Shown one piece after another: positions 1-64,000 of a stretch of 64,000 nucleotides of DNA (position 1 is its first letter; each line of letters starts with the position of its first letter). The stretch spans positions 1,996,134-2,060,133 of the forward strand of contig NZ_OY781884.1 of assembly GCF_963677155.1 (NCBI RefSeq), read 5' to 3'. Source of the stretch: an uncultured Draconibacterium sp. Lineage in GTDB: Bacteria > Bacteroidota > Bacteroidia > Bacteroidales > Prolixibacteraceae. The notes beneath the pieces are model-generated. The model saw only the letters and a list, made by a program, of their open reading frames with translations. It was not told where the DNA came from and did no database searches. Both the position numbers and the translations under genes were made by a program.

Positions 1-407
1 AAACTAATGTCTGGTTTCTGCTTAACATCAATTGTTTTACTGGCGACTAATGAAGTATCTGCATCAGTTACAGTTAGTATAACATTGAATGTTTCTACAC
101 TACACCCCAAAGAAGTGTATACATGTGCTGGGTCTTTGGTGGTTGATGTTTTCCCATCTCCAAAATTCCATGTATAAGTATACGGGGGTTTGCCTCCTGT
201 AACCTCCGATGTGAATTGAATGGTAGTTCCCGAACAAGTTTCGTTGTTAAAAAAAGAAAAATCTACTTTAAGTTCTTCAGCTTGTGTATTTTCTGTACTA
301 ATCAATTGTACGTTAATAAAACCTTCATCAGTATCATTGGCATTTGCTGAAAGTACCATTGCTAAAATATAAAAGACGAGTCCAGTGTATTTGTCCAACA
401 ATGTCAT
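1..407 (-). CDS. Secreted PKD-domain protein, 3' part outside window
   Basis: The minus frame from an ATG at 407 stays open to the window edge, giving about 135 residues of a longer protein. The start is hydrophobic (LLDKYTGLVFYILAMVLSA) and fits a signal peptide. Residues ~55-125 form a PKD domain: a GGKPPYTYTWNFGDG core followed by the T..P.HVY strand. PKD domains are Ig-like modules found in large secreted or cell-surface proteins, often adhesins or enzymes of the Type IX system. The enzymatic or binding part, if any, lies beyond the window, so function cannot be assigned. Confidence 0.8.
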   Translation of the reverse strand, partial: MTLLDKYTGLVFYILAMVLSANANDTDEGFINVQLISTENTQAEELKVDFSFFNNETCSGTTIQFTSEVTGGKPPYTYTWNFGDGKTSTTKDPAHVYTSLGCSVETFNVILTVTDADTSLVASKTIDVKQKPDIS

Positions 408-1411
408 ACGCTAATTTTGAAATCGATAAGACGGTGTGCGCTAAGTTTAAATTTAAGTTTGAAAACTAAAGATAATGTATATTTTGAGCATTTGCTCCTT
501 TTTACGATTTTTCCTAATTATCTGTAATTATTCTAATTAACCTTATAAGAAATAAAACTATCAGCAGACTTTAAACGATATGGTCAAATAAGATAACTAT
601 GCGAATCAGTACGACATAAATGATACTAGTTGAAAAGTATTCGCAATTGGTTCGGATTCTGACAAATGATAAGAAAGTAATTTCGGGAGTTTCACTTTTT
701 TGTTGGGATGGAGATTATTCAAATCAGGAGAAAGTGAGTTCCTGGATGTACTTTATCCTGATGAAAACATTAACTGGATTTTTCAATCAATAAACTTGGG
801 TTTGAATAACACTTCAATAGTATTATTCGGTTAATAGAAGTATTTGCAATCACTTCTTAATTACTGATAATGTTAGATATATAAATTACAAAATCATTTG
901 TCACATTTTGGGAACAAATACATATATCGAACAAATGATTAATAATTTAAAATCATTCTATTGGGGTTTATCATAAGTCTTTCTGTACTTTATACTCCGG
1001 GTTGGTGAAAAATAAGGAATCTTTAGAAAATCAAACAACAATCACACGATCAATTCACATCTTCTTTAAGCCATACAATCGCAAGTTCAGAATTGAATAA
1101 TGAGAGTGGTATATCTTTGAATTAATGATTTAATCATGACTCATCGATAAACAATCATTTAAAAAATCATTTCTATATGTAAATACGTACAATTTATGCT
1201 AGCAAGTAAAATTTTAAAATAATAGGATGGGTTCCTTTCTCTATGGGTATTCAAGGCTCTTTACAAATATCAATCTGTATATTTACAATACGAAGTTCTA
1301 AGACATGATGCAAACAAAATGGTGTAGTGATACAGGAGCTCACCACCCAAAAACGAAGTGCGGACAAACCGACAACGGATAACCATTTAAAAGCTAAATC
1401 AGATAAACAAC
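408..1411. other. AT-rich gene-poor stretch with possible decayed coding remnant
   Basis: About 1 kb with no convincing gene. A 57-codon plus-strand frame at 620-793 (MILVEKYSQLV...) runs into an alternative frame (SGESEFLDVLYPDENINW, then a stop near 835). It reads as if a frameshift broke a longer protein, perhaps a PAS-like segment. I see no start signal, promoter or terminator that would make it a live gene. The rest (840-1411) is AT-rich sequence without recognisable structure. Confidence 0.35.
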
Positions 1412-2296
1412 TTACTCCGAAGCAATTATTGAAATAAGTTCCTGATTCACCTCACGGTTAAATTCCACCAGGTGTTGCTTATTTTTTTGCGAAGCAATTA
1501 CTTCTGCACGTTTCATTCCTCCATGGTACGTTTTGTTAAAAAAACCAAGACCAACCAAGTAACCGGTAACGTAAAAGCCATTGTATACCTGAACTCCGGA
1601 AAAAGTAAGCACCGACGCATTAATCAAAAAATTGACGACACCCTCGCCTGATTTACCCGCATACATTTGCCCCGATCCGGGAATAAAACGCGACCAGTTT
1701 TTAGCAGCGTTAAGCGATTTTATGCGGGGACGGTTCTTTTTGCTGTAAAGTTCTGTCGCCATTTGTTTCAGTGCTGTTTCCTTCTCAGGCGTAAAGTGCT
1801 GCAATTCGATAAACTCAACAAAGTTCTGTTCCGCTTCTTCCCATTTATACGTTTCGTGCAGCGAAAGAATTTTTATAGGCAGAAAAACACCAAAATTTGT
1901 ACTATCGCAGCTGCGATGAAAATATTCGTCGATCTTCCACAAAGCACGCGCGGGTTCATTGTTCAGGTAATAACAGAGCGATTGCTCGTAACACACAAAA
2001 CGATACAACGAATCGGAAGGGTCAGTGAAATAAGTAGTTTGAAGAGCATTTATAGCACGCCCGAAATCGTTCATTTTCCGGTAGCACAAGGCTTTTTTAT
2101 AACGCAGCCAATTCAAGTCGGTATCCGCATCTCCCTCAAATACCAGACGTTCGTATTCAATCGAGGCTTCGAAATAATTTCCCGAATCAAACAAGCTGTC
2201 AGCTTTTAACACTGCCGAATTACTAATCGAAGAAATTCCGCAGAGGAATATGAAGCTGAAAAAGAATTTGATTATGTATTGCATTTTCGTGTTCAT
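1412..2296 (-). CDS. Exported TPR-like protein with C-terminal IPGSGQMYAGK membrane domain
   Basis: About 294 residues. An N-terminal signal peptide (to ~residue 27) precedes a TPR/SEL1-like helical region (~30-190; repeated pairs such as ADSLFDSGNYFEASIEYERL and ALCYRKMNDFGRAINALQ). The C-terminal part (~200-270) opens with FIPGSGQMYAGKSGEG and carries two or three hydrophobic segments. It is a paralogue of the gene just upstream, which has the same order of parts. ATGs at 2296 and 2284 are both better starts than the TTG at 2302; either makes this gene overlap the upstream one by over 60 bp. Function unknown; TM2-like GSG..YAGK motifs are often seen in small membrane proteins. Confidence 0.8.
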   Translation of the reverse strand: MNTKMQYIIKFFFSFIFLCGISSISNSAVLKADSLFDSGNYFEASIEYERLVFEGDADTDLNWLRYKKALCYRKMNDFGRAINALQTTYFTDPSDSLYRFVCYEQSLCYYLNNEPARALWKIDEYFHRSCDSTNFGVFLPIKILSLHETYKWEEAEQNFVEFIELQHFTPEKETALKQMATELYSKKNRPRIKSLNAAKNWSRFIPGSGQMYAGKSGEGVVNFLINASVLTFSGVQVYNGFYVTGYLVGLGFFNKTYHGGMKRAEVIASQKNKQHLVEFNREVNQELISIIASE

Positions 2297-3065
2297 TTTC
2301 AATAACTTTTACAGAAACAACTGATCCGTAAATATTTGAGACATAATTTACGGCAAAAATACTACCGAATAGTATAGTTTTAACATCCATAAACCCCGAT
2401 TTCCGGTAGTTCTCCCAGGTAATTAAACCAAAGCCAATATTACCAATCATTGATGCTATTCCTGCTCCGGTTTTACCTGCATAAATTTTCCCCGATCCCG
2501 GAATAATCGCCGACATTATTCCTGCTGTAACCGACGACTTTTTCCGGTGCTGTTCATGTTCCTTCCATATCTCATTTAATGCAAGCACCTGATTATTCAA
2601 CACTGCATTATCTTCGGGAACAAGCTCCAGATACTGTTTCGCTTCAGGCCAGTTTCCTTTTAGCATTTCAATACCGCTTAGCTCAAAATTATATAACCAC
2701 AAAATCGGTTCTTCTCTGCTATTGGTCCGAGCCAGGATACTGCGGGCTTCTCCGTAATTTCCCAAAAAAGTTTGATTGTACCCGGCAAAAAAGAATGATT
2801 TATTATAGAAAGGCGACGAGTTGCTTACTTTAAGGAACGACGATGAAGACTCCTGCAGGTTTTTAAGCGAATAGTGCGCCCATCCTTTATAGTAATTGAT
2901 TGAGTCCTTTTGTTGAGCGGAATAATCCGTTTGGTCATTCCCGATTACAAAGATGGCTTCCTCGTAGAATCCGCTGTTTACCAAATGCCGGATAAAAGGA
3001 ATCTGACCCTGGCTTTGAGCGAACGTTAACAAAAGAGTGATCATTAACAGAAAAATATACCTCAT
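2223..3065 (-). CDS. Exported TPR-like protein with IPGSGKIYAGK membrane domain (paralogue of next gene)
   Basis: 280 residues: signal peptide (MRYIFLLMITLLLTFAQSQG), helical repeat region (~25-175), then IIPGSGKIYAGKTGAG (~188-203) followed by hydrophobic segments. The ATG overlaps the stop of the upstream YidD-like gene by 4 bp (ATGA), so the two are probably translationally coupled. Its last ~25 codons overlap the start of the downstream paralogue in another frame. A membrane-associated scaffold or assembly role is a guess from the neighbours; no catalytic motif is visible. Confidence 0.8.
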   Translation of the reverse strand: MRYIFLLMITLLLTFAQSQGQIPFIRHLVNSGFYEEAIFVIGNDQTDYSAQQKDSINYYKGWAHYSLKNLQESSSSFLKVSNSSPFYNKSFFFAGYNQTFLGNYGEARSILARTNSREEPILWLYNFELSGIEMLKGNWPEAKQYLELVPEDNAVLNNQVLALNEIWKEHEQHRKKSSVTAGIMSAIIPGSGKIYAGKTGAGIASMIGNIGFGLITWENYRKSGFMDVKTILFGSIFAVNYVSNIYGSVVSVKVIENEHENAIHNQILFQLHIPLRNFFD

Positions 3066-3526
3066 TTATATTTTTTTATTGAATCATGAAACCGGTGAAC
3101 ATGGGGATCAATGGTACTTGGATCAAGATCGGTTGCTGCTATTCGGTTACAGCGACTAAGTCTGTCGAACGACAAAAGCGTACCTTTTATTAAACCATAA
3201 TCTTTAACAGCCTGTTTGCTGAAATCGGAACAGCTCGGATTGTACAAACAACTGGCCGAAAGGTGTTGCGAGAATAAATTTTGATACACATACAACGATC
3301 CCCCGTAAATTAAGCTGACAGGATTAGTGTTTCTAAACGTTTTTGGTTGATTCTTATAAATATAAGATCGGTGTCCTGTCACGGGCATTTGTTGCTTAAC
3401 AACCGAATCTATAAGCAACAGGTCGCTTTTTAAATCGATTTGCTGGCTGTATGCTCCCAAAGAAACCAACAAAAAAAACAGCAACAAAAAAAACGTTCTA
3501 TTTACTTTGTGAGATTGGTTTTGCAT
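3062..3526 (-). CDS. Exported YidD-like protein
   Basis: 154 residues from the ATG at 3526; an upstream alternative start at 3562 would overlap the previous gene further. Residues ~93-135 carry the YidD (haemolytic/DUF37) signature: C93-LYNPSC-S, a Y/F and helix, DYGLIKGTLLSFDRL and SRC126N. YidD normally is a ~70-90-residue peripheral inner-membrane protein that aids YidC-dependent insertion. Here the domain follows a clear signal peptide or membrane anchor (TFFLLLFFLLVSLGAYS) and a ~60-residue linker, so it would be exported or periplasmic. Its 5' end overlaps the LolA-like gene by 29 bp and its 3' end overlaps the next gene by 4 bp, so it belongs to a compact operon. Family call is good; the exported role is inference. 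Confidence 0.75.
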   Translation of the reverse strand: MQNQSHKVNRTFFLLLFFLLVSLGAYSQQIDLKSDLLLIDSVVKQQMPVTGHRSYIYKNQPKTFRNTNPVSLIYGGSLYVYQNLFSQHLSASCLYNPSCSDFSKQAVKDYGLIKGTLLSFDRLSRCNRIAATDLDPSTIDPHVHRFHDSIKKYK

Positions 3527-4208
3527 CTTCAGGAATTTTGAAGTTAAAGTAAGGGCTATCATCCGACCACGAAACCTTTACATCGGAAAAAGAAGTACGA
3601 CTGATAATGGAATCTTTTGAAGGAATGTAGCTGATCTCCACAATGTTCATCGGCAACCTGAACTGTCTGAAATCTTTATAGTTGGTGTAATATATTTTTT
3701 TCAGAATATTTTCTTTTGAGGCCTGATATTCGGAATAAATCGGGAGCCCGTTTTCGAAAACCATTTTTACCGTTACAATTCCTTTTAAGGTAGAAGGCGG
3801 CTGCCAGGTAGTAACATAGTACTGCCCTTCAAATTCATTTGAAACCAAACGAAATCCTTCATCAACCAGCCCCAGATCTTCAATAAAGTTATTCGTAAAG
3901 TAGTAAATGAGGGTTCGTTTTGAAGAGAGCTCGGGAACCTGTTCGTAAGCCACTTCGTTACTTTCGGGATAATAGGTTTTAACTTCTCCAAAAGGATTTA
4001 CAACGGTCACAAAATCGGGCGACGAGTAATAATACTTGGTAATCACCTGCTTTTCCTTGTCAAAATACAAGTCAACTTTTTTTGTTGCTTTTTTTCGGTT
4101 ATCGAGTACTTCAGTTTTTTGTTTTAGTGAAATGTAATTGCCTTTCTGGGCTTTCACTGAAACACTAAAAACGCAGGCTATCAATAAAATAACAATTTTC
4201 TGAATCAC
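3498..4208 (-). CDS. LolA-like periplasmic protein
   Basis: 236 residues from a GTG at 4208, which gives a clean signal peptide (IQKIVILLIACVFSVSVKA). The TTG further up (4244) lies inside a terminator hairpin and is unlikely. After the signal come short beta-rich segments such as VDLYFDKEKQVITKYYYSSP, FVTVVNPFGEVKTYYPESN and VKMVFENGLPIYSEY, the pattern of LolA/LolB-like half-barrels that bind lipid or lipoprotein acyl chains. No C-terminal catalytic motif. It leads an operon with the exported YidD-like protein and two membrane paralogues, which suggests envelope biogenesis. Fold-level assignment only; moderately sure. Confidence 0.6.
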   Translation of the reverse strand: MIQKIVILLIACVFSVSVKAQKGNYISLKQKTEVLDNRKKATKKVDLYFDKEKQVITKYYYSSPDFVTVVNPFGEVKTYYPESNEVAYEQVPELSSKRTLIYYFTNNFIEDLGLVDEGFRLVSNEFEGQYYVTTWQPPSTLKGIVTVKMVFENGLPIYSEYQASKENILKKIYYTNYKDFRQFRLPMNIVEISYIPSKDSIISRTSFSDVKVSWSDDSPYFNFKIPEDAKPISQSK

Positions 4209-4223
4209 TGTACAGCGGATATT

Positions 4224-4261
4224 AAAAAGATGCCTGTTTTCCAAGAAACAGGCATCTTTTT
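4224..4261 (-). terminator. Strong symmetric terminator behind the TM2 gene
   Basis: A perfect 16-bp stem (4224-4239 with 4246-4261) and 6-nt loop, stem core GATGCCTG/CAGGCATC, flanked by A-run and T-run so it could work on both strands. It ends the TM2-protein transcript, 20 bp past that stop codon, and lies directly before the GTG start of the LolA-like gene. That gene therefore needs a promoter or read-through across this element. Confidence 0.85.
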
Positions 4262-4281
4262 ATTCGTAAATAAAAACCATG

Positions 4282-4698
4282 TTACCACATAAAAAACTTC
4301 GGATTGTCGATGTATGGACTGATATCGTCGTTGTCAACAATCAGTACAATCAAATCCACAAAAGGCACAATTCCAAAAATACCACCACAGGTTAAAATAT
4401 AACCTACACCAGTCATGGTTTTTGTTCCCAGGTAAAAACGGTGAACCCCGAATCCCCCTAAAAAGAAATCGAGAAGAACTGCCGCTACAAAAGATTTCTC
4501 TTTCACAACCGCGGTTGCAGGAGCATTTGACGGCAGCGTGCTTAACGCTCCGGCATTCATTGAAACCATACTGGTTTCAACCGCTTCCGAGAACATCTTG
4601 TCAATCGAATTCATATCGATTGAGTAAGAAGATGCATTTGCGCTTTTCACAAAGAATACTGCGAGTAGCAAACAAATAGCAAGGCTAACTTTCTTCAT
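4282..4698 (-). CDS. TM2-domain membrane protein
   Basis: 138 residues with a signal peptide (to ~residue 22), a ~45-residue low-complexity linker, then a TM2 domain from ~70: AVLLDFFLGGFGVHRFYLG, a GVGYILTCGGIFGIV segment, and a conserved DLIVLI..D second helix ending in a charged tail. TM2 proteins are two-helix membrane proteins of unknown biochemical role, common in Bacteroidota. It is followed by its own strong terminator, so it is transcribed separately from the LolA-like operon. Domain call secure, function unknown. Confidence 0.85.
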   Translation of the reverse strand: MKKVSLAICLLLAVFFVKSANASSYSIDMNSIDKMFSEAVETSMVSMNAGALSTLPSNAPATAVVKEKSFVAAVLLDFFLGGFGVHRFYLGTKTMTGVGYILTCGGIFGIVPFVDLIVLIVDNDDISPYIDNPKFFMW

Positions 4699-5033
4699 AT
4701 TATTGCTTTTTAAATTATTTGGTTAATCTAAGATAGAATTTTTTTATCACTATTCCGCAATATGTCAAATAATTTTAGCTGTACCTTGTGGCTGGCATTT
4801 TATTGTATAATAACAAATACGATAGCAACCGGAACCTCGCAACGAAGTATATAAATATCAACCCATCACCGCATTGGAGCTTTTTATTCAATCTTCTATC
4901 TCTTTCAATATTATGTTTATCGTAGGCCTTATAAACGTCATAAAAAAGTCCATCCACTTAATAAGGCTTTGCACTTAATATCAATTTAATTTCAGTCTTC
5001 TTCAATCTAAAATCGTTAATCTTCAACAATCTC
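4699..5033. other. Intergenic stretch without recognisable feature
   Basis: 335 bp of AT-rich sequence between the TM2 gene and the ThyA-like gene. It must hold the TM2 promoter, but I see no clear TAnnTTTG box. A 60-codon minus-strand frame here (4775-4957) has no family features and no start signal, and I do not call it. Confidence 0.4.
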
Positions 5034-5930
5034 TCAATTCGGAGTTTTTAAATCATTTGCTCCCTTAATCTTTTTAACAATTTCGGCCTCCGCATTATCA
5101 TAGACTTGCCGGATTCGCTGATCGTTAAAATTCATGGTGCGCTCTTCAAAAGCCATATCGTTTATTCGCTCAAACAGGCGTTCTTTTGCACTGCGAATAT
5201 CCTTTCCGTAAATGTGGTACGAATCGGCCTGCCAATTCATTCGGCCTAGTTTTACCGTCTTTCCGGTTTTTGCTGCAATTCCGGCAGCAACCACATCTTT
5301 GCTGAATTGAATAAATCCGAACATATTCAGGAAACCGGCATTCCAGGCATCGTTACTTCGGTAGCGGATATTGCTGTTTAACCACCAGGTGCCATCTTCG
5401 TCTTCCAAAACACGGTACCACAACGATTGTAAACTTGGCGGATCGTCGCAGGTAAAATCAATATTGGGCATCCAGGTAATCATTTGTGCCTGCCGTGTAA
5501 AAGGCTGTTCGGCCAGTTTGTCGATTACATTTTTTATCTGATCAACCTTAAAAGCACCCTCTTCTTTTGATTCTCCATCAACCAACTCTTTCCAGACACC
5601 ATAATTTTGCAGGCGTCCGTGGTAAGTATATTCCGGCCGTTTATCTTCCGGATCGTTCATGTTTTTTACCAAATGATCTTTCAACCCTTCCAACTCCAGT
5701 ACATATTCGCGCAAATCGTCGACACCACCGGGAAAGGCCATGTGAATCATCGGATCGATCTCCGGTTCCAGAATCGTTAAATTCATGGTGCAGTCAATAC
5801 TCAGCGGATCACCCGGCCGGTCGTACTGCGTTTTAAAACGAGTTCCTTTTCCGTATAAATAAATAAGTGCTGTTTCGTAAGCTTCGGCCAACGATTTTCC
5901 TGTTACCGATATTACCGGGATATTCTTCAT
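5034..5930 (-). CDS. Thymidylate-synthase-fold protein with Ser in place of the nucleophile Cys
   Basis: 298 residues. The second half follows the ThyA/dCMP-hydroxymethylase fold: TRQAQMITWMPNIDFTCDDP, PSLQSLWYRVLEDEDGTWWL, IRYRSNDAWNAGFLNMFGF (the nucleotide-binding R-S-x-D block) and QADSYHIYGKD near residue 236-244. In related proteins the nucleophile Cys lies in a P-C-L-Q context; here I read P-S166-L-Q, with the nearest Cys at 161. The N-terminal 130 residues are longer and more divergent than in E. coli ThyA. It stands alone. Either a non-catalytic or altered relative of ThyA, or an enzyme using C161. Family good, activity uncertain. Confidence 0.7.
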   Translation of the reverse strand: MKNIPVISVTGKSLAEAYETALIYLYGKGTRFKTQYDRPGDPLSIDCTMNLTILEPEIDPMIHMAFPGGVDDLREYVLELEGLKDHLVKNMNDPEDKRPEYTYHGRLQNYGVWKELVDGESKEEGAFKVDQIKNVIDKLAEQPFTRQAQMITWMPNIDFTCDDPPSLQSLWYRVLEDEDGTWWLNSNIRYRSNDAWNAGFLNMFGFIQFSKDVVAAGIAAKTGKTVKLGRMNWQADSYHIYGKDIRSAKERLFERINDMAFEERTMNFNDQRIRQVYDNAEAEIVKKIKGANDLKTPN

Positions 5931-6026
5931 CTCTATAGTTTAGATTTATAGCCTAATGATCGTCTCTTTAAAGATAAAAAATATGTATTCGGTTAAATAA
6001 ATATTGATAAAAAAATGCTTAGCTTA

Positions 6027-7109
6027 TCAGAATCGGTAATAATAACCAAAGTTATCGCTTTGAACATATACCTTATCATCCAGCGGGTAATTACCTTCTA
6101 AAACAGAAAATGAAGAATAGCTTACTGCCCCCCAGATACCAACACCTCCTTTAATATTTGAAAATACAGGAACGGGCTCGGAAAAGAAATCCTCATCCAG
6201 CCAATAATGCAGATTAGCAGTATACAGGTACTCATAATATTCTTCGGAAAGCGAATACAGGTAAATGTCGTGGTTACGGAAATCTGCACTATCATCTGAG
6301 GTACTGTTTCTGTCGTAGAAATACGAGTTATTCCAAAGATCAAACCTTAACTTCATTCTTTCTCCGTTAAAGCTGTCGTCTTTAAAAATGGAAAACCGGT
6401 TATAGGGGGCACCTGTAATTAATTCATCCGCTTCGTTTATTGCATCGTTAAGTTCGGCATTTTTAATCTCAACCCATTCAAATCTTTGCGGCCTTATCAT
6501 AACTGTATCATTGTGTACCATTGTTCCATCAGGCATGTAACTATATAGCTCCTCTCCTTCGATACATTTTGATTCTACCCGATAATAATTGTGCTGCTGC
6601 CCGTTGTCATCAAACTCAACATTCGCCGGAGTTTTCCAGGAAGTTGAGTAACCATCTACATTACGAACAGTTGTTGTATCCCAGGCTATTATTTCAATCG
6701 CTTCCGGTACGGTTGTTTCACAACTAACAGGATTAAACCCATCGGCTAAAATCTCAAGCCGATAACTTTTTCCTGCCTCCCCGATAACCGACGATTTGTA
6801 TTTCCCCATCGCAACAGGAGTTTCCGCCTCATAAACCATTTCTTTTACGGGAGTTAGTGTTTCTGCAAACTCGTCGTCGACATATAAATCAACTTTTGCA
6901 TTTGCTACCACCAAACTGGTTTTACCGTCGTCAAGCATGCTACTGCTTCTCGACAAACGAACAGTAACGGTGTCGCCCAATACAACCAGTCCGTTAACCA
7001 CCAGCATTGGTTTTATTTCATCTCCTTTAAACACGATTTCCTTTTCGCAGGAAATAAGAAATAGAAAAAAAACAGAAAAAAGCACCGTTGTTATTTGTTT
7101 AAATCTCAT
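6027..7109 (-). CDS. DUF4249 surface lipoprotein paired with TonB receptor
   Basis: 360 residues with a lipoprotein signal ending LFLISC21. The Ig-like N-terminal part (KPMLVVNGLVVLGDTVTVRL, ANAKVDLYVDDEF, GKSYRLEI..DGF..VSCETTVP) is characteristic of DUF4249. In Bacteroidota these lipoproteins are encoded directly after a carboxypeptidase-domain TonB receptor, as here (36 bp gap), and are thought to act as its surface partner, as SusD does for SusC. Substrate unknown; there is no enzyme in the operon to suggest one. Confidence 0.85.
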   Translation of the reverse strand: MRFKQITTVLFSVFFLFLISCEKEIVFKGDEIKPMLVVNGLVVLGDTVTVRLSRSSSMLDDGKTSLVVANAKVDLYVDDEFAETLTPVKEMVYEAETPVAMGKYKSSVIGEAGKSYRLEILADGFNPVSCETTVPEAIEIIAWDTTTVRNVDGYSTSWKTPANVEFDDNGQQHNYYRVESKCIEGEELYSYMPDGTMVHNDTVMIRPQRFEWVEIKNAELNDAINEADELITGAPYNRFSIFKDDSFNGERMKLRFDLWNNSYFYDRNSTSDDSADFRNHDIYLYSLSEEYYEYLYTANLHYWLDEDFFSEPVPVFSNIKGGVGIWGAVSYSSFSVLEGNYPLDDKVYVQSDNFGYYYRF

Positions 7110-7145
7110 GATATTCGGATTATGTGTAGTTATTTGTGGGATTTA

Positions 7146-9539
7146 TTAAAACTTAAAAGTGTAACTAACAGAAGGGATTAGGGGGAACAAGCTAACTTGT
7201 TTCAAAGCAGGCTTCCTGGTATAATAAAGCCCTCCACTCGGCAATATATTTTCTATTTCTTTACTTCCCCAATACATATAAAATGGATTCTGGCGACTGT
7301 AAGCATTGTAAAGTGCAACTGTCCAGGTTCGAACCCCGCGTTTTTTTTGCTTATGGAAATTCATACTAAAATCGAGGCGATGATACGAAGGCATCCGGTA
7401 ACTGTTTCGGCCCCCGTAATAGGTAATCCCTCCTTCGGCAGGATAACGACTTGGGCCGGGAAGCATTGCGGAATATTTCTGTGTTCCGAGAGTTGTTGCA
7501 TTTCCGGTTCCGTAAACCCAGGCTAAACCAATATCGAATTTTTTACTGAATTCGTGGTTCAAAACAAGATTTATATCGTGTCTGCGGTCGTATTTTGCAG
7601 GAAAGGTTTCGCCAAAATTCAGGTTGTCGAATTTACGGTTTGACCACGATAATGTATACCCCAGCCATCCGGTAGTTTTTCCGGTTTTCTTTTCCAGCAT
7701 AAACTCGGCGCCATACGACCAGCCTTTCCCTGTTTCAATTTTGCTTTCCCAACCTTCGCCAACTCCCGAAAATGTAGCTCCGGGTTTATATTCAATCAGG
7801 TTATCCATTTTTTTGTAAAAAGCTTCAACAGAAAGTTCATAACCTTTATCATGTTTATAAGCTGCCCCCAAGGCCCACTGATGCGAATTCTGAGGTTTTA
7901 CATTCTGCGTTGTGGGTAGCCACAAATCGGTGGGTAAACTTATGGTTGCTGAACTTAACAAATGAATATACTGGCTCATTTTTGCATAAGAAGCTTTTAC
8001 TGACAACTTATCGGAAACCAGATAACGCAAAGCCAGGCGTGGCTGAAACGACGTGTAATTGGTATTTTCAACATTAAACCACGAAAAGTGCAGCCCAATA
8101 TTTGCATTTAAGCGCGAGGTTATGTTCCAGCTGTCTTCCACATAAGCATCAAACTCGTTTGCCGCAATGTTTTGGTTTCCGTATGTAGTATCCTGATTCA
8201 TTTGATATTCATCTTCGTCAACGATTGTTTTTTCGTGATTTACCCCCGGTTTAAAAGTATGCCAGGTATTTGATGCCCCAAATTTTAACGAGTGATTTGC
8301 TGTGGGATAGAAATCAAAATCTACTTTAGCGGTAAAATCGTTTATACCCGACGTATAACGAAAATAATCTTTGTTATAATCGTCGCGTTCCTTGTATTCA
8401 GAATCACTCTCCACATCAAAATTATATTTGCTGTAGGTTAATGTTGCATTGCTAAACAATTTTGAGCCGAAAACATGATTCCAACGTAAAGCAGAAGTAA
8501 TGTTCCCCCAGCCAAGATTATCATTGTACTTATCGTAATAATCGGTATCGCCGGAGGTAGATTTCTCTTTATCATAAGCCTTATCCTTACCTCTATACAT
8601 CGACAGAAACAAGCGATCACTATCGGAGAACTTATGATTAATTTTAGCATTTAAATCATAAAAATAGTACCCGGCATTATATGAATCGTCGTCGTTGTTT
8701 TTATTAGCCAATTTAATAAACGGCTGGGCCAATAAATCCACATATGTTCTTCGGCCGGAAACAATAAAAGCAGTCTTTCCTTTATTTATTGGGCCTTCGA
8801 ACGAAAAACGTGACGAAATAAGGCCTACCGAAAACTCGCCTTTAAATTCCTGATCGTTTCCTTCTTTCATTCGAATATCGACCACCGACGATAGTCGCCC
8901 GCCAAAACGTGCCGGAAAACCTCCTTTGTAAAGATTTACTGTTTTTACTGCGTTGGAATTAAACACCGAAAAGAATCCGAACAAATGACTGGCATTGTAT
9001 ACGGGAACTCCATCGAGCAAGAACAGATTTTGATCGGCTCCACCTCCACGAACATAAATTCCGCTGGTGCCTTCTGTTCCGGCCTGAACACCCGGCAACA
9101 GCTGAATGACCTTTAAAACATCGGGCTCTCCAAGTAAAACAGGAAGTTTCTCAATACGCTCGGTCGGGAGCTCAATCAAACTCATTTGGGTACGTTCAAC
9201 ATTCGATTTCGTGGCATGAACAGTAATTTCATCAAGGTCGCCCATTTGCTTTAGCTTGATATTTATTACAGTATCCTTCCGTAGGTTAAGATTGATTGTT
9301 TGTTTGTTGTAACTGACAAACGAAAACTGCAAACTTTGTTGCCCGGGCGGAAGCGTAAGGCTGTAAAATCCATAAACATTGCTAACGGTACCTTTCTTTT
9401 TTAAGGTCTCATAAATATTTGCATTAATAAGCGATTCGCCGGAAGCCACATCGGTAACATATCCACTAATTGTAACTTCCTGGGCGCACACAAACACAGT
9501 ACTGCACAATAGTGCGAAACAGAGGTAAAATGGTTTCAT
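7146..9539 (-). CDS. TonB-dependent outer-membrane receptor
   Basis: 797 residues: signal peptide, CarboxypepD_reg-like domain (~22-100; TISGYVTDVASGESLINANI), plug (~115-225) with GIYVRGGGADQNLFLLDGVP and FGGRLSSVVDIRMKEG, then a 22-strand barrel ending SLFPLIPSVSYTFKF, the terminal aromatic expected for outer-membrane proteins. It leads a two-gene operon with the DUF4249 lipoprotein. Such pairs import an unidentified ligand with TonB energy. No SusC-type (SusD) partner is present. Confidence 0.92.
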   Translation of the reverse strand: MKPFYLCFALLCSTVFVCAQEVTISGYVTDVASGESLINANIYETLKKKGTVSNVYGFYSLTLPPGQQSLQFSFVSYNKQTINLNLRKDTVINIKLKQMGDLDEITVHATKSNVERTQMSLIELPTERIEKLPVLLGEPDVLKVIQLLPGVQAGTEGTSGIYVRGGGADQNLFLLDGVPVYNASHLFGFFSVFNSNAVKTVNLYKGGFPARFGGRLSSVVDIRMKEGNDQEFKGEFSVGLISSRFSFEGPINKGKTAFIVSGRRTYVDLLAQPFIKLANKNNDDDSYNAGYYFYDLNAKINHKFSDSDRLFLSMYRGKDKAYDKEKSTSGDTDYYDKYNDNLGWGNITSALRWNHVFGSKLFSNATLTYSKYNFDVESDSEYKERDDYNKDYFRYTSGINDFTAKVDFDFYPTANHSLKFGASNTWHTFKPGVNHEKTIVDEDEYQMNQDTTYGNQNIAANEFDAYVEDSWNITSRLNANIGLHFSWFNVENTNYTSFQPRLALRYLVSDKLSVKASYAKMSQYIHLLSSATISLPTDLWLPTTQNVKPQNSHQWALGAAYKHDKGYELSVEAFYKKMDNLIEYKPGATFSGVGEGWESKIETGKGWSYGAEFMLEKKTGKTTGWLGYTLSWSNRKFDNLNFGETFPAKYDRRHDINLVLNHEFSKKFDIGLAWVYGTGNATTLGTQKYSAMLPGPSRYPAEGGITYYGGRNSYRMPSYHRLDFSMNFHKQKKRGVRTWTVALYNAYSRQNPFYMYWGSKEIENILPSGGLYYTRKPALKQVSLFPLIPSVSYTFKF

Positions 9540-9564
9540 TGAAGATTGATTTATATTATGGAGC

Positions 9565-9572
9565 CAAAACTA
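9565..9572 (-). promoter_or_regulatory. -7 element for the TonB receptor operon
   Basis: Minus-strand TAGTTTTG matches the Bacteroidota -7 consensus TAnnTTTG, 26 bp before the receptor start codon. An upstream TTTG exists near 9600 but its spacing is longer than usual, so I call only the -7 box. Confidence 0.45.
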
Positions 9573-9744
9573 TACGAATATTATATACATAAAATATAAC
9601 AAACATTAAGTAAGCTAAATAGAAACTAACAAATACTATTAAATGCTAACAGTTGTTAATTGTTGATTAGCATTACCCGATAATCGCATAATCCACTAAC
9701 ATACAGAGTGCTCAGAAAATTTTTTATCGAAAACCCTAAAATTC

Positions 9745-9987
9745 CTACACCGGGCAGCAATTTGAAATTTTCAGGTTAAAAACGGCCGGATTTTCTGCAA
9801 AAACCTGATTCATAGCTTGAGTCAAAGCTTTCATAATCTCAACTAACTCGCCGGTAATTATACTGCTCATTTTGCCAGGCTCCACTTGAATGGTTTGGTT
9901 GTTTGCCAAAAATGACAGAAAAGTATCGACTGGTTTTTCAAAATCGTCACTTAAGGGGTAAAGACTTATTTCAACAGCAACTTGCAT
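9745..9987 (-). CDS. YkoF/MTH1187-family thiamine-binding-like protein
   Basis: 80 residues beginning VAVEISLYPLSDDFEKPVD and containing GKMSSIITGELVEIMKAL, which fit the small ferredoxin-like Thiamin_BP (MTH1187/YkoF) family. Members bind thiamine or related pyrimidines, or are of unknown function. It lies 2 bp downstream of the methyltransferase gene and should be cotranscribed with it. No thiamine pathway genes are nearby. Confidence 0.7.
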   Translation of the reverse strand: MQVAVEISLYPLSDDFEKPVDTFLSFLANNQTIQVEPGKMSSIITGELVEIMKALTQAMNQVFAENPAVFNLKISNCCPV

Positions 9988-9989
9988 GG

Positions 9990-10634
9990 CTATTTGTTTT
10001 TCTGAACCAGCGCAACTATAAAAGCCGGTTCGTGATTATCTTTCTCAGCAGTTCGGTCCATCACCTTAAAATCGGGAGCAAAATGCACTCCTGACGTAAG
10101 CTCCGGCGTTCCGAACTTCAGTAAATCTTTCTCTAAACTTTCAGGAACGTAGAATGCTGCATTTTTGAATACCGGATCGTTAGCCGCATTTTTTGCCAGT
10201 TGCGAGTTTCCATTCAGGCAACCCAATAATAAATATCCTCCCGGTTTTAAAACACGATAGATTTCGTTCAACACCACTTCTTTGCTGTTTACAAACTCCA
10301 TCATTGTTACCGTAGCTACTACATCAAAACCTTCGTTTTTAAAAGGCAGTTCTCCGGCATCGGCTTTTAGTATCTCGGCATCCATATTTTTCTCAATAGC
10401 CTGATGCAACATCGCATCCGAAATATCAGTGGCAATAACATCAAACCCTGTGCTTACAAACAGCTCTGTCCAGTGACCAGTTCCGCAACCCAGTTCCAGC
10501 ATCTTCCCTTTTGGCACTTTTTTCAGCGCATTGATAATAAGCTCTTCTTCTATCGTATCAATTTCTTTTCCTTCCGGAGTTTGATAATAAGCGTCGTAGG
10601 CTCCTGCTATTTCTTCTTTTATAAATACGTTCAT
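9990..10634 (-). CDS. Class I SAM-dependent methyltransferase
   Basis: 214 residues. Motif I MLELGCGTGHWTELF (~45-59), motif II VIATDISDAML, the acidic LKADAGELPF loop and motif post-II DVVATVTMMEFV, with EIYRVLKPGGYLLLG, identify a Methyltransf_11/UbiE-type Rossmann methyltransferase. No substrate-specific domain is visible. It is probably cotranscribed with the downstream YkoF-like gene. A PhnA-gene terminator lies just upstream. Confidence 0.85.
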   Translation of the reverse strand: MNVFIKEEIAGAYDAYYQTPEGKEIDTIEEELIINALKKVPKGKMLELGCGTGHWTELFVSTGFDVIATDISDAMLHQAIEKNMDAEILKADAGELPFKNEGFDVVATVTMMEFVNSKEVVLNEIYRVLKPGGYLLLGCLNGNSQLAKNAANDPVFKNAAFYVPESLEKDLLKFGTPELTSGVHFAPDFKVMDRTAEKDNHEPAFIVALVQKNK

Positions 10635-10670
10635 CGTTATCAGTTTTGGCTATCACACCTCTAAAACAAA

Positions 10671-10709
10671 GATGCCACCTTTCTACATAACGTAAATAAA
10701 GGTGGCATC
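10671..10709 (-). terminator. Terminator of the phnA transcript
   Basis: A 12-bp perfect stem, GATGCCACCTTT (10671-10682) with AAAGGTGGCATC (10698-10709) and a 15-nt loop. A T-rich tail follows on the minus strand. It sits 25 bp past the phnA stop. Confidence 0.8.
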
Positions 10710-10733
10710 TTTTCTTATAAGTGAAAGTTCTTT

Positions 10734-11309
10734 CTAATTCTTCTTTACATACTGCGTAAGAATAACAATCTGCTGTCCATTCACTTTTCCTTCAATTTGT
10801 TCGGGATTATCGTGTACCAGCGAAATATTACGAACGGCAGTACCACGCTTGGCAGTAAAACCGCCACCTTTTACATTCAGGTCTTTTATCAATACAACCG
10901 TATCGCCGGCCTGTAAAACAGCGCCGTTACTATCAAGGTGTTTTACCACATCATCCGGATCAATTCCTTCGCCGGTTGCCTCTGCCCACTCCTTTGTTTC
11001 TTCGTCGAGATAAAGCATATCCAGCAGATCTTGTGGCCAGCCTTCAGCTTTTAGTCGGTTTAACATTCGCCAGGCCATTACCTGAACGGCAGGAACAGTA
11101 CTCCACATACTATCGTTCAAACAACGCCAGTGATTGGCATCCATCGTCTCCGGGTCATTGATCTGACCTGAGCAGGTTGCACAAATATAAATACTGTCTT
11201 TTTCGCTTTCCTGTGTTGCCGGCGGTACGGTGTATACGCCCAGGTTATCTTCCGATCCGCATAATTCACAAACCGAAGTGCGTTTTTGCAATTCTCTTTC
11301 TATACTCAT
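10734..11309 (-). CDS. PhnA-family zinc-ribbon protein
   Basis: 191 residues from the ATG at 11309 (the frame extends upstream into a repeat). The N-terminal zinc ribbon CELCG...CATCSG (~12-45) is followed by a helical linker and a C-terminal SH3-like PhnA domain: LQAGDTVVLIKDLNVKGGGF, KRGTAVRNI, GKVNGQQIVILTQYVKK. PhnA was named from the E. coli phn region but is not needed for phosphonate breakdown; its role is unsettled. Monocistronic, with its own terminator. Confidence 0.88.
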   Translation of the reverse strand: MSIERELQKRTSVCELCGSEDNLGVYTVPPATQESEKDSIYICATCSGQINDPETMDANHWRCLNDSMWSTVPAVQVMAWRMLNRLKAEGWPQDLLDMLYLDEETKEWAEATGEGIDPDDVVKHLDSNGAVLQAGDTVVLIKDLNVKGGGFTAKRGTAVRNISLVHDNPEQIEGKVNGQQIVILTQYVKKN

Positions 11310-11321
11310 TTTGATTGTTCT

Positions 11322-11400
11322 TGTCATTTCGAAGGAAGTATAACTGAGAAATCTTTTACATTAAGAGTCAGATTTCTCCTCCTTCGTCGTCGGAATGACA
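11322..11400. repeat. Palindromic intergenic repeat (REP-like)
   Basis: A nested inverted repeat: outer arms TGTCATTTCGAAGGA (11322-11336) and CCTTCGTCGTCGGAATGACA (11381-11400, partly complementary), inner arms GAGAAATCT (11346-11354) and AGATTTCTC (11370-11378). The arm sequence resembles repeats I know from intergenic regions of many Bacteroidota genomes. It lies between trpS and phnA and may act as a terminator or mRNA stabiliser. Confidence 0.65.
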
Positions 11401-11418
11401 ATTTATTTAATATTCTTC

Positions 11419-12420
11419 CTAAAACAGTTTCCTAAATCCGATTACATCCTTCACTTCCTGCAAAGTTTTTACGGCTGATTCGCGGGCTTTTTCGGCACCC
11501 ATTTTAGCCACTTTTGCCAGATAAACATCGTCTTGCAGTATTTCGATTATACGTTCGCGAATCGGCGATGTATAGGCAATAATATCTTCGGCTAATTGTT
11601 TTTTCAGATCGCCGTAACGGATTTCACATTTGTTGTACAACTCATCGAAATGCGCCACAGTATCAGGCGCAGAAACGATATCAAGCAGCGTAAATAAGTT
11701 CTGAATGGCTTCAGGTTTTTCCTGGTTCATTTCTGTTGGGCCCGAATCGGTAACGGCACGCATTACTTTTTTGCGGATTGATTTTGGATCTTCATAAAGG
11801 TTAATAGCATTGCCTTCTGATTTTCCCATTTTACCGCTGCCATCCAATCCGGGAACTTTAATCATATCGCCGCCACCAAAAGTATACGGACGTGGAATTG
11901 GAAATACCTCGGATTTGTACATCCGGTTAAAACGTTTGGCAAATTTACGTGCCATTTCCAGGTTTTGCTCCTGATCTTTTCCAACCGGTACAAAATGTGC
12001 TTTATGAATGATGATATCCGAAGCCATTAATACCGGATAAGTAAGCAGTCCGGCATTTACGTTGTCCGGATTCTGACGTGCTTTATCTTTAAACGACGTT
12101 GTACGTTCCAGTTCGCCCAAATAGGCATTCATATTTAATAACGCATACAATTCCGAAACCTCAGGAACATCGCTCTGAATGAATATTGTTGATTTTTCAG
12201 GATCAATTCCGCAAGCCAAATATTCGGCCAGTACCTGGCGCACACCCGATTGTAAATTCTCAGGTGTTGGGTGCGTAGTCAACGAGTGAATATCAGCAAT
12301 AAAAAAGTAGCAGTTAAAATCGTCCTGCATTTTTAAGAAGTTTTGCACGGCTCCAAAATAGTTTCCAAGGTGCAAATATCCTGTCGGGCGTATACCACTA
12401 ACAACTGTCGGTTTATTCAT
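11419..12420 (-). CDS. trpS: Tryptophanyl-tRNA synthetase
   Basis: 333 residues from ATG 12420. Class I signatures: TGYLHLGNY (the HIGH equivalent, ~13-21) and GSGKMGKSEGN (the KMSKS equivalent, ~195-205); also GIRPTG at the start and FKDKARQNPDNVNAG. Charges tRNA-Trp in the cytoplasm. Length is normal. The trpB2 gene and its tryptophan-codon leader lie about 0.8 kb away on the other strand, so two tryptophan genes are neighbours, though not one operon. Confidence 0.96.
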   Translation of the reverse strand: MNKPTVVSGIRPTGYLHLGNYFGAVQNFLKMQDDFNCYFFIADIHSLTTHPTPENLQSGVRQVLAEYLACGIDPEKSTIFIQSDVPEVSELYALLNMNAYLGELERTTSFKDKARQNPDNVNAGLLTYPVLMASDIIIHKAHFVPVGKDQEQNLEMARKFAKRFNRMYKSEVFPIPRPYTFGGGDMIKVPGLDGSGKMGKSEGNAINLYEDPKSIRKKVMRAVTDSGPTEMNQEKPEAIQNLFTLLDIVSAPDTVAHFDELYNKCEIRYGDLKKQLAEDIIAYTSPIRERIIEILQDDVYLAKVAKMGAEKARESAVKTLQEVKDVIGFRKLF

Positions 12421-12622
12421 ATTAAAAAATTTAGTTGGAAGACCGAAGACGGAAGATCGAAGCAATCAACCAAACATCTAACCCAAAATATTCGGGCTCG
12501 ACTTCCCATAAAATCTATCTGATTTTTAAGTGAGTGCAAAAATAGAGATTCACACGGAAAGTAAAAAAATAAAATTCGCTATGGATAAAAAATTAATACT
12601 GTAAAGACTGTCTTAGTGAAAA

Positions 12623-13096
12623 TCAGGAATCGATAAGGTCAGAAATCTGCGCATTGGTGCAGGCAATTAAATCTTTTGGATTGATTTTTATCTGCATACC
12701 TCGTTTCCCGGCACTCACATAAATAAATTCGAAATTCAAACAGGTTTCGTGAATAAAAATCGGATACGATTTTTTCATTCCCATTGGCGAACAAGCACCA
12801 CGAATATAGCCGGTGAGCCCCAGCAGTTCTTTCATCAGCACCATTTCCACGCTTTTATTCCCCGATATTTTTGCAGCCTTTTTCAGGTTTAATTCGTCAG
12901 CTCCGGGAATAACAGCAACAAACACACCCGTTTTATTGCCTCTTAGAACCAGGGTTTTAAATACCTGCTCTACATTCTGTCCCAACGATTCGGCAACATG
13001 TGTCGCACTCAAATCCGCCTCATCAACGTGGTATTCAACCAGGTCGTATGCTATTCTTTTGCTGTCGAGTAAACGGGCAGCGTTTGTTTTCTTCAT
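12623..13096 (-). CDS. ybaK: YbaK/EbsC-type aminoacyl-tRNA deacylase
   Basis: 157 residues from ATG 13096, chosen because the family starts at this point (KKTNAARLLDSKRIAYDLVEY). Key features are VFKTLVLRGNKTG (with the conserved Lys), AVIPGADELNLKKAAK and GYIRGACSPMGMKK (the GxxSP loop). Proteins of this group hydrolyse Cys-tRNA(Pro) or related mischarged species. It lies between trpS and the trpB2 leader, divergent from trpB2. Confidence 0.92.
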   Translation of the reverse strand: MKKTNAARLLDSKRIAYDLVEYHVDEADLSATHVAESLGQNVEQVFKTLVLRGNKTGVFVAVIPGADELNLKKAAKISGNKSVEMVLMKELLGLTGYIRGACSPMGMKKSYPIFIHETCLNFEFIYVSAGKRGMQIKINPKDLIACTNAQISDLIDS

Positions 13097-13232
13097 CGTG
13101 AAATAATTTGAGCACAAAAGTTGAAAATTTTGGTCGATTGACCAAGTAAAAATCATCACATTAACCCGGATATTTCTGTCGGTTTGCAAAGGTTAATGCA
13201 TCTGAAATATTTTTTCAAAAAGAAATATTAAT

Positions 13233-13240
13233 TAGCTTTA
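13233..13240 (+). promoter_or_regulatory. Candidate -7 box for the trpB2 leader transcript
   Basis: TAGCTTTA differs from TAnnTTTG at the last base. It would put the transcript start near 13247, about 13 nt before the leader peptide ATG. Tentative. Confidence 0.35.
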
Positions 13241-13259
13241 CGTACTGACTTATAAAGAG

Positions 13260-13376
13260 ATGTACAGAAATAACATATACGGAAAAGAATGGCACTGGCG
13301 TAACGTGAAAAGGGAAACACGGAATGTTGCGTATTTTTTCTGTTATAAACTGAAAAGGGATTTGTCGTATTCGTAG
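13260..13376 (+). CDS. Putative Trp-codon leader peptide of trpB2
   Basis: A 38-codon frame, ATG at 13260 after AAAGAG, stop TAG at 13374-13376. It has two Trp codons one residue apart (W11-H-W13, 13290-13298), a high density for a 38-residue peptide. It lies directly before trpB2 and ends in the loop of a terminator hairpin. The peptide itself resembles no protein domain. I read it as a sensor of Trp-tRNA supply that sets folding of the RNA at 13300-13398. Confidence 0.65.
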   Translation: MYRNNIYGKEWHWRNVKRETRNVAYFFCYKLKRDLSYS

Positions 13377-13398
13377 GGCAAGTCCCTTTTTGTGTTAC
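13300..13398 (+). promoter_or_regulatory. Mutually exclusive RNA hairpins: trpB2 attenuator
   Basis: Terminator: GAAAAGGGATTTG (13352-13364) pairs with CAAGTCCCTTTTT (13379-13391), 13 bp with wobbles, ending in a T-run. Antiterminator: TTTTCTGTT (13336-13344) pairs with AACTGAAAA (13348-13356), one T-T mismatch and a 3-nt loop, using the terminator's 5' arm. Protector: GTAACGTGAAAA (13300-13311), just 3' of the Trp codons, pairs with TTTTCTGTTAT (13336-13346) with one bulge. A ribosome held at the Trp codons would hide the protector and free the antiterminator. The protector region extended to 13315 can also pair with 13383-13398 over 16 positions. Confidence 0.6.
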
Positions 13399-13434
13399 TG
13401 ACAGGCAATTAATTATCAACCTAAAAAATAGATC

Positions 13435-14811
13435 ATGACTAGACAAAAAAAGATTTTTCTCGAAGAATCGGAAATGCCCAAACAATGGTACAACCTGGCT
13501 CCCGATCTTCTATCGCCGTTGAACCCACCACTTGGACCGGACGGAAATCCTGTGGGGCCTGAGATGTTGGCTCCTGTTTTCCCGATGAATTTGATAGAAC
13601 AGGAAGTAAGTCAGGAACGATGGATTGATATTCCTGAAGGGATTCGTGAAATTCTGGTGCAATGGAGACCAAGTCCACTTATTCGGGCTTACGAACTGGA
13701 AGCAGCGCTCGGAACTCCGGCAAAGATCTATTATAAAAACGAAGGTGTTTCGCCGGCCGGAAGTCATAAACCCAATACCGCCGTGGCACAAGCCTGGTAC
13801 AACAAAGAGTTTGGTATTAAAAAACTAACTACTGAAACCGGTGCCGGTCAGTGGGGATCGGCCCTATCGTATGCCTGTGCACAATTGGGCGGCATTGAAT
13901 GTAAAGTTTTTATGGTGCGTGTAAGTTTCGATCAGAAACCTTTTCGTAAAATGATGATGGAAACCTGGGGCGGCAACTGTATTGCAAGTCCAAGTACCGA
14001 AACACAAGCCGGTCGCGATATTCTAGCACAGTTTCCTGATACACCGGGAAGCTTGGGGATTGCTATTTCAGAAGCTGTTGAAGCTGCAGTTACCGATCCA
14101 ACAGGCGGAACCCGTTATTCATTGGGATCGGTGTTAAATCACGTAATGTTGCACCAGACTATAATTGGCTTGGAAGCGAAAAAACAGCTGGCTAAAGTGG
14201 GTATTAAGAACCCTGATGTAGTTATTGCCTGCTGTGGTGGAGGTAGTAACTTCGCCGGACTTTCGTTCCCGTTTATGTACGAAAAAATACATGGCGCCGA
14301 CATTCAAATTATCGGAGCAGAGCCATCGAGCTGCCCAACTTTAACAAAAGCACCCTTTATTTACGATAACGGCGATGTGGCACAAATGACACCGCTTTTG
14401 GCGATGAACAGCCTTGGTCACAACTTTATTCCGGCACCAATCCACGCCGGTGGATTACGCTACCATGGCATAGCGCCACTTGTAAGTGCTGCCTTAAAAG
14501 ATGGTTTAATGGACGCAATTGCCGTTCACCAAAGCGAATGTTTCGGGGCCGGATTATTGTTTGCCAAGACCGAAGGTATTATTCCTGCTCCGGAAACAAC
14601 ACACGCCATTGCCGCTACCATCCGCGAGGCTAAAAAAGCCAAAGAAGAAGGAAAAGAAAAAACAATCCTGTTCAACTTCAGTGGTCATGGTTTGATGGAC
14701 CTTGTTGGTTACAACAAATACATAGGTGGCGAATTACACGATTACGAATATCCGGAATCGGAAATTGCCGCTAACCTGAAAAAACTGGAAGGTTATCCAT
14801 TACCAAAATAA
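13435..14811 (+). CDS. trpB2: TrpB2-type tryptophan synthase beta subunit
   Basis: 458 residues, longer than classical TrpB (~400) because of an N-terminal extension ([23 protein letters not shown]), typical of the TrpB2 group. PLP Lys is K112 in AGSHKPNTA; the phosphate-binding loop is [11 protein letters not shown] (~264-274). It should join indole and serine to make tryptophan. TrpB2 often lacks a TrpA partner, and none is present here. It is monocistronic, preceded by a Trp-codon leader and attenuator and followed by a terminator. Starts at ATG 13435. Confidence 0.93.
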
Positions 14812-14823
14812 GAATATTGGAAT

Positions 14824-14853
14824 AGCGCGCTGCTGTTTTGTAGTGCGCTTTTT
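14824..14853 (+). terminator. Terminator after trpB2
   Basis: A 10-bp stem, AGCGCGCTGC (14824-14833) with GTAGTGCGCT (14840-14849), two wobbles, 6-nt loop, followed by TTTTT. It is 12 bp past the trpB2 stop and faces the convergent lipoate ligase gene. Confidence 0.85.
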
Positions 14854-14864
14854 CTTTGCTTCTT

Positions 14865-15812
14865 TTAAAAGAAAGCGTAAATCAACTCTTCGTTATCAGT
14901 TCCCAATAAATGGCGAATATCCTCGTAGAAGTGTGATTTACCAAGCAATAAGGCAGATAATTCAGTAGCGTAAGGTTCAACAAAATAATTGCCATGCAGG
15001 TTGGCGTTTACAATCCGGCCTTTCTTTATTTTAAGGAAGATTTCCAGTGTCCGGCCGTCGATTTCCACCTTATTGGTAAAAGTGTATTTTGGCGAGTAGC
15101 CCCAACGCCATTCCCAGGTTGTGAATTTTTCATCAACCAGTTTGTTAATCGCTTTTTCCTCATCAGCTGAAATTGTATAACTTTCTGCTCCTTCTTTTTT
15201 TAGCTGCACTCCAATCAGGAAATCGATAAATTCCTCGATATCCAAATCTTTTTTCAGGAACGGAGCAATATTAGCCACTTTGCTTCGGTTCGATTGCACC
15301 GCTTTGCTGGTGTATTTTCCGGGGATAACCTTTATGCTATTTCCCAGATTTTCCAGATCGGAGTTAAACAACAAGGTACCATGATGCAAGACCCGATTTT
15401 TAAAAACATGCTCTGCATTTCCCGATATCTTTAATCCCTTAATCAGCAAATCGTTTCTCCCTGATGTTGTGGCTTCAATATCCAACTGGGCGAGCGCTTC
15501 CACCACCGGTTCGGTAAACTGTTTAAACGAAATCTCTGCCGGACTTTTTACATTTTTTATAAAAGCAAAATTTACATTTCCGGCATCGTGGAAAACCGTT
15601 CCCCCACCCGAAATTCGACGTGCTACCGTAATGTCATTTTCGCGCACATAGCGGTAATTTACCTCGCCCAACGCGTTTTGGTGTTTGCCAACAACCACCG
15701 TTTTATCGCTTTGCCACAGCATAAAAATATCATCGTCGAAATTCTTTAGCAGGTACTCTTCGGCAGCCAAACAGTAAAAAGGATTGTTGTTTTTAAGATT
15801 AATGCAAAGCAT
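14865..15812 (-). CDS. lplA: Lipoate-protein ligase
   Basis: 315 residues from ATG 15812 (a TTG 24 bp upstream is less likely). Contains the lipoate ligase signature ARRISGGGTVFHDAGNVNFAF (~66-85), GRNDLLIKGLKISGNA with the lipoyl-AMP-contacting Lys, and a C-terminal accessory domain (~250-315). It activates free lipoate with ATP and attaches it to E2/GcvH lysines. Some homologues use octanoate or act as lipoyl relays; no lipA or lipB is near. Confidence 0.92.
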   Translation of the reverse strand: MLCINLKNNNPFYCLAAEEYLLKNFDDDIFMLWQSDKTVVVGKHQNALGEVNYRYVRENDITVARRISGGGTVFHDAGNVNFAFIKNVKSPAEISFKQFTEPVVEALAQLDIEATTSGRNDLLIKGLKISGNAEHVFKNRVLHHGTLLFNSDLENLGNSIKVIPGKYTSKAVQSNRSKVANIAPFLKKDLDIEEFIDFLIGVQLKKEGAESYTISADEEKAINKLVDEKFTTWEWRWGYSPKYTFTNKVEIDGRTLEIFLKIKKGRIVNANLHGNYFVEPYATELSALLLGKSHFYEDIRHLLGTDNEELIYAFF

Positions 15813-15860
15813 CTTTTTTTGTTTTATGTCAGGCAAAAGTACAAAATGCCAGGCATAAAA

Positions 15861-15888
15861 AAACCATCTCTGATAGCAGAGATGGTTT
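15861..15888 (-). terminator. Terminator of the small Pho-linked gene
   Basis: A perfect 12-bp stem, AAACCATCTCTG with CAGAGATGGTTT, 4-nt loop and A-run upstream, which is a T-run on the minus strand. It lies 23 bp past the stop of the gene at 15911-16261. Confidence 0.85.
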
Positions 15889-15910
15889 TCTTTTGATATG
15901 CAGCATATTG

Positions 15911-16261
15911 CTAATTCAAGGGCTTCAGCTTAACATTTACCTTGTTTGAGAATATATCAATTGTCTTTTTTTCAATTTCGTTCTTTTCGTAAGAAATATA
16001 ACTGGCTGTAAGGTTGTATTCGCCTGGTGTAACATCTTCAAAGTAGAAATTTCCGTCGAAATCGGTATAAGCCTTTTTGTCGGTTCCTTCCAGCTTCACC
16101 TCAACCCCTACCAATAATTCGCCGGTTAATTCATCGGCTACACTTCCGGTAATCATTACGGTTGAAGGTTTATCCGCATTTGCTGGCTTGTTATCTTTAT
16201 CGTCGGCCAATCCACTGAAAAACAAACCTGTAACTAATATAAGTGTTAGAAAAATTTTCAT
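15911..16261 (-). CDS. Small exported CarboxypepD_reg-like (Ig-fold) protein
   Basis: 116 residues: signal peptide (KIFLTLILVTGLFFSGLA), a charged linker, then one carboxypeptidase regulatory-like domain (~38-113: ITGSVADELTGELLVGVEVKL, TDFDGNFYFEDVTPGEYNL, ASYISYEKNEI). The same domain forms the N-terminus of the TonB receptors in this window, but here it stands alone with nothing attached. The promoter is an 11-bp-phased TGTAA array plus a consensus -7 box, so I infer phosphate control. Own terminator follows. Function unknown. Confidence 0.8.
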   Translation of the reverse strand: MKIFLTLILVTGLFFSGLADDKDNKPANADKPSTVMITGSVADELTGELLVGVEVKLEGTDKKAYTDFDGNFYFEDVTPGEYNLTASYISYEKNEIEKKTIDIFSNKVNVKLKPLN

Positions 16262-16289
16262 TTTGTATTTCCTTAATCTCTTTAGTCGA

Positions 16290-16352
16290 CAAAACTAGCG
16301 CAGAGATTTTACACTGTAATTACACAATTATTACAAATCGATTAATCTTGCA
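16290..16352 (-). promoter_or_regulatory. Promoter with four-unit Pho box (site A)
   Basis: TTACA-type units start at 16309, 16320, 16331 (TTACACTGTAA, TTACACAATTA, TTACAAATCGA) and 16342 (TTAATC), exactly 11 bp apart. On the coding strand these read TGTAA. Then comes an 11-nt gap and TAGTTTTG (16297-16290), a full TAnnTTTG match, 28 bp before the start codon. The repeat replaces a -33 element, as expected for a PhoB-type activator. Confidence 0.7.
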
Positions 16353-16366
16353 AGCGAGCACAAAAA

Positions 16367-16394
16367 AACGTCTGACTACGAATAGTCAGACGTT
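16367..16394 (-). terminator. Terminator of the YwqK-like gene
   Basis: A perfect 12-bp stem, AACGTCTGACTA with TAGTCAGACGTT, CGAA loop, and a 7-nt T-run on the minus strand. It lies 29 bp past the stop of the gene at 16424-16888. Confidence 0.87.
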
Positions 16395-16423
16395 CTATGC
16401 AGTGTTTAATGTAACTTCAAATT

Positions 16424-16888
16424 TTAAAATTCGGAATAGTTTCTTTCGTTTACAACTACTCCCATTTCATCGTAGCTTTTCCAGGTTCCGGTTTTTTCAC
16501 CGTTGCTGTAACAAAGTTCATACTTCAAATTACCTTCATCGTCCCACACGTACCAATTGCCGTCTTTTTTGCCGTTTTTGTAAGCGGCTTTAGCAACCTT
16601 AACTCCGTCGGTGTTGAAAGTAAGCCAAATACCGTGCATTTCGTTGTTTTTGTATGCACGTACTTCGTTCAGTTCGCCTGTCTCAAAATACAGTTTACAT
16701 TCGCCATCTTTTTTCCCATCGATGAAGTTTGATACCATTTTTACATTTCCATTATCAAAATGGGTAGTGTACTCTCCTGAAAACAATTCAGAGTTCTGGT
16801 AATACAATCCATCAATTTCTTGCAGTTCCTGTGCGAACACTGTAAATGCTACAAATAAAACTCCTACTAACAATGCTAACCTTTTCAT
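16424..16888 (-). CDS. Exported MORN/YwqK-repeat protein
   Basis: 154 residues: signal peptide, then five or six repeats of the form G..Y...G..(D/H)G.W..(F/Y)...G (for example YKNGKKDGNWYVWDDEGNLK, YSNGEKTGTWKSYDEMG). These are MORN_2/YwqK-type repeats, often labelled as antitoxins but found here in an exported protein, so a binding or cell-surface role is more likely. It has an unusually strong Shine-Dalgarno for this phylum (AAAGGAGG, 16893-16900), a TAACTTTG box, and a TTACA array upstream. Confidence 0.8.
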   Translation of the reverse strand: MKRLALLVGVLFVAFTVFAQELQEIDGLYYQNSELFSGEYTTHFDNGNVKMVSNFIDGKKDGECKLYFETGELNEVRAYKNNEMHGIWLTFNTDGVKVAKAAYKNGKKDGNWYVWDDEGNLKYELCYSNGEKTGTWKSYDEMGVVVNERNYSEF

Positions 16889-16940
16889 GGTAGCCTCCTT
16901 TCTTTGTTTTAATTTGTTTTTGACGTTACTTCTATTAATA

Positions 16941-17004
16941 CAAAGTTAACATTTAATTCACATAAACTAAACACTACTGTAATTTTTTTGTAACATTTCT
17001 GTAA
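16941..17004 (-). promoter_or_regulatory. Promoter with candidate Pho box (site F)
   Basis: On the coding strand TTACA units begin at 17004, 16993 and 16982, exactly 11 bp apart (TTACAGAAATG, TTACAAAAAAA, TTACAGTAGTG). A -7 box TAACTTTG lies at 16948-16941. The units face the opposite way from sites A, D and G, and the spacing to the -7 box differs, so I am less sure than for those. Confidence 0.5.
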
Positions 17005-17040
17005 TTTTTAAGCAATCTTGATCAACAAAGTAAAGAGCAA

Positions 17041-17100
17041 AAAAAAACCCGGACTCTCATCCGGGGTTAAGGTAGGCTCTGCAACCTACCTGCCATTAAA
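17041..17100 (-). terminator. Double-hairpin terminator repeat, copy 1
   Basis: On the minus strand: a 7-bp stem (AGGTAGG/CCTACCT), then a GC stem (CCCGGA/TCCGGG with one unpaired G), then a 7-nt T-run. It follows the T9SS gene by 80 bp. Nearly identical to copy 2 at 18867-18927, differing by one missing C in the GC stem. The identity over ~60 bp, including loops, is more than terminator function needs. Confidence 0.8.
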
Positions 17101-17180
17101 ACTTTTACATAAAAAAGCGCTCGGAATAACCAACACGCAATTACCTGATTAACCACCCATTAAACAGATTGAAACGAGAA

Positions 17181-18653
17181 CTATTTTATGATCAATTTTT
17201 TCTTTAAAACAGATTCATTCTGATCAATTACTTCGAGGATATACGTAGCAGGAGCCGAGTTTTTCAGATCAATCTGGACTTTATTATCTCCTGTTACTTT
17301 TTGTTCCCATATTTCTTGACCAGCTAAATTAAAGACTCTTGCAGTATAATTGCCATTATAGCCTAACTCTAGATTAAATACACCTTCTGACGGATTTGGG
17401 TATACTAATAAGCTTTGTGACTCTTTACTACGGGGGTCAATCGAACCAGATTTAAGCAAAGAAATTGGAATAAGCCCCGATTTAAAAGAATCTTTAATAT
17501 ATATTTTTTCAGCATGAGCTTCTCGGTAGGCTCCACTTTCAACTATCACACAGAGATAAAATTCACCCATGAATCTTATATTATGACCTGACGAATAATA
17601 ATCATAAGGAATATTAATATTGACATCATAGGTATGGGAGCTACCTGTCGCAATATTAGCAAACCCACTATTAAGGACTCCTGTTGCCACCGCATTGTAT
17701 ATATAATTATCGATACTATTTTGCTGTATTTTTGTAAAGACCCAGCCGATTTTATCAAGTTTGCCAACACCTCCACTATTTTTAACAGTAACCTTAATAT
17801 TATTTACATCCGTGTTATTGTAATCAAAAGTCGGTAGTTGTGTACTTCCATCCACTACAGGTAGCTCTACATTTGTAAGACTAAAATCGGGATCACCTGT
17901 AGTCTCGCATGTATAACTAAATGTTTGAGGTGGCATATGTCCAAAATCTACTACCAAATAATACGTTATTCCATTTGTAGAAAAGCCATCGCGTGAATAA
18001 AACCAACTCGTAAACTTCTTATAATCTGGATAGTACGAATGGTCATCATAATCATGGTCAGTATTATATGGATAATAGTAGATACAATTGCTTGGAGTAA
18101 CTGAGTTTTTATAAAATCGCATATATATAGCACCATCGTTATAGTTTCCTTTTATATCAAATTCAAAATTAAATTTTGTCCCTACTGGATAATTAGTCCC
18201 AGCAGCATTAAGCACTTTAAAATTTTTTATTTCAACACTTAAATCGGAGTCACCTGTAGTCTCGCATGTATAACTAAATGTTTGAAGGGGCATATGTCCA
18301 AAATCGACTACCAAATAATACGTTATTCCATCAGTAGAAAAGCCATCGCGTGAATAAAACCAACTCGTAAACTTCTTATAATCTGGATAGTAAGAATGGT
18401 CGTCATAATCATGGTCAGTATTATATGGATAATAGTAGATACAATTGCTTGGAGTAACTGAGTTTTTATAAAATCGCATATATATAGCACCATCGTTATA
18501 GTTTCCTTTTATATCAAATTCAAAATTAAATTTTGTCCCTGCTGGATAACTCGTTCCTGCAGCATTAAGCACTTTAAAATTTTTTATTTCAATTGTTTGA
18601 GAAAATGATACAAAAGGTAATACTACTAAAACAAAGATGAATAAATTTTTCAT
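17181..18653 (-). CDS. Type IX secreted protein with two near-identical domains
   Basis: 490 residues: signal peptide (to ~18), repeat 1 (21-139), repeat 2 (140-258), a CARDB-like adhesion domain (~265-390; VTVKNSGGVGKLDKIGWVF), and a T9SS type A sorting domain (~408-490; VYPNPSEGVFNLEL, TYILEVIDQN, KKLIIK). The repeats are Tyr- and Asp-rich (YYYPYNTDHDYDDHSYYPDY) and I do not recognise them; they may bind carbohydrate or metal. Exported by the Por system and anchored on the cell surface. Followed by the double-hairpin terminator. Confidence 0.85.
   Translation of the reverse strand: MKNLFIFVLVVLPFVSFSQTIEIKNFKVLNAAGTSYPAGTKFNFEFDIKGNYNDGAIYMRFYKNSVTPSNCIYYYPYNTDHDYDDHSYYPDYKKFTSWFYSRDGFSTDGITYYLVVDFGHMPLQTFSYTCETTGDSDLSVEIKNFKVLNAAGTNYPVGTKFNFEFDIKGNYNDGAIYMRFYKNSVTPSNCIYYYPYNTDHDYDDHSYYPDYKKFTSWFYSRDGFSTNGITYYLVVDFGHMPPQTFSYTCETTGDPDFSLTNVELPVVDGSTQLPTFDYNNTDVNNIKVTVKNSGGVGKLDKIGWVFTKIQQNSIDNYIYNAVATGVLNSGFANIATGSSHTYDVNINIPYDYYSSGHNIRFMGEFYLCVIVESGAYREAHAEKIYIKDSFKSGLIPISLLKSGSIDPRSKESQSLLVYPNPSEGVFNLELGYNGNYTARVFNLAGQEIWEQKVTGDNKVQIDLKNSAPATYILEVIDQNESVLKKKLIIK
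17880..18593 (-). repeat. Tandem 357-bp in-gene duplication
   Basis: Two copies (18593-18237 and 18236-17880) encode 119-residue domains that differ at only a few residues (for example S/N, A/V, L/P). DNA identity is almost complete, so the duplication is recent or kept uniform by recombination. Likely prone to copy-number change. Confidence 0.85.
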
Positions 18654-18866
18654 GATTAGAGATTTTAATTAGTTGATCTTAAATTTCTTCAATACTAATT
18701 TACTAATTAAAACTATAGTTCGTTTTATTATCGCTTAATTTAATTATTAAGTAATCAGTATGTAATATATCTCTAATTCATGATTGTAGCATTTTTATGT
18801 AGTCTACGATTTTATATACAGGACTGAGCCTCACTATTTCTTACAGTTCTTCGGCATCGACACTAT

Positions 18867-18927
18867 AAAAAAACCCCGGACTCTCATCCGGGGTTAAGGT
18901 AGGCTCTGCAACCTACCTGCCATTAAA
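18867..18927 (-). terminator. Double-hairpin terminator repeat, copy 2
   Basis: Perfect 9-bp GC stem (AACCCCGGA with TCCGGGGTT, 6-nt loop) preceded on the minus strand by a 7-bp stem (AGGTAGG/CCTACCT), with a T-run at the end. It follows the LipL48-like gene by ~22 bp. Same sequence as copy 1 at 17041-17100. Confidence 0.85.
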
Positions 18928-18949
18928 CACTGCGTATAGCTTTTTATCT

Positions 18950-21157
18950 TTAGTTAATAACCTTTGTAGTTCCGTCGACTGTGTTTAATGCATCCGACAT
19001 CCAATCTGGTTTTGAAATGCCATTTCCGGCACCAGTTGCACTGCTGCTCTCGCCCACTGTCAATCCACTTACTGATTTAGCGTGGTCTCCAATATTTTCA
19101 AATTTACAGTTGGTTACTACTACATCTCCTGCTGCAATGCGTGCATTTGCATCTGCATCATCTGCATCTGCATAGAAATACGGATGACTTTTCCCATCAA
19201 CTAAACCTCCGATAACGATGTCATCAATATTCATTTTACCAGAACCTTCCTTTAAGTAGAAAGGTTTTTCACCCATTCCATATACAGTAAGGTGTTTCAG
19301 TGTAGCATCAGTCATAGGTGTTGCAGCACCGTTGTCGCCATTGTTTGATCCTTCAATACCTGATTTTGTAGAATTCATAGAAAACCAGTATTCACCTTTT
19401 CCAGACCAACCATCAGCAAAGTCAATACCGTCATCATCGCTTCCTACAGATACAAGGTGAAACGCATTTACTGTTCCACCGAAGAATTCAATACCATCAT
19501 CTTTTCCCATATAAGAAACAAGGTAATCAACTTCAGTACCAGAACCCACACCGAAAAATGATACGCCATTGAATTGTTTTTCCTCGGTATAATTATATCC
19601 GGTATATTCAACACGTAAATATTTAATTACACCTGAATTATCATCAGCAACATTTCCTCCATAAGAGAGACCTGATACTTCAGCTCCTGCTGATGCGTTT
19701 GATTTGTTTGTAGGTGCTTTACCACAAATTACCAAACCGCCCCAATCGCCTTTTATTTTTGTATCACATGTCATAACCACCGGAGCATCAGCCGTTCCAT
19801 TTATAAAAATTTGGCCGCCCTGAGCAACTGCGATATATGAAATCTGACCTCCTTTAGCTTCAATAACAGTTCCTGCTGGAATAGTTAAAGAACCGCCGTC
19901 TTTTACAACAAGTTTACCTAGTAATTTATAGTTGTTAGCTGCATTTAACTCAACATCATCAGAAATTTCAAAAGTCCCCGCACTACTCTTACCTAAATTA
20001 ATAGTAACGCCTTCCATTTCATCATTAAAGATAGTAGTTGATTCATCAATTTTATTTAATGCATCAGGCATCCAATCTGGTTTATTAACACCATTTCCGG
20101 CTCCTTTTGCACCTGGATTTTCAGTAAAAGTCAACCCATCAATTGACTTTGCTTGACCATCCTTTAAATCAACAAAGCTTACATTGGTAACAACTACATC
20201 GCCTGCTGCAACACGAGCATTCGCGTCAATATCATCAGAGTCAGTGTAAAAAATAGGCTGTTGTTTACTATCTACAAGACCTCCAATAACAATATTGTCG
20301 ATGTTGATATTGCCAGCACCTTCTTTTAAATAGAAAGGCTTTTCACCCATTCCATAAACAGTAATGTTTCTTAACGTTGCATTTGTCATTGGTGTAGCAG
20401 CACCGTTATCGCCATTGTTTGATCCTTCAATTCCTGATTTGGTAGAGTTTAAAGAAACCCAGTATTCACCAGTTCCCGACCATCCGTCAGCAAAGTCAAT
20501 ACCATCATCATCGCTACCGACTGAAACTAAGTGAGACGCATTAACTGTACCACCAAAAAATTCAATACCATCGTCTTTCCCGTTGTATGAAACAACATAA
20601 TCAACCTGTGTTTCAGAACCCACTCCAAAAAACGAAACCCCATTAAATTGTTTTTCTTCGGTATAATTATATCCGGTATATTCAACACGTAAATATTTAA
20701 TTACACCTGAATTATCGTTAGCAACGGTGCCTCCGTAAGAAAGCCCGGAAACCTCTGCTCCTGCTGATATATCCGATTTATTTGTTGGGGCTTTACCACA
20801 AATTACCAAACCACCCCATGATCCAGGAGTCTTCTCAGAACTGGTCATAATAACTGGTTTTTCAGCTGTACCGTTAATATAAATCTTGGCATCTTGGGCA
20901 ACAGCAATATAAGCTGTTTGTCCTCCTTTAGCTTCAATAACCGTTCCAGCAGGGATAGTTAGCGAACCACCCGCTATTACAGTAAGTGATCCTGTAAGAA
21001 CATATTTCGTGCTTGCATCTAAAGTTTGTGAATCAGAAATCTCACCTTGCAGGTTCACAGGATCTGGTCCATCAGGATCAATAGGATCATCGTCGTCGTC
21101 ACAACCAGCAAATGCTAATAGGGCAATTGCCAACATGGCTAAAATTAATTTTTTCAT
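18950..21157 (-). CDS. LipL48-like surface lipoprotein, tandemly duplicated
   Basis: 735 residues: lipoprotein signal (LLAFAGC19) followed by an acidic DDDDD stretch, a sign of outer-leaflet export in Bacteroidota. Two homologous halves (~42-385 and ~399-735) each run: GGSLTIPAGTVIEAKGGQ, WGGLVICGKAPTNKS, GVIKYLRVEYTGYNYTEE, GKDDGIEFFGGTVN, SVGSDDDGIDFADGWSG. This resembles parallel beta-helix proteins of the LipL48-like type. DNA repeat period is 1074 bp. The gene lies 24 bp after a TonB receptor, the position SusD or DUF4249 would hold, so it is probably the receptor's surface partner. A single-repeat homologue is at 28103-29410. Confidence 0.8.
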   Translation of the reverse strand: MKKLILAMLAIALLAFAGCDDDDDPIDPDGPDPVNLQGEISDSQTLDASTKYVLTGSLTVIAGGSLTIPAGTVIEAKGGQTAYIAVAQDAKIYINGTAEKPVIMTSSEKTPGSWGGLVICGKAPTNKSDISAGAEVSGLSYGGTVANDNSGVIKYLRVEYTGYNYTEEKQFNGVSFFGVGSETQVDYVVSYNGKDDGIEFFGGTVNASHLVSVGSDDDGIDFADGWSGTGEYWVSLNSTKSGIEGSNNGDNGAATPMTNATLRNITVYGMGEKPFYLKEGAGNINIDNIVIGGLVDSKQQPIFYTDSDDIDANARVAAGDVVVTNVSFVDLKDGQAKSIDGLTFTENPGAKGAGNGVNKPDWMPDALNKIDESTTIFNDEMEGVTINLGKSSAGTFEISDDVELNAANNYKLLGKLVVKDGGSLTIPAGTVIEAKGGQISYIAVAQGGQIFINGTADAPVVMTCDTKIKGDWGGLVICGKAPTNKSNASAGAEVSGLSYGGNVADDNSGVIKYLRVEYTGYNYTEEKQFNGVSFFGVGSGTEVDYLVSYMGKDDGIEFFGGTVNAFHLVSVGSDDDGIDFADGWSGKGEYWFSMNSTKSGIEGSNNGDNGAATPMTDATLKHLTVYGMGEKPFYLKEGSGKMNIDDIVIGGLVDGKSHPYFYADADDADANARIAAGDVVVTNCKFENIGDHAKSVSGLTVGESSSATGAGNGISKPDWMSDALNTVDGTTKVIN

Positions 21158-21181
21158 CTCTAATTTGATTTTTTGTTAATA

Positions 21182-23974
21182 TTAGAATCTATATGTTATT
21201 CCTAAACTTATTTTCATTCCCTTTTTATAAGACTGCACAAGATGATCTTGTGTCGGGTTTTCTTGCATTCGTTGAACATCCTGATTCAATAAGTTTTTAG
21301 CACTCAGGCTAACCCCCAGCTTATTGAATTTCGAACGCAATACAAAATCAACAGTATGAAGAGCCTTATCAACCTGATTTCCAAATGATGATGTTCCGAT
21401 AAGTGATATCCGGTCTGATGTATAGTTATACACTACTGAAGTAGTAAGAGAATTGTCGCCATTTTTCCAATCGGTGCGGTACCCCAGAGCTGCGTTTGCA
21501 ATAAGAGGGGCTGCTCCTTGCAAACCGTCTTCATCGGTATTAAAGTTTACTGAAATTTGAGAGTTTCCATTTTTATCCTTTGTTTCCTCCCTAACTTTCT
21601 CTCCATTTAACTCTTGTTTTGTTTCCATCAATGAAAGGTTGCCGGAAACAAATAATTTTCTCAATCCATCTTCTGTTGTCAAATTAAGGATATCTTTTTT
21701 TACATCAATTTCAAGTCCATATACATAGGCCCAATCTCCGGTATTTGCATATGTAAAATCATTTGAAGCCGATGCCATTACAAACTTGTTGATCGGATCA
21801 AGTATATATTTTCCAAAGCCTGAAATAGAAACTAATTCTCCTCTGTTAGGGAACATTTCCCATTTTAACTCCCCGTTATAAACAGTCGATGGATATAAAT
21901 ATGGATTCCCCAATGAAGTTTCGGTTATACCCTCGAACAGGAATAAGGCCATTTCGGTAAATTGAGGTAAAGTATAGGTTTGTCCAACCGCAAACCTCAA
22001 ATTGTTTTTGTCGTTTAATGAATATTTTAAGGACAGTGATGGCAATACTTTCAACTCGTTAAAATCGCCCGATCCTCCTTCAGGAGCCAATGCTGTTACA
22101 TACTCAACTTTCTGATAGACATTTTCAACTCGAGCTCCAAGCAAAGCCATTAATCTCTCAGAGATATTGAGTTCTAACGAAAGGAAACCGGCATTTACAA
22201 ATTGTGTTCCTTTATAAGTTGACGGACGAATTGTGTTTCCGAAAAAGGTTTTCATATAAAAACCATAACCATCAGCTCTTTCAAGGTTTTCATCGTTTAG
22301 AAATGCATCAATATCCATTACATCAACCCGCACGAGATATCCATCAGGTGGTGGATTAAAAATGTTACGGTTACGGTAGATATCATGGTTAAACTGGGTA
22401 GATTTAAAATCTCTCACTTTATATTTACCAGAATACCCAATTGTTAACTTACCTCGGTAATCTTTATTATCAGTAAGCCCCTCACCAAATTTACGAGACA
22501 AACTCAAGTTCGCAGCAAATTCGTCCTCAACAAAGTTGTGAAAATAACGGAAGTTATCCGACTCATTGTCATCGGTAAAATAGGCCCAGCCATCTTCGTC
22601 TAGCCCGTTTAAAGAAAGGTGGCGACGATCAGGTATAATATTTTTTACATTATTGTAGGATATTCCCCATTCGAAATCCGTTTTCTCATTAACTTGGTGC
22701 GCTCCTAATAACTGGTTAACAAGAATTGTTGTGCGTTCAAAATCCGCACGACGAATTAAAGCACTATCCTCCGCCAGGTCTTTTACAAAACCTCTTAAAT
22801 TACGCAATTCCTGTTCGGAAGAATTTAGCAACATGGAGTTGAGATAAAGACTATTCTTTTTCCACTCATAGTTCAGGTTAACCATTGCCGTAGTCTGGGT
22901 ATTATAGTTATATTTTTCTCCAGACAATGTTTTCCGGGGGGCATCGCTTCCGTTAACCCTGTTTTGAATTAAATCGCTGTATGAATAATCGTTCTCAAAA
23001 GATGCTGTAAAAAAAGCATTTAGCTTAGATCCTGAAAACTTAAAAGTTTTTCCGCCATTTAATGAGAACCCAATATTGGGCATTAAAGACTTTTTCTGCG
23101 GATTCCATGTAGTTTCAAAATCATAACTACCTAGAGATGAAGCCATGTCAAAATCACTAAATCCTAAGAACCCAGGGCCATCTTGTAAATAAAATGTTTC
23201 CGCATCGAAAACACTTGTATTAGTTCCTCCTTTTATTCCAATCTGCAAATACTGTTTTCCACTAAATTTCTTTGAGGCAATATCAACATTTGCTCCGGCA
23301 AAGTCGCCATATAAGGGTGAAGTAAATACCTTTTCAACACCTATATATTCAATAATATCAGTATCAAATAGTTCGAGGTTTATGTTTTTTGTTTCTGCAT
23401 TATTCGACGGAAACGGCAATCCATTCAAGGTAGTGTTGTTATATCTATCACCTAAACCACGCACATTCAATGTTTTTCCGCCCTCTTGCTTTGTAATACC
23501 GGTAATTTTTGTAGCAGCTGATGCAGCATCAGAAACCCCCTGATTCGATAGAGCCTGGGCTCCAATTGTTTCCTTAATTCCTACAGATTCTTTTTGTTCC
23601 AACAGCAACATACTCTCCGACTCACGATTTGCTTTTGCTACCACCTGAACGCCTTCAATTTCAAGTGTTGCCGGAGCCAAATCAACATTTAACGTTGTTT
23701 CCTGGCCGGCAGTAACTTCAACCTGAAATTCCTGAGTATCGTACGAAATAAACGAAACCACAATAGTATGCGTTCCCGCTGTTACTTTTGGAATTACATA
23801 ATTTCCATCAAAATCAGTAGTTGTTCCTTGTGTTGTTCCTTTAATTAATACAGTGGTCCCGATTAGGGCCTCTTTTGTTTTGGCGTCGGTTACAGTTCCT
23901 TTAATTGTTCCGGTTTGTGCTGTGACCACCAAGCCCTGAATTAGCAGCAGAATGCTAATAATCAATCTATTCAT
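21182..23974 (-). CDS. TonB-dependent receptor with LipL48-like partner
   Basis: 930 residues: signal peptide, CarboxypepD_reg-like domain (~22-105; GTIKGTVTDAKTKEALIGTT), plug with LNVRGLGDRYNNTTLNGLPF (~165-190), and barrel ending YKKGMKISLGITYRF. First gene of a two-gene operon with the duplicated LipL48-like lipoprotein. The promoter carries an 11-bp Pho-box-like array (site G), and the PhoR/PhoB-type pair lies immediately upstream on the same strand. I infer uptake of phosphate or a phosphorylated compound. Confidence 0.9.
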   Translation of the reverse strand: MNRLIISILLLIQGLVVTAQTGTIKGTVTDAKTKEALIGTTVLIKGTTQGTTTDFDGNYVIPKVTAGTHTIVVSFISYDTQEFQVEVTAGQETTLNVDLAPATLEIEGVQVVAKANRESESMLLLEQKESVGIKETIGAQALSNQGVSDAASAATKITGITKQEGGKTLNVRGLGDRYNNTTLNGLPFPSNNAETKNINLELFDTDIIEYIGVEKVFTSPLYGDFAGANVDIASKKFSGKQYLQIGIKGGTNTSVFDAETFYLQDGPGFLGFSDFDMASSLGSYDFETTWNPQKKSLMPNIGFSLNGGKTFKFSGSKLNAFFTASFENDYSYSDLIQNRVNGSDAPRKTLSGEKYNYNTQTTAMVNLNYEWKKNSLYLNSMLLNSSEQELRNLRGFVKDLAEDSALIRRADFERTTILVNQLLGAHQVNEKTDFEWGISYNNVKNIIPDRRHLSLNGLDEDGWAYFTDDNESDNFRYFHNFVEDEFAANLSLSRKFGEGLTDNKDYRGKLTIGYSGKYKVRDFKSTQFNHDIYRNRNIFNPPPDGYLVRVDVMDIDAFLNDENLERADGYGFYMKTFFGNTIRPSTYKGTQFVNAGFLSLELNISERLMALLGARVENVYQKVEYVTALAPEGGSGDFNELKVLPSLSLKYSLNDKNNLRFAVGQTYTLPQFTEMALFLFEGITETSLGNPYLYPSTVYNGELKWEMFPNRGELVSISGFGKYILDPINKFVMASASNDFTYANTGDWAYVYGLEIDVKKDILNLTTEDGLRKLFVSGNLSLMETKQELNGEKVREETKDKNGNSQISVNFNTDEDGLQGAAPLIANAALGYRTDWKNGDNSLTTSVVYNYTSDRISLIGTSSFGNQVDKALHTVDFVLRSKFNKLGVSLSAKNLLNQDVQRMQENPTQDHLVQSYKKGMKISLGITYRF

Positions 23975-24022
23975 AACTTTAACTTGCAGTGTTAATGACT
24001 ATTTTCTTTTGTTATTCAGCGG

Positions 24023-24090
24023 CAAAGCAAAACCTTTAATGTTACAGCAGGATTAATCCTCATTTAAACTATTATTACATTTGCTTAATC
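24023..24090 (-). promoter_or_regulatory. Promoter with Pho box (site G)
   Basis: Units start at 24042 (TTACAGCAGGA), 24053 (TTAATCCTCAT), 24064 (TTAAACTATTA) and 24075 (TTACATTTGCT), exactly 11 bp apart, with another TTAAT one base out of phase. An 11-nt gap separates them from TTGCTTTG (24030-24023), a one-mismatch -7 box. Register is the same as at site A. Confidence 0.65.
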
Positions 24091-24234
24091 AAAATGTAAC
24101 AACACCATATACTGCTGAATAACTGCACACTACAGCGATTCTATATTGTATTTTGAATATACAAACAGGAAATTAAATGTAAACTGAAGTGGATTAGGGT
24201 AAACTATTTGTAAACTTTTAGCGAATTACAAATA

Positions 24235-25998
24235 CTACTCTTTTGAAAGTGAGAACAGAAACTCAACACCGCCCTTTTGCCTGTTTTTTACCGACACCCT
24301 TCCTTTGTGCAGTGTAATGGCATTTTTCACAATTGCCAATCCAAGTCCGGTGCCACCTTTTGCGCGCGACCGACCTTTATCGACCCTATAAAAACGCTCG
24401 AACAATCGGGGCAAATGAGCTTCGGGAATTTCAGAGCCTGAGTTAAAAAATGAGAAATAATAATAATTGTCATCCTGATGATAACAACGGATATGAATTT
24501 GTATTCCCTTACCGCCATAGTTTATGGCATTCTCCATCAGGTTTTGGAAAACGGAGAATAGCAACGATTCGTTTCCATTTATAACCGTTTCCGGTTCTAC
24601 GTCCTCAATAAATTCAATGTTGTTATCTTCAATTTTAATTTGAAAATATTCGTAAATATCGTCGCATACTTGCTTCAGGTCAACTTGTTTCATTTCAAAC
24701 AATTCGCCTGCATCCTCAATGTTGTTAATCAGAGAAACATCGTTAATCAATGTTGTTAAACGCTCCGATTGAAAAAAGGCTTTTTCGAGAAAGTACTTTA
24801 GTTTATCGTGTGGTATGGGCCAGTTATCGAGAATGGTTTCCAGGTACCCGCGAATTGACGATAGCGGCGTTTTTAGTTCGTGTGCAATGTTCGATGTAAG
24901 TTGCTGTTTTAACAAGCGGCGTTTTTCTAAACGGGTAACATCGGTAATCACCACCTCAAAACTTTTGTCGGCAAAAATTATCGTTTGTATTTTATAGTAT
25001 TTTTCGTTCTTCGATACCGTATAAACCAATTGTGGCAGTTTATCGCTTTTACCAAACTCAGGATTAACCAACTCATTATTGATAAACTTATTTAGTTTTT
25101 CAAATTCGGGCAACTTCAAGATTTTACCCGAAGATGTTACCTCCTTTTTCGACATGAGGTTTACAATTTGTACAAAGCGACCATTTGAAAGAGTAATTTT
25201 TCGTTTGTCCGAAAAAAAAGCAATGGCCTCGTCGAGCGCATCAAGATGGTTAAATAACTTTTCTCGCTCGGTCGACAGATCATCCTTTGTTTTCTTCAGG
25301 TTATTATAAATGGTAATAATCTGCGAACTGATGATCCCCAACTCATTATCCGGAAACTCATTGTTGTACTCTACCAACTCGTTGTTTCCTGCTTTTAACG
25401 CAAAGTCTTTTAGTTTTTTAATTGTTCCCGACAGGCGAAGTGTTACCAACGTTAAAAGCAGCCCGATAAAAAAGAACAAGCCAACGATAAACACAATAAA
25501 GTTACGACTGGTTTTCAGGAAATCTTTTACCTCAACATCGTAAACCAGTGCGGCACGTACAAAATACTCCGGATACTGTTTGGCGTAATAGTAAAACTCT
25601 TGCTTTGTTGTTGCCGACACCCGAATGTTCACTCCAATGCCGTGGTCGATTGCTTTCTGAATTTCGGGCCGGTGAAGATGATTTTCCATTTCCTGATAAT
25701 CGTCTACAAAATTATCGTAAAGCACCTGCCCTTTTTTGTTGATAACCGTTATACGTGTATTGTTTTGCGGAAACAGATTGACGACTTCGGCAACCTGATC
25801 GAATTTTTTAGTGGTAAATAAATCATTCTGTTCGATAAACCGGGAAGTAATTTCCGAGGTGTTATTCAGTAATGCCTCAAGCTGCGAGGCCCGAAAGTCT
25901 TTTTCGCGTTCGTACTGGTACACCAAAACTGTAGCGGTAAATATTATAAATACTACACTGTAATAAAAGAATATTTGAGCGCTAAAGTTTTTCTTCAC
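24235..25998 (-). CDS. phoR: PhoR-type membrane histidine kinase
   Basis: About 587 residues from a GTG at 25998 (a TTG lies 6 bp upstream). TM1 at ~9-27, periplasmic sensor of ~135 residues, TM2 at ~167-190, a HAMP-like linker, a PAS-like region (~250-355), HisKA with NIAHELKTPLSSIRGY (H near 373), and HATPase with MENAINYGG, FERFYRVDKGRSR and GGTGLGLAIVK. It lies 21 bp downstream of its response regulator gene. PhoR is inferred from Pho-type neighbours and domain order; the large periplasmic domain may sense a ligand directly. Confidence 0.85.
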   Translation of the reverse strand: MKKNFSAQIFFYYSVVFIIFTATVLVYQYEREKDFRASQLEALLNNTSEITSRFIEQNDLFTTKKFDQVAEVVNLFPQNNTRITVINKKGQVLYDNFVDDYQEMENHLHRPEIQKAIDHGIGVNIRVSATTKQEFYYYAKQYPEYFVRAALVYDVEVKDFLKTSRNFIVFIVGLFFFIGLLLTLVTLRLSGTIKKLKDFALKAGNNELVEYNNEFPDNELGIISSQIITIYNNLKKTKDDLSTEREKLFNHLDALDEAIAFFSDKRKITLSNGRFVQIVNLMSKKEVTSSGKILKLPEFEKLNKFINNELVNPEFGKSDKLPQLVYTVSKNEKYYKIQTIIFADKSFEVVITDVTRLEKRRLLKQQLTSNIAHELKTPLSSIRGYLETILDNWPIPHDKLKYFLEKAFFQSERLTTLINDVSLINNIEDAGELFEMKQVDLKQVCDDIYEYFQIKIEDNNIEFIEDVEPETVINGNESLLFSVFQNLMENAINYGGKGIQIHIRCYHQDDNYYYFSFFNSGSEIPEAHLPRLFERFYRVDKGRSRAKGGTGLGLAIVKNAITLHKGRVSVKNRQKGGVEFLFSLSKE

Positions 25999-26019
25999 TG
26001 ACAATTTATTGCGTTTTTG

Positions 26020-26697
26020 TTATTGAAAACAATAACCGTAACCCGATTTCCCCTTGATGTTCGATCCGTAGTCTCCGATTTTTTTACGTAACCGTGCGAT
26101 GTTAACATCCACATTTCTTTCGGTTACAATTACATCGTCTTTCCAAATTCGCTTTAGAATTTCTTCGCGACTAATGTATTGTCCCATATTTTTCATGAGT
26201 AGCGATAAAATTTCGTACTCTTTACGTGTAAGGTTTACCGGTTCACCCTCAATGGTAGTTGCCTTTTTCTTAAAATCAATTTTAAGCTCCTTATACACCA
26301 CTTTTTTCGATTCTTCGTCGGCTTTTAAACCACGTTTTAAAATGGCTTTAATTCGGGCAACAACCTCTTTAATCGAGAATGGTTTTGAAATGTAATCGTC
26401 GGCACCTACATTAAAACCGGTAAGTATGTCGTTTTCCTCCACCTTTGCAGTTAAAAATATAATGGGCACCTGCAACTTACGGTCTTTCCGGATGATGTTT
26501 GCCACTTTGTACCCCGACACACCTTCCATCATCACATCCAGCAAGATGAGCTGATATTCTTCAAGTGGCATTTCAAGTGCTTCTTCTCCCGAATTGGCAA
26601 TATCTATTGTAAACCCCTCACTTTCAAGATTAAACTGCAATATTTCGCAGAGATCTTTTTCGTCGTCAACAATTAAAACTTTTTGATTTTCTTCCAT
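26020..26697 (-). CDS. phoB: PhoB-type response regulator
   Basis: 225 residues from ATG 26697. Receiver domain with the acidic pair D11-D12, phospho-acceptor D54 (LILLDVMMEG), Thr in IIFLTAK and Lys in YISKPF; then an OmpR/PhoB winged helix with LTRKEYEILSLLM and RNVDVNIARLRKKIG. PhoB-type proteins bind 11-bp-spaced direct repeats, which is what the upstream regions of this island show. Two such arrays lie between this gene and the divergent porin, so autoregulation is likely. Confidence 0.88.
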   Translation of the reverse strand: MEENQKVLIVDDEKDLCEILQFNLESEGFTIDIANSGEEALEMPLEEYQLILLDVMMEGVSGYKVANIIRKDRKLQVPIIFLTAKVEENDILTGFNVGADDYISKPFSIKEVVARIKAILKRGLKADEESKKVVYKELKIDFKKKATTIEGEPVNLTRKEYEILSLLMKNMGQYISREEILKRIWKDDVIVTERNVDVNIARLRKKIGDYGSNIKGKSGYGYCFQ

Positions 26698-26871
26698 ATT
26701 GACCAATTTATGGGAATGATATGAATAATGGCGTATTTAAAAATATGTAGTGCTTTCTAATAAAAATGGAAAAATAGTAAAAATACTCGAATTATTAAGG
26801 AACGGTTAACCACATTAAAAAGCAATTACAACTAACATCCGAATTAATATTACCTATAAGTTATGAAGCAA

Positions 26872-26974
26872 TTACATTTTTATTACATTTTCATTACATT
26901 TCGATTACTTTTATACAAATACCTATTACAGAGCAATTAAGAATGAATTACACTTTGATTAAAAATTATATTTG
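26872..26974 (+). promoter_or_regulatory. Double Pho-box array and promoter of the porin operon (site C)
   Basis: Array 1: TTACA units at 26872, 26883, 26894 and TTACT at 26905, strictly 11 bp apart. Array 2: TTACA at 26926, TTAAG at 26937, TTACA at 26948, TTAAA at 26959, again 11 bp apart. TATATTTG (26967-26974), a full -7 match, follows array 2. Array 1 could serve the divergent phoB gene as well. The clearest repeat array in the window. Confidence 0.72.
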
Positions 26975-27092
26975 CATCCGATTTTTATAAACACTGCGTA
27001 TGAAACCAACGGGAGAAAATTCTGTAATCTGCAACAGAAACCTCATGCAAGTTACATACGATGTTACAAAAAAGAAAAAGACTTTAAATCGT

Positions 27093-28091
27093 ATGAAAAA
27101 GACTTTACTAATTATTGCCCTGATGATAGTTCTCATCAATCGGGGTTTTGCTCAGGATGACGACTTTGTTCCATCCGGGGCAGGATTTGCAACCATTTTT
27201 GCCAATTTCCACCAGGGAGTTACCGATGCGTCAAGCGACGAATCGGCATTTGAACTTGTACGCGGCTATTTGGGTTACGAATACAATTTCAGCCCGAACT
27301 TTTATGCCAAAATCAACCTCGATATTGGTAGCCCCGAAGACCTTTCGGAATACGCCAAATCGCGTCGTTACGCTTATTTCAAAAATGCCTACCTGCGTTA
27401 CTCTGAAGGAAAACTAAAAGTTGAATTCGGATTAATTGGCTTAAAGCAATTTAAGCAAATGGAAAAAGTGTGGGAACGACGCTACCTGATGAAAACACTG
27501 GCCGACGAGAACAAGCTGGGTGCTTCTGCCGACCTTGGAATGAATATTAATTACACAATATCGGATGTGTGGGATATAGATTTCACCATTGCAAACGGCG
27601 AAGGATACAACAACGTTCAAAGCGATGGTGTTTTTAAATATGCTGTTGGCACAAGTATTCAGTTCCTCGAAAATTTTAGTTCGCGATTGTATTACGACAT
27701 CACCAGCGACAACATTTCCCAGTCAACTTATCACGCTTTTCTTTCGTATGATTTTAACGGAAAAGCGAATTTGGCCGGCGAAGGAATTTATCGCGAAAAC
27801 GATGGCTGGGACGAAGGCTACAACCGCTACGGATTTTCGTTATATGGGAAATACAATATTAACAAACGCTACCAGCTATTTGCCCGTTACGACAAAATTA
27901 GCTCGAACAAATTAGACGGAGAGGAAACCCCGTGGAACCTTTCGGATGACGGAAGTGCACTGGTTGCCGGACTTCAGTTTCAGCCCATTAAAAACATCAA
28001 GTTTGCTTTAAACTACCAGGACTGGGTACCTTATGCTGCCAACGCTGATAACAAAGCATTTATTTACCTGAACCTTGAAGTTAAACTCTAA
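27093..28091 (+). CDS. Porin of the phosphate-selective O/P type
   Basis: 332 residues from ATG 27093, where a clean signal peptide begins (KKTLLIIALMIVLINRGFA); an ATG at 27000 would add an odd Lys-rich extension. The rest is a beta-barrel pattern: FELVRGYLGYEYNFSPNFYAK, KINLDIGSPED, FARYDKISSNKL, ending AFIYLNLEVKL. Alternating strands and overall plan fit the Porin_O_P-like family of Bacteroidota. It has the strongest Pho-box array of the window and is followed after 11 bp by a LipL48-like lipoprotein. Family call moderately firm; phosphate specificity inferred. Confidence 0.75.
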   Translation: MKKTLLIIALMIVLINRGFAQDDDFVPSGAGFATIFANFHQGVTDASSDESAFELVRGYLGYEYNFSPNFYAKINLDIGSPEDLSEYAKSRRYAYFKNAYLRYSEGKLKVEFGLIGLKQFKQMEKVWERRYLMKTLADENKLGASADLGMNINYTISDVWDIDFTIANGEGYNNVQSDGVFKYAVGTSIQFLENFSSRLYYDITSDNISQSTYHAFLSYDFNGKANLAGEGIYRENDGWDEGYNRYGFSLYGKYNINKRYQLFARYDKISSNKLDGEETPWNLSDDGSALVAGLQFQPIKNIKFALNYQDWVPYAANADNKAFIYLNLEVKL

Positions 28092-28102
28092 AATCAGCAC
28101 TG

Positions 28103-29410
28103 ATGAAACTAAAAATATTTATAATACTACTTACCGTTTTTATTGTTACATCGTGCCGAAAAAGCGATTACCTGCTTGAAGGTAGTGGCGAAACGATTAC
28201 CGATAACGGTTTTGGAACAGGAACCGTTACCTGGAGCAAAGATAAAGAATATGTGCTTGAAGGACTTGTTTTTGTAAACGACGGGCAAACACTTACCATC
28301 GACCCCGGAACAGTAGTACGGTTCAGGGTAGGGCAAGCCGAAAATGCCAGTGCATTAATTGTGGCGCGCGGCGGAAAAATTATTGCCAACGGAACACCCG
28401 ACGAGCCCATTATCTTTACCGTTGAAGGCGACGATCTGAACGGCTCGATCGATAAAAACGTGAGAGGCCTTTGGGGAGGCCTAATACTATTGGGAAACGC
28501 CCCAATAAACCTGACCGGCGGCGAAGCATCGATTGAAGGTATACCACTGGCCGAACCACGCGGAATTTATGGCGGATTAAATGAAAACGACGACTCGGGA
28601 ATTCTGAAATACGTTTCGATTCGCCACGGGGGAACAAATATTGGCGAAGGCAACGAAATTAACGGATTAACCCTTGGTGGTGTTGGAAGTGCAACCGAAA
28701 TCGACTATGTTGAGGTGATTGCCAATGCCGACGATGGTGTTGAAATATTTGGAGGAACGGTAAACCTGCAACATATGGTGGTATCGGGATGCGACGACGA
28801 TGCTTTCGACTACGACCTGGGATGGTCGGGTAATGGCCAGTTTTGGCTGGGTGTGCAAAACGGCCTGGTTGGCGACAACCTAATTGAAGCAGGCGGAGGC
28901 GTTGATCCGGTTTACGGACTGCCCCACTCGCTGCCCAATATTTTTAACATTACAATGGTGGGCAACGGCGACTCGAACGGCGGAAATACCATTCTGTTTG
29001 ATAACAACGCCGGAGGATTGATCGCTAACTCTGTTTTTATGAATAAAAGAAACGGCATTTTACTTGAAGTAAGCGACCAACAACACGATAGTTTTAGCCA
29101 ATGGAAAAACGGAAAACTGGGCGTAAAAAACAATATTTTTTACCAGATTGCCAACACTACCGGCTCCACTTTTAAACTCACCGGCAATTACACACCCGAG
29201 ATGCAAAACGAGTGGCAAGCAGCGTTTAACACCTCGAAAAACGAAACCGTCAATCCATTGATCAACACCGAATCGGGAAGCTATTTACCCGAAGAAAAAA
29301 TTAAGGGCGATTTACACGATTTCCCATTGCCGTGGTTTCAGATTGTTGACTTTAAAGGCGCTTTTGGCGAAGACGACTGGACACAAGGCTGGACATTGCT
29401 TGCGAAGTAA
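28103..29410 (+). CDS. Single-copy LipL48-like lipoprotein
   Basis: 435 residues with a lipoprotein signal (IVTSC18RKSD). One copy of the beta-helix-like unit duplicated in the gene at 18950: GQTLTIDPGTVVRFRVGQ, RGLWGGLILLGNAPIN, GILKYVSIRHGGTNIGEGNE, ADDGVEIFGGTVN, GCDDDAFDYDLGWSG. Second gene of the porin operon. Both LipL48-like proteins therefore flank the PhoR/PhoB-type genes in Pho-box operons together with an outer-membrane channel. Function inferred as a surface partner of the porin or ligand binder. Confidence 0.78.
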   Translation: MKLKIFIILLTVFIVTSCRKSDYLLEGSGETITDNGFGTGTVTWSKDKEYVLEGLVFVNDGQTLTIDPGTVVRFRVGQAENASALIVARGGKIIANGTPDEPIIFTVEGDDLNGSIDKNVRGLWGGLILLGNAPINLTGGEASIEGIPLAEPRGIYGGLNENDDSGILKYVSIRHGGTNIGEGNEINGLTLGGVGSATEIDYVEVIANADDGVEIFGGTVNLQHMVVSGCDDDAFDYDLGWSGNGQFWLGVQNGLVGDNLIEAGGGVDPVYGLPHSLPNIFNITMVGNGDSNGGNTILFDNNAGGLIANSVFMNKRNGILLEVSDQQHDSFSQWKNGKLGVKNNIFYQIANTTGSTFKLTGNYTPEMQNEWQAAFNTSKNETVNPLINTESGSYLPEEKIKGDLHDFPLPWFQIVDFKGAFGEDDWTQGWTLLAK

Positions 29411-29458
29411 AATGTTAGACTGATAACACAACTTGAAACGAGATACGCAAATAAAGAG

Positions 29459-29499
29459 TCCGGGGCTATATTTAAATCGATTGTACAGCCCCGGATTTT
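29459..29499 (+). terminator. Terminator of the porin operon
   Basis: TCCGGGGCT (29459-29467) pairs with AGCCCCGGA (29487-29495), a 9-bp perfect stem with a 19-nt loop, followed by TTTTA. It is ~50 bp past the last gene. Confidence 0.75.
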
Positions 29500-29735
29500 A
29501 CTAATATTAAACGTTAAACGGAACGCGATACAATCGCACACCAACGAGGAATTGATTATTTCTTGATTCAGAAACTATGCACAACGGCAGTCTGTTAAAA
29601 AATAAAATTATAGCCCTTCTATTTGGGTTTAAGCTCAGTTCTTTGTTAGGCTTAGTTTTTTTATACACATTCTCATATTCAATCCTATTTCTACATCCCA
29701 ATTTGTAAATAAACTAAACTAAAAACATTTTCAGC

Positions 29736-30278
29736 TTAATTATTATATTCATCCAATTGCTTTGTCAATGCTGCGGCATTACTTGGTCTCTCAGCTTTTT
29801 TTACAACAATTTCTCCTTTCCTATTTATAATTGCATATTGAGGAATCGATATACTTAAGTTTCCATTTTCGTCTGTCAAGAATAATGAAACTATATCTTT
29901 AGAAAATATGCTGTCTGACTCTTCAGTTGAATGAAATGATGTAAAGTAGCCACTGATCGTGTCATTTTTTAGAATCTGAATACTCTTTTTAATATCTTCC
30001 GCATTGTCAAGAGAAATGTAAAGTCTGACAATATTGTTTTCTTTAAAATATGACTCCATTTTCTTCGATTCTTTAAGTTCGGAAATGCATGGTTTACACC
30101 ATGAAGCCATCAGATCAAGGTAAATAACTTTACCATCAAATTGCTTTATCAAATTATCAAATGAAATGGGATTGTTGAGAATAATCAACTGTGAATTATT
30201 TATACCCAGATCTTTTTGTGCCTTACTTATTATTGGAATCAAAAAAATGATCAAAATTGAAAAAACTATTTTCTTCAT
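29736..30278 (-). CDS. TlpA-like thioredoxin-fold protein
   Basis: 180 residues: signal peptide, then a TlpA/AhpC-type redoxin domain with DLMASWCKPCISELK (WCxxC active site, ~57-61) and the cis-Pro region SISIPQYAIINRKG. An exported disulfide reductase or heme/thiol maturation protein. Codon use is more AT-rich than in neighbouring island genes, and the attC-like element at 30343-30482 lies just before its start, so it looks like a cassette gene. Confidence 0.85.
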   Translation of the reverse strand: MKKIVFSILIIFLIPIISKAQKDLGINNSQLIILNNPISFDNLIKQFDGKVIYLDLMASWCKPCISELKESKKMESYFKENNIVRLYISLDNAEDIKKSIQILKNDTISGYFTSFHSTEESDSIFSKDIVSLFLTDENGNLSISIPQYAIINRKGEIVVKKAERPSNAAALTKQLDEYNN

Positions 30279-30342
30279 ATTTATTGCTTGTTTTGTTTTT
30301 AAAAATATTTCTAAAATATAAAGCTGTGATCAACTTTTCAAA

Positions 30343-30482
30343 GTTATGCATAACGGTTGGTACATGTTGTCGGGGCGGATTTCGAAGAGCGTTCCTGTCC
30401 GAAGGACACGGAACTGTGAAACGAGAATCCGCAGTTGGCGTACCACCGAACCCCGCCCTGCAATATGTACTGTGTTATGCCC
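30343..30482 (-). repeat. attC-like palindromic element 1
   Basis: Read on the minus strand: GGCATAAC, 3-nt spacer ACA, GTACAT, a 6-nt gap, a GC-rich arm, a ~50-nt middle, the matching GC arm, a 6-nt gap, ATGTAC, 5-nt spacer CAACC, GTTATGC. The end boxes fit attC R'' (RYYYAAC-like) and R' (GTTRRRY-like). The 3/5 spacer asymmetry is as in integron cassette sites. Length ~135 bp. Confidence 0.55.
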
Positions 30483-30488
30483 AGTTTG

Positions 30489-31520
30489 TTATATTGTCAT
30501 TATTAGGTCAATTGTTTTTTGTCTAATATTTTGGTATAGATTAACAAAATCATCTTTAAAAATAAATGCAGTCAAAGGGTACTCTTTCCCATTTGAATTA
30601 GGTAATATTTGTCGTGAACTCATTTTTATAGTTGCAAAAACTGTGTTAGGTGAATTAACAATTTTATCTATAGATTTTTCAATATCAGTTATAGAATGGC
30701 TAAACAGCAACTTAAAATCGAAAAAATCATCACTTTTTTTCATTTCTTGTCTAATCAAGTCTTCTGTAGCGAAAGGACTTATTTCTATTGTGTCAATTGA
30801 TATAAAGCATTTTACAAGACGATATTTGAATTTTTCAGCATCCTTGTCGATAATCTCTTTTGCAGGACCTTGCAACTCCAATGAACAGAAATCTATTATT
30901 TTATTTTCTTTAAATTCTTTCCCAATACCATATAGCTCTGCCAATATTACAGATAGCTTTGATTCTCCTAAAGTTAATTTTTGAAGAATACTACTCAACT
31001 TCTCTTGAATTGATTTTCCACTATTTAGAGAAGGTAAAGATTGCAACCAATCATTGATTTTAATTGTTTCATGCCCTAAAGCTTCTGAATTTGAAGTTCC
31101 ATGTCGATAATAAACTTTACCGATTTCCAGTCCTCTTAATTTGGACGTAGGAGTTAATGGTGCCGAATACTTCGTAACAGGAAATTCAATAATGCCAAAC
31201 TCTTTTTCCAAACATTTTAATTTGTAGTATGAAAAAACTGGTCGAGGATAAACCTTATTTTTTACTTTGTCTTGCAAAATTGCATCGTCAATGTCAGCAT
31301 CTAATCCATGAAACACTTTTTCTCCATTATCTTTTTCTTCAACTCCAATAATTATAAATGAACTTTCTTTTCGGATTGTGTTAGACATACAAATTACATC
31401 TTTAACAAAGTCACTTGTAGCCTTTTCTTTATCTGAGAAGTCATACATTTTCGTTTTAAAATCAAGAACTGATGATTCTTGAGCCTCAATCAATATTTTT
31501 AATTTATTTTCAGTTATCAT
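30489..31520 (-). CDS. AlbA_2/Schlafen-type putative nucleic-acid-binding protein
   Basis: 343 residues. The N-terminal ~150 residues follow the Schlafen AlbA_2 pattern: E.SVLDFKTKMYDF, KDVICMSNTIRKESSFIIIGVEE, KVYPRPVFSYYKL, GIIEFPVTK, GKVYYRHGTSN. The C-terminal half (~170-343) is helical and unrecognised. Such proteins are common in mobile and defence-rich regions, but no partner is visible. It sits between two attC-like elements, low in GC, and I regard it as a cassette gene. Confidence 0.75.
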   Translation of the reverse strand: MITENKLKILIEAQESSVLDFKTKMYDFSDKEKATSDFVKDVICMSNTIRKESSFIIIGVEEKDNGEKVFHGLDADIDDAILQDKVKNKVYPRPVFSYYKLKCLEKEFGIIEFPVTKYSAPLTPTSKLRGLEIGKVYYRHGTSNSEALGHETIKINDWLQSLPSLNSGKSIQEKLSSILQKLTLGESKLSVILAELYGIGKEFKENKIIDFCSLELQGPAKEIIDKDAEKFKYRLVKCFISIDTIEISPFATEDLIRQEMKKSDDFFDFKLLFSHSITDIEKSIDKIVNSPNTVFATIKMSSRQILPNSNGKEYPLTAFIFKDDFVNLYQNIRQKTIDLIMTI

Positions 31521-31535
31521 TCTGTCTTTATTATT

Positions 31536-31668
31536 GGCTATAACGGTTTGTGTAAGTTGCGTTGCGGATTGCGGTGTGATTTCCTGTCGAGCCGCAATAT
31601 TGTTGTTGCGAGTTCAATAGTAAGTTGTCAGCACGAAAACCGCAATGAAATTTACACTTTGTTAGGCG
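31536..31668 (-). repeat. attC-like palindromic element 2
   Basis: Minus strand: GCCTAAC, spacer AAA, GTGTAA, 6-nt gap, TTGCGG arm, middle, CCGCAA arm, 6-nt gap, TTACAC, spacer AAACC, GTTATAG. The plan and the 3/5 spacer asymmetry equal element 1 although the sequences differ, so structure rather than sequence is conserved, as in attC sites. ~133 bp. Confidence 0.58.
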
Positions 31669-31675
31669 TAGTTAT

Positions 31676-32407
31676 TTATAATTGTTGATACTTTCTTTTA
31701 TACATTTCAATATAATGTCCTAACTGCCAACCCAAGATATTTAGCTTGTCGATGTCCACTTCTATATCTTTGGTCTTGCTAATTTGTGATATACATAAAT
31801 ACTCATGACTAAATTTTTCTTGTTTTGTTTTAATTTGGGTCATAAGTACATCTCTCCAAATAATCAATTCTTTTTCATCTATCTTAATTCCTTTTTTGTT
31901 TAAAATCATTTTGGGTTTATTGTTTTTGATTTTCATGGCAGCCCAAATTATTACTCCAATGAAGAAGGTTGTTGAGCCGATAATCAAAACTTTTATGAAT
32001 TCATCATTCATATTTTTCCTGAGATAATAAAGTATTCCAACGATAAAGAACAAACTTGGAAATATGTGGTAGAATAAATAGTGAATAGTTGACCTTTTAA
32101 TTTCCAAAATCAAAGGAAGCTTTGCCCCTAATTTAGATTTGCTTCTTTCCGAAATATGAGTTTGTTCGTAAGATATAGTGTTAGAATTAACTTTTCTTCC
32201 TAAGCTATTTCCTTGCTCATTTAAACCACTGTAAAATGCTTTCTTGTTATTTTTTAGCGTTTGGTACTCATCATTGTCAAACTTATAATTTATACAATCT
32301 TGTCCAAAATGTGGCTTTTGCTGGGAAATCTTACAGACCATTCCAAGAGGATATTTTATTCCTCTATTTTTACAAATCTTGCAATATGATAATTCGGTAT
32401 TCGTCAT
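31676..32407 (-). CDS. Membrane protein with N-terminal Cys cluster
   Basis: 243 residues. The start has a zinc-knuckle-like cluster (CKICKNRG...C...C, residues ~9-39), then a linker, two membrane segments (~110-127 and ~136-157) and a basic cytoplasmic tail (~160-243). I do not recognise the family. Its start follows a GTTAGGC box (32410-32416 region on the minus strand) and its stop is 8 bp before an attC-like element, so it has the layout of an integron-type cassette. AT-rich. Confidence 0.65.
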   Translation of the reverse strand: MTNTELSYCKICKNRGIKYPLGMVCKISQQKPHFGQDCINYKFDNDEYQTLKNNKKAFYSGLNEQGNSLGRKVNSNTISYEQTHISERSKSKLGAKLPLILEIKRSTIHYLFYHIFPSLFFIVGILYYLRKNMNDEFIKVLIIGSTTFFIGVIIWAAMKIKNNKPKMILNKKGIKIDEKELIIWRDVLMTQIKTKQEKFSHEYLCISQISKTKDIEVDIDKLNILGWQLGHYIEMYKRKYQQL

Positions 32408-32637
32408 TTTATAATTACGCCTAACTAGTATATAACATCAATTGTAGTTATCCCACTTAAAGCGGTAGATAACAACACTTATTATGTTGAGTTATTATTT
32501 TATATTATTTGTGGGTGCGTGTTCACTTGTTTTTGGTTTTAGCGTTATAAATGTAATCAAAACTTATATAAATAGTAGTTGGCAGGGTAAAAAACTCCGC
32601 TGTTGGCGGTAAGCTTTCCGCAGCTAGAAAAAGTACG
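32408..32637. other. Intergenic region with no clear gene
   Basis: AT-rich. The GTTAGGC motif at its left end may be the R' half of a degraded attC-like site. A 60-100 codon frame covers the right part on each strand, but these arise from the 21-bp tandem repeat next to it. Confidence 0.4.
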
Positions 32638-32821
32638 TCCGCCGATGCTTTTTAGCCGTCCTACACCGAAAAAATGTGCTCCTACATCGAAAATAACCGT
32701 TCCTACACCAATAATTGGTCGTCCTACATCGAAAAGCAGGCGTCCTACACCGTCAGAATCATTTCCTACATTACATTTGTCTCGTCCTACATGTGTAGGA
32801 CGATCATTTTGTAGTGTAGGG
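32638..32821. repeat. 21-bp tandem array with conserved TCCTACAYC box
   Basis: TCCTACA(C/T)C-type boxes start at 32659, 32680, 32701, 32722, 32743, 32764 and 32785, every one exactly 21 bp apart, with a degenerate unit at 32638. Two inverted units (GTAGGA at 32795, GTAGGG at 32816) are also 21 bp apart. The 12 bp between boxes vary. Because 21 is a multiple of 3, frames stay open on both strands (heptapeptide repeats), which I do not take as genes. Confidence 0.75.
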
Positions 32822-33001
32822 AATACGAAGTTAAACATATAATTCACTTCAAGTTAGGGCTTATAGTAAACATCTGCACAATTTTTTCTTATATTATATA
32901 GCAGAAGGCCGGGATTATAATTCAAACCCTACTGCGGTTCAAACCCGATTAATACCTTGAACAGGAAGACAACACTTTTGCTTTTAGCTACATCCTTTAG
33001 C

Positions 33002-33976
33002 TCAGCTTATTAGTCCTTCTAAAATTTCGCGTGTGCTGTCGGAATATGGAATCTGGATAGCTTCCTTTTGCTGTAACCAGTCAGATAGAATCTCAGGAAA
33101 AGCATTAATTTTTGAAACAACAGAAATCCCCATTTCGGCTAACATAGCAGCATTACAAGCTTGTTCGTATTGGTTTTTCATTGGAATAACACACAACTTT
33201 TTACCCATAAACAAGGCTTCGGCCGGGGTTTCAAAACCGGCAGTGCACAATATTCCCGAACAACCAACAAAAGAACGGTTAAATCCATCGAGCGAAACCG
33301 GGTTAAACTGAATGGAGCCTTTGGTGTAACTTTTCGGGCAGTGTTTTGAAAAAACCTCCCAACGAACATTTTTATGAGGACTAAGCAATTTTTCAATTTC
33401 CGAATCGCTAAAAGCCGGCAGATAAACAGTATAGTGTCCTTTATCAGCCACAGTTGCATTTCGGATAGCAGAGCGAATAACCGGCTCGAAATTCTGCTGA
33501 TCCAATTGTTTAAAATGAAACCCATAACGAAATGTTGTTGGTGCGTAATACTTTAACACCAACTCTCCAAACGCATCTTTTTTTAATGGTAGGGGTGCTT
33601 TGGGGTGCAAAACCGCATTTTGATGGCTAAGTCCAACACACCTTTTCTTTCGCAGTTTACAGGCCCAGGCTGTAACCGGTTCAAAATCGTTAATTACCAC
33701 GTCGTACTGATGAACGGGTATTCTCCTAATGTCGTTTATCAACCGAAAAGGACGGGCTTTGGCAATGGTTTTCCAAATGTCTACACCACCCTTTTTACCA
33801 AAAATAAAACTAAAGCCATAAAGCCGGTATTTTACCGGAAAAGGCAAACGGATATCGCCCTGAGTTCCACTCACAAGAATATCCGTTTCTCCTATCTCTT
33901 TTAAAACCGGAATGATCTCGGTGGCGCGAGCCAAATGACCATTCCCGGTACCCTGTATGGCGTATAAAATTTTCAC
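33002..33976 (-). CDS. Glycosyltransferase of the MurG/GT-B type
   Basis: 324 residues. Begins MKILYAIQGTGNGHLARATE, the glycine-rich N-terminal motif of GT-B enzymes. The C-terminal half has GCSGILCTAGFETPAEALFMGK and PMKNQYEQACNAAMLAEMG, the nucleotide-sugar-binding region of MurG/GT28/GT1 relatives. It follows the phytase gene by 18 bp and should be cotranscribed with it and the TonB receptor. Why a glycosyltransferase sits in a phytate locus is unclear; phosphate-starvation glycolipid synthesis is a possible explanation (inference). Confidence 0.82.
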   Translation of the reverse strand: MKILYAIQGTGNGHLARATEIIPVLKEIGETDILVSGTQGDIRLPFPVKYRLYGFSFIFGKKGGVDIWKTIAKARPFRLINDIRRIPVHQYDVVINDFEPVTAWACKLRKKRCVGLSHQNAVLHPKAPLPLKKDAFGELVLKYYAPTTFRYGFHFKQLDQQNFEPVIRSAIRNATVADKGHYTVYLPAFSDSEIEKLLSPHKNVRWEVFSKHCPKSYTKGSIQFNPVSLDGFNRSFVGCSGILCTAGFETPAEALFMGKKLCVIPMKNQYEQACNAAMLAEMGISVVSKINAFPEILSDWLQQKEAIQIPYSDSTREILEGLIS

Positions 33977-33994
33977 CGAATGTTCGGACTGAAT

Positions 33995-35110
33995 TTATTC
34001 CTGCGCTAGAATTTGTTTTTCTATGTCTTCCCACGAGATGTATTTAAAATTCTGGCTTACCAGTACTTCGTTGTCGTAGTTGTAACCATCCTGAACCACC
34101 AACATGCCTTTGGGATAATTTGCGCCCAGCGGAACGTTTGTTATCTCAATTCCATCGGTTTCTTCCACACCATCAACAGCGCCATCAACAATACGGAAAC
34201 TGCCGAGGTATTTATTATCGCCCTGGCGCTCGAAAACCACATAACTATAGCTTCCCTGCGACGAAGCCACGAGGTAACCATTCACGCTGTCGGTGGCATA
34301 AATAGCCAGTCCTTCAATATCGTAGTGCATATCAGCATTCTCTTCAGTGCTCATCGCCACCAATGTTCCTTCGGTAGAACCATCGGGTTCAGCATCGAAC
34401 TTAAAAATACCGGCTACCTCTTCACCGATATAAACTACACCGGTTTCATCGTCGGCAGCCACTCCTTCGGTTTGTGTACCCAGGTTCCACGAGCGAACCA
34501 ATTTAGCATCAATTTTATCCCCTTTGGCTATCAGTTGCCACTGCTCAACCTCTCCGGCTTTGCTATTCAGAAACACAAAATAGTTTCCGCTTTTGGCACT
34601 TCGGTACATGCCCAAACCATAAACCTCTTCCTGCATTTCGGAAGTAATTACACGCGCTTCTGCCGCCTCCAGCACACCACCTTTTTTTACGATATACAAA
34701 GAAACAGAATGCGAAGAGCGGTTGCTTGCTGCCAACACATCAACCTTTTTATCGCCCAGTTGAAAACCGTAACGCAGGTCGCAGTTATTCATACGGCCAT
34801 CGGCGTAATAGTTCAGTTGTTTCCCATTAAGATCGTAAGTGGCCAGTCCGCCTTTTTTATCGGTACCAATGGTAAACGAGTTTATTACATTGGTTGTATC
34901 GATCCAAATAGCGGGGTCGTCAGCCGAATCTTCGTCTTTATCCTGCGGAACAGGATCGGTTTCGGCTACTGCCACAACAGTATTTTTAATGTGTTCGCCG
35001 GCTTTACGCGAGCCTTCGCTGGGGCGATTCGTTTCGCAACCAATTATGGTTACAAGCATAGCGGATAGAAAAACACTTGCTAAAAAAATACGGTTACAGG
35101 TACAATTCAT
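33995..35110 (-). CDS. Beta-propeller phytase lipoprotein
   Basis: 371 residues with a lipoprotein signal (TIIGC25E). The body follows Bacillus-type beta-propeller phytase: DDPAIWID, TYDLNGKQLNYYADG, NNCDLRYGF, AASNRSSHSVSLYI, EVYGLGMYRSAKSGNYF, TQTEGVAADDETGVVYIGEE, DIEGLAIYAT, YLVASSQGSYSYVVFERQGD, TDGIEI. The acidic residues that bind Ca2+ and the arginines and lysines for phytate are in place. Splits phytate to release phosphate at the cell surface. Phytases of this class are known to be encoded beside TonB receptors, as here. Confident. Confidence 0.93.
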   Translation of the reverse strand: MNCTCNRIFLASVFLSAMLVTIIGCETNRPSEGSRKAGEHIKNTVVAVAETDPVPQDKDEDSADDPAIWIDTTNVINSFTIGTDKKGGLATYDLNGKQLNYYADGRMNNCDLRYGFQLGDKKVDVLAASNRSSHSVSLYIVKKGGVLEAAEARVITSEMQEEVYGLGMYRSAKSGNYFVFLNSKAGEVEQWQLIAKGDKIDAKLVRSWNLGTQTEGVAADDETGVVYIGEEVAGIFKFDAEPDGSTEGTLVAMSTEENADMHYDIEGLAIYATDSVNGYLVASSQGSYSYVVFERQGDNKYLGSFRIVDGAVDGVEETDGIEITNVPLGANYPKGMLVVQDGYNYDNEVLVSQNFKYISWEDIEKQILAQE

Positions 35111-35203
35111 CGTCGTTAAATTTTATGTAAACAGCTGAGAACACAATACAAAGTGTCCTCAGCTTAAATTTCTAAAATCTATTCTATGCGATAATTACGA
35201 TTT

Positions 35204-37945
35204 CTAAAAATTAAACTTCAGGCCAAAATTTACTTTAATATCGTAGAACTCGGCCTGGTAAGTGTATTGCGACTCCCCCTGATAATAACGCAACGGCGTA
35301 TTCAAAATATTGTTGAGCTCAGCAAACAACATAAAGTTTTTGTTGAAATGGTAGCTGGTATTAAAATCGAGGTACGAAACCTTATCGTAGTACACATCTT
35401 CGAAAGCTTTGTCGCTGTATTCTTCAACAAAAGCACCTGCGTAATTGTACGACACACGAGCCGATAGCTTTTTGCCTTCGTAGTACAACGATGCATTCAA
35501 GGTATTTTCTGGTGTTCCGGGCAAAGTCAGATCATCGTCGTTGCGGTCTTCAATCTGGAAATTACTCACCGTTGACTTGGTGTAGGTATAGTTGGCATAA
35601 AATCCGGTTTGGCGAAGGAAGCCCGGCAAAAAGTCGAACTGACGCTGGAAGGCCATTTCAACACCAAACAAGGTAGCATCGCCGGCATTAATAGGCTGGG
35701 TAAATTTTCCCCAGGTTTTCCCCAGATAATCGTAATCCGACTGAATTCCGTCAACAATAAAATCGTTGATGTCTTTGTAAAAAATTCCACCCGAAACCAA
35801 ACCAATAGACTCAAAATAATGTTCAGCCATTAAATCAAAGTTCCATGCTGTAGTTGGGGTAAGATCGGGATTACCAATCTCAACACGGTCTTTTTCATTA
35901 TTGATTTCAACACGCGGAACCAAGTCGATATATTTTGGGCGAGCCAGAGTATTGGTAACACTTGCTTTAATGTTGGTATTTTTATCGATCTTGTATTTTA
36001 ACAACAACGATGGTAACACCTTTGTGTAGTCGTTATCCACTTCTTTGGTATCCACAAGATCCTCAACGTCTCCTTCATCATCCAGAATCAGCTCTTTACC
36101 TGAGTAGTTAACTGAAGTGTTTTCAACCCTTACACCAGCGACTACATCCAAACGGCCAAACGACTGGTCGAAACGCAGGTAAGCGGCAGTTACATCTTCC
36201 GATGCATCAAAGTTTCCGGCAAGTTCTTCCAGGTTTACTTCGCCTTCAAAATCGTCTGAATTAAGATTTAAACCACTTAAATATTTTATATCAACAAAAG
36301 TTCCGGCCGCATAATCTCCGGCAAGGAAATCATCTTTTGTTTTAACAACTGTATTACTGAAAGCTCCGTTATTAAAACTGTCTTCATTATTTGGCGAATA
36401 ATCGTAGAAATCGTTGTTGCGTTTTTTGCTTTTACCTTTGTATTTGGCACCAAAACGCAAAACACTTGTTCCATTCTGAAAAGGAAGTTTAAAGTCGACT
36501 TTGAATTTTTTGTCGATATCTTCGGTGTACTGATGTTCTTCTGTCAATTCATCAAATTTCCAGTTGCTGTTAAAATCCTGCGCTTCCGGGGTATTAATAA
36601 TCACCTGTGGTTTTTCGGTATCTGCAAGATCCTGGCTGAACGCCACATCTTTAATCTTGTACTGTAGGTAACGTTCGTTTGGGCGGTCTTCGTTGGCCTT
36701 TGAGTACGAACCTTTCCAGTCGATTTCAAGGGCACCAAACTGGTGTTCGCCACCTAAAGAAATATGGTAAGTTCGCTGATCTTCCAAACGTGCATCTTTA
36801 TTGGTTCCGCCTTTCACCTGGCGTTCAATTTTTGCCACATCTTCATCCAAATCTTTGTAAACAACACGGTAACGGTTTTCCCAGTCGTTACGGTGGTTGT
36901 ACATTACTTTTGCCTCGATTTTGTTATTGGCATCAAATTTATAATCAAGCGCCCCCGAGTAACTCTGGCGTAAACGTTCAATCAGATAGGTACGCACCTG
37001 CATTTCTTTCATTTTTCCCTCGTCGTTCCATTCGGCTTCCAAATCATCCGATCCCATCATATGGTCCTGCACCGACCCCGCTAGTGTAACACCCAGTTTG
37101 TTGTTTAAAAACCGATCGGCGTACAACAACGAAAAGTTTGGAGCCACTTTGCCGCGAAGTGCATTGTAAGTACCGCCAACCGATCCGGTAATACGACGTG
37201 AGTAAGGATTTGATTTTGTTACAAGGTTTACCGAACCGCCAATGGCATCGGCGTCCATATCGGCGGTAACCACCTTGTTTACTTCAATGCTTTGAATCAT
37301 ATCCGAAGGAATAAGGTCGAGCTGGATGGAACGTGTTTCAGCCTCAGCCGACGGAATACGGTCGCCATCAATAGCTACCGAGTTATACTCGGGCGATGTT
37401 CCGCGAATGTTTCCAAAACGCGCTTCCCCCTGATCGTACTGTACATTGATTCCGGGAATACGTTTTAAGGCATCACCAACATTCTGGTCGGGGAAACGAC
37501 CTACCTGATCAGAAGAAATAATGTTGGTAATATTCATGCTGCTTTTTTGTTGGTTCAAAGCTTTTGATTGCCCCTGTAACGCACCGTTTACCACCACTTC
37601 TTCAATATCAATACCGGCCTGAAGTTGAAAATTAAGAGTGCTTGTTTTTCCAACAGTAACATTTATCGTTTTAACTGTTTCTTTAAATCCTATGTACGAA
37701 ACTTTTACTTTATAATCACCTGGATCAAGAGCCACAATCCGATAAAATCCGTTTACATCGGTTACAGCCCCTTTATGCAAATCTTCAATTACAATAGCCG
37801 CTCCTGGCAAAGGAAGGTTTTCAGTGTCGACAATCCTACCGGCAATGGTACCTTTATTTGCGGCATTTTCGTCTTCGCCTTCTGCCATTGCACTAAACAT
37901 ACTGACAAACAATAGAATAAATAAAAGAAGAGATAATTTTTTCAT
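35204..37945 (-). CDS. TonB-dependent receptor linked to phytase
   Basis: 913 residues: signal peptide, CarboxypepD_reg-like domain (~33-115), plug with VGDALKRIPGINVQYDQGEA, NIRGTSPEYNSVAIDGDRIP and ADAIGGSVNLVTK, then a barrel ending YDIKVNFGLKFNF. It resembles receptors of the Caulobacter-type subfamily. First gene of an operon with the phytase and a glycosyltransferase, preceded by an 11-bp Pho-box-like array (site E). Likely takes up phytate or its lower inositol phosphates. Confidence 0.9.
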   Translation of the reverse strand: MKKLSLLLFILLFVSMFSAMAEGEDENAANKGTIAGRIVDTENLPLPGAAIVIEDLHKGAVTDVNGFYRIVALDPGDYKVKVSYIGFKETVKTINVTVGKTSTLNFQLQAGIDIEEVVVNGALQGQSKALNQQKSSMNITNIISSDQVGRFPDQNVGDALKRIPGINVQYDQGEARFGNIRGTSPEYNSVAIDGDRIPSAEAETRSIQLDLIPSDMIQSIEVNKVVTADMDADAIGGSVNLVTKSNPYSRRITGSVGGTYNALRGKVAPNFSLLYADRFLNNKLGVTLAGSVQDHMMGSDDLEAEWNDEGKMKEMQVRTYLIERLRQSYSGALDYKFDANNKIEAKVMYNHRNDWENRYRVVYKDLDEDVAKIERQVKGGTNKDARLEDQRTYHISLGGEHQFGALEIDWKGSYSKANEDRPNERYLQYKIKDVAFSQDLADTEKPQVIINTPEAQDFNSNWKFDELTEEHQYTEDIDKKFKVDFKLPFQNGTSVLRFGAKYKGKSKKRNNDFYDYSPNNEDSFNNGAFSNTVVKTKDDFLAGDYAAGTFVDIKYLSGLNLNSDDFEGEVNLEELAGNFDASEDVTAAYLRFDQSFGRLDVVAGVRVENTSVNYSGKELILDDEGDVEDLVDTKEVDNDYTKVLPSLLLKYKIDKNTNIKASVTNTLARPKYIDLVPRVEINNEKDRVEIGNPDLTPTTAWNFDLMAEHYFESIGLVSGGIFYKDINDFIVDGIQSDYDYLGKTWGKFTQPINAGDATLFGVEMAFQRQFDFLPGFLRQTGFYANYTYTKSTVSNFQIEDRNDDDLTLPGTPENTLNASLYYEGKKLSARVSYNYAGAFVEEYSDKAFEDVYYDKVSYLDFNTSYHFNKNFMLFAELNNILNTPLRYYQGESQYTYQAEFYDIKVNFGLKFNF

Positions 37946-38037
37946 TTCAAATTTGGTTATTTATTTACGCAGCAAAATTGGTTATTACCTCTCTGAAAGC
38001 GGTTGCATAACAGTTAAAAGGGAATTAAAAAAAGGTA

Positions 38038-38070
38038 GTAATCGGTAATTTTTTTGTAATGGTTCTGTAA
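38038..38070 (-). promoter_or_regulatory. Candidate Pho box upstream of phytase operon (site E)
   Basis: On the minus strand TTACA/TTACC units start at 38070, 38059 and 38048 (TTACAGAACCA, TTACAAAAAAA, TTACCGATTAC), 11 bp apart, ~95-125 bp before the receptor start. A CAATTTTG at 37980-37973 is a possible weak -7 box but is not in the register of sites A, D and G. Confidence 0.5.
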
Positions 38071-38091
38071 TTACAAAAAGACGGAAAACAA

Positions 38092-38118
38092 AAAAGGAGG
38101 CTAAAAAAGCCTCCTTTT
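38092..38118 (-). terminator. Terminator of the distal PiT gene
   Basis: A perfect 11-bp stem AAAAGGAGGCT with AGCCTCCTTTT, 5-nt A loop; on the minus strand it ends with a T-run. It lies 21 bp past the stop of the gene at 38140. Confidence 0.88.
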
Positions 38119-38139
38119 CAAATCGTATATTGTTACTTA

Positions 38140-40410
38140 TTATTTACTCTTTTCAACCGAGTAGCTTACAAAATCTCTGTGTGCTTTAATCAGATTAATT
38201 GAATGCAACAACAGGTTTTTAGTTTCGCTGTTTATGTTGAAATACAACATCGAATTACGTGTATTTACATCTTTCGTTTTAATACGTTTAATCTGGTTTT
38301 TCTCTGTCTTTTTCAGGTAATCCACAATCTCATCGCGTTTAACAATCAAATCGTCCAGTTTATCGAAAGTGTTTTCCTCTATCATTGTTAGTCCCATGCT
38401 ATAGAACTCATCGAGTTTTGCAGCCAGTTCCTGTAGCTCCTCTGCCTGATCTTTCGAGAATGGTTTATGCTGATTATCCAAATGCTCGAATAAAGGCTGG
38501 ATCAGGAAGTTTAGCGAGTGGGCAATTTCGCGCTGATAATCGACTACCTGTACATAAAAATGCCCGGTATCAACATGGTCTTCAATTTTTGAAAGCGTAT
38601 CGAATATCTTGCTCTTTATTTTTTTCGATTTTGAATTCAGCTTATCTTTCAACAAAATACTTTCCTTCAAATCAGTTCTGTTTTCCTGAAGGAAACTTTC
38701 AACTCCACCAGAAAAAGCTTTATTCGATGAAACCAATGCATTAATACAGTGCTTTTTACATTTCTGCATTACTTTTTCAACACCATCAGTTTCGTTAAAT
38801 GCCTCCTCTTCTTCTTCAATAGCTTTGTTGTTACGCTTTTTGAACAAGAATTGTGTGCGAATTACCATAAAAATAGCAATGGCTACAAATACAAAAATCA
38901 GGAATTTACCACCTACCGAAATTAACAACGCTACCAATCCGGAAACAGTGAAAGCAATTATTGCGGTTAAAAACCATCCGCCAATCACAGCAAATACTCC
39001 CGAGATACGATAAACAGCACTTTCGCGATCCCAAGCTCGATCGGATAATGAAGTTCCCATAGCCACCATAAACGTTACGTAAGTAGTAGAAAGAGGTAAG
39101 GTAAACGAAGTTGCAATGGCAATAAGGATACTGGCTGTTACCAGGTTTACCGATGCACGAATTTTATCGAAAGCAGGCGTATCAGGATCGTTTGCCGGGC
39201 CCAGAGGAACAGGTGTAAAACGGCGACTTACCGACTCGCGAACACTTGTTGGCATTGAGCGGCTAACCGATTTATTGAAGTTGATGCTACTACGTACCAT
39301 TAATCTTGCAATCAGTGACGAACCAAAGCGTTCCATTCCTTCCGACTGACGTGCCAGGTTGATCTCGGTTTTTGTTACTGCCTGCGCCTTTTTCGACATA
39401 ATAAGCGTAACTACCATTACCAGTCCCGAGATTAATAACATGTAAACCGGGGTACTGCTTTTCCCAGCCAGTTTTCCCATCGAAAAGGCTTCGGGGCTCA
39501 TACCCGATGCTACCCAGGCCTGGAACGATTTAAAACCGGCAACCGGCACTCCGATAAAGTTTACCAGGTCGTTTCCGGCAAATGCCAATGCAAGTGAGAA
39601 AGTTCCTACCAGCACAATAACTTTCAGAATGTCAATTTTAAAAACCCATTGTAACAATTGAATAATTACCGTCCACCCCACAAAACTCAACAACAACACT
39701 ATTGCTGTATTTTGTTGAATCCATTCGTATAATGTTCCACCTCCAGTTAGCTCCATATCGGCAAACGACGATCCCCGAATACCTTTAATCAGCATAAAAT
39801 AAGTAATGCCTGTAATCGCCAAACCTCCAAAAGCCGAACCGAAATATTTTAAACTTTTTCCGTATTCAAACGAAAACAGCAGACGTGTTAGGTACATCAC
39901 TATTGCCCCGACTGTAAAAGCCACAAACACCGAAAGCAAAATACCGCCGATTATAGCCAGCGCCTTTTCGGAATTTATGTAGTGGTAGAGTTCGGCAACA
40001 ACCGATCCTCCGGCTGTTTTAATTTTAACCACCGATACGGCAACCGCAGCGCCCAATAATTCAAACACAATGGAAACCGTTGTTGAAGTTGGCATTCCGA
40101 AAGTGTTAAACATGTCGAGCAGAATAATATCCGTAATCATTACAGCCAAAAATATGACCATGATTTCGGCAAAATAGAACTGATCGGGATGAAAGATCCC
40201 TTTTCGGGCTACTTCCATCATTCCGTTTGAGAAGGTTGCTCCAACCAGAATCCCCAGACTTGCCATCAAGAAGATAACCCATTTAGGTGCTGCTTTAGAG
40301 CCAATTGCAGAGTTTAAAAAGTTTACTGCGTCGTTACTTACACCAACAATTAAGTCGGAAATTGCCAAAGCAAATAGTACAACAACGAGAACCAAATAAA
40401 AATTTTCCAT
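38140..40410 (-). CDS. PiT-type phosphate permease fused to PhoU-like domain
   Basis: 756 residues. The transport half carries both PHO4 signatures, GVSNDAVNFLNSA (23-35) and AFAGNDLVNFIGVP, with ~10-12 membrane segments and LSTTYVTFMVAMGTSLSDRAWDRESAVYR in the second half; the soluble C-terminal third (~530-756) is helical and matches PhoU-like domains. It imports inorganic phosphate driven by cation gradients. A tandem paralogue lies directly upstream. Own Pho-box promoter (site D) and terminator. Confidence 0.9.
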   Translation of the reverse strand: MENFYLVLVVVLFALAISDLIVGVSNDAVNFLNSAIGSKAAPKWVIFLMASLGILVGATFSNGMMEVARKGIFHPDQFYFAEIMVIFLAVMITDIILLDMFNTFGMPTSTTVSIVFELLGAAVAVSVVKIKTAGGSVVAELYHYINSEKALAIIGGILLSVFVAFTVGAIVMYLTRLLFSFEYGKSLKYFGSAFGGLAITGITYFMLIKGIRGSSFADMELTGGGTLYEWIQQNTAIVLLLSFVGWTVIIQLLQWVFKIDILKVIVLVGTFSLALAFAGNDLVNFIGVPVAGFKSFQAWVASGMSPEAFSMGKLAGKSSTPVYMLLISGLVMVVTLIMSKKAQAVTKTEINLARQSEGMERFGSSLIARLMVRSSINFNKSVSRSMPTSVRESVSRRFTPVPLGPANDPDTPAFDKIRASVNLVTASILIAIATSFTLPLSTTYVTFMVAMGTSLSDRAWDRESAVYRISGVFAVIGGWFLTAIIAFTVSGLVALLISVGGKFLIFVFVAIAIFMVIRTQFLFKKRNNKAIEEEEEAFNETDGVEKVMQKCKKHCINALVSSNKAFSGGVESFLQENRTDLKESILLKDKLNSKSKKIKSKIFDTLSKIEDHVDTGHFYVQVVDYQREIAHSLNFLIQPLFEHLDNQHKPFSKDQAEELQELAAKLDEFYSMGLTMIEENTFDKLDDLIVKRDEIVDYLKKTEKNQIKRIKTKDVNTRNSMLYFNINSETKNLLLHSINLIKAHRDFVSYSVEKSK

Positions 40411-40488
40411 TTAGTAGTATTTAATGACGTGTAAAGTCTTGATTTTTGATTCTTATTTTTCTTATTTTTTGTTAGCTGTCACCGGCGG

Positions 40489-40556
40489 CAAAGTTGCTCT
40501 AATCAGGCAATTAAAATGTTACAGTTTGATTACATTTTAATTAATTTACGATTACA
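40489..40556 (-). promoter_or_regulatory. Promoter with Pho box (site D)
   Basis: Units start at 40519 (TTACAGTTTGA), 40530 (TTACATTTTAA), 40541 (TTAATTTACGA) and 40552 (TTACA), all 11 bp apart. A degenerate unit at 40508 would fill the gap to CAACTTTG (40496-40489), a one-mismatch -7 box; the distance is 22 nt, two repeat periods. This is the same register as sites A and G. It stands before the PiT gene at 38140-40410. Confidence 0.65.
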
Positions 40557-40613
40557 CGCTGTTCAAAAAACACTGATCTACTGCGCATTAATACTTAAAC
40601 CAAAGCACAAAAA

Positions 40614-40636
40614 AAGCCGGGATAATTTCCCGGCTT
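40614..40636 (-). terminator. Terminator of the proximal PiT gene
   Basis: A perfect 9-bp stem, AAGCCGGGA with TCCCGGCTT, 5-nt loop, with an A-run that forms the T-tail on the minus strand. It separates the two PiT genes, so they are independent transcripts. Confidence 0.88.
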
Positions 40637-40660
40637 GTTAAAATATTGTTTCCAGAATAT

Positions 40661-42934
40661 TTAATTATTCTTTTGAAGTGTATTTGTGATAAAATCACGA
40701 TATGCTTTTAACAGATTCACGGTGTGTAGTAGCAAATACTCCAGCTCCGAAATTAATTTGAAGAACAACTGCGAGTTTCGCGTATTAACCATTTTATTTT
40801 TAATACGTTTTATCTGGTTTTTCTCCATTTTATGAATCTGATCCAGAATGTCGTCGCGTTCTTCAATCAATTGTTCAAGGTCTTCAAATGTTTTACCCTC
40901 TATATCCTTCAGCACCGCTTTAAAGAACCTATCAATACGTTCTGTTACATCCTGCAATTCAACATGCTGCTCTTCAATAAATGGTTTATGGTTGTTTTCA
41001 ACATGTTTAATCATAGGCTCAAGCATAAAATGCACAGCATGTGCCATCTCGCGTTTATGCTCCATCATTTGTACATAAAAATGACTGGTATCCAATGCTC
41101 CTTCGGTAAATTTTGTAACCGTTGAATAAACCTTGTCACGGTTTTTCTTCGATTTTTTCGAGAATTTCTTACTCGCCACCTCTACCTTTTTCAGTCCTGC
41201 TCTATCCTCTTTCAGGAAACTTTCAATACCATCGGTAACAATCAGGTCACTCGATTTTACAGCATTTACCATTTGCTTCGCACTTTTCTCCAGAATCTGC
41301 TCATGCGCATCGGCTTCTTCAATCTCTTCGTCTTCTTCGGCGGCCTGCTGATCGCGCTTTTTCATCATAGCATGTGTGCGTATAACCATAAAAAGAGCAA
41401 CTATTACGAATACGAAAATCATAAACTTGCCGCTAACTGCAATAATCAGCGCTACAATACCCGAAACGGTAAAAGCAATTAATGCAGTTAAAAACCATCC
41501 TCCGATTACTGCAAAAACACCCGAAATTCGATATACTGCACTTTCGCGGTCCCAGGCACGATCAGATAACGAAGTACCCATTGCAACCATAAATGTTACG
41601 TATGTAGTTGATAATGGCAGTTTAAGTGAAGTACCTATAGCAATTAATATACTTGCAACCACCAGGTTTACCGACGCCCTAACCTTATCAAACGAAGGTG
41701 GATCCTGATCATCTTCACTAACATAAGAATGTGGTTCAAAACGCGAACTCACCCCATTGGTAACAGATGAGGGCATTACATTTGCCAGTCGTTTATTAAA
41801 CTTAGTGGTTCCCCGAACAATTACACGCGCAGCAAACGACGACCCAAAACGTTCGTCTCCTTCATTCTGACGCGATAAATCGAGCGATGTTGCAATCACC
41901 GATTTCGCCTTTTTCGACATAATCAGCGTTACAATCATTACCAATCCGGCAATTAACAACATGTATGTTGGCGTACCCACTTTACCTGCCAACATTGCCA
42001 TCGAAAAGGTATTGGGGTTAGTAGCTCCGTCGGCAATCCAGGCCTGGAACGAATTATAACCGGCCAACGGCACACCAATAAAGTTTACCAGGTCGTTTCC
42101 GGCAAAAGCCATTGCAAGCGCAAAAGTTCCGGCCAGTACTACAATCTTTAATATCTTAATATTGAAAACCCATTTTAATAACTGAATTAGAACAACCCAA
42201 AATCCGAAGCTGTATAAAAGCATTAATGCTGTGTGGTGTTTTAACCATTCCTGAATGGTCTCTCCGCTGCTTAGCTCAATACCTGCATAGGTTGAGCCCT
42301 TCATTCCTTTTATAACAATAAAATAAGTGATGGCTGTAATGGCTAAACCGCCAAAGATTGAACCAAAATATTTCATTGGCCCGCGGTATTTAAAAGTAAA
42401 CACCAGGCGGGTTAAATACTGTACAATGGCACCAACGGTAAAGGCAATAAACACCGAAAGCAATATTCCGGTAATAATAGCAAGCGCCTTACTCGAATTG
42501 ATGTATTGCGACAGTTCCATCAATACAGATCCTCCGGCTGTCTTAATCTTTACTATCGATACCGACACAGCGGCACCTAGTAATTCAAAAACGATTGAAA
42601 CCGTTGTTGATGTTGGCATCCCAAAAGTATTGAACATATCAAGCAGAATAACGTCGGTTATCATTACTGCAAGAAAAATGATCATGATCTCGGAAAAAAC
42701 AAACATGTCGGGATGAAAAATTCCTTTCCGCGCAACTTCCATCATTCCACTCGAAAAAGTAGCACCTATAAGTACTCCTAAACTAGCCATTAAAAAGATT
42801 ACCCACTTGGGCGCTGCTTTCGAACCAACTGCAGAATTAAGAAAATTTACGGCATCGTTACTTACTCCTACAATCAGGTCTGAAATTGCTAATGCAAACA
42901 GTACAATTACAAGAATCAGATAAAAGTTTTCCAT
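40661..42934 (-). CDS. Second PiT-type phosphate permease with PhoU-like domain
   Basis: 757 residues and strongly similar in sequence to the gene at 38140 over its whole length (same start MENFYLILVIVLFALAISDL, GVSNDAVNFLNSA, AFAGNDLVNFIGVPLAG, and a PhoU-like tail). A tandem duplication with most change in the C-terminal third and the central loop (~340-400). Only a weak Pho-box array lies upstream, so this copy may be the constitutive one. Confidence 0.9.
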   Translation of the reverse strand: MENFYLILVIVLFALAISDLIVGVSNDAVNFLNSAVGSKAAPKWVIFLMASLGVLIGATFSSGMMEVARKGIFHPDMFVFSEIMIIFLAVMITDVILLDMFNTFGMPTSTTVSIVFELLGAAVSVSIVKIKTAGGSVLMELSQYINSSKALAIITGILLSVFIAFTVGAIVQYLTRLVFTFKYRGPMKYFGSIFGGLAITAITYFIVIKGMKGSTYAGIELSSGETIQEWLKHHTALMLLYSFGFWVVLIQLLKWVFNIKILKIVVLAGTFALAMAFAGNDLVNFIGVPLAGYNSFQAWIADGATNPNTFSMAMLAGKVGTPTYMLLIAGLVMIVTLIMSKKAKSVIATSLDLSRQNEGDERFGSSFAARVIVRGTTKFNKRLANVMPSSVTNGVSSRFEPHSYVSEDDQDPPSFDKVRASVNLVVASILIAIGTSLKLPLSTTYVTFMVAMGTSLSDRAWDRESAVYRISGVFAVIGGWFLTALIAFTVSGIVALIIAVSGKFMIFVFVIVALFMVIRTHAMMKKRDQQAAEEDEEIEEADAHEQILEKSAKQMVNAVKSSDLIVTDGIESFLKEDRAGLKKVEVASKKFSKKSKKNRDKVYSTVTKFTEGALDTSHFYVQMMEHKREMAHAVHFMLEPMIKHVENNHKPFIEEQHVELQDVTERIDRFFKAVLKDIEGKTFEDLEQLIEERDDILDQIHKMEKNQIKRIKNKMVNTRNSQLFFKLISELEYLLLHTVNLLKAYRDFITNTLQKNN

Positions 42935-42960
42935 TTAAATTTGGTTTTTGTAAAGGTCGG

Positions 42961-43049
42961 CAAATATAAAGTTTGTCAAAATTTTAATCCTTTTGTAATA
43001 TTAATAAAATATTAACTAACCATGAAATTACCATTAACCAATTAGTAAC
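42961..43049 (-). promoter_or_regulatory. Promoter of the proximal PiT gene with weak periodic array
   Basis: Minus-strand TATATTTG (42968-42961) is a full -7 match 27 bp before the start codon. TTAAT (43001), TTAAC (43012), TTAAC (43034) and GTAAC (43045) lie on an 11-bp grid with one slot unfilled, and the grid is one base off the register of sites A, D and G. A Pho box here is possible but weak. Confidence 0.4.
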
Positions 43050-43131
43050 CACTTTTTTATACGGCATTTGAAACCTTAATTTGCAAAGTTTGATTTTTGA
43101 ATAACAAATAGTAATAACATAACAACATTAA

Positions 43132-44169
43132 ATGAGAACATACTCTTCGAAATTCCTTGCCATACTGGTTGCAATCACTTTAACCATTCTGGCTTTCGGC
43201 ATCGCACTGTTGGCGCACTACTTTGGCGAGAATATTTTGGTTATTACCATTTCTACACTGGCCTTTTTTGTAGCCGCCTACTTTTCTATTTTATACATTA
43301 TCAAGAAATACATTATCGACCGGATTCGGCCTTTGTATAACACCATTCGCGATTTGCCACTGAGCGGGAAAAAGATGGAGGAAAAAATCGACTCGAACAG
43401 TTTGCTGCTAAATGTAAAATACGAGGTTGAAGAATGGGCCAAGTCGCAATTAAAAGAAATTGAACGACTTAAAGAGCTGGAAAAATACCGCAAAGATTTT
43501 GTTGGAAACGTATCGCACGAACTAAAAACACCAATCTTTAATATCCAGGGTTATGTGCTTACGCTTTTGGAAGGCGGATTGGAAGATCCCAAGATTAATA
43601 AACTTTACCTGAAACGCACAGAAAAAAGTATCGACCGGATGGTGTCTATTGTTGAAGACCTGGAATCGATCACCAAACTGGAATCGGGAGAGCTGCAGCT
43701 AAACATGACCCGTTTTGATATTGTAAAAACCGTTGAGGAAGTAATTGAAATGGAACACTGGCAAGCATCAGAAAGCCAGATATCGGTACAAATCATTAAT
43801 AAACCCGATCGGCCTATTTTTGTACGCGCCGACAAAAAACGGATTCTCGAAGTAGTCACCAATCTTATTGTTAACGGGGTAAAATATGGCAAGCAAAACG
43901 GATATGTAAACATTTCGTTTCACGATTTAGATGATAACATAATTGTTGAAGTCGCCGATAACGGAATTGGTATCGAAAAAAAAGACCTTCGACGTATTTT
44001 TGAGCGTTTCTTCCGTGTTGATAAATCGCGTTCGCGCGAACAAGGTGGCACAGGGCTTGGACTTTCGATTGTAAAACACATTATCGAGGCTCATAATCAA
44101 TCTATTAACGTCCGAAGCGTACTTGATCAGGGAACTACATTCAATTTTACACTCGAAAAGCAAAAGTAG
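43132..44169 (+). CDS. phoR: PhoR-type histidine kinase, minimal sensor
   Basis: 345 residues. Two membrane helices (~8-28 and ~36-57) are separated by only a short loop, so there is almost no periplasmic sensor. Then a coiled linker, HisKA (NVSHELKTPIFNIQGYV, H129), and HATPase (NGVKYGKQNGYVNI, VADNGIGIEKKDLRRIF, FERFFRVDKSRSR, GGTGLGLSIVK). The plan matches PhoR proteins that sense through a transporter and PhoU rather than a ligand. A response regulator follows from its own promoter. The tandem PiT-PhoU genes are next door and divergent. Confidence 0.85.
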   Translation: MRTYSSKFLAILVAITLTILAFGIALLAHYFGENILVITISTLAFFVAAYFSILYIIKKYIIDRIRPLYNTIRDLPLSGKKMEEKIDSNSLLLNVKYEVEEWAKSQLKEIERLKELEKYRKDFVGNVSHELKTPIFNIQGYVLTLLEGGLEDPKINKLYLKRTEKSIDRMVSIVEDLESITKLESGELQLNMTRFDIVKTVEEVIEMEHWQASESQISVQIINKPDRPIFVRADKKRILEVVTNLIVNGVKYGKQNGYVNISFHDLDDNIIVEVADNGIGIEKKDLRRIFERFFRVDKSRSREQGGTGLGLSIVKHIIEAHNQSINVRSVLDQGTTFNFTLEKQK

Positions 44170-44282
44170 CCCAATCAAAACTTTCCGTAAAAAAAAACGC
44201 AAGAGTGCCGATTAATTTGTATTTTGGTTCAATTAAGCACTATTTTAGTTTTGTTTTTATTTTTTGTTTAAAGGAAAGTTAA

Positions 44283-44312
44283 TTGTTCTTTAATAAGCAG
44301 CACTTACTTTTG
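44283..44312 (+). promoter_or_regulatory. Promoter of the second response regulator
   Basis: TTG (44283-44285), 19 bp, then TACTTTTG (44305-44312), a standard Bacteroidota -33/-7 pair, 17 bp before the start codon at 44329. The regulator can thus be made apart from its kinase. Confidence 0.6.
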
Positions 44313-44328
44313 TCAAGAATTTTATGCT

Positions 44329-45027
44329 ATGAGTGAAAATCAATTTAAAGTTTTATTAGTTGATGACGAGTTGGATATCCTCGAATTTCTGAGTTACAAC
44401 CTTGAGAAAGAAGGATACGAGGTATTTACCGCCAGAAATGGTGCAGAAGCTATAAAGGTTGCAGAAAAACAGGTACCCCATCTCATTATACTCGACGTAA
44501 TGATGCCGGAAATGGATGGAATTGCTGCATGTGAGGAGCTTCGAAAAATTCCGGCATTGAGCAGCACCGTTATTGCCTTTTTAACTGCCCGCGGCGAAGA
44601 CTATTCTCAAATTGCAGGTTTTGAGGCCGGAGCTGATGATTACATCACCAAACCGGTTCGGCCAAAAGTTTTGGTTAGCCGCGTAAAAGCCTTGTTAAAA
44701 CGTACCGGCGAAGCTACTCAACCTGTTGAAGTAGTTGATACCAACACCGTAACAATTGGCAACCTGGTTATTGATAAAGAACGCTACCTTATTCGTATTG
44801 GCGATAATGAAATGATTTTGCCAAGAAAAGAATTTGAACTGCTTTCGCTTTTGGTTTCGAAACCAGGTAAAGTGTTTACCCGCGAGGAGATTTACTATTC
44901 GGTTTGGGGCGAAAACGTTGTGGTTGGCGACAGAACAATCGATGTTCATATACGTAAGCTACGCGAAAAAATTGGCAACGAGCACATCAAAACGCTCAAA
45001 GGAATTGGCTATAAATTTGTTGAATAA
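44329..45027 (+). CDS. phoB: PhoB-type response regulator, second copy
   Basis: 232 residues. Receiver with D12-D13, phospho-acceptor D56 (LIILDVMMPEMDG), Thr in AFLTARG and Lys in YITKPVRP; OmpR/PhoB winged helix with LPRKEFELLSLLVSKPGKVF, DRTIDVHIRKLREKIG and LKGIGYKFVE. Very close to the standard PhoB pattern. Probably pairs with the kinase at 43132-44169, and with the PiT-PhoU proteins as the phosphate sensor (inference). Followed by a strong terminator. Confidence 0.9.
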   Translation: MSENQFKVLLVDDELDILEFLSYNLEKEGYEVFTARNGAEAIKVAEKQVPHLIILDVMMPEMDGIAACEELRKIPALSSTVIAFLTARGEDYSQIAGFEAGADDYITKPVRPKVLVSRVKALLKRTGEATQPVEVVDTNTVTIGNLVIDKERYLIRIGDNEMILPRKEFELLSLLVSKPGKVFTREEIYYSVWGENVVVGDRTIDVHIRKLREKIGNEHIKTLKGIGYKFVE

Positions 45028-45049
45028 AAGTATAAGACATTATATAATG

Positions 45050-45073
45050 AAAGGGGCTTTTTAAAGTCCCTTT
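45050..45073 (+). terminator. Terminator after second phoB
   Basis: AAAGGGGCTTT (45050-45060) pairs with AAAGTCCCTTT (45063-45073), 11 bp with one wobble and a 2-nt loop, followed by TTTT. Lies between convergent genes and can act for both. Confidence 0.85.
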
Positions 45074-45087
45074 TTTATTGGTACAGG

Positions 45088-45693
45088 TTACACAAGATAA
45101 AGTACAAGATAAAGTACAAGAAAGCCAAGTCCGTAGCCGGCTATCAGTTGTTTCAGATCGTGCTTACCCAGAATAAGCCGTGCAGTTCCGATTAACCCCG
45201 ACAGTAACACAACAATTAAAACCGAATAAACCGGGTTAACCCCATTTCGAAACGATAGTGCAAACAAGGTTCCGCTTAAACCTCCAATGGCTGCCATGTG
45301 GTTGCTGATCTTCCATTTTAGCGAAACAATAAGCAACACAACAAGCACCAACACCGAAGCAAGCATAAACAGTTTAAACTCGGGAACAGCCTGTACCTTT
45401 CGTAATAAAATAAAACCAAGGTAGTAAAAAACCGATGCGCTTAACAACGGAATTAGACGGTCGCGGCTGCCGGGCATATTAATATTAAAACGCGGATTTA
45501 GTGAGAGTACTGCCACCGAAAGCATCGGCAAAATACAGGTAGTAAAAAACACCACCAGCAGCACAAAACGTTTAGCTTCCCATAAAAGCAGATCGAAATA
45601 AAATCCGGTATGCAGGAGCAAAAACATGCCAAGCGTCGGAATCAATACCGGGTGAAATATTATGGATATAATTCGGGCTATTCTCTCCGACAT
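45088..45693 (-). CDS. PAP2-like integral membrane protein
   Basis: 201 residues with about six membrane segments. Conserved PAP2-type blocks: PGSRDRLIP, SNHMAAIGGLSG and GKHDLKQLIAGYGLGF. The phosphatase motifs are degenerate (SNHM for SxH, KHD for the final H...D), so activity is uncertain. Its start is 1 bp from the rpoN stop codon, so it is cotranscribed with rpoN. Possibly an undecaprenyl-diphosphate or lipid phosphatase relative. Confidence 0.7.
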   Translation of the reverse strand: MSERIARIISIIFHPVLIPTLGMFLLLHTGFYFDLLLWEAKRFVLLVVFFTTCILPMLSVAVLSLNPRFNINMPGSRDRLIPLLSASVFYYLGFILLRKVQAVPEFKLFMLASVLVLVVLLIVSLKWKISNHMAAIGGLSGTLFALSFRNGVNPVYSVLIVVLLSGLIGTARLILGKHDLKQLIAGYGLGFLVLYLVLYLV

Positions 45694-45694
45694 C

Positions 45695-47146
45695 TTATAA
45701 CTCTTTTCGTAAACGAGCTACCGAAATTCCCAGCTGCTCGCGGTATTTTGCAACAGTTCTTCGCGCAATATTGTACGATTTTTCTTTGAGAATCTTCGCC
45801 AGTTTCTCATCGGTTAAAGGCTTGCGTTTATCCTCGCTTTCAATACATTCCTGGAGAATTTTTTTGATTTCGCGCGTTGATACCTCTTCACCGTCGTCTT
45901 TTGCCAAACCTTCGGAAAAGAAATATTTCAGTGGGTAAATTCCAAAATGCGTTTGAATGTATTTACTGTTCGAAACCCTTGATATAGTTGAAATATCGAG
46001 CCCGGTTCTCTCGGCAATGTCTTTTAAAATCATCGGACGAAGTTTTGTTTCGTCGCCTTCCTGAAAATATTCTTTCTGAAAGCTGATAATCTCCGACATA
46101 GTAAGCAACAAAGTAGTTTGTCGCTGATGTATTGCATCGATAAACCATTTGGCCGAATCCAGCTTTTGTTTCACAAAACTTACCGCTTCTTTGTCGGTTT
46201 TTTGTGCTTTCTGGTTTTGGCTCATGGTTCTAAGCATCTCAGAATAGGTGTCGTTGATTTTTAGCTCCGGAACATTACTTTGATTTAACGAAAGACTTAA
46301 CTCCCCGTCAACCAACTCCAGCATAAAATCGGGAATAATATGCTGATTCGATTTATTTAAAGGATTACTGTATGAGCTGCCCGGCTTTGGATTTAACTTA
46401 AGCACCTCGTCGATACCTTTTTTTAATTCCTCATCCGAAAGCTCCAGTTTGGTTCTGATTTTATCGTAGTGCTTTTTTGTAAACTCCGCGAAAAAATCTT
46501 TGACAATGGTTTTTGCCAAATTAAAATTCTGGCCCTCTTTCCGGTTGAGCTGTAACAATAAACATTCGCGTAAATCACGGGCTGCTATTCCGGGAGGATC
46601 AAACTCCTGAATTGCCAATAAAATCTTCTCCAGCTTTTCCTCCGGCACGTCAAGATTCATATTAAAGGCCAAGTCGTCGCTGATAGCCATTAAATCGCGT
46701 CGGAGGTATCCATCGTCATCAATGTTTCCGATAATATATTCGGCCAGTTGCTGCTCCTCATCATCCAAATCGGCCAGCCCCAGTTGTTCGTTCAAAAACT
46801 CGTGAAAACTTGTACCTACCGAAAAAGGAACATCAATGTATTTATCGTCTTTAGAGTAATTGTTTACGTTTAACTTGTAAGTTGGAATTTCATCGTCCTC
46901 GTAATAATCATCCATCGAAAACTCTTCGTTGTCAACGTCCGAATTATTATCACGGCTGTCATCCAGTTGTTCGTCAGCCGACGAGGGATTATCCGATTCC
47001 AATTCCAAAACCGGATTTTCTTCCAGCTCCTTTTTAATCCGCTGCTCGAGTTGCATAGTTGGGATTTCCAAAAGTTTGATCACCTGAATTTGCTGAGGTG
47101 ATAACTTTTGGAGCAGCTTCTGTTGTAGTGATAGTTTTTGCTCCAT
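45695..47146 (-). CDS. rpoN: RNA polymerase sigma-54 factor
   Basis: 483 residues. Gln-rich region I start (KLSLQQKLLQKLSPQQIQVIKLLEIP), acidic region II (residues ~50-100), core-binding region III, HTH region, and the RpoN box ARRTVAKYRE near the C-terminus. Directs transcription of -24/-12 promoters with enhancer-binding ATPases, none of which is in this window. Normal length. Confidence 0.95.
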   Translation of the reverse strand: MEQKLSLQQKLLQKLSPQQIQVIKLLEIPTMQLEQRIKKELEENPVLELESDNPSSADEQLDDSRDNNSDVDNEEFSMDDYYEDDEIPTYKLNVNNYSKDDKYIDVPFSVGTSFHEFLNEQLGLADLDDEEQQLAEYIIGNIDDDGYLRRDLMAISDDLAFNMNLDVPEEKLEKILLAIQEFDPPGIAARDLRECLLLQLNRKEGQNFNLAKTIVKDFFAEFTKKHYDKIRTKLELSDEELKKGIDEVLKLNPKPGSSYSNPLNKSNQHIIPDFMLELVDGELSLSLNQSNVPELKINDTYSEMLRTMSQNQKAQKTDKEAVSFVKQKLDSAKWFIDAIHQRQTTLLLTMSEIISFQKEYFQEGDETKLRPMILKDIAERTGLDISTISRVSNSKYIQTHFGIYPLKYFFSEGLAKDDGEEVSTREIKKILQECIESEDKRKPLTDEKLAKILKEKSYNIARRTVAKYREQLGISVARLRKEL

Positions 47147-47210
47147 AATCCCAATTGTTAACCTCGTAAAAATAACATTTTTTTCCGAGTAGCATCTTTA
47201 AATTACACCA

Positions 47211-48647
47211 TCAAAATTCAGCATTTTTAGGCGCACGCGGAAAGGCGATTACATCGCGAATGTTGCCCATTCCGGTAACAAAAAGCATAAGACGCTCGAA
47301 GCCAAGGCCAAAGCCACTGTGTACCACCGAACCAAAACGGCGGGTATCCAAATACCACCACATTTCTTCAGCCGGAATATCCATCTCTTCCATCCGGGTA
47401 GTTAGTTTGTCAAGGTCTTCTTCACGCTGCGATCCACCAATAATCTCACCAATACCCGGGAACAGAACGTCCATTGCTCCAACTGTTTTGCCGTCGTCGT
47501 TCTGTTTCATATAGAACGCTTTAATGTCTTTCGGATAATCAGTAAGAATTACCGGACACTTAAAGTGCTTCTCTACCAGGTAACGTTCGTGCTCACTTTG
47601 CAGATCAACGCCCCAATCTACCGGAAACTGGAATTTTTTCTTTTTATAAGGTTTCGAGTTTTTCAGAACATCAATCGCCTCAGTGTATGGCAAACGCACA
47701 AAATCGTTTTTCAACACAAACTCCAGCTTTTCGATCAAATCCATCGAGCGCTGATCTTGCGGTTTGTTTTTCTCTTCTTGCTTTAAACGATCGGCTAAAA
47801 ACTTCAGATCATCCATACAGTTATCCAAAGCATACTGAATACAATACTTCAGGAATTCTTCGGCCAGATCCATATTGTCTTTCAAATCGTAAAAAGCCAT
47901 TTCTGGCTCAATCATCCAGAACTCTGCCAAGTGACGTGTTGTATTCGAGTTTTCGGCACGGAATGTTGGGCCGAAAGTATAAATCTCGCCAAGCGCCAAT
48001 GCACCTAATTCACCTTCCAACTGACCGGAAACTGTTAAGTTGGTAGCTTTTCCGAAAAAGTCCTGGCTGTAATCAACCTCGCCATCTTCGGTTAATGGTG
48101 GATTTTTTGCATCCAAAGTTGAAACGCGAAACATCTGTCCGGCTCCCTCGGCGTCACTGGCCGTTACAATTGGCGTGTGCAAATAGTTAAATCCTTTATC
48201 GTTAAAATATTTATGAATGGCAAAAGCCATAGCATGTCGGATACGAAATACAGCACTAAAAGTATTTGTACGGAAACGCAGGTGCGCATTTTCGCGCAAG
48301 AACTCCAACGAGTGTTTCTTCGGCTGGATCGGATATTTTTCCGGATCAGCTTTTCCGAGCAAATCAATTGATTTTGCGTTCAGCTCAACGCTCTGCCCGC
48401 TTCCGGCCGATTCTACCAACTCCCCGGTAACGGCAATTGCGGCTCCGGTTGTTATATCGTGCAATAGTGCTTCGTCAAAACTCTCAACATCAACCACCAC
48501 CTGAAGATTATGAATAGTAGATCCGTCATTCAACGCAATAAAATTTACATTTTTACTTCCGCGCTTTGTTCTTACCCAACCTTTGGCAACTACTTCGCTG
48601 CCTGTTTCTCCATTCTTCAGAATCTCTTTGATTTTTAAACGTGCCAT
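47211..48647 (-). CDS. asnS: Asparaginyl-tRNA synthetase
   Basis: 478 residues from ATG 48647 ([10 protein letters not shown], the usual start; the frame extends upstream without conservation). OB-fold anticodon domain (~20-110), class II motif 2 [21 protein letters not shown] and motif 3 [25 protein letters not shown] and [16 protein letters not shown] are typical. Charges tRNA-Asn. Confidence 0.96.
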
Positions 48648-48844
48648 GATGTTTATTTTTCTGCCTTTAATTTGTCTGTTTGGCTTTTTACAGCCTTTTA
48701 ACTTTTCGAATTTTGAGTTTACAAATTTATACTTTATTAGCAATTATGTAGCGGTACGAATCATTTTCATCCTATTTTTAATACTTACGTGAAGAACACG
48801 CCTGAAAATAGGATTCAAAATAAAAGTAAAATTGAAAATAAGAA

Positions 48845-48868
48845 AGGCTGCCTAAAAAAAGACAGCCT
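48845..48868 (-). terminator. Terminator of the DUF2202 gene
   Basis: AGGCTG (48845-48850) pairs with CAGCCT (48863-48868); the region before it is A-rich, giving a T-tail on the minus strand. It ends the anti-sigma/Spy/DUF2202 transcript. Confidence 0.6.
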
Positions 48869-48902
48869 CCTTATCATAAACAATCAACTCTGATTACTTT
48901 CT

Positions 48903-49673
48903 TTATCTGTTTTGACCGTTTCGGTATCCTCCCATTCCATTTCCTTGTCCGCCGTTGCCATAACCTTTTCCACCGTTGCCGTAGCCCTGACCACCGGCAC
49001 CATACCCCATAGAATTACTTGCAGCAAGAATTGCTTCAAATTCTTCCACTGAAATATACTGTGGGCTATAGGTTTCGCTAAGCGCTTGCAGATTTCGAAC
49101 AAATCCACGCATGTGGTTTTCCGATCCTTTCAAGAGGTTTTCATAAACACGAATGATATCGGTGTTAGCTGTTTCGGCCAAAAGATTTTGTAAATCAGCA
49201 ATGTCTAAGTCTTCTATCGTTGCACCAACTTTCAGCGCATCTGTCAAACTTGCCGATCCCTGCTCAATCAATGAATTATATAATACTCCCAATTGATCGT
49301 TGGCAAATTGGCCCTCGCCTTCCAGCGCCGGATCTACAATTTCATATCCTTCAAGAAGTGTAAGCACCGCGCTTGTATGACTACTTTCGCTGTTGGCAAT
49401 ATTCAGAAATATTTGCTGGCCATACACCCCGTAGAAATGCATATAAACATCGTGCGCCAGTTTTTCTTCCTCGCGCATCAACAGCAATCCAGCAATATCC
49501 GTGTCGCTTAGCTCTCCATCGAAAGCGCAGCTGTCCTGACATAAGGCAGTCAACTCCGCACTTTTATCGACAAATGTCAACGAATCATCAATTCCTTCTG
49601 TTTCCGAGCAGGAAGTAAAAAGTAATGTTCCCGCCATCAATACTAAAATTCCGAGTTTTTCTACTGTTTTCAT
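48903..49673 (-). CDS. DUF2202 ferritin-like lipoprotein
   Basis: 256 residues from ATG 49673. Lipoprotein signal (LLFTSC22S). The DUF2202 core MREEEKLAHDVYMHFYGVYG (~69-88), NSESSHTSAVLTLLEGY and LLKGSENHMRGFVRNL gives Glu and His residues placed as in ferritin-like di-metal helices. The C-terminus is a Gly-rich repeat (GYGNGGKGYGNGGQGNG), likely disordered. Last gene of the Spy/anti-sigma operon; a metal- or stress-related role is inferred. Confidence 0.85.
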   Translation of the reverse strand: MKTVEKLGILVLMAGTLLFTSCSETEGIDDSLTFVDKSAELTALCQDSCAFDGELSDTDIAGLLLMREEEKLAHDVYMHFYGVYGQQIFLNIANSESSHTSAVLTLLEGYEIVDPALEGEGQFANDQLGVLYNSLIEQGSASLTDALKVGATIEDLDIADLQNLLAETANTDIIRVYENLLKGSENHMRGFVRNLQALSETYSPQYISVEEFEAILAASNSMGYGAGGQGYGNGGKGYGNGGQGNGMGGYRNGQNR

Positions 49674-49767
49674 CTTTACTAATTTTATCAATTAAACTTT
49701 CTTTCACTTGTTATTTCATTTTTGGGTATCTGAATCGGCGATTTAGTATTGGTTGTTTCCCGAACCA

Positions 49768-50307
49768 TTACCAGGGATTTCGATTGTTTCTGTAATTTGG
49801 GCTGTCATTATAATTGCGGCCCTGATAAGCAGGTTGCGAATAACAGGCTCCACGGCCATTACCACGGGCAAAATTTCCCCGACCTCCCCGTTTCCCGGAA
49901 AAGTTTCTGTTCCCCCTTCCTACATTTTGATTTCGACCGTATGTGCTGTTTACCTGAAGCCGGTCGTATTGTTCTTGCTGTTCGGCAGTCAGTAAACTTC
50001 TAACTTCATTACGGTGTGCCTCTACATTTTTTAGCATTTCGGTTCTGATTTCGCTTTTCTCAACAGCATTTACTGTTGAACGGCGTTCTACGCGTAATTC
50101 TGCCATCGTTTTCTGATGGCTGATTTCGAGTTCCTTAATACTTTCTTTTTGATTCTCGGAGAGATCCGAAATTTGGGCCAGACACGGAAGATTCTGATTG
50201 TTTTGCACTGCGTTTGCTCTTCTTCCGCGTTGAGCAAAAACGCTTGTTGTTGTTAACACCAGGGCAAAGAACACCCAGGCAACGTTAATTAACTTGCTTG
50301 TTTTCAT
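49768..50307 (-). CDS. Periplasmic Spy/CpxP-like protein
   Basis: 179 residues: signal peptide, a helical core (~45-125) with LSENQKESIKELEISHQKTM and LTAEQQEQYDRLQ (LTxxQ motifs of the Spy/CpxP family), then an Arg/Gly/Asn-rich tail (GRGNRNFSGKRGGRGNFARG). Spy-like proteins chaperone unfolded proteins or sense metals in the periplasm. Cotranscribed with the periplasmic sensor upstream and DUF2202 downstream. The tail is unusual. Confidence 0.75.
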   Translation of the reverse strand: MKTSKLINVAWVFFALVLTTTSVFAQRGRRANAVQNNQNLPCLAQISDLSENQKESIKELEISHQKTMAELRVERRSTVNAVEKSEIRTEMLKNVEAHRNEVRSLLTAEQQEQYDRLQVNSTYGRNQNVGRGNRNFSGKRGGRGNFARGNGRGACYSQPAYQGRNYNDSPNYRNNRNPW

Positions 50308-50329
50308 TGTCTTAAAATTTAATTGTTAT

Positions 50330-50863
50330 TCACTCTCTGTTTTGCCGTCCGTAGCGTCGGCCGCCACGTTGAGGCAACGAAATGTCTTCTTTTGATTTTG
50401 TCATCGATAGAAAAATATCTTTTAGCTTCTCCTGTTGGTCCTCGTTGCAAACAGCTTTCATACCGAGATAATAATCTACGGTTAAATCCTTTAAAGTTTT
50501 GTGCAGCTCCCCAATTTCGCCTGAAATTGCATGAAGTTTTGTGGTGTCAACCGCCGCTTTTCCCATTTCTTCCACCATGTCAATTCGAAGTAAAGCAAGC
50601 TGATGGGATATCCGGTGTGCACTCCGGTTGTAGTTTCTGTTCAGTTCCCTAAAAGAGTCTACCTGATTGGGTTGCAAGTTTAGTTGCTCGCGAAAAAAAC
50701 GCGTCCGTTGCTCCGAGGGCATTTGATCCTGATGCTGTTGTTGTTCTATAGCTTTTTTATCCTGTTGTTTGTGGTACCAAAACGAAATTCCCATCGACAG
50801 GTTTGTTGCTGCCAGAATCACAACCAGCCAGATTAATATGCGATATGTATTCCTTGTTGTCAT
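50330..50863 (-). CDS. Membrane-anchored periplasmic sensor (CnrX/Spy-like)
   Basis: 177 residues. One N-terminal membrane segment (~9-29), then a helical periplasmic domain with LNLQPNQVDSFRELNRNY and CNEDQQEKLKDIFLSM, a Spy/CnrX/ZraP-type four-helix pattern; CnrX-type sensors anchor metal-responsive anti-sigma modules. The start overlaps nothing but follows the anti-sigma stop by 3 bp, so the two are coupled. The tail is Arg/Gly-rich as in the next gene. Metal specificity unknown. Confidence 0.7.
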   Translation of the reverse strand: MTTRNTYRILIWLVVILAATNLSMGISFWYHKQQDKKAIEQQQHQDQMPSEQRTRFFREQLNLQPNQVDSFRELNRNYNRSAHRISHQLALLRIDMVEEMGKAAVDTTKLHAISGEIGELHKTLKDLTVDYYLGMKAVCNEDQQEKLKDIFLSMTKSKEDISLPQRGGRRYGRQNRE

Positions 50864-50866
50864 TTG

Positions 50867-51301
50867 TTATTCCATTAAAAATGATTCGATTGGCTCGTCT
50901 TCCATTTCGTTCCAGTAAGGAACCATCTCCTTCTCACTCAAACCAGTGTCGGCAGTAGTTACCTTAGACACTTGTCCTAACTTAAACCCGCCGTAAATAC
51001 CCAGTAACAGTATTATTGAAAATGCCACAGGCTGTAAAATCCGAACCAAAACCGGACGTGCCTCAGGTTGTTTCTCATCCTGCTTTTCAAGTCGTGCTTT
51101 TACACGGGTATAAAAAAATGGATTTTCATCTGTTACTTTATCGCTATCCAAAATCTGGAGTGTATTTTTCATTTCCGCTGCAAAAAGAGCACACTCCGAA
51201 CATTCATCCAGGTGTTGCTGCACCTGTTCCATTTCGGAAACGGGTAGCTCCTTTTCGAGGAAAAAAATCAACTTGTTATGTACGCTATTACACTTCATCA
51301 T
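50867..51301 (-). CDS. zf-HC2 anti-sigma factor
   Basis: 144 residues. The zinc-binding core HLDECSECALFAAEM (H..C..C, ~30-44) after an amphipathic helix, then a membrane helix (~86-103), and a short periplasmic tail. Holds an ECF sigma factor at the membrane. It stands behind its own copy of the ECF-like promoter (51317-51345), which overlaps the sigma gene's end. A second ATG one codon in is also possible. Controls the sigma factor at 51348-51929. Confidence 0.88.
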   Translation of the reverse strand: MMKCNSVHNKLIFFLEKELPVSEMEQVQQHLDECSECALFAAEMKNTLQILDSDKVTDENPFFYTRVKARLEKQDEKQPEARPVLVRILQPVAFSIILLLGIYGGFKLGQVSKVTTADTGLSEKEMVPYWNEMEDEPIESFLME

Positions 51302-51316
51302 TTTATACAGTTATTA

Positions 51317-51345
51317 GTATGACACGTTCATCTTTAAAAACTTGC
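51317..51345 (-). promoter_or_regulatory. ECF-type promoter, copy 1 (anti-sigma operon)
   Basis: Minus strand: -35 GCAAGTTTTT (51345-51336), 12-nt spacer, -10 GTCATAC (51323-51317). Both blocks and the spacer length equal copy 2 at 52820-52848. The predicted start of transcription is only ~10 nt before the anti-sigma ATG. Confidence 0.65.
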
Positions 51346-51347
51346 GC

Positions 51348-51929
51348 TTACAAGCACTTTTTTTTGTAGCACTTGTATAACTTCTTTTGCAGCCCTTTTT
51401 TTGCCCTAAACAAAAGCGACTCAACCGACGAAACCGATAAATCCATCACCTCTGCAATTTCCTGATACGACAAATCTTCGTACTTGCTTAAAGTAAAAGC
51501 CACTTTCTGATTTTGCGGTAAACTGTTAATGGCCGCCTTTAGAATAATTGCCCGCTGTTGTTTTTCCAGGTCATATTCCGGCTCGTCGGTTTGCGGAGTA
51601 CTCACCTGCATTACTTCCCTCTTTTTTGCTGCCACCTCATCCCCGAACGAATGAAACCACTTGTGCTTTTTATTATCGCGAATGTGGTTTAACGAGCGGT
51701 TAACCGCAATTCGGTACAACCAGGTTGATAGTTTAGCGTCGGCCCTGAACTTTTCAATATTGCGAAACACCTCAATAAAAACATCCTGCGCAATATCTTC
51801 GGCATCTTCGCGATTCTGCACCAAACCATAGCAGGTATTCACCACCAGTTTCTGATGCATGCCGACCAGCTTTTTAAAAGCCGCTTCGCTTCCCTGTTTT
51901 AGTTGTTCTATGATCTTGGTGTCAGACAT
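51348..51929 (-). CDS. ECF-family sigma factor
   Basis: 193 residues. Region 2 (AEDIAQDVFIEVFRNIEKFR, WLYRIAVNRSLNHIRD) and region 4 (LPQNQKVAFTLSKYEDLSYQEIAEVMDLSVSSVESLLFRAKKGL) with a linker containing VSTPQTDEPEYDLE. A group typical of Bacteroidota with zf-HC2 anti-sigmas. Transcribed behind the DUF4405 gene (39 bp gap). The 3' end overlaps the -35 of the downstream promoter. Likely recognises the GCAAGTTTTT/GTCATAC element. Confidence 0.92.
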   Translation of the reverse strand: MSDTKIIEQLKQGSEAAFKKLVGMHQKLVVNTCYGLVQNREDAEDIAQDVFIEVFRNIEKFRADAKLSTWLYRIAVNRSLNHIRDNKKHKWFHSFGDEVAAKKREVMQVSTPQTDEPEYDLEKQQRAIILKAAINSLPQNQKVAFTLSKYEDLSYQEIAEVMDLSVSSVESLLFRAKKGLQKKLYKCYKKKCL

Positions 51930-51968
51930 TCTGTTTAGAAAAATACCACTTTTTCAAGGTACAGGTAA

Positions 51969-52784
51969 TTATTCAGAAAGGATTTTGTAAACATCGCGCG
52001 GTGAAAGGTTATTATTCTGCCCAATTGTGCGTAGAGTTTCGGTCGGTTTCGCTTCGATGTTGTTTTTTTCCAGAATTTGCATCAACTCATCGGTACTTTT
52101 ATTTAGTTCTTTCGAGAAATCTTCAATGGTTTTTCGTCCAACGCCCATTCCCTGGCCTTCATTTGCCGGTTGCTTTGTAATGATCTCGTATATTTCCAGT
52201 GGCGTTGAGCTATTTGCCCTGGCAATTTGTTGCAAACTTTGCGAATGAATATCCTTGTAGACGATTTTGTGACTGTCGAGTTTTCGGGTTACTTCATCAA
52301 CCGACTCCATATTCAACTGGTGAGCCAGTTCGGTAAGCGTTAATAACTCGGCATGTGGCACGGGTGCCCGCTTTTCGGTTTTCTCCCACGAATTGGTGGC
52401 AGTTTCGCCTAAATCCATAACCGTTCGAAAAGGCGGAATTGAAAAAACAGTGCCCAAAAAGAATACCAGCACCGCTACAATGGAAAAAATAAGTTCCCTT
52501 TTTTTGTTGAACCCTTTTTTGGTTTTCGATTTAAGATAGGAAACAAAAGTTTTCCAGTTTACCGAAAATAGGTGGAAAATGGAAAGCACAATAAACGCCA
52601 GCGAGAACAGGGTATGAATGGCCTGCCAACCCTCTTTTGACAAACCTGCCAACTCCCAGTTCACCCAATGGGCGTAGCGTCCCGGGGGAGCTACATACAA
52701 AATTACACCCGAAATCAGGATTACTAAAATTGCCCAACTTAATCCAAAACTTATAAAAGCGCGCCAGCTAAACTTCGATTTCAT
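51969..52784 (-). CDS. DUF4405-type membrane protein
   Basis: 271 residues. Three membrane helices (~13-30, ~56-75, ~98-116) with His residues placed as in heme-binding DUF4405/cytochrome b-like proteins (HTLFSLAFIVLSIFHLFSVNW). The soluble C-terminal half (~125-271) contains three similar segments (for example LTELAHQLNMESVDEVTRKL and TIEDFSKELNKSTDELMQIL, and TLRTIGQNNNLSPRDVYKIL) ending in a short helix. First gene of the sigma operon, with the copy-2 promoter 36 bp upstream. May report redox or metal state to the sigma system (inference). Confidence 0.75.
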   Translation of the reverse strand: MKSKFSWRAFISFGLSWAILVILISGVILYVAPPGRYAHWVNWELAGLSKEGWQAIHTLFSLAFIVLSIFHLFSVNWKTFVSYLKSKTKKGFNKKRELIFSIVAVLVFFLGTVFSIPPFRTVMDLGETATNSWEKTEKRAPVPHAELLTLTELAHQLNMESVDEVTRKLDSHKIVYKDIHSQSLQQIARANSSTPLEIYEIITKQPANEGQGMGVGRKTIEDFSKELNKSTDELMQILEKNNIEAKPTETLRTIGQNNNLSPRDVYKILSE

Positions 52785-52819
52785 CTATACAAATTTTATG
52801 CTTTTGTTGAATTTTTAAA

Positions 52820-52848
52820 GTATGACACAAAAGCTTTGAAAAACTTGC
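52820..52848 (-). promoter_or_regulatory. ECF-type promoter, copy 2 (DUF4405-sigma operon)
   Basis: Minus strand: GCAAGTTTTT (52848-52839), 12-nt spacer, GTCATAC (52826-52820), the same as copy 1. Positioned 36 bp before the DUF4405 start, so the sigma factor can activate its own operon. Confidence 0.68.
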
Positions 52849-53095
52849 GCGGGGATTTCAATTTCGTTGTTAGCGCTTGACGGTTTATATGATCAGAAAC
52901 TAGGATAATCACCGAAAAATAGATTTTCCTACAAAAATATCCCCATCACTACCATTTTATAAAGCTCTCCGTTGATAACCAACAAAAAATAAGCAATAAC
53001 ACCTTTCCCCGGGTGATAACTACTTATTTTGAGGCGAGATCGATGTTAGCAGGATTAAGGGAAAACTTTTGATGGCTGCAGAAGTCGGTTTTACT
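52849..53095. other. Intergenic region without recognisable feature
   Basis: About 250 bp, AT-rich, between the sigma module and the repeat at 53096. No gene, hairpin or promoter that I can support. Confidence 0.4.
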
Positions 53096-53183
53096 TATTA
53101 ATTGTTTACATTTATTGCACAAAATACTTTAAACCATTGAATATACGCCCTGAAATAACAGTTGAAAAGCAAAAACATATAGG
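53096..53183. repeat. 88-bp dispersed repeat, copy 1
   Basis: Aligns with 61182-61271 with about 80-85% identity over the full length, including identical blocks AATTGTTTACATTTA, TTGAATA and CTGAAATAACA. Both copies precede an attC-like GTTA(T) motif and a low-GC cargo region. No protein match is obvious. Confidence 0.65.
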
Positions 53184-53207
53184 GACATAAATTTCTTATC
53201 TAATGTT

Positions 53208-53375
53208 ATGCACAACGAATTGCAACTTATTATGAAAACTGCAATGGCAAAATTTACCGATAAAACATGTTTACTAATTCAAGGCATAAAAGGAAAATAT
53301 GACAACCAAGGCAACCTAATTAACAATGAAACTAAAAACCAATTAGATATTTTTATTGATGCTTTAATGAAATGA
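53208..53375 (+). CDS. Small hypothetical frame (possible cassette gene)
   Basis: 55 codons from an ATG inside the GTTATGC motif; a second ATG at 53232 is likelier as a start. It reads GIKGKYDNQGNLINNET and ends QLDIFIDALMK. Low GC, no recognised family, no RBS. Bounded by GTTATGC (53205) and by an attC-like half site (GTTAGCC, 53409), which suits a small cassette. Confidence 0.35.
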   Translation: MHNELQLIMKTAMAKFTDKTCLLIQGIKGKYDNQGNLINNETKNQLDIFIDALMK

Positions 53376-53390
53376 ATAAAAACACCAAAC

Positions 53391-53415
53391 CGCTTTTGTA
53401 CAAGTGAACGTTAGC
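53391..53415 (+). repeat. attC-like right half site
   Basis: TTGTACAAG, a 5-nt spacer TGAAC, then GTTAGCC (R'-like, 53409-53415). Same L'/R' spacing as the full elements at 30.3 and 31.5 kb and as the half site at 61347. A matching left half is not visible. Confidence 0.4.
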
Positions 53416-53472
53416 CAACATAATGATCCACACCGTGCAACAATTGAAAAAAGAGTCCAAAAATTATTGATT

Positions 53473-55197
53473 ATGAGTATTAACCACACCTTTAAAAATA
53501 AAACAAAGAAGGACCATTTCTCAAAATCAATATTTTGGATATTAGCCTTTAGTTTATTGTATCTATTCAACCTCAGTGCATACTCGGCTAATCCTACAGC
53601 CTGGAAAAGTACTCCCACTTCAAGTAGTATCACTTTATTACCAGGCAATTCTCAAACTTTTATAACAGGAGCGTCAGACTCTGATGGAGATCTATCTGGC
53701 TGCGAATGGTACCTGAACGGCAGTAATGTAGCAGTACACAGTATGTCGGGAAATAGCGACACCGACGGCTGGAGCAAAACATTCAGCTCTCCAGAAACAT
53801 TTATTGTTGAATGCGTTGTTTATGATTCGAACTGGAATTATAGCAGTGCTGCTAAATGGACAGTCACTGTTGGGAATTCTGAAACTAATACTATCCACGA
53901 GTTTTTCGATGATTTTTACTATTCAAAATACAACGATAATGAGCTAATTAATTTTGGATGGAACATTGTTGACGGGGTAAGCGGCCCCCCGGCGAATGCC
54001 AATTATAAGAAAGAAAACATCACATTTGAGACAGATCCCAACTCAGAAAATAATAAATTTATTTTACTCAAAACAAAAACTTCAAACAGCTTTGGAAGCA
54101 TGGAGTTAGCTAGAATCGAATCAAAAAAAATCTTTCTTGAAGGAACATATGCCGCAAAAGTATATTTCGATAATACCCCTGCCACCTATAATGACGGATA
54201 CATTGAAACATTTTATTGTATAAATACACTTCGCTACCCAAATGACCCAGATTATTCCGAATGTGATTTTGAATATTTACCTTATGACATATGGGGAGGT
54301 GGCGATTATAGAAAAAAGATGTATTTAACCACGTGGGAAACATTTCGGGAAGAACCGTGGGACCCCAATAATGCATCTACACCCATTATATCCGATTTCT
54401 CGGGTTGGCACACATTATTATTTCAGGCAACAAATGGGCAAACTGTACAATATTTTATCGACGGGGTGTTGCAGAGTGAACATACTCTTTCAAACAAGAA
54501 TGATAGCGTTTATCCTGAAACATTGATGCAGATCGCATTTGCAAACTGGATTTCGCCCAGAGAGAATAACACAGGATTAGGGGCGTCTACATCTGTAAGA
54601 ACATGTACAATGAAAGTAGACTGGGTTTATCATTCTAAAGATACAGAACTGAATACTGCTCAAGTTGAATCCCTGGTTAACGATTTCAGGAGTAATTCTA
54701 TTAAAAGAAGAAATACAATGGAGCTCAGATATGATGTCTCAACGAACGCAAACCCGGCTAACGGTGGTACTTTGAGCGGAGCAGGACAATATATTTCAGG
54801 GAGCACTGCAAATTTGATGGCAACTGCATCAACCGGTTACAAATTTGTTAACTGGACAGAAAACGGAACACAAGTCTCGACAGATGCAAATTACAGTTTT
54901 ACAGTAACTACCAGTAAAACGCTGGTGGCAAATTTCGATAATGCGGTTGGAGTATCTGATGCTAGTGAAGATATAGATATTAACATATACCCAAATCCGG
55001 CAAATGGAAAAGTTGTTGTTGAAGGGAAAAATATTAAAACTATTGAGGTCTTTAATGTTTATGGAAAAATTATCAAGGAAATAAAAGTTAGTTCAGACAA
55101 AACACTTATTTATTCTAACAAATTAGCAAAAGGAATATATATTTTAAAACTAACAACAGATGATAAAATCCTGACAACTAAAATATTGCTCAACTAA
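53473..55197 (+). CDS. T9SS-secreted GH16-like enzyme with InlB-type repeat
   Basis: 574 residues from ATG 53473; upstream frame has no conservation. Signal peptide, Ig-like domain (~45-135), then a jelly-roll domain (~140-405) with ExDxE-like ECDFE (numbered 286-290 from the ATG-less upstream frame start), WETFREEPWDP, FSGWHTLLFQATNGQTVQYF and IDGVLQSEH, as in GH16 glucanases and related enzymes. A divergent InlB B-repeat (~425-485) and a T9SS sorting domain (~490-574; IYPNPANGKVVVEG) follow. Substrate unknown. Low GC and next to attC-like half sites, so probably acquired. Confidence 0.78.
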   Translation: MSINHTFKNKTKKDHFSKSIFWILAFSLLYLFNLSAYSANPTAWKSTPTSSSITLLPGNSQTFITGASDSDGDLSGCEWYLNGSNVAVHSMSGNSDTDGWSKTFSSPETFIVECVVYDSNWNYSSAAKWTVTVGNSETNTIHEFFDDFYYSKYNDNELINFGWNIVDGVSGPPANANYKKENITFETDPNSENNKFILLKTKTSNSFGSMELARIESKKIFLEGTYAAKVYFDNTPATYNDGYIETFYCINTLRYPNDPDYSECDFEYLPYDIWGGGDYRKKMYLTTWETFREEPWDPNNASTPIISDFSGWHTLLFQATNGQTVQYFIDGVLQSEHTLSNKNDSVYPETLMQIAFANWISPRENNTGLGASTSVRTCTMKVDWVYHSKDTELNTAQVESLVNDFRSNSIKRRNTMELRYDVSTNANPANGGTLSGAGQYISGSTANLMATASTGYKFVNWTENGTQVSTDANYSFTVTTSKTLVANFDNAVGVSDASEDIDINIYPNPANGKVVVEGKNIKTIEVFNVYGKIIKEIKVSSDKTLIYSNKLAKGIYILKLTTDDKILTTKILLN

Positions 55198-55284
55198 AAA
55201 TATATCACACTCCTCCACCAGTGCGATTTTGTAAATCGTTTGTCAAACTGTAAATATTAAGACAGCGTTTTTATCAGAACAGTA

Positions 55285-55309
55285 ATAGCCTTACTTTGAG
55301 CGAGGCTAT
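55285..55309 (-). terminator. Weak hairpin between convergent genes
   Basis: ATAGCCT (55285-55291) pairs with AGGCTAT (55303-55309), 11-nt loop, with no clear T-run. It could slow transcription from either side. Low confidence. Confidence 0.3.
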
Positions 55310-55327
55310 CACTATTTTCCGTTCCAG

Positions 55328-58300
55328 CTACGCCTCTTTTGCCGGTGACTTTTTACGTTCGATCCAATAATAAGCAATTGGCAAAACCATTAGTGTTAAA
55401 AATGTAGAGGTTACCAAACCACCAATTACCACGGTTGCCAGCGGACGTTGCACTTCGGAACCGGGGCCGGTATTAAATGCCATTGGAATAAACCCCAAAC
55501 TCGCTACCAGGGCCGTCATTAATACCGGCCGCAAACGATCTACCGATCCTTCAATAACCAGCTTTTTCAGATCGCCCTTTTTCTCTTTCCGCAGCATATT
55601 TATATGATCGACAAGTACAATGCCGTTTAACACCGCGACTCCGAACAAAGCTACAAATCCAATACTTGCGGTTACCGATAAATACATACCTCGTACCCAC
55701 AACAGAAACACTCCTCCTGACAAGGCAAATGGCAGGTTCAGTAAGATCAGTATTGCGTATCGCATTTTTCCGAAGTTCAGGTACATTAACCCGATAATGA
55801 TAAAAATGGAAAGCGGCACTACCAGCATTAAATGACGCATGGCACGGCGCTGATTTTCGAAGGTTCCGCCGTAATCAATAAAATAGCCTGATGGGATACT
55901 GGCACTTTTATTTATCTGCTCCTGCAGTTGCGAAACGTAGGTTCCCAGGTCGATGTCTTTAATGTTGATACCAACGATTAGACGCCTCCAGCCATTTTCG
56001 CGCTGAATCTCGCGCGGGCCTTCCTGCAATTCAATATTTGCCACACGCTTTAAGGGAATATAACCACCACCCGGCAGATGCACCGGAGCCTCTGCAATTT
56101 TAGGTAATTGGTCACGTATATTTTCGGGATAGCGCACTACGATACCGAAATGTCGTTGCCCTTCGTACAACTGTCCGGCTTCCTGTCCGCCAATACCAGC
56201 CTCCACTACTTTCTGCACATCATCTACATTCAAACCAAACGACGCCACCGCTTCCCGATCAATATTTACGGTTAAGTAGGGCTGTCCGGCCGACTGCTCA
56301 ACATAGTAATTATCGGTACCCGGCAAACCAGAAAGCAATGCGGAAATATTCTCTCCAATTTGGTCGAGAACATCCAAATCTTCGCCGTAAATTTTAACTG
56401 CCAGGTCGGATTTCACACCACTGGTTAATTCATCAACGCGCATGGCAATTGGCTGGGTGAAGTTATACGCCAAACCGGGTTCAGTTTGCAAATAAGGCTC
56501 TATCCTGCTTATGATGTCTTCTTTTGTTACGCCTTTCGACCACTCTTCAATGGGTTTAAGTACCACCCATACATCGGTTTGGTGTACTCCCATCCAGTCG
56601 TTGGCCAAATCCGACCGACCCGTTTTTGGAACAACCGTTTCCACTTCAGGGATATTTTCCATGATCTTTCCGGCCAGCCAGTTAGCATTTTCCATCGATT
56701 CTTCCAATGTTACCGATGGCATCCGTACCTGCTCGATCAGAATAGAACCTTCATCAAGCTCGGGTAAGAATTCCGTTCCCAAACGTGTCATTAAAAATAT
56801 AGAGGCCACAAAAATTGCCAGGGCTGAAGATCCCACAAACCAAACTTTGTTCATGTTCTTTTCCAGTCCCTTTTGGTAACGTGGCCGCATCCATTCAATC
56901 AGATAATTTCGGCGTACTTTTACCTTTTTGCGAAATACAATGGCCGACATAGCCGGAACAAAAATAAGTGCCAGCAATAACGATCCAAACACCGCAGCAG
57001 CAACGGTTATCGCCATCGGACGGAACAGAATTCCTTCCATTCCCTTGAAGGTCATAATCGGTACATAAACCATTAAAATAATAAGTACCCCGAAAAAGAT
57101 CGGGCGCACGACATGATTAGCGGCTTTACGAATAATCTCATCTTTCGACTCTTTCTTGTTCTTTTGCAAATCGTGAACAATGTTTTCCACCATTACCACC
57201 GAACCGTCTACCACCATTCCAAAGTCGATGGCTCCCAAACTCATCAGGTTGGCGGCCAGCCCAAACTCGCGCATTCCTATAAAAGCAAACAACATCGAGA
57301 ACGGGATTACCATGGCTACAATCAGTGCACCTGAAATTTCACCAAGCAACAACAATAGAACCACGATTACCAAAAATCCACCTTCCAAAAGGTTGGTAGA
57401 AATAGTGGAAGTTGTTCGTTCTATCAGGTCCGACTGATCGTAAAATCTTTCAACACTTACACCTTCCGGCAAACTCTGGTTTATTTCTTCAATTTTATCT
57501 TCGATCTCAGAGATAACTTCGCGGCCATTTCCGCCACGCAACATCATAACAATTCCGGTAATTACCTCGCCTTTCCCGTCTTTGGTAACACCACCCTGCC
57601 TGATCTGCTTTCCTTCAACAACGTTTGCAATATCCCTGATAAAAATGGGCTTATTATCGATGTTTTTTACGATGATATTTCGCACATCATCCATACTGGT
57701 GATCTGCCCGACTCCACGAATAATGTACTGCTCGCCATTGTGCTGGATATAATTTCCTCCCGACACACTGTTGTTCTGTGCAATGGCATCCATAACATCA
57801 GAAATGCCAATGCTATAGGTGCGCAACAAACCCGGCTGAATGATAACATTATACTGTTTTACAAATCCGCCAAACGAATTAATCTCCGTTACTCCTCGTA
57901 CAATTTTTAGTTGCGGGGCAATCAACCAATCCTGAATTTCGCGCAATTCCGAGAGTGAGTAATTTTCACCTTTCACCACGTACTGATAAATTTCGCCAAG
58001 GGCTGTTGATATTGGCCCCAGCGAAGGGCTTGACACTCCCGGCGGCAATTCATCAACAATGGATTGCAGCCGCTGGCTAACTATCTGCCGGGCGAAATAA
58101 ATATCTGTTCCCTCATCAAATTCAACGGTAACCGCCGAAAGTCCGAATTGCGAAATCGACCGAACTTCAGCCACATCGGGTAAACCGTTCATGGCCGTTT
58201 CTATCGGATAACTTACCAGCTTCTCCACATCAAAGGGAGAATAGCGGCCGGCTTTTGTAATTACCAAAACCTGCACCGGCGTTACATCCGGTTGTGAGTT

Positions 58301-58408
58301 AATGGGAAGGTTTATCAACGAAAAATAGCCGGCAATTGCCATTAGCACCACCAATGATAAGGCTACGTATTTTTGACGAACACTAAATGAAATTATATTT
58401 TGAAGCAT
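55328..58408 (-). CDS. czcA: CzcA-type heavy-metal RND efflux permease
   Basis: 1026 residues with 12 membrane helices and two large periplasmic loops. HME-type signature DFGMVVDGSVVMVEN (395-409), with the D and second D spacing of divalent-cation (Co/Zn/Cd/Ni) pumps rather than the DAAIVMIEN-type of Cu/Ag CusA. Also ADVRSISQFG-like start region, NWLAGKIM and RENGWRRLIVGINIK. Last gene of a czcCBA operon: adaptor gene ends 21 bp upstream. Confidence 0.93.
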   Translation of the reverse strand: MLQNIISFSVRQKYVALSLVVLMAIAGYFSLINLPINSQPDVTPVQVLVITKAGRYSPFDVEKLVSYPIETAMNGLPDVAEVRSISQFGLSAVTVEFDEGTDIYFARQIVSQRLQSIVDELPPGVSSPSLGPISTALGEIYQYVVKGENYSLSELREIQDWLIAPQLKIVRGVTEINSFGGFVKQYNVIIQPGLLRTYSIGISDVMDAIAQNNSVSGGNYIQHNGEQYIIRGVGQITSMDDVRNIIVKNIDNKPIFIRDIANVVEGKQIRQGGVTKDGKGEVITGIVMMLRGGNGREVISEIEDKIEEINQSLPEGVSVERFYDQSDLIERTTSTISTNLLEGGFLVIVVLLLLLGEISGALIVAMVIPFSMLFAFIGMREFGLAANLMSLGAIDFGMVVDGSVVMVENIVHDLQKNKKESKDEIIRKAANHVVRPIFFGVLIILMVYVPIMTFKGMEGILFRPMAITVAAAVFGSLLLALIFVPAMSAIVFRKKVKVRRNYLIEWMRPRYQKGLEKNMNKVWFVGSSALAIFVASIFLMTRLGTEFLPELDEGSILIEQVRMPSVTLEESMENANWLAGKIMENIPEVETVVPKTGRSDLANDWMGVHQTDVWVVLKPIEEWSKGVTKEDIISRIEPYLQTEPGLAYNFTQPIAMRVDELTSGVKSDLAVKIYGEDLDVLDQIGENISALLSGLPGTDNYYVEQSAGQPYLTVNIDREAVASFGLNVDDVQKVVEAGIGGQEAGQLYEGQRHFGIVVRYPENIRDQLPKIAEAPVHLPGGGYIPLKRVANIELQEGPREIQRENGWRRLIVGINIKDIDLGTYVSQLQEQINKSASIPSGYFIDYGGTFENQRRAMRHLMLVVPLSIFIIIGLMYLNFGKMRYAILILLNLPFALSGGVFLLWVRGMYLSVTASIGFVALFGVAVLNGIVLVDHINMLRKEKKGDLKKLVIEGSVDRLRPVLMTALVASLGFIPMAFNTGPGSEVQRPLATVVIGGLVTSTFLTLMVLPIAYYWIERKKSPAKEA

Positions 58409-58429
58409 CAGCCCAGGATTTTTAAAGTT

Positions 58430-59626
58430 TTATTCTTCAGAAATGATATCGAAACGAGACAGCGCTTTTAAGCTAAAAACTTTTGTAACAGCCACTTCTT
58501 CGCCGGCACTAAGTCCTGAGGCAACAAACACATAATCGCCTTTTATTTGATCCACTTCAATTGGACGGCGCTCAAAGGTATTGCCATCTTTTTTCACAAA
58601 AACAATGGGCTGATCGCCATCGTAAGTAAGTGCCTGCAAATGAATAGCTACTGTTTCTTTTTGCGATCCGGAAGTAATTGCCAACCTCAGATTCTCGCCC
58701 GGTTTTGGCCAGCCATCTTCCGAAGGGATAATAATATTTACCACCACCGAGCGGCTGGTTTCATCCAATCCGGGATTAATGGAAGTTATCTTCCCTTTAA
58801 TCGTTATGTCTTCCTGCTCGCGTTTTGAAATATCAACAAAATTGCCGGGTTCTACCAACACAGCATCTCCGGGAGAAACATAACCGCGTATCAAAACCTG
58901 TCGGGTATCGAGCACGCGGGAAAGGTTTTCCAGCGCATTTACCGATTGCCCCAGCTCCACAAAATTCTTCTCAATTATTCCATTTATTGGCGCTACAATT
59001 TTTAGTGTCGGTTCAAAATTTCCTGAGTTTGAAAGTTGTGCAATCTCCGAATCGGGAACACCCACTGCCCGCAACTTGGCATAGGCCGATTTTAACGACG
59101 CCGACGCCCGCTGGTACTCTGCTGTTGCCTGCTCCAGTTCACTGGTAGAACTAATCCGTTCTTCAACCAATTGTTCCAAACGAGCCAGTCGGCTTCTCTG
59201 AAACGATTCCTGTGCATAAGCCTGCAAATATTCCGAAATCAGGTTCCCATATTCCAGACTTTGAATACGAAACAATTCCTGCCCTTTATTCACCCAACTG
59301 CCTTCGTAAACTTTTATGGCAGTTACCTGTCCGTTAATTGGCGTACTGATAATACTGGAATGCCCCGGCGAGGGAAAAACAACTCCAGGTGCCAAAATCT
59401 GATGATCGACAAATTCGCTTTTTATCACTTCCGTTTTTATCGAAAGTTCGTCGCGTTCTTTATCCGACAACTTGATCGTAACCACTTTCTCCTTGCCATC
59501 CTTTAACGATGGCGGAACATCAGTTTCTATCACTGCTTTTTCTTCTTTCGGCTCATTTCCTGAATTGCAGGCTGCAAATGAGAAAAGGATCATTACAATT
59601 CCGAGGTGAATAAATTTGGTCTTCAT
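58430..59626 (-). CDS. czcB: RND efflux periplasmic adaptor (CzcB-type)
   Basis: 398 residues; lipoprotein signal (FSFAAC20N). Membrane-fusion domains: barrel-sandwich (GHSSIISTPINGQVTAIKVYEGSWVNKGQEL, ~88-118), alpha-hairpin (~120-195), second half of the lipoyl-like domain (KIVAPINGIIEKNFVELGQSV), and beta-barrel (YVSPGDAVLVEPGNFVDI). The first exported stretch lacks the His-rich metal tail of some CzcB. Joins the pump and the outer-membrane channel. Confidence 0.92.
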   Translation of the reverse strand: MKTKFIHLGIVMILFSFAACNSGNEPKEEKAVIETDVPPSLKDGKEKVVTIKLSDKERDELSIKTEVIKSEFVDHQILAPGVVFPSPGHSSIISTPINGQVTAIKVYEGSWVNKGQELFRIQSLEYGNLISEYLQAYAQESFQRSRLARLEQLVEERISSTSELEQATAEYQRASASLKSAYAKLRAVGVPDSEIAQLSNSGNFEPTLKIVAPINGIIEKNFVELGQSVNALENLSRVLDTRQVLIRGYVSPGDAVLVEPGNFVDISKREQEDITIKGKITSINPGLDETSRSVVVNIIIPSEDGWPKPGENLRLAITSGSQKETVAIHLQALTYDGDQPIVFVKKDGNTFERRPIEVDQIKGDYVFVASGLSAGEEVAVTKVFSLKALSRFDIISEE

Positions 59627-59646
59627 ATCGTTTTACTTGTGTATTG

Positions 59647-60891
59647 CTAATAGATTAATTCCTGATTGAGGTACTGCTCGAGGGCAGCCAATTGCATATA
59701 ATAATCGCGCAGAGCAGTTAAATAACGCTGCTCGCTTTTTAAGTATATCTGTTGCGCATTCAACAATTCAAGGAGGTCAATTTCACCCAGTTGGTAGGCT
59801 CTTAACGACATGCTCTGCAGTTTCGATGAACGCTCCTGCATCGAATCATGATAACGATTCACAATCGACCGGCTCACCGAATAATTGTGCCAGGCATATT
59901 CAATTTCCTTTTTCATGTTTAACTGAATTTCCTTTTGGCTCCAAAGCAGCTCCTCTTTTCGGGCGGTAGCCATTTGTATTTTTCCTTTCTGATCGAACGG
60001 ATACCAAATTGGAATGCTTAAACCAACTTCGAATCCGTTAAAATCGTATCCGGTTCCATAATCCTGTTTGTATAAACTAAATCGAACATCGGGCAATATG
60101 TTACTTTTTGCTTCTTTCAAAAAATAATGAGAGGCATTCAACATATTCATCGAAGCACGGTAAGCGGGCTGCTCTTCCTGAACGGCAAGCGCCTGAATTT
60201 GCGAAATATCAATGTCGGTTGCATACAAGGTGTCGGCAAACTGAATACTGTATTTCTGCTGTTCGATGGGCAATCCCATAACATTAAAAAGTCCGTAACG
60301 TGCCTGGTGTAAAATCCACTCACTTTGGTCGAGATCATTTCGGCCCTCATCCAACTGAATTTCGGCATTGGCCAAATCAATGCCGTTTCCTAATCCCGTT
60401 TCAAACTTGGTATAAACCGCATTGTATAAATCTTGTGCGAGTTTTAACTGATTCTCTCGCGAGCGCTGCAAATATAAGGCATACACCACTTCAATGTATT
60501 TACCTTTTACCTGCGAACTGATCTCTTTCTCTTTAGCCTCAATAACATTTTGTTGCGCTTCAGCCTCCTGTTTTAAAGCCTTTACCCGATAAACCGACGT
60601 TAACGGGAAATCCACCTCCTGTGTTATAGCAAAACGTTTTTCGGCAAAAGGAGCAGTTGGATCATCGCTGATACCTTCCTTAAAATAACTGATTTCGGGA
60701 GCCGAGATGCCAGTGTTGGTTCGCCACTCGTTTTCTTTTTGAACCAAACGTGAGCGCATTTGGTTGAGCCCGGCATTGTTAGAAATAGCTTGTTCTACGG
60801 CCTGCTGAATGGTTAACAACTCGTCTTGTCCGTAAACGTTGCCAGCCACAAATAACAGAAAAACCAAACTGAATTTTGTTAGTCTTAACAT
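59647..60891 (-). CDS. czcC: TolC-family outer-membrane channel (CzcC-type)
   Basis: 414 residues. Signal peptide then the OEP fold in two repeats: helical hairpins with ISNNAGLNQMRSRLVQKENEW and GIDLANAEIQLDEGRNDLDQSEW, and IPIWYPFDQKGKIQMA. First gene of the operon, 20 bp before czcB. The whole operon exports a divalent metal, most likely Zn, Co or Cd. Confidence 0.9.
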   Translation of the reverse strand: MLRLTKFSLVFLLFVAGNVYGQDELLTIQQAVEQAISNNAGLNQMRSRLVQKENEWRTNTGISAPEISYFKEGISDDPTAPFAEKRFAITQEVDFPLTSVYRVKALKQEAEAQQNVIEAKEKEISSQVKGKYIEVVYALYLQRSRENQLKLAQDLYNAVYTKFETGLGNGIDLANAEIQLDEGRNDLDQSEWILHQARYGLFNVMGLPIEQQKYSIQFADTLYATDIDISQIQALAVQEEQPAYRASMNMLNASHYFLKEAKSNILPDVRFSLYKQDYGTGYDFNGFEVGLSIPIWYPFDQKGKIQMATARKEELLWSQKEIQLNMKKEIEYAWHNYSVSRSIVNRYHDSMQERSSKLQSMSLRAYQLGEIDLLELLNAQQIYLKSEQRYLTALRDYYMQLAALEQYLNQELIY

Positions 60892-61181
60892 GGTTTTAAG
60901 AATTTACAATCAAGTTATGTATGCCTAATTTACAAACAGTTACTCGTTTTGTTTGTACGAAAAGATGAAAAAATATTTATGACACATAGTAAATAACTAT
61001 AGCCGCCATTATAAACATTTGACACATCCAATCGGGAAAACTTTCGTTTCAGATTAAAAAATTTCTTCCGAAATGGTTGTTCTGCAAATAAACGAATGGT
61101 GTCTTCTTTTCAGAAAGATTACATCGCGGACTGGCAGCTGGCGGTGGTGGCAAGTATTTTTATCATGAGGCTGTGGGGTTG
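60892..61181. other. Intergenic region upstream of czc operon and MBL gene
   Basis: About 290 bp that should carry the promoter of czcCBA. I see a TATGACACATAG sequence but not the -35 block of the ECF promoter, and no full TAnnTTTG box. No gene. Confidence 0.4.
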
Positions 61182-61271
61182 CTTAATAATTGTTTACATT
61201 TAATGCACTAAAACTATAAACCGTTGAATACGCCACCCTGAAATAACAATTGACAAACGAAACATAATAGG
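61182..61271. repeat. 88-bp dispersed repeat, copy 2
   Basis: The second copy of the repeat at 53096-53183; shared blocks AATTGTTTACATTTA, TATAAACC, TTGAATA and CTGAAATAACA. As in copy 1, it is followed, here after ~75 bp, by an attC-like half site and a low-GC gene. Confidence 0.65.
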
Positions 61272-61346
61272 TATTGTTATCCCTCCGATTTGGGAATATA
61301 ACAACACCTTGAAAAATGATAAAAGGGAAATAACTCACCTGGCTAT

Positions 61347-61364
61347 GTTATACAACCGTTATGG
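61347..61364 (+). repeat. attC-like right half site before MBL gene
   Basis: GTTATA, 5-nt spacer CAACC, GTTATGG. The spacer and R' box are almost the same as those of elements 1 and 2 (CAACC GTTATGC and AAACC GTTATAG). Left half missing. Confidence 0.45.
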
Positions 61365-61387
61365 GCAAGATTAAGAAAGAAATAAGA

Positions 61388-62167
61388 ATGATTAATAATA
61401 ACAAAAACGACTGGTTTACAATTGAAAGAATTGATGATAATACATTTATAATAAGTGAATATAAACATTGGGAAGAAACACATTGTTACATACTAAATGG
61501 AACAGAAAAATGCTTATTGATCGACACAGGACTTGGAGTTGAAAATATTTTGGAACAAGTACAAAAACTGACAGACAAACCTGTTACGGTAGTTACAACT
61601 CACGTACATTACGACCACTTTGGCGGACATAAATACTTTTCTGACTTTTATGTACACGAAGCAGAAACTGAATGGATAAATGGAGGATTTCCATTGACAA
61701 TAGAACAGGTTAGAAACTTTTTGATAGAAGAACCATGCGATTTTCCAAAAGATTTTGATGTTAACGCTTACAACCTTTTTAAAGGGATTCCGACAAGAGT
61801 GCTAAAAGATAATGATACAATTGAATTGGGAGGACGAACAATACAGGTTTTGCATACTCCCGGACATTCACCGGGACATATGTGCTTTTTTGAAAGAGAT
61901 AAGGGTTATTTATATACCGGAGATTTGATTTATATGGATGTATTGTTTGCAGATTTTCCGTCAACGGATCCTATTGCTTATATGAATTCAATAAAGAAAT
62001 TGTTGTCGCTACCGATAAAGAAAATTTTGCCTCCACATCACGATTTGAATGTTCCTTTATCGATTATTAAGGATATGGACAATGCTTTTTCCGAATTGTA
62101 CCTAAAAGGACAATTAAAACATGGGAGTGGAACATTTTCATATGAAAATTTTGGGATAAGACTATAG
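61388..62167 (+). CDS. MBL-fold metallo-hydrolase
   Basis: 259 residues from ATG 61388 (an ATG in the attC-like site is 27 bp upstream). Metal-binding motif THVHYDHFGGH (HxHxDH), then a HTPGHSPGHMCFF block (third His), LYTGDLIY (Asp) and PPHHDLN (final His), the full glyoxalase-II-like set of two Zn/Fe sites. Substrate unknown. It carries an R' half site before it and an R''-like box (62198-62204) after it, so the gene is framed like a cassette. Confidence 0.88.
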   Translation: MINNNKNDWFTIERIDDNTFIISEYKHWEETHCYILNGTEKCLLIDTGLGVENILEQVQKLTDKPVTVVTTHVHYDHFGGHKYFSDFYVHEAETEWINGGFPLTIEQVRNFLIEEPCDFPKDFDVNAYNLFKGIPTRVLKDNDTIELGGRTIQVLHTPGHSPGHMCFFERDKGYLYTGDLIYMDVLFADFPSTDPIAYMNSIKKLLSLPIKKILPPHHDLNVPLSIIKDMDNAFSELYLKGQLKHGSGTFSYENFGIRL

Positions 62168-62197
62168 AAACAAGAAAATTGATTAAACAAAATCCAG

Positions 62198-62213
62198 CCA
62201 TAACAATGATATG
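62198..62213 (+). repeat. attC-like left half site after MBL gene
   Basis: CCATAAC, 3-nt spacer AAT, GATATG; spacer length matches the R''/L'' side of elements 1 and 2. It runs into the start codon of the GH8 gene, and the rest of the element is not seen. Confidence 0.4.
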
Positions 62214-63710
62214 AAAACAATAACACTCATTCTAGTACTGATCTTAATTAATGAATTTTGCTCATTAGGGCAATCACTCAACTTTCCATTTCCAAATCAT
62301 ACGCTTTATACAACAAAGCACATTAAACCAAATAATTATACTCAAGCAGAATTAGATAATCATACCAGTTCATTTTATGATGAATGGAAACAGAAATATC
62401 TCAAAAACGACTGTGGAAACACCAATGAATATTATATTCTTAGTGGAAATGGAGCAAAAACTATTTCAGAAGCTCATGGTTATGGCATGATGATTATTGC
62501 TTATTTTGCTGGCTATGATGCAAATGCTCAAACTTATTTCGATGGTTTATATAACTATTACAAAGCACACCCAAGCAATATCAATAACAGCTTAATGGAT
62601 TGGCAACAAATTACGTGCAATGATGCACCAAGTTCAGATGACGATGCTGCCAGTGATGGCGATATTGATATAGCCTTCAGTTTATTATTGGCTCATGCTC
62701 AATGGGGAAGTAACGGAACCGTCAATTATTTAGGTGAAGCAACAAATATTATCAACGCTATAATGCAAGATGAAATAAATCAGACCACATGGACAGTTAA
62801 ACTTGGTGATTGGTGTGATGCAAGCGACCCTAGTTATTTTTATGGTACCAGACCTTCAGATTTTATTCCGAATCATTTCAGATCTTTTTTAATTGCAACG
62901 AATAATGCCAACTGGAATAATGTAATTAATACATGCTATTCACTAATCGAAAATATGCAAACCAACTATAGCACTACAACAGGTTTAATTCCTGATTTTA
63001 TTATAAATGCAAATACAACTCCAAGTCCGGCAGGAGCAAATTATTTAGAAGATATTTATGATGGAGATTATTATTACAATGCTTGCCGTGTTCCCTGGCG
63101 CTTAGGAACCGATTATTTATTAAATGGCGACTTAAGGGCTAAGACCGCAATCAATAAAATAAATACATGGTTAATGTCAACAAGCGATTCTAATGTCAAC
63201 AACATATCAAACGGGTATTATCTAAATGGAACAGCCATTTACAACTGGAACAATGCAACGTTTGTTGGGCCTTTAACTGTTGGAGCCATGCTAAACACTT
63301 CAAATCAGACATGGTTAAATAGTCTTTACGAAAATTTGTTCTCTAATAATGATTTAATTGATGGAGATTATTATTCCAACACAATAAAACTTTTATCAAT
63401 GATTGTAATTTCAGGAAATTATTGGTCTCCTGATAACAACATTTTAACTTCAGAGCAATTTTTTAAGAATACATTTGATGTTATCGTTTACCCAACAATT
63501 GCTAATGAATCGATAATTATCAAAACACCAAATGAAGAGAATCTTGAAAATAAACATTTCAGAATTACAGATGAGAACGGAAAAATATTGATTGATGATA
63601 CGATACAAAATGACATTGTCGACATTTCATTTTTAGATTCTGGTGCATATTTCATCTCCATTATCATTAAAGACAAAGGAATGGTAACCAAAAAAATTAT
63701 AAAAAAATAA
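62211..63710 (+). CDS. GH8-family secreted glycosidase with T9SS tail
   Basis: 499 residues. Signal peptide to ~20. GH8 (alpha/alpha)6 signatures: ISEAHGYGMMI with the acid Glu (E87), AASDGDIDIAFSLLLAHAQWG, WCDASDP, and YYYNACRVPWRLGTDYLLNGD. In GH8a the base Asp lies where this protein has Asn, which fits subfamily b or c; a Glu in the loop before it (ANYLEDIYDGD) is a candidate base as in GH8b chitosanases and lichenases. C-terminal ~80 residues are a Type IX sorting domain. Low GC, beside attC-like sites. Confidence 0.82.
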   Translation: MKTITLILVLILINEFCSLGQSLNFPFPNHTLYTTKHIKPNNYTQAELDNHTSSFYDEWKQKYLKNDCGNTNEYYILSGNGAKTISEAHGYGMMIIAYFAGYDANAQTYFDGLYNYYKAHPSNINNSLMDWQQITCNDAPSSDDDAASDGDIDIAFSLLLAHAQWGSNGTVNYLGEATNIINAIMQDEINQTTWTVKLGDWCDASDPSYFYGTRPSDFIPNHFRSFLIATNNANWNNVINTCYSLIENMQTNYSTTTGLIPDFIINANTTPSPAGANYLEDIYDGDYYYNACRVPWRLGTDYLLNGDLRAKTAINKINTWLMSTSDSNVNNISNGYYLNGTAIYNWNNATFVGPLTVGAMLNTSNQTWLNSLYENLFSNNDLIDGDYYSNTIKLLSMIVISGNYWSPDNNILTSEQFFKNTFDVIVYPTIANESIIIKTPNEENLENKHFRITDENGKILIDDTIQNDIVDISFLDSGAYFISIIIKDKGMVTKKIIKK

Positions 63711-63776
63711 CCGGGCACGATAAAGAAGATGAGAACTTAAGAATGCACCACAAAAAAGCAAAAGTTATATCCTTAA

Positions 63777-64000
63777 CGCCCAAAAAGCCTAGATAAATTG
63801 GGGGTTGCCGGAAGCTTATCAAAAGCATACATAAAATGGTTAGAAACAGTAAAGAAATTCTATTCTGTAGCCCTTAAAGATCCGAATATCCAAAGCAAAC
63901 TAATTAGGCTAAAAATTACAGCAGACGATTTAACTGCCGCCGATACCCTAATAGGTGAATTAGAAGGTAAAAGAGCAGAATATTTGATAGTAAAAGGGGA
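63777..64000 (+). CDS. Truncated frame running off the window
   Basis: Open from 63777 after a stop at 63774, through GSLSKAYIKWLETVKKFYSV and LIRLKITADDLTAADTLIGE to the window end. The earliest plausible starts are TTG 63798 or later. It resembles helical Bacteroidota proteins of unknown role, but I cannot name the family. A broken N-terminus (different frame, TAG) just upstream suggests a pseudogene. Confidence 0.4.

Follow-up and report, generated by a model that had tools for sequence, protein, structure and literature searches.

In E. coli, the Pho box consists of 11-nt direct repeats (CTGTCAT) that lie before pst, phoBR and transporter genes, and in the promoters compared here, phoA (TGTCAC-16-TATAGT) and phoB (TGTCAT-16-CATAAT), 16 nt separate the start of the unit from the -10 element. 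The closest systems described in the Bacteroidota are the PhoRB regulon of B. fragilis and the PHO regulon of F. johnsoniae. In the available part of the B. fragilis report, EMSA shows PhoB binding to the organism's pstC promoter, located to a 512-bp fragment, and one phosphate permease is PhoB-dependent; the word 'consensus' is absent and no unit sequence appears (Wakimoto 2013, PMC3547664). In F. johnsoniae, a phytase, its TonB receptor, and the receptor and lipoprotein linked to phoBR are strongly induced by phosphate depletion, according to the available text, from which the term 'pho box' is absent (Lidbury 2020, PMC8115612). PhoB of the Bacteroidota has therefore been studied before, but the located literature, in the parts available, yielded no recognition sequence for it.

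Here, we focus on a phosphate island of about 29 kb (15911..45027) in a stretch of 64,000 nt, termed the window, from the 5.27-Mb genome of an uncultured Draconibacterium sp. (GCF_963677155.1, contig NZ_OY781884.1, positions 1,996,134-2,060,133, forward strand). The B. fragilis regulon resembles this locus in phylum, in PhoB-dependent pst and permease genes and in binding at the pstC promoter (PMC3547664, available text); F. johnsoniae shares a phoBR cluster with a TonB receptor and lipoprotein, and a phytase with a TonB receptor, and the protein at 18950..21157 resembles its 'FII' by position only (PMC8115612, available text). The features of the island are listed in table 1.

Table 1. Genes, repeat arrays and promoter boxes of the phosphate island (window coordinates).
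Feature	Position	Strand	Evidence or remark
CpdReg116, small exported protein, 116 aa, CarbopepD_reg_2	15911..16261	-	Pfam PF13715, 8.7e-16
-7 box TAGTTTTG of CpdReg116	16290..16297	-	16 nt from last unit's start
Candidate forward Pho box, CpdReg116	16308..16346	-	4 units: ATTAAT, TGTAAT, TGTAAT, TGTAAA
Exported MORN_2 repeat protein, 154 aa	16424..16888	-	PF07661, 2.7e-15
Array inverted relative to MORN gene	16978..17016	+	exact triple 16978-17004; kept in three relatives
T9SS-sorted secreted protein, 490 aa	17181..18653	-	PF18962
Array inverted relative to T9SS-sorted gene	18739..18777	+	4 units, 1 mismatch
Internally repeated lipoprotein-like protein	18950..21157	-	downstream of 930-aa receptor
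TonB-dependent receptor, 930 aa	21182..23974	-	
-7 box TTGCTTTG of 930-aa receptor	24023-24030	-	
Candidate forward Pho box, 930-aa receptor	24041..24079	-	TGTAAT, TTTAAA, ATTAAT, TGTAAC
PhoR sensor kinase	24235..26004	-	NF053855, 649 bits (cut-off 500)
PhoB response regulator	26020..26706	-	NF053854, 324.8 bits (cut-off 270)
Array with units facing phoB	26871..26909	-	
Second array, inverted relative to porin-like gene	26925..26963	-	abuts that gene's -7 box
-7 box TATATTTG of porin-like gene	26967-26974		
Porin-like protein, 363 aa	27000..28091	+	porin by the look of its sequence
Lipoprotein-like protein, 435 aa	28103..29410	+	
Glycosyltransferase, probable end of phytase operon	33002..33976	-	PF13528
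Phytase	33995..35110	-	PF02333, 1.5e-96
TonB-dependent receptor, 913 aa, first gene of phytase operon	35204..37945	-	
-7 box CAATTTTG of phytase operon	37973-37980	-	
Candidate degenerate forward Pho box, phytase operon	37981..38029	-	TTTAAT, TTTAAC, TGCAAC at 49, 38, 27
Array inverted and distal to phytase operon	38044..38070	+	3 units; kept in two relatives
PiT phosphate permease 1 (PiT1), predicted C-terminal PhoU-fold domain (residues 530-756)	38140..40410	-	PF01384; AlphaFold model
-7 box CAACTTTG of PiT1	40489-40496	-	offset 27
Candidate forward Pho box, PiT1	40518..40556	-	TGTAAT, ATTAAT, TGTAAT, TGTAAC
PiT phosphate permease 2 (PiT2)	40661..42934	-	PF01384
Inverted element upstream of PiT2	42983..42999	+	2 units; -7 TATATTTG at offset 20
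Second histidine kinase	43132..44169	+	
TTTAAY-type units, second regulator	44267..44294	+	TTTAAA, GTTAAT, TTTAAT
-7 box TACTTTTG of second regulator	44305-44312		16 nt from TTTAAY-type units
Second OmpR-family response regulator	44329..45027	+	NF053854, 218.7 bits (below PhoB cut-off 270)

The unit of the island arrays is TGTAAY-N5, often four in tandem, and forms 11-nt direct repeats with six to seven conserved positions per unit. TGTAAT agrees with the E. coli TGTCAT at five of six positions, with A for C in the core. The arrays do not carry the E. coli consensus CTGTCAT, a mismatch compatible with membership of the Pho-box class because the consensus varies between species (PMC4415409, available text). 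An earlier note on this DNA had placed arrays at six positions, all of which are present in the sequence, although the one given as 38048 starts at 38044. The 11-bp phasing that it described holds overall but not for every exact copy: some units of the 24042 and 40519 series read ATTAA or TTTAA, which leaves exact TTACA copies at distances of 33 or 22 bp. It missed the arrays at 18739-18777 and, degenerate but in register, at 37981-38029.

Same-strand TGTAA/TTACA pairs in 12 listed intergenic stretches of the island occur at distances of 11 (eight pairs), 22 (five) and 33 (two), with none or one at any other distance from 6 to 34. The comparison with shuffled intergenic DNA proposed in the earlier note bears the arrays out: among 500 dinucleotide shuffles, 486 had no pair at 11 bp, 13 had one and one had two. 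A four-unit WKTAAY-N5 pattern with up to two mismatches is found 13 times in the window (shuffle mean 0.02) and 16 times genome-wide, 13 of these inside the island; the reversed pattern has two matches in the genome. With at most one mismatch, all seven four-unit arrays of the genome fall within the island. The arrays are genuine and exceed chance by a wide margin. Four array-like matches were seen outside the island.

Three arrays (16309, 24042 and 40519) had been said to share a register to a -7 box, and this was confirmed. The last TGTAA is followed by 11 nt and TAGTTTTG in the 16309 series, by 11 nt and TTGCTTTG in the 24042 series, and by 22 nt and CAACTTTG in the 40519 series, the last being the highest-scoring candidate box of the window. 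The TTGCTTTG and CAACTTTG boxes differ from TAnnTTTG by one base. Across the family, a Bacteroidota-type -7 box, where E. coli has TATAAT, begins at an offset of exactly 16 nt, counted from where the last unit starts, in 46 of 75 gene-facing arrays and at offset 27 in six, compared with no more than five boxes at any offset in shuffles; neighbouring genomes share ancestry, and after clustering at 70% the count at offset 16 is 27/46. The spacing to the promoter element is thus fixed, as in a Pho box. The unit matrix was set by hand from unit frequencies and softened to allow ATTAA and TTTAA; the window's own arrays contributed to these frequencies, so that only the -7 matrix left out the window and its nearest relatives. 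Counting against a Pho-box reading, 11 of 58 arrays upstream of matched genes have no -7 box at 16 or 27, and four arrays facing phoB have none in register. From the four array contexts examined, we accordingly rejected the idea that phoB is driven by the arrays lying between it and the porin-like gene.

Conservation of the arrays was followed in 139 genomes of the family, which hold 109 exact triples, whereas the reversed pattern has 18 matches (one relative, G003, is excluded as a tandem-repeat artefact). Of the 53 arrays that share a contig with phoB, 45 are no more than 10 kb from the gene and 50 no more than 40 kb. Unit, copy number and promoter distance were defined from 90 array sites. 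In the relatives, genes were called as open reading frames matched by blastp, and seven of the 90 rows fall inside such a frame and are still classed by their neighbours. Once rows with an identical 60-base context, and G003, had been removed, the genes downstream of the 75 gene-facing arrays were the porin-like first gene of a pst operon (26), PiT (8), CpdReg116 (7), PhoB (5), TonB receptors (5), pstS (4), others (3) and unmatched genes (17); Pfam assigned ten of these 17 to phosphate-selective Porin_O_P (four), PiT (two), a glycosidase (one) or no family (three). Arrays in relatives therefore stand, like the E. coli Pho box, before pst, phoBR and other phosphate genes: upstream of the pst-phoU-phoB-phoR operon, PiT genes and phosphate-selective porins, and in one relative 87 bp ahead of an operon that runs from a porin-like gene through pstS, pstC, pstA, pstB, phoU and phoB to phoR. 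Three other genera retain the CpdReg116 array, with proteins at 46-49% identity. Against this, the diverged pst operon of the Draconibacterium genome and its 587-codon PhoU-domain gene have no four-unit or three-unit array.

We consider it highly likely that the gene-facing TGTAAY-N5 arrays are Pho boxes, candidate sites for the island PhoB, which very probably activates transcription from them. The argument combines the excess of arrays and their restriction to the island, the association with phoB and phosphate genes across the family, and the fixed 16-nt register also seen in E. coli, all read directly from the DNA; from these we infer PhoB binding, activation and a phosphate response of the island promoters. 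Helix residues shared with E. coli PhoB (below) and, indirectly, the behaviour of comparable genes in B. fragilis and F. johnsoniae favour this reading. Under phosphate limitation, PhoR would phosphorylate PhoB, which would occupy three or four of the 11-bp half-sites, all on the same side of the helix. The gene-proximal unit would place PhoB to recruit RNA polymerase at a -7 box that begins 16 nt from that unit's own start (or 27 nt, a further unit away), with PhoB standing in for an upstream promoter element. Predicted targets are CpdReg116, the TonB receptor-lipoprotein pair and PiT1, and, via the degenerate box, the TonB receptor-phytase-glycosyltransferase operon. The single regulon put forward in the earlier note thus stands for TonB receptor, PiT permease, phytase operon and CpdReg116, but does not extend to the porin-like and MORN genes, whose arrays are inverted and out of register; the inversion at the MORN gene also counts against the Pho-box reading. 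Nor is the 38048 array the site of the phytase operon: it is inverted and distal, and the operon has another box in register.

Two PhoB-type regulators had been claimed, but only that at 26020-26706 passes the NCBIfam PhoB model; the regulator at 44329-45027 fails and has a different recognition helix. Compared with E. coli PhoB at positions that we take to be DNA contacts, the window PhoB keeps R193, R201 and R203 and has N for H198 and A for R200. OmpR-family regulators generally bind such repeats, and the second regulator lies in the island, with a TTTAAY array in the same register before its own gene; it, or both regulators, might bind the arrays, and the island might answer another signal such as cell-envelope state. 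This is improbable given that its recognition helix is unlike PhoB at key positions, which disfavours shared use of the TGTAAY boxes, that its score is below the PhoB cut-off, that its own box is of TTTAAY rather than TGTAAY type, and that TGTAAY arrays in relatives accompany phoB and pst. A mobile or tandem-repeat element devoid of regulatory role is more improbable by far: G003 has 106 matches, of which the listed ones are 11-bp tandem repeats, but spacers vary between arrays and loci, and most sites lie 30-250 bp upstream of starts in a fixed -7 register.

The inverted arrays at the porin-like, MORN and 17181 genes, and the 38044 site, are left unaccounted for by activation through Pho boxes. 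They could be repressor sites, with orientation setting the sign, such that PhoB turns off PiT2 and the porin-like operon and turns on PiT1. Inverted units do precede both -7 boxes, by 9 and 20 nt at the porin-like gene (window and one relative) and by 20 and 31 nt at PiT2 (window and two relatives). In the available B. fragilis text, one porin O and one Na/Pi transporter drop under low phosphate in a PhoB-dependent manner, but another porin O rises under low phosphate and falls in the mutant (PMC3547664); the porin of the F. johnsoniae phoBR cluster is not induced (PMC8115612, available text). The porin-like protein and the lipoprotein-like protein encoded after it have no match in Pfam or NCBIfam, and the former is similar to the first gene of the pst operons of relatives, where, against repression, that gene has a forward, in-register array. 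The PiT2 element has only two units and is missing from two of the ten sequences compared, and inverted-only arrays (13 of 90 in the family) are near the chance level set by the reversed control. Repression is accordingly a doubtful account, though one that retains some weight.

The box had also been described as a Bacteroidota type, which is too broad. The exact TGTAA triple is present in one of 20 Flavobacterium genomes searched (F. johnsoniae not among them), its absence from the other 19 weighing against the Pho-box reading, and other four-unit matches in the phylum are mostly TTTAAY. Seven Flavobacterium genomes have conserved AT-rich blocks and no TGTAA array at the phytase-receptor promoter; a PhoB search of seven at E 1e-40, too strict a limit, gave no match. 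Among the matches listed, four-unit arrays outside the window's genome number 95 across the phylum against about 67 for the reversed control (hand count), and many may be chance. PmrA/QseB-type sites are 11-bp direct repeats of the form TTAA-N6-TTAA. The TTTAAY arrays, which have T for G at position 2 relative to TGTAAY, resemble these and adjoin efflux, sulfate-permease and other genes. The nine adjoining proteins studied are three sulfate permeases, HlyD, an outer-membrane efflux protein, a universal stress protein, a glycosyltransferase-HAD, TetR and one with no match; as none is of a phosphate family by Pfam, these arrays were rejected as the Pho box of other families. By eye, their -7 box is exactly at 16 in five of nine and one base off in four. 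As TTTAAY arrays beside non-phosphate genes share the 16-nt register, this geometry is not peculiar to PhoB, a point against the Pho-box reading.

A Pfam search found no stand-alone PhoU in the genome, and a Pfam PhoU domain (PF01895) is unreported for either PiT. The model of the PiT1 C-terminal domain (pLDDT 87) is predicted to form the two three-helix bundles of the PhoU fold. The first Foldseek match (1sum) bears the title hypothetical protein, and ranks 2-7 are PhoU or PhoU-like; TM scores are 0.58-0.75 (E 2.7e-4 to 4.7e-3). The C-terminal part of PiT2 aligns with that of PiT1 at 44% identity and on this basis is a putative PhoU-fold domain too. Tentatively, and with the odds against it, the island might form a phosphate switch complete in itself, with no need of the usual PhoB-linked Pst-PhoU sensor and with PiT1 as both a target and the phosphate sensor restraining PhoR; when this branch of the genus lost the phoB-linked pst operon, a permease fusion would then have taken over sensing from an ABC transporter. 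Members of the genus that lack a phoB-linked pst operon offer a system for studying phosphate sensing by PhoR in the absence of Pst and PhoU.

With unit, copy number and promoter distance defined, targets, among them an exported protein that has no assigned role, can be predicted from sequence. That the E. coli 16-nt spacing recurs here, although promoters of this phylum are quite unlike those of E. coli, points to a geometry of PhoB-type activation that predates the promoter sequences on which it acts. In this bacterium, a repeated tag shared by several neighbouring phosphate-uptake genes and placed at the E. coli promoter distance very probably allows a single regulator to turn them all on as phosphate is exhausted.

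The 11-bp-phased arrays of TGTAA/TTACA units that an earlier note placed before most operons of the phosphate island (about 15911–45027) are present where it put them. An array is a tandem run of 11-bp units of the form TGTAAY-N5, a candidate Pho box, and is termed forward when its units face the gene and inverted when they point away. Across 12 intergenic stretches of the island, same-strand unit pairs number eight at distance 11, five at 22 and two at 33, with none or one at any other distance, while no more than two pairs at distance 11 arose in any of 500 shuffles. A four-unit WKTAAY-N5 pattern allowing up to two mismatches has 13 matches in the window against 0.02 expected, and 16 in the whole 5.27-Mb genome, 13 of them in the island; the reversed pattern has two. 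All seven genome-wide matches with at most one mismatch lie in the island. Three exact units in succession (the exact triple), again with at most one mismatch, occur at six places in the genome, five of them in the island, against three for the reversed control.

Most gene-facing arrays stand in register to the −7 box, a Bacteroidota promoter element, whose offset is counted from the start of the last unit to the start of the box. Nearest reading frames were recorded for 90 distinct arrays in the family; of these, 75 are forward to a gene, 13 are inverted only and two are neither. Among the 75, an nWnnTTTG box lies at an offset of exactly 16 in 46 and of 27 in six, and every other offset is found five times or fewer; in 2000 rounds of shuffled DNA, no offset gave more than five boxes. 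The 13 arrays pointing away include none with a box at 16 and one at 27, and taking one example per 70% cluster gives 27/46 arrays with a box at 16. A few of the 29 gene-facing arrays lacking an exact box at 16 have a box with a final A for G, and three have a further array beyond. Seventeen gene-facing arrays precede genes unmatched to the island set; 10 downstream proteins, run through Pfam, comprise four phosphate-selective porins, two PiT permeases, one glycosidase and three without a match. The same spacing can be read from the E. coli genome sequence at phoA (TGTCAC-16-TATAGT) and phoB (TGTCAT-16-CATAAT).

Promoters in the window were scored on the −7 box plus units in register, with 20 shuffled windows as control (best score 20.0). 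Scores above the control belong to PiT1 (41.6), the exported 116-aa protein CpdReg116 (36.6; its site read in a shifted frame scores 27.4) and a 930-aa TonB receptor (30.8), followed by the phytase operon (27.3) and the second regulator (24.6). The phytase promoter, absent from the earlier list, has TTTAAT at 49, TTTAAC at 38 and TGCAAC at 27; the three relatives compared likewise have units that fit the pattern at the first two positions, and TGCAAY at the third. The second regulator, an OmpR-family response regulator, has units of the TTTAAY type, and this in-register box (44267–44312) is kept in the compared loci L044, L046 and L051; it perhaps serves autoregulation.

Curated models made for Bacteroidota identify PhoB and PhoR in the island (see table). 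The surrounding genes encode two TonB receptors and two lipoprotein-like proteins, a porin-like protein that matches no family, a phytase together with a glycosyltransferase, both PiT permeases and some small exported proteins; the genome also carries T9SS and GldM genes, which along with the curated models point to a member of the Bacteroidota. In F. johnsoniae, phosphate depletion is reported to induce a comparable set of genes, the fold-change column giving 5.76 for the phytase, 9.22 for the receptor of the phytase, 8.02 for the phoBR-linked receptor and 9.91 for the phoBR-linked lipoprotein, with the porin uninduced at −1.3, not significant (PMC8115612). Two near-identical terminator-like stretches (17040–17100 and about 18870–18930), with hairpins centred on CCGGACTCTCATCCGG and GGTAGGCTCTGCAACCTACC, flank the gene at 17181–18653.

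Inverted arrays stand before the MORN gene and at 18739 and 38044. Between phoB and the porin-like gene lies a large double array that is forward with respect to phoB but has no −7 box in register on that side; towards the porin-like gene its units are inverted, lying 9, 20 and 42 nt ahead of TATATTTG both in the window and in the related locus L043. Before PiT2, the window and two relatives have an inverted element of two units, at 20 and 31; a third relative has only the unit at 31, and the element is absent in L056 and L057. Inverted units may repress, activate or do neither; repression is possible, since in B. fragilis, where PhoB binds the pstC promoter, one porin and a Na/Pi transporter decrease PhoB-dependently while another porin rises (PMC3547664).

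Within the genus, 20 stretches from 14 genomes carry arrays at corresponding places with the same kinds of gene downstream. The exact triple is present in 70 of 140 genomes of the family Prolixibacteraceae. One relative, G003, is excluded from the array counts as its matches, among those listed, are tandem repeats; without it 109 exact triples are spread over 69 of 139 genomes, compared with 18 matches in 12 genomes for the reversed control. On several G003 contigs (for example L009) there are 106 exact-triple matches, those listed consisting of tandem 11-bp repeats (for example TGTAACTCATC) that in some cases stand as facing pairs, and the whole looks like a dispersed repeat. A PhoB-like match is found in all 140 family genomes, above cut-off in 120. 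After overlaps were merged, phoB shares a contig with 53 of 96 arrays, lying within 10 kb in 45 and within 40 kb in 50; a further 38 arrays are on a contig other than that of phoB and five in genomes without an above-cut-off phoB. In many genomes the array lies 4.7–6.6 kb upstream of phoB on the same strand, and in L052, read gene by gene, it starts 87 bp upstream of a porin-like-pstS-pstC-pstA-pstB-phoU-phoB-phoR operon.

PstB is above cut-off in 21 of 37 genus genomes. The sole pst operon of the window's genome is diverged and located elsewhere, with no array and no recognisable phoU. The genus splits into two PhoB lineages (L043, L045, L048, L056 and L057 versus L052, L055 and L058–L062): window-type genomes have a PhoB 80–97% identical to that of the window and no PstB match, and in genomes where phoB is linked to pst the identity is 66–68%.

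A Pfam search finds no stand-alone PhoU in the window's genome, PhoU matches being confined to one 587-codon frame elsewhere, and detects none in the C-terminal parts of PiT1 and PiT2. The last 227 residues of PiT1, a lead on how phosphate may be sensed, are nevertheless predicted to adopt a PhoU fold (model from a 15-sequence alignment, pLDDT 87), the best PDB matches being mostly PhoU or PhoU-like, with TM-scores of 0.57–0.75 for the first eight. Judged by alignment, the PiT–PhoU fusion is older than the loss of pst, because pst-bearing relatives share the PiT C-terminal domain.

Regulators and PhoU-fold domains of the island
Feature	Position	Basis
PhoR	24235–26004	curated model
PhoB	26020–26706	curated model
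C-terminal PhoU-fold domain, PiT1	38140–38823	predicted model
C-terminal PhoU-fold domain, PiT2	40661–41347	alignment
Second regulator	44329–45027	

The wider proposal, that TGTAA-N6 is a Pho box of a Bacteroidota type, is not supported beyond the family: 20 Flavobacterium genomes contain a single exact triple, and the four-unit pattern with at most one mismatch, found in 70 of 395 phylum genomes, is mostly TTTAAY. The literature searched, with most subscription journals outside its coverage, yielded no defined Pho box for Bacteroidota. A hand count of the matches listed outside the window's genome gives 95, and the reversed control about 67, so that many phylum-wide four-unit matches may be due to chance. 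Twenty phylum loci with the pattern were read individually (L175–L194). Eleven of these (L175–L185) represent one conserved site and have no −7 box at 16; this TTTAAY array recurs in eleven genomes of a single further genus (g32), the adjoining gene points away and, at the one locus sampled (L175), is of the TetR family. The other nine (L186–L194) come from other families and show a −7 box at 16, exact in five and one base off in four; their TTTAAY-N5 arrays adjoin sulfate permease, HlyD, outer-membrane efflux, Usp and glycosyltransferase genes and are probably sites of other OmpR-family regulators. None of the nine adjoining proteins run through Pfam belongs to a phosphate family. Given the −7 box at 16 in TTTAAY loci and the lack of a phosphate family among these nine neighbours, other OmpR-family regulators of the phylum seem to share the 16-nt geometry, and within the Prolixibacteraceae it is the TGTAAY unit that seems to mark PhoB.
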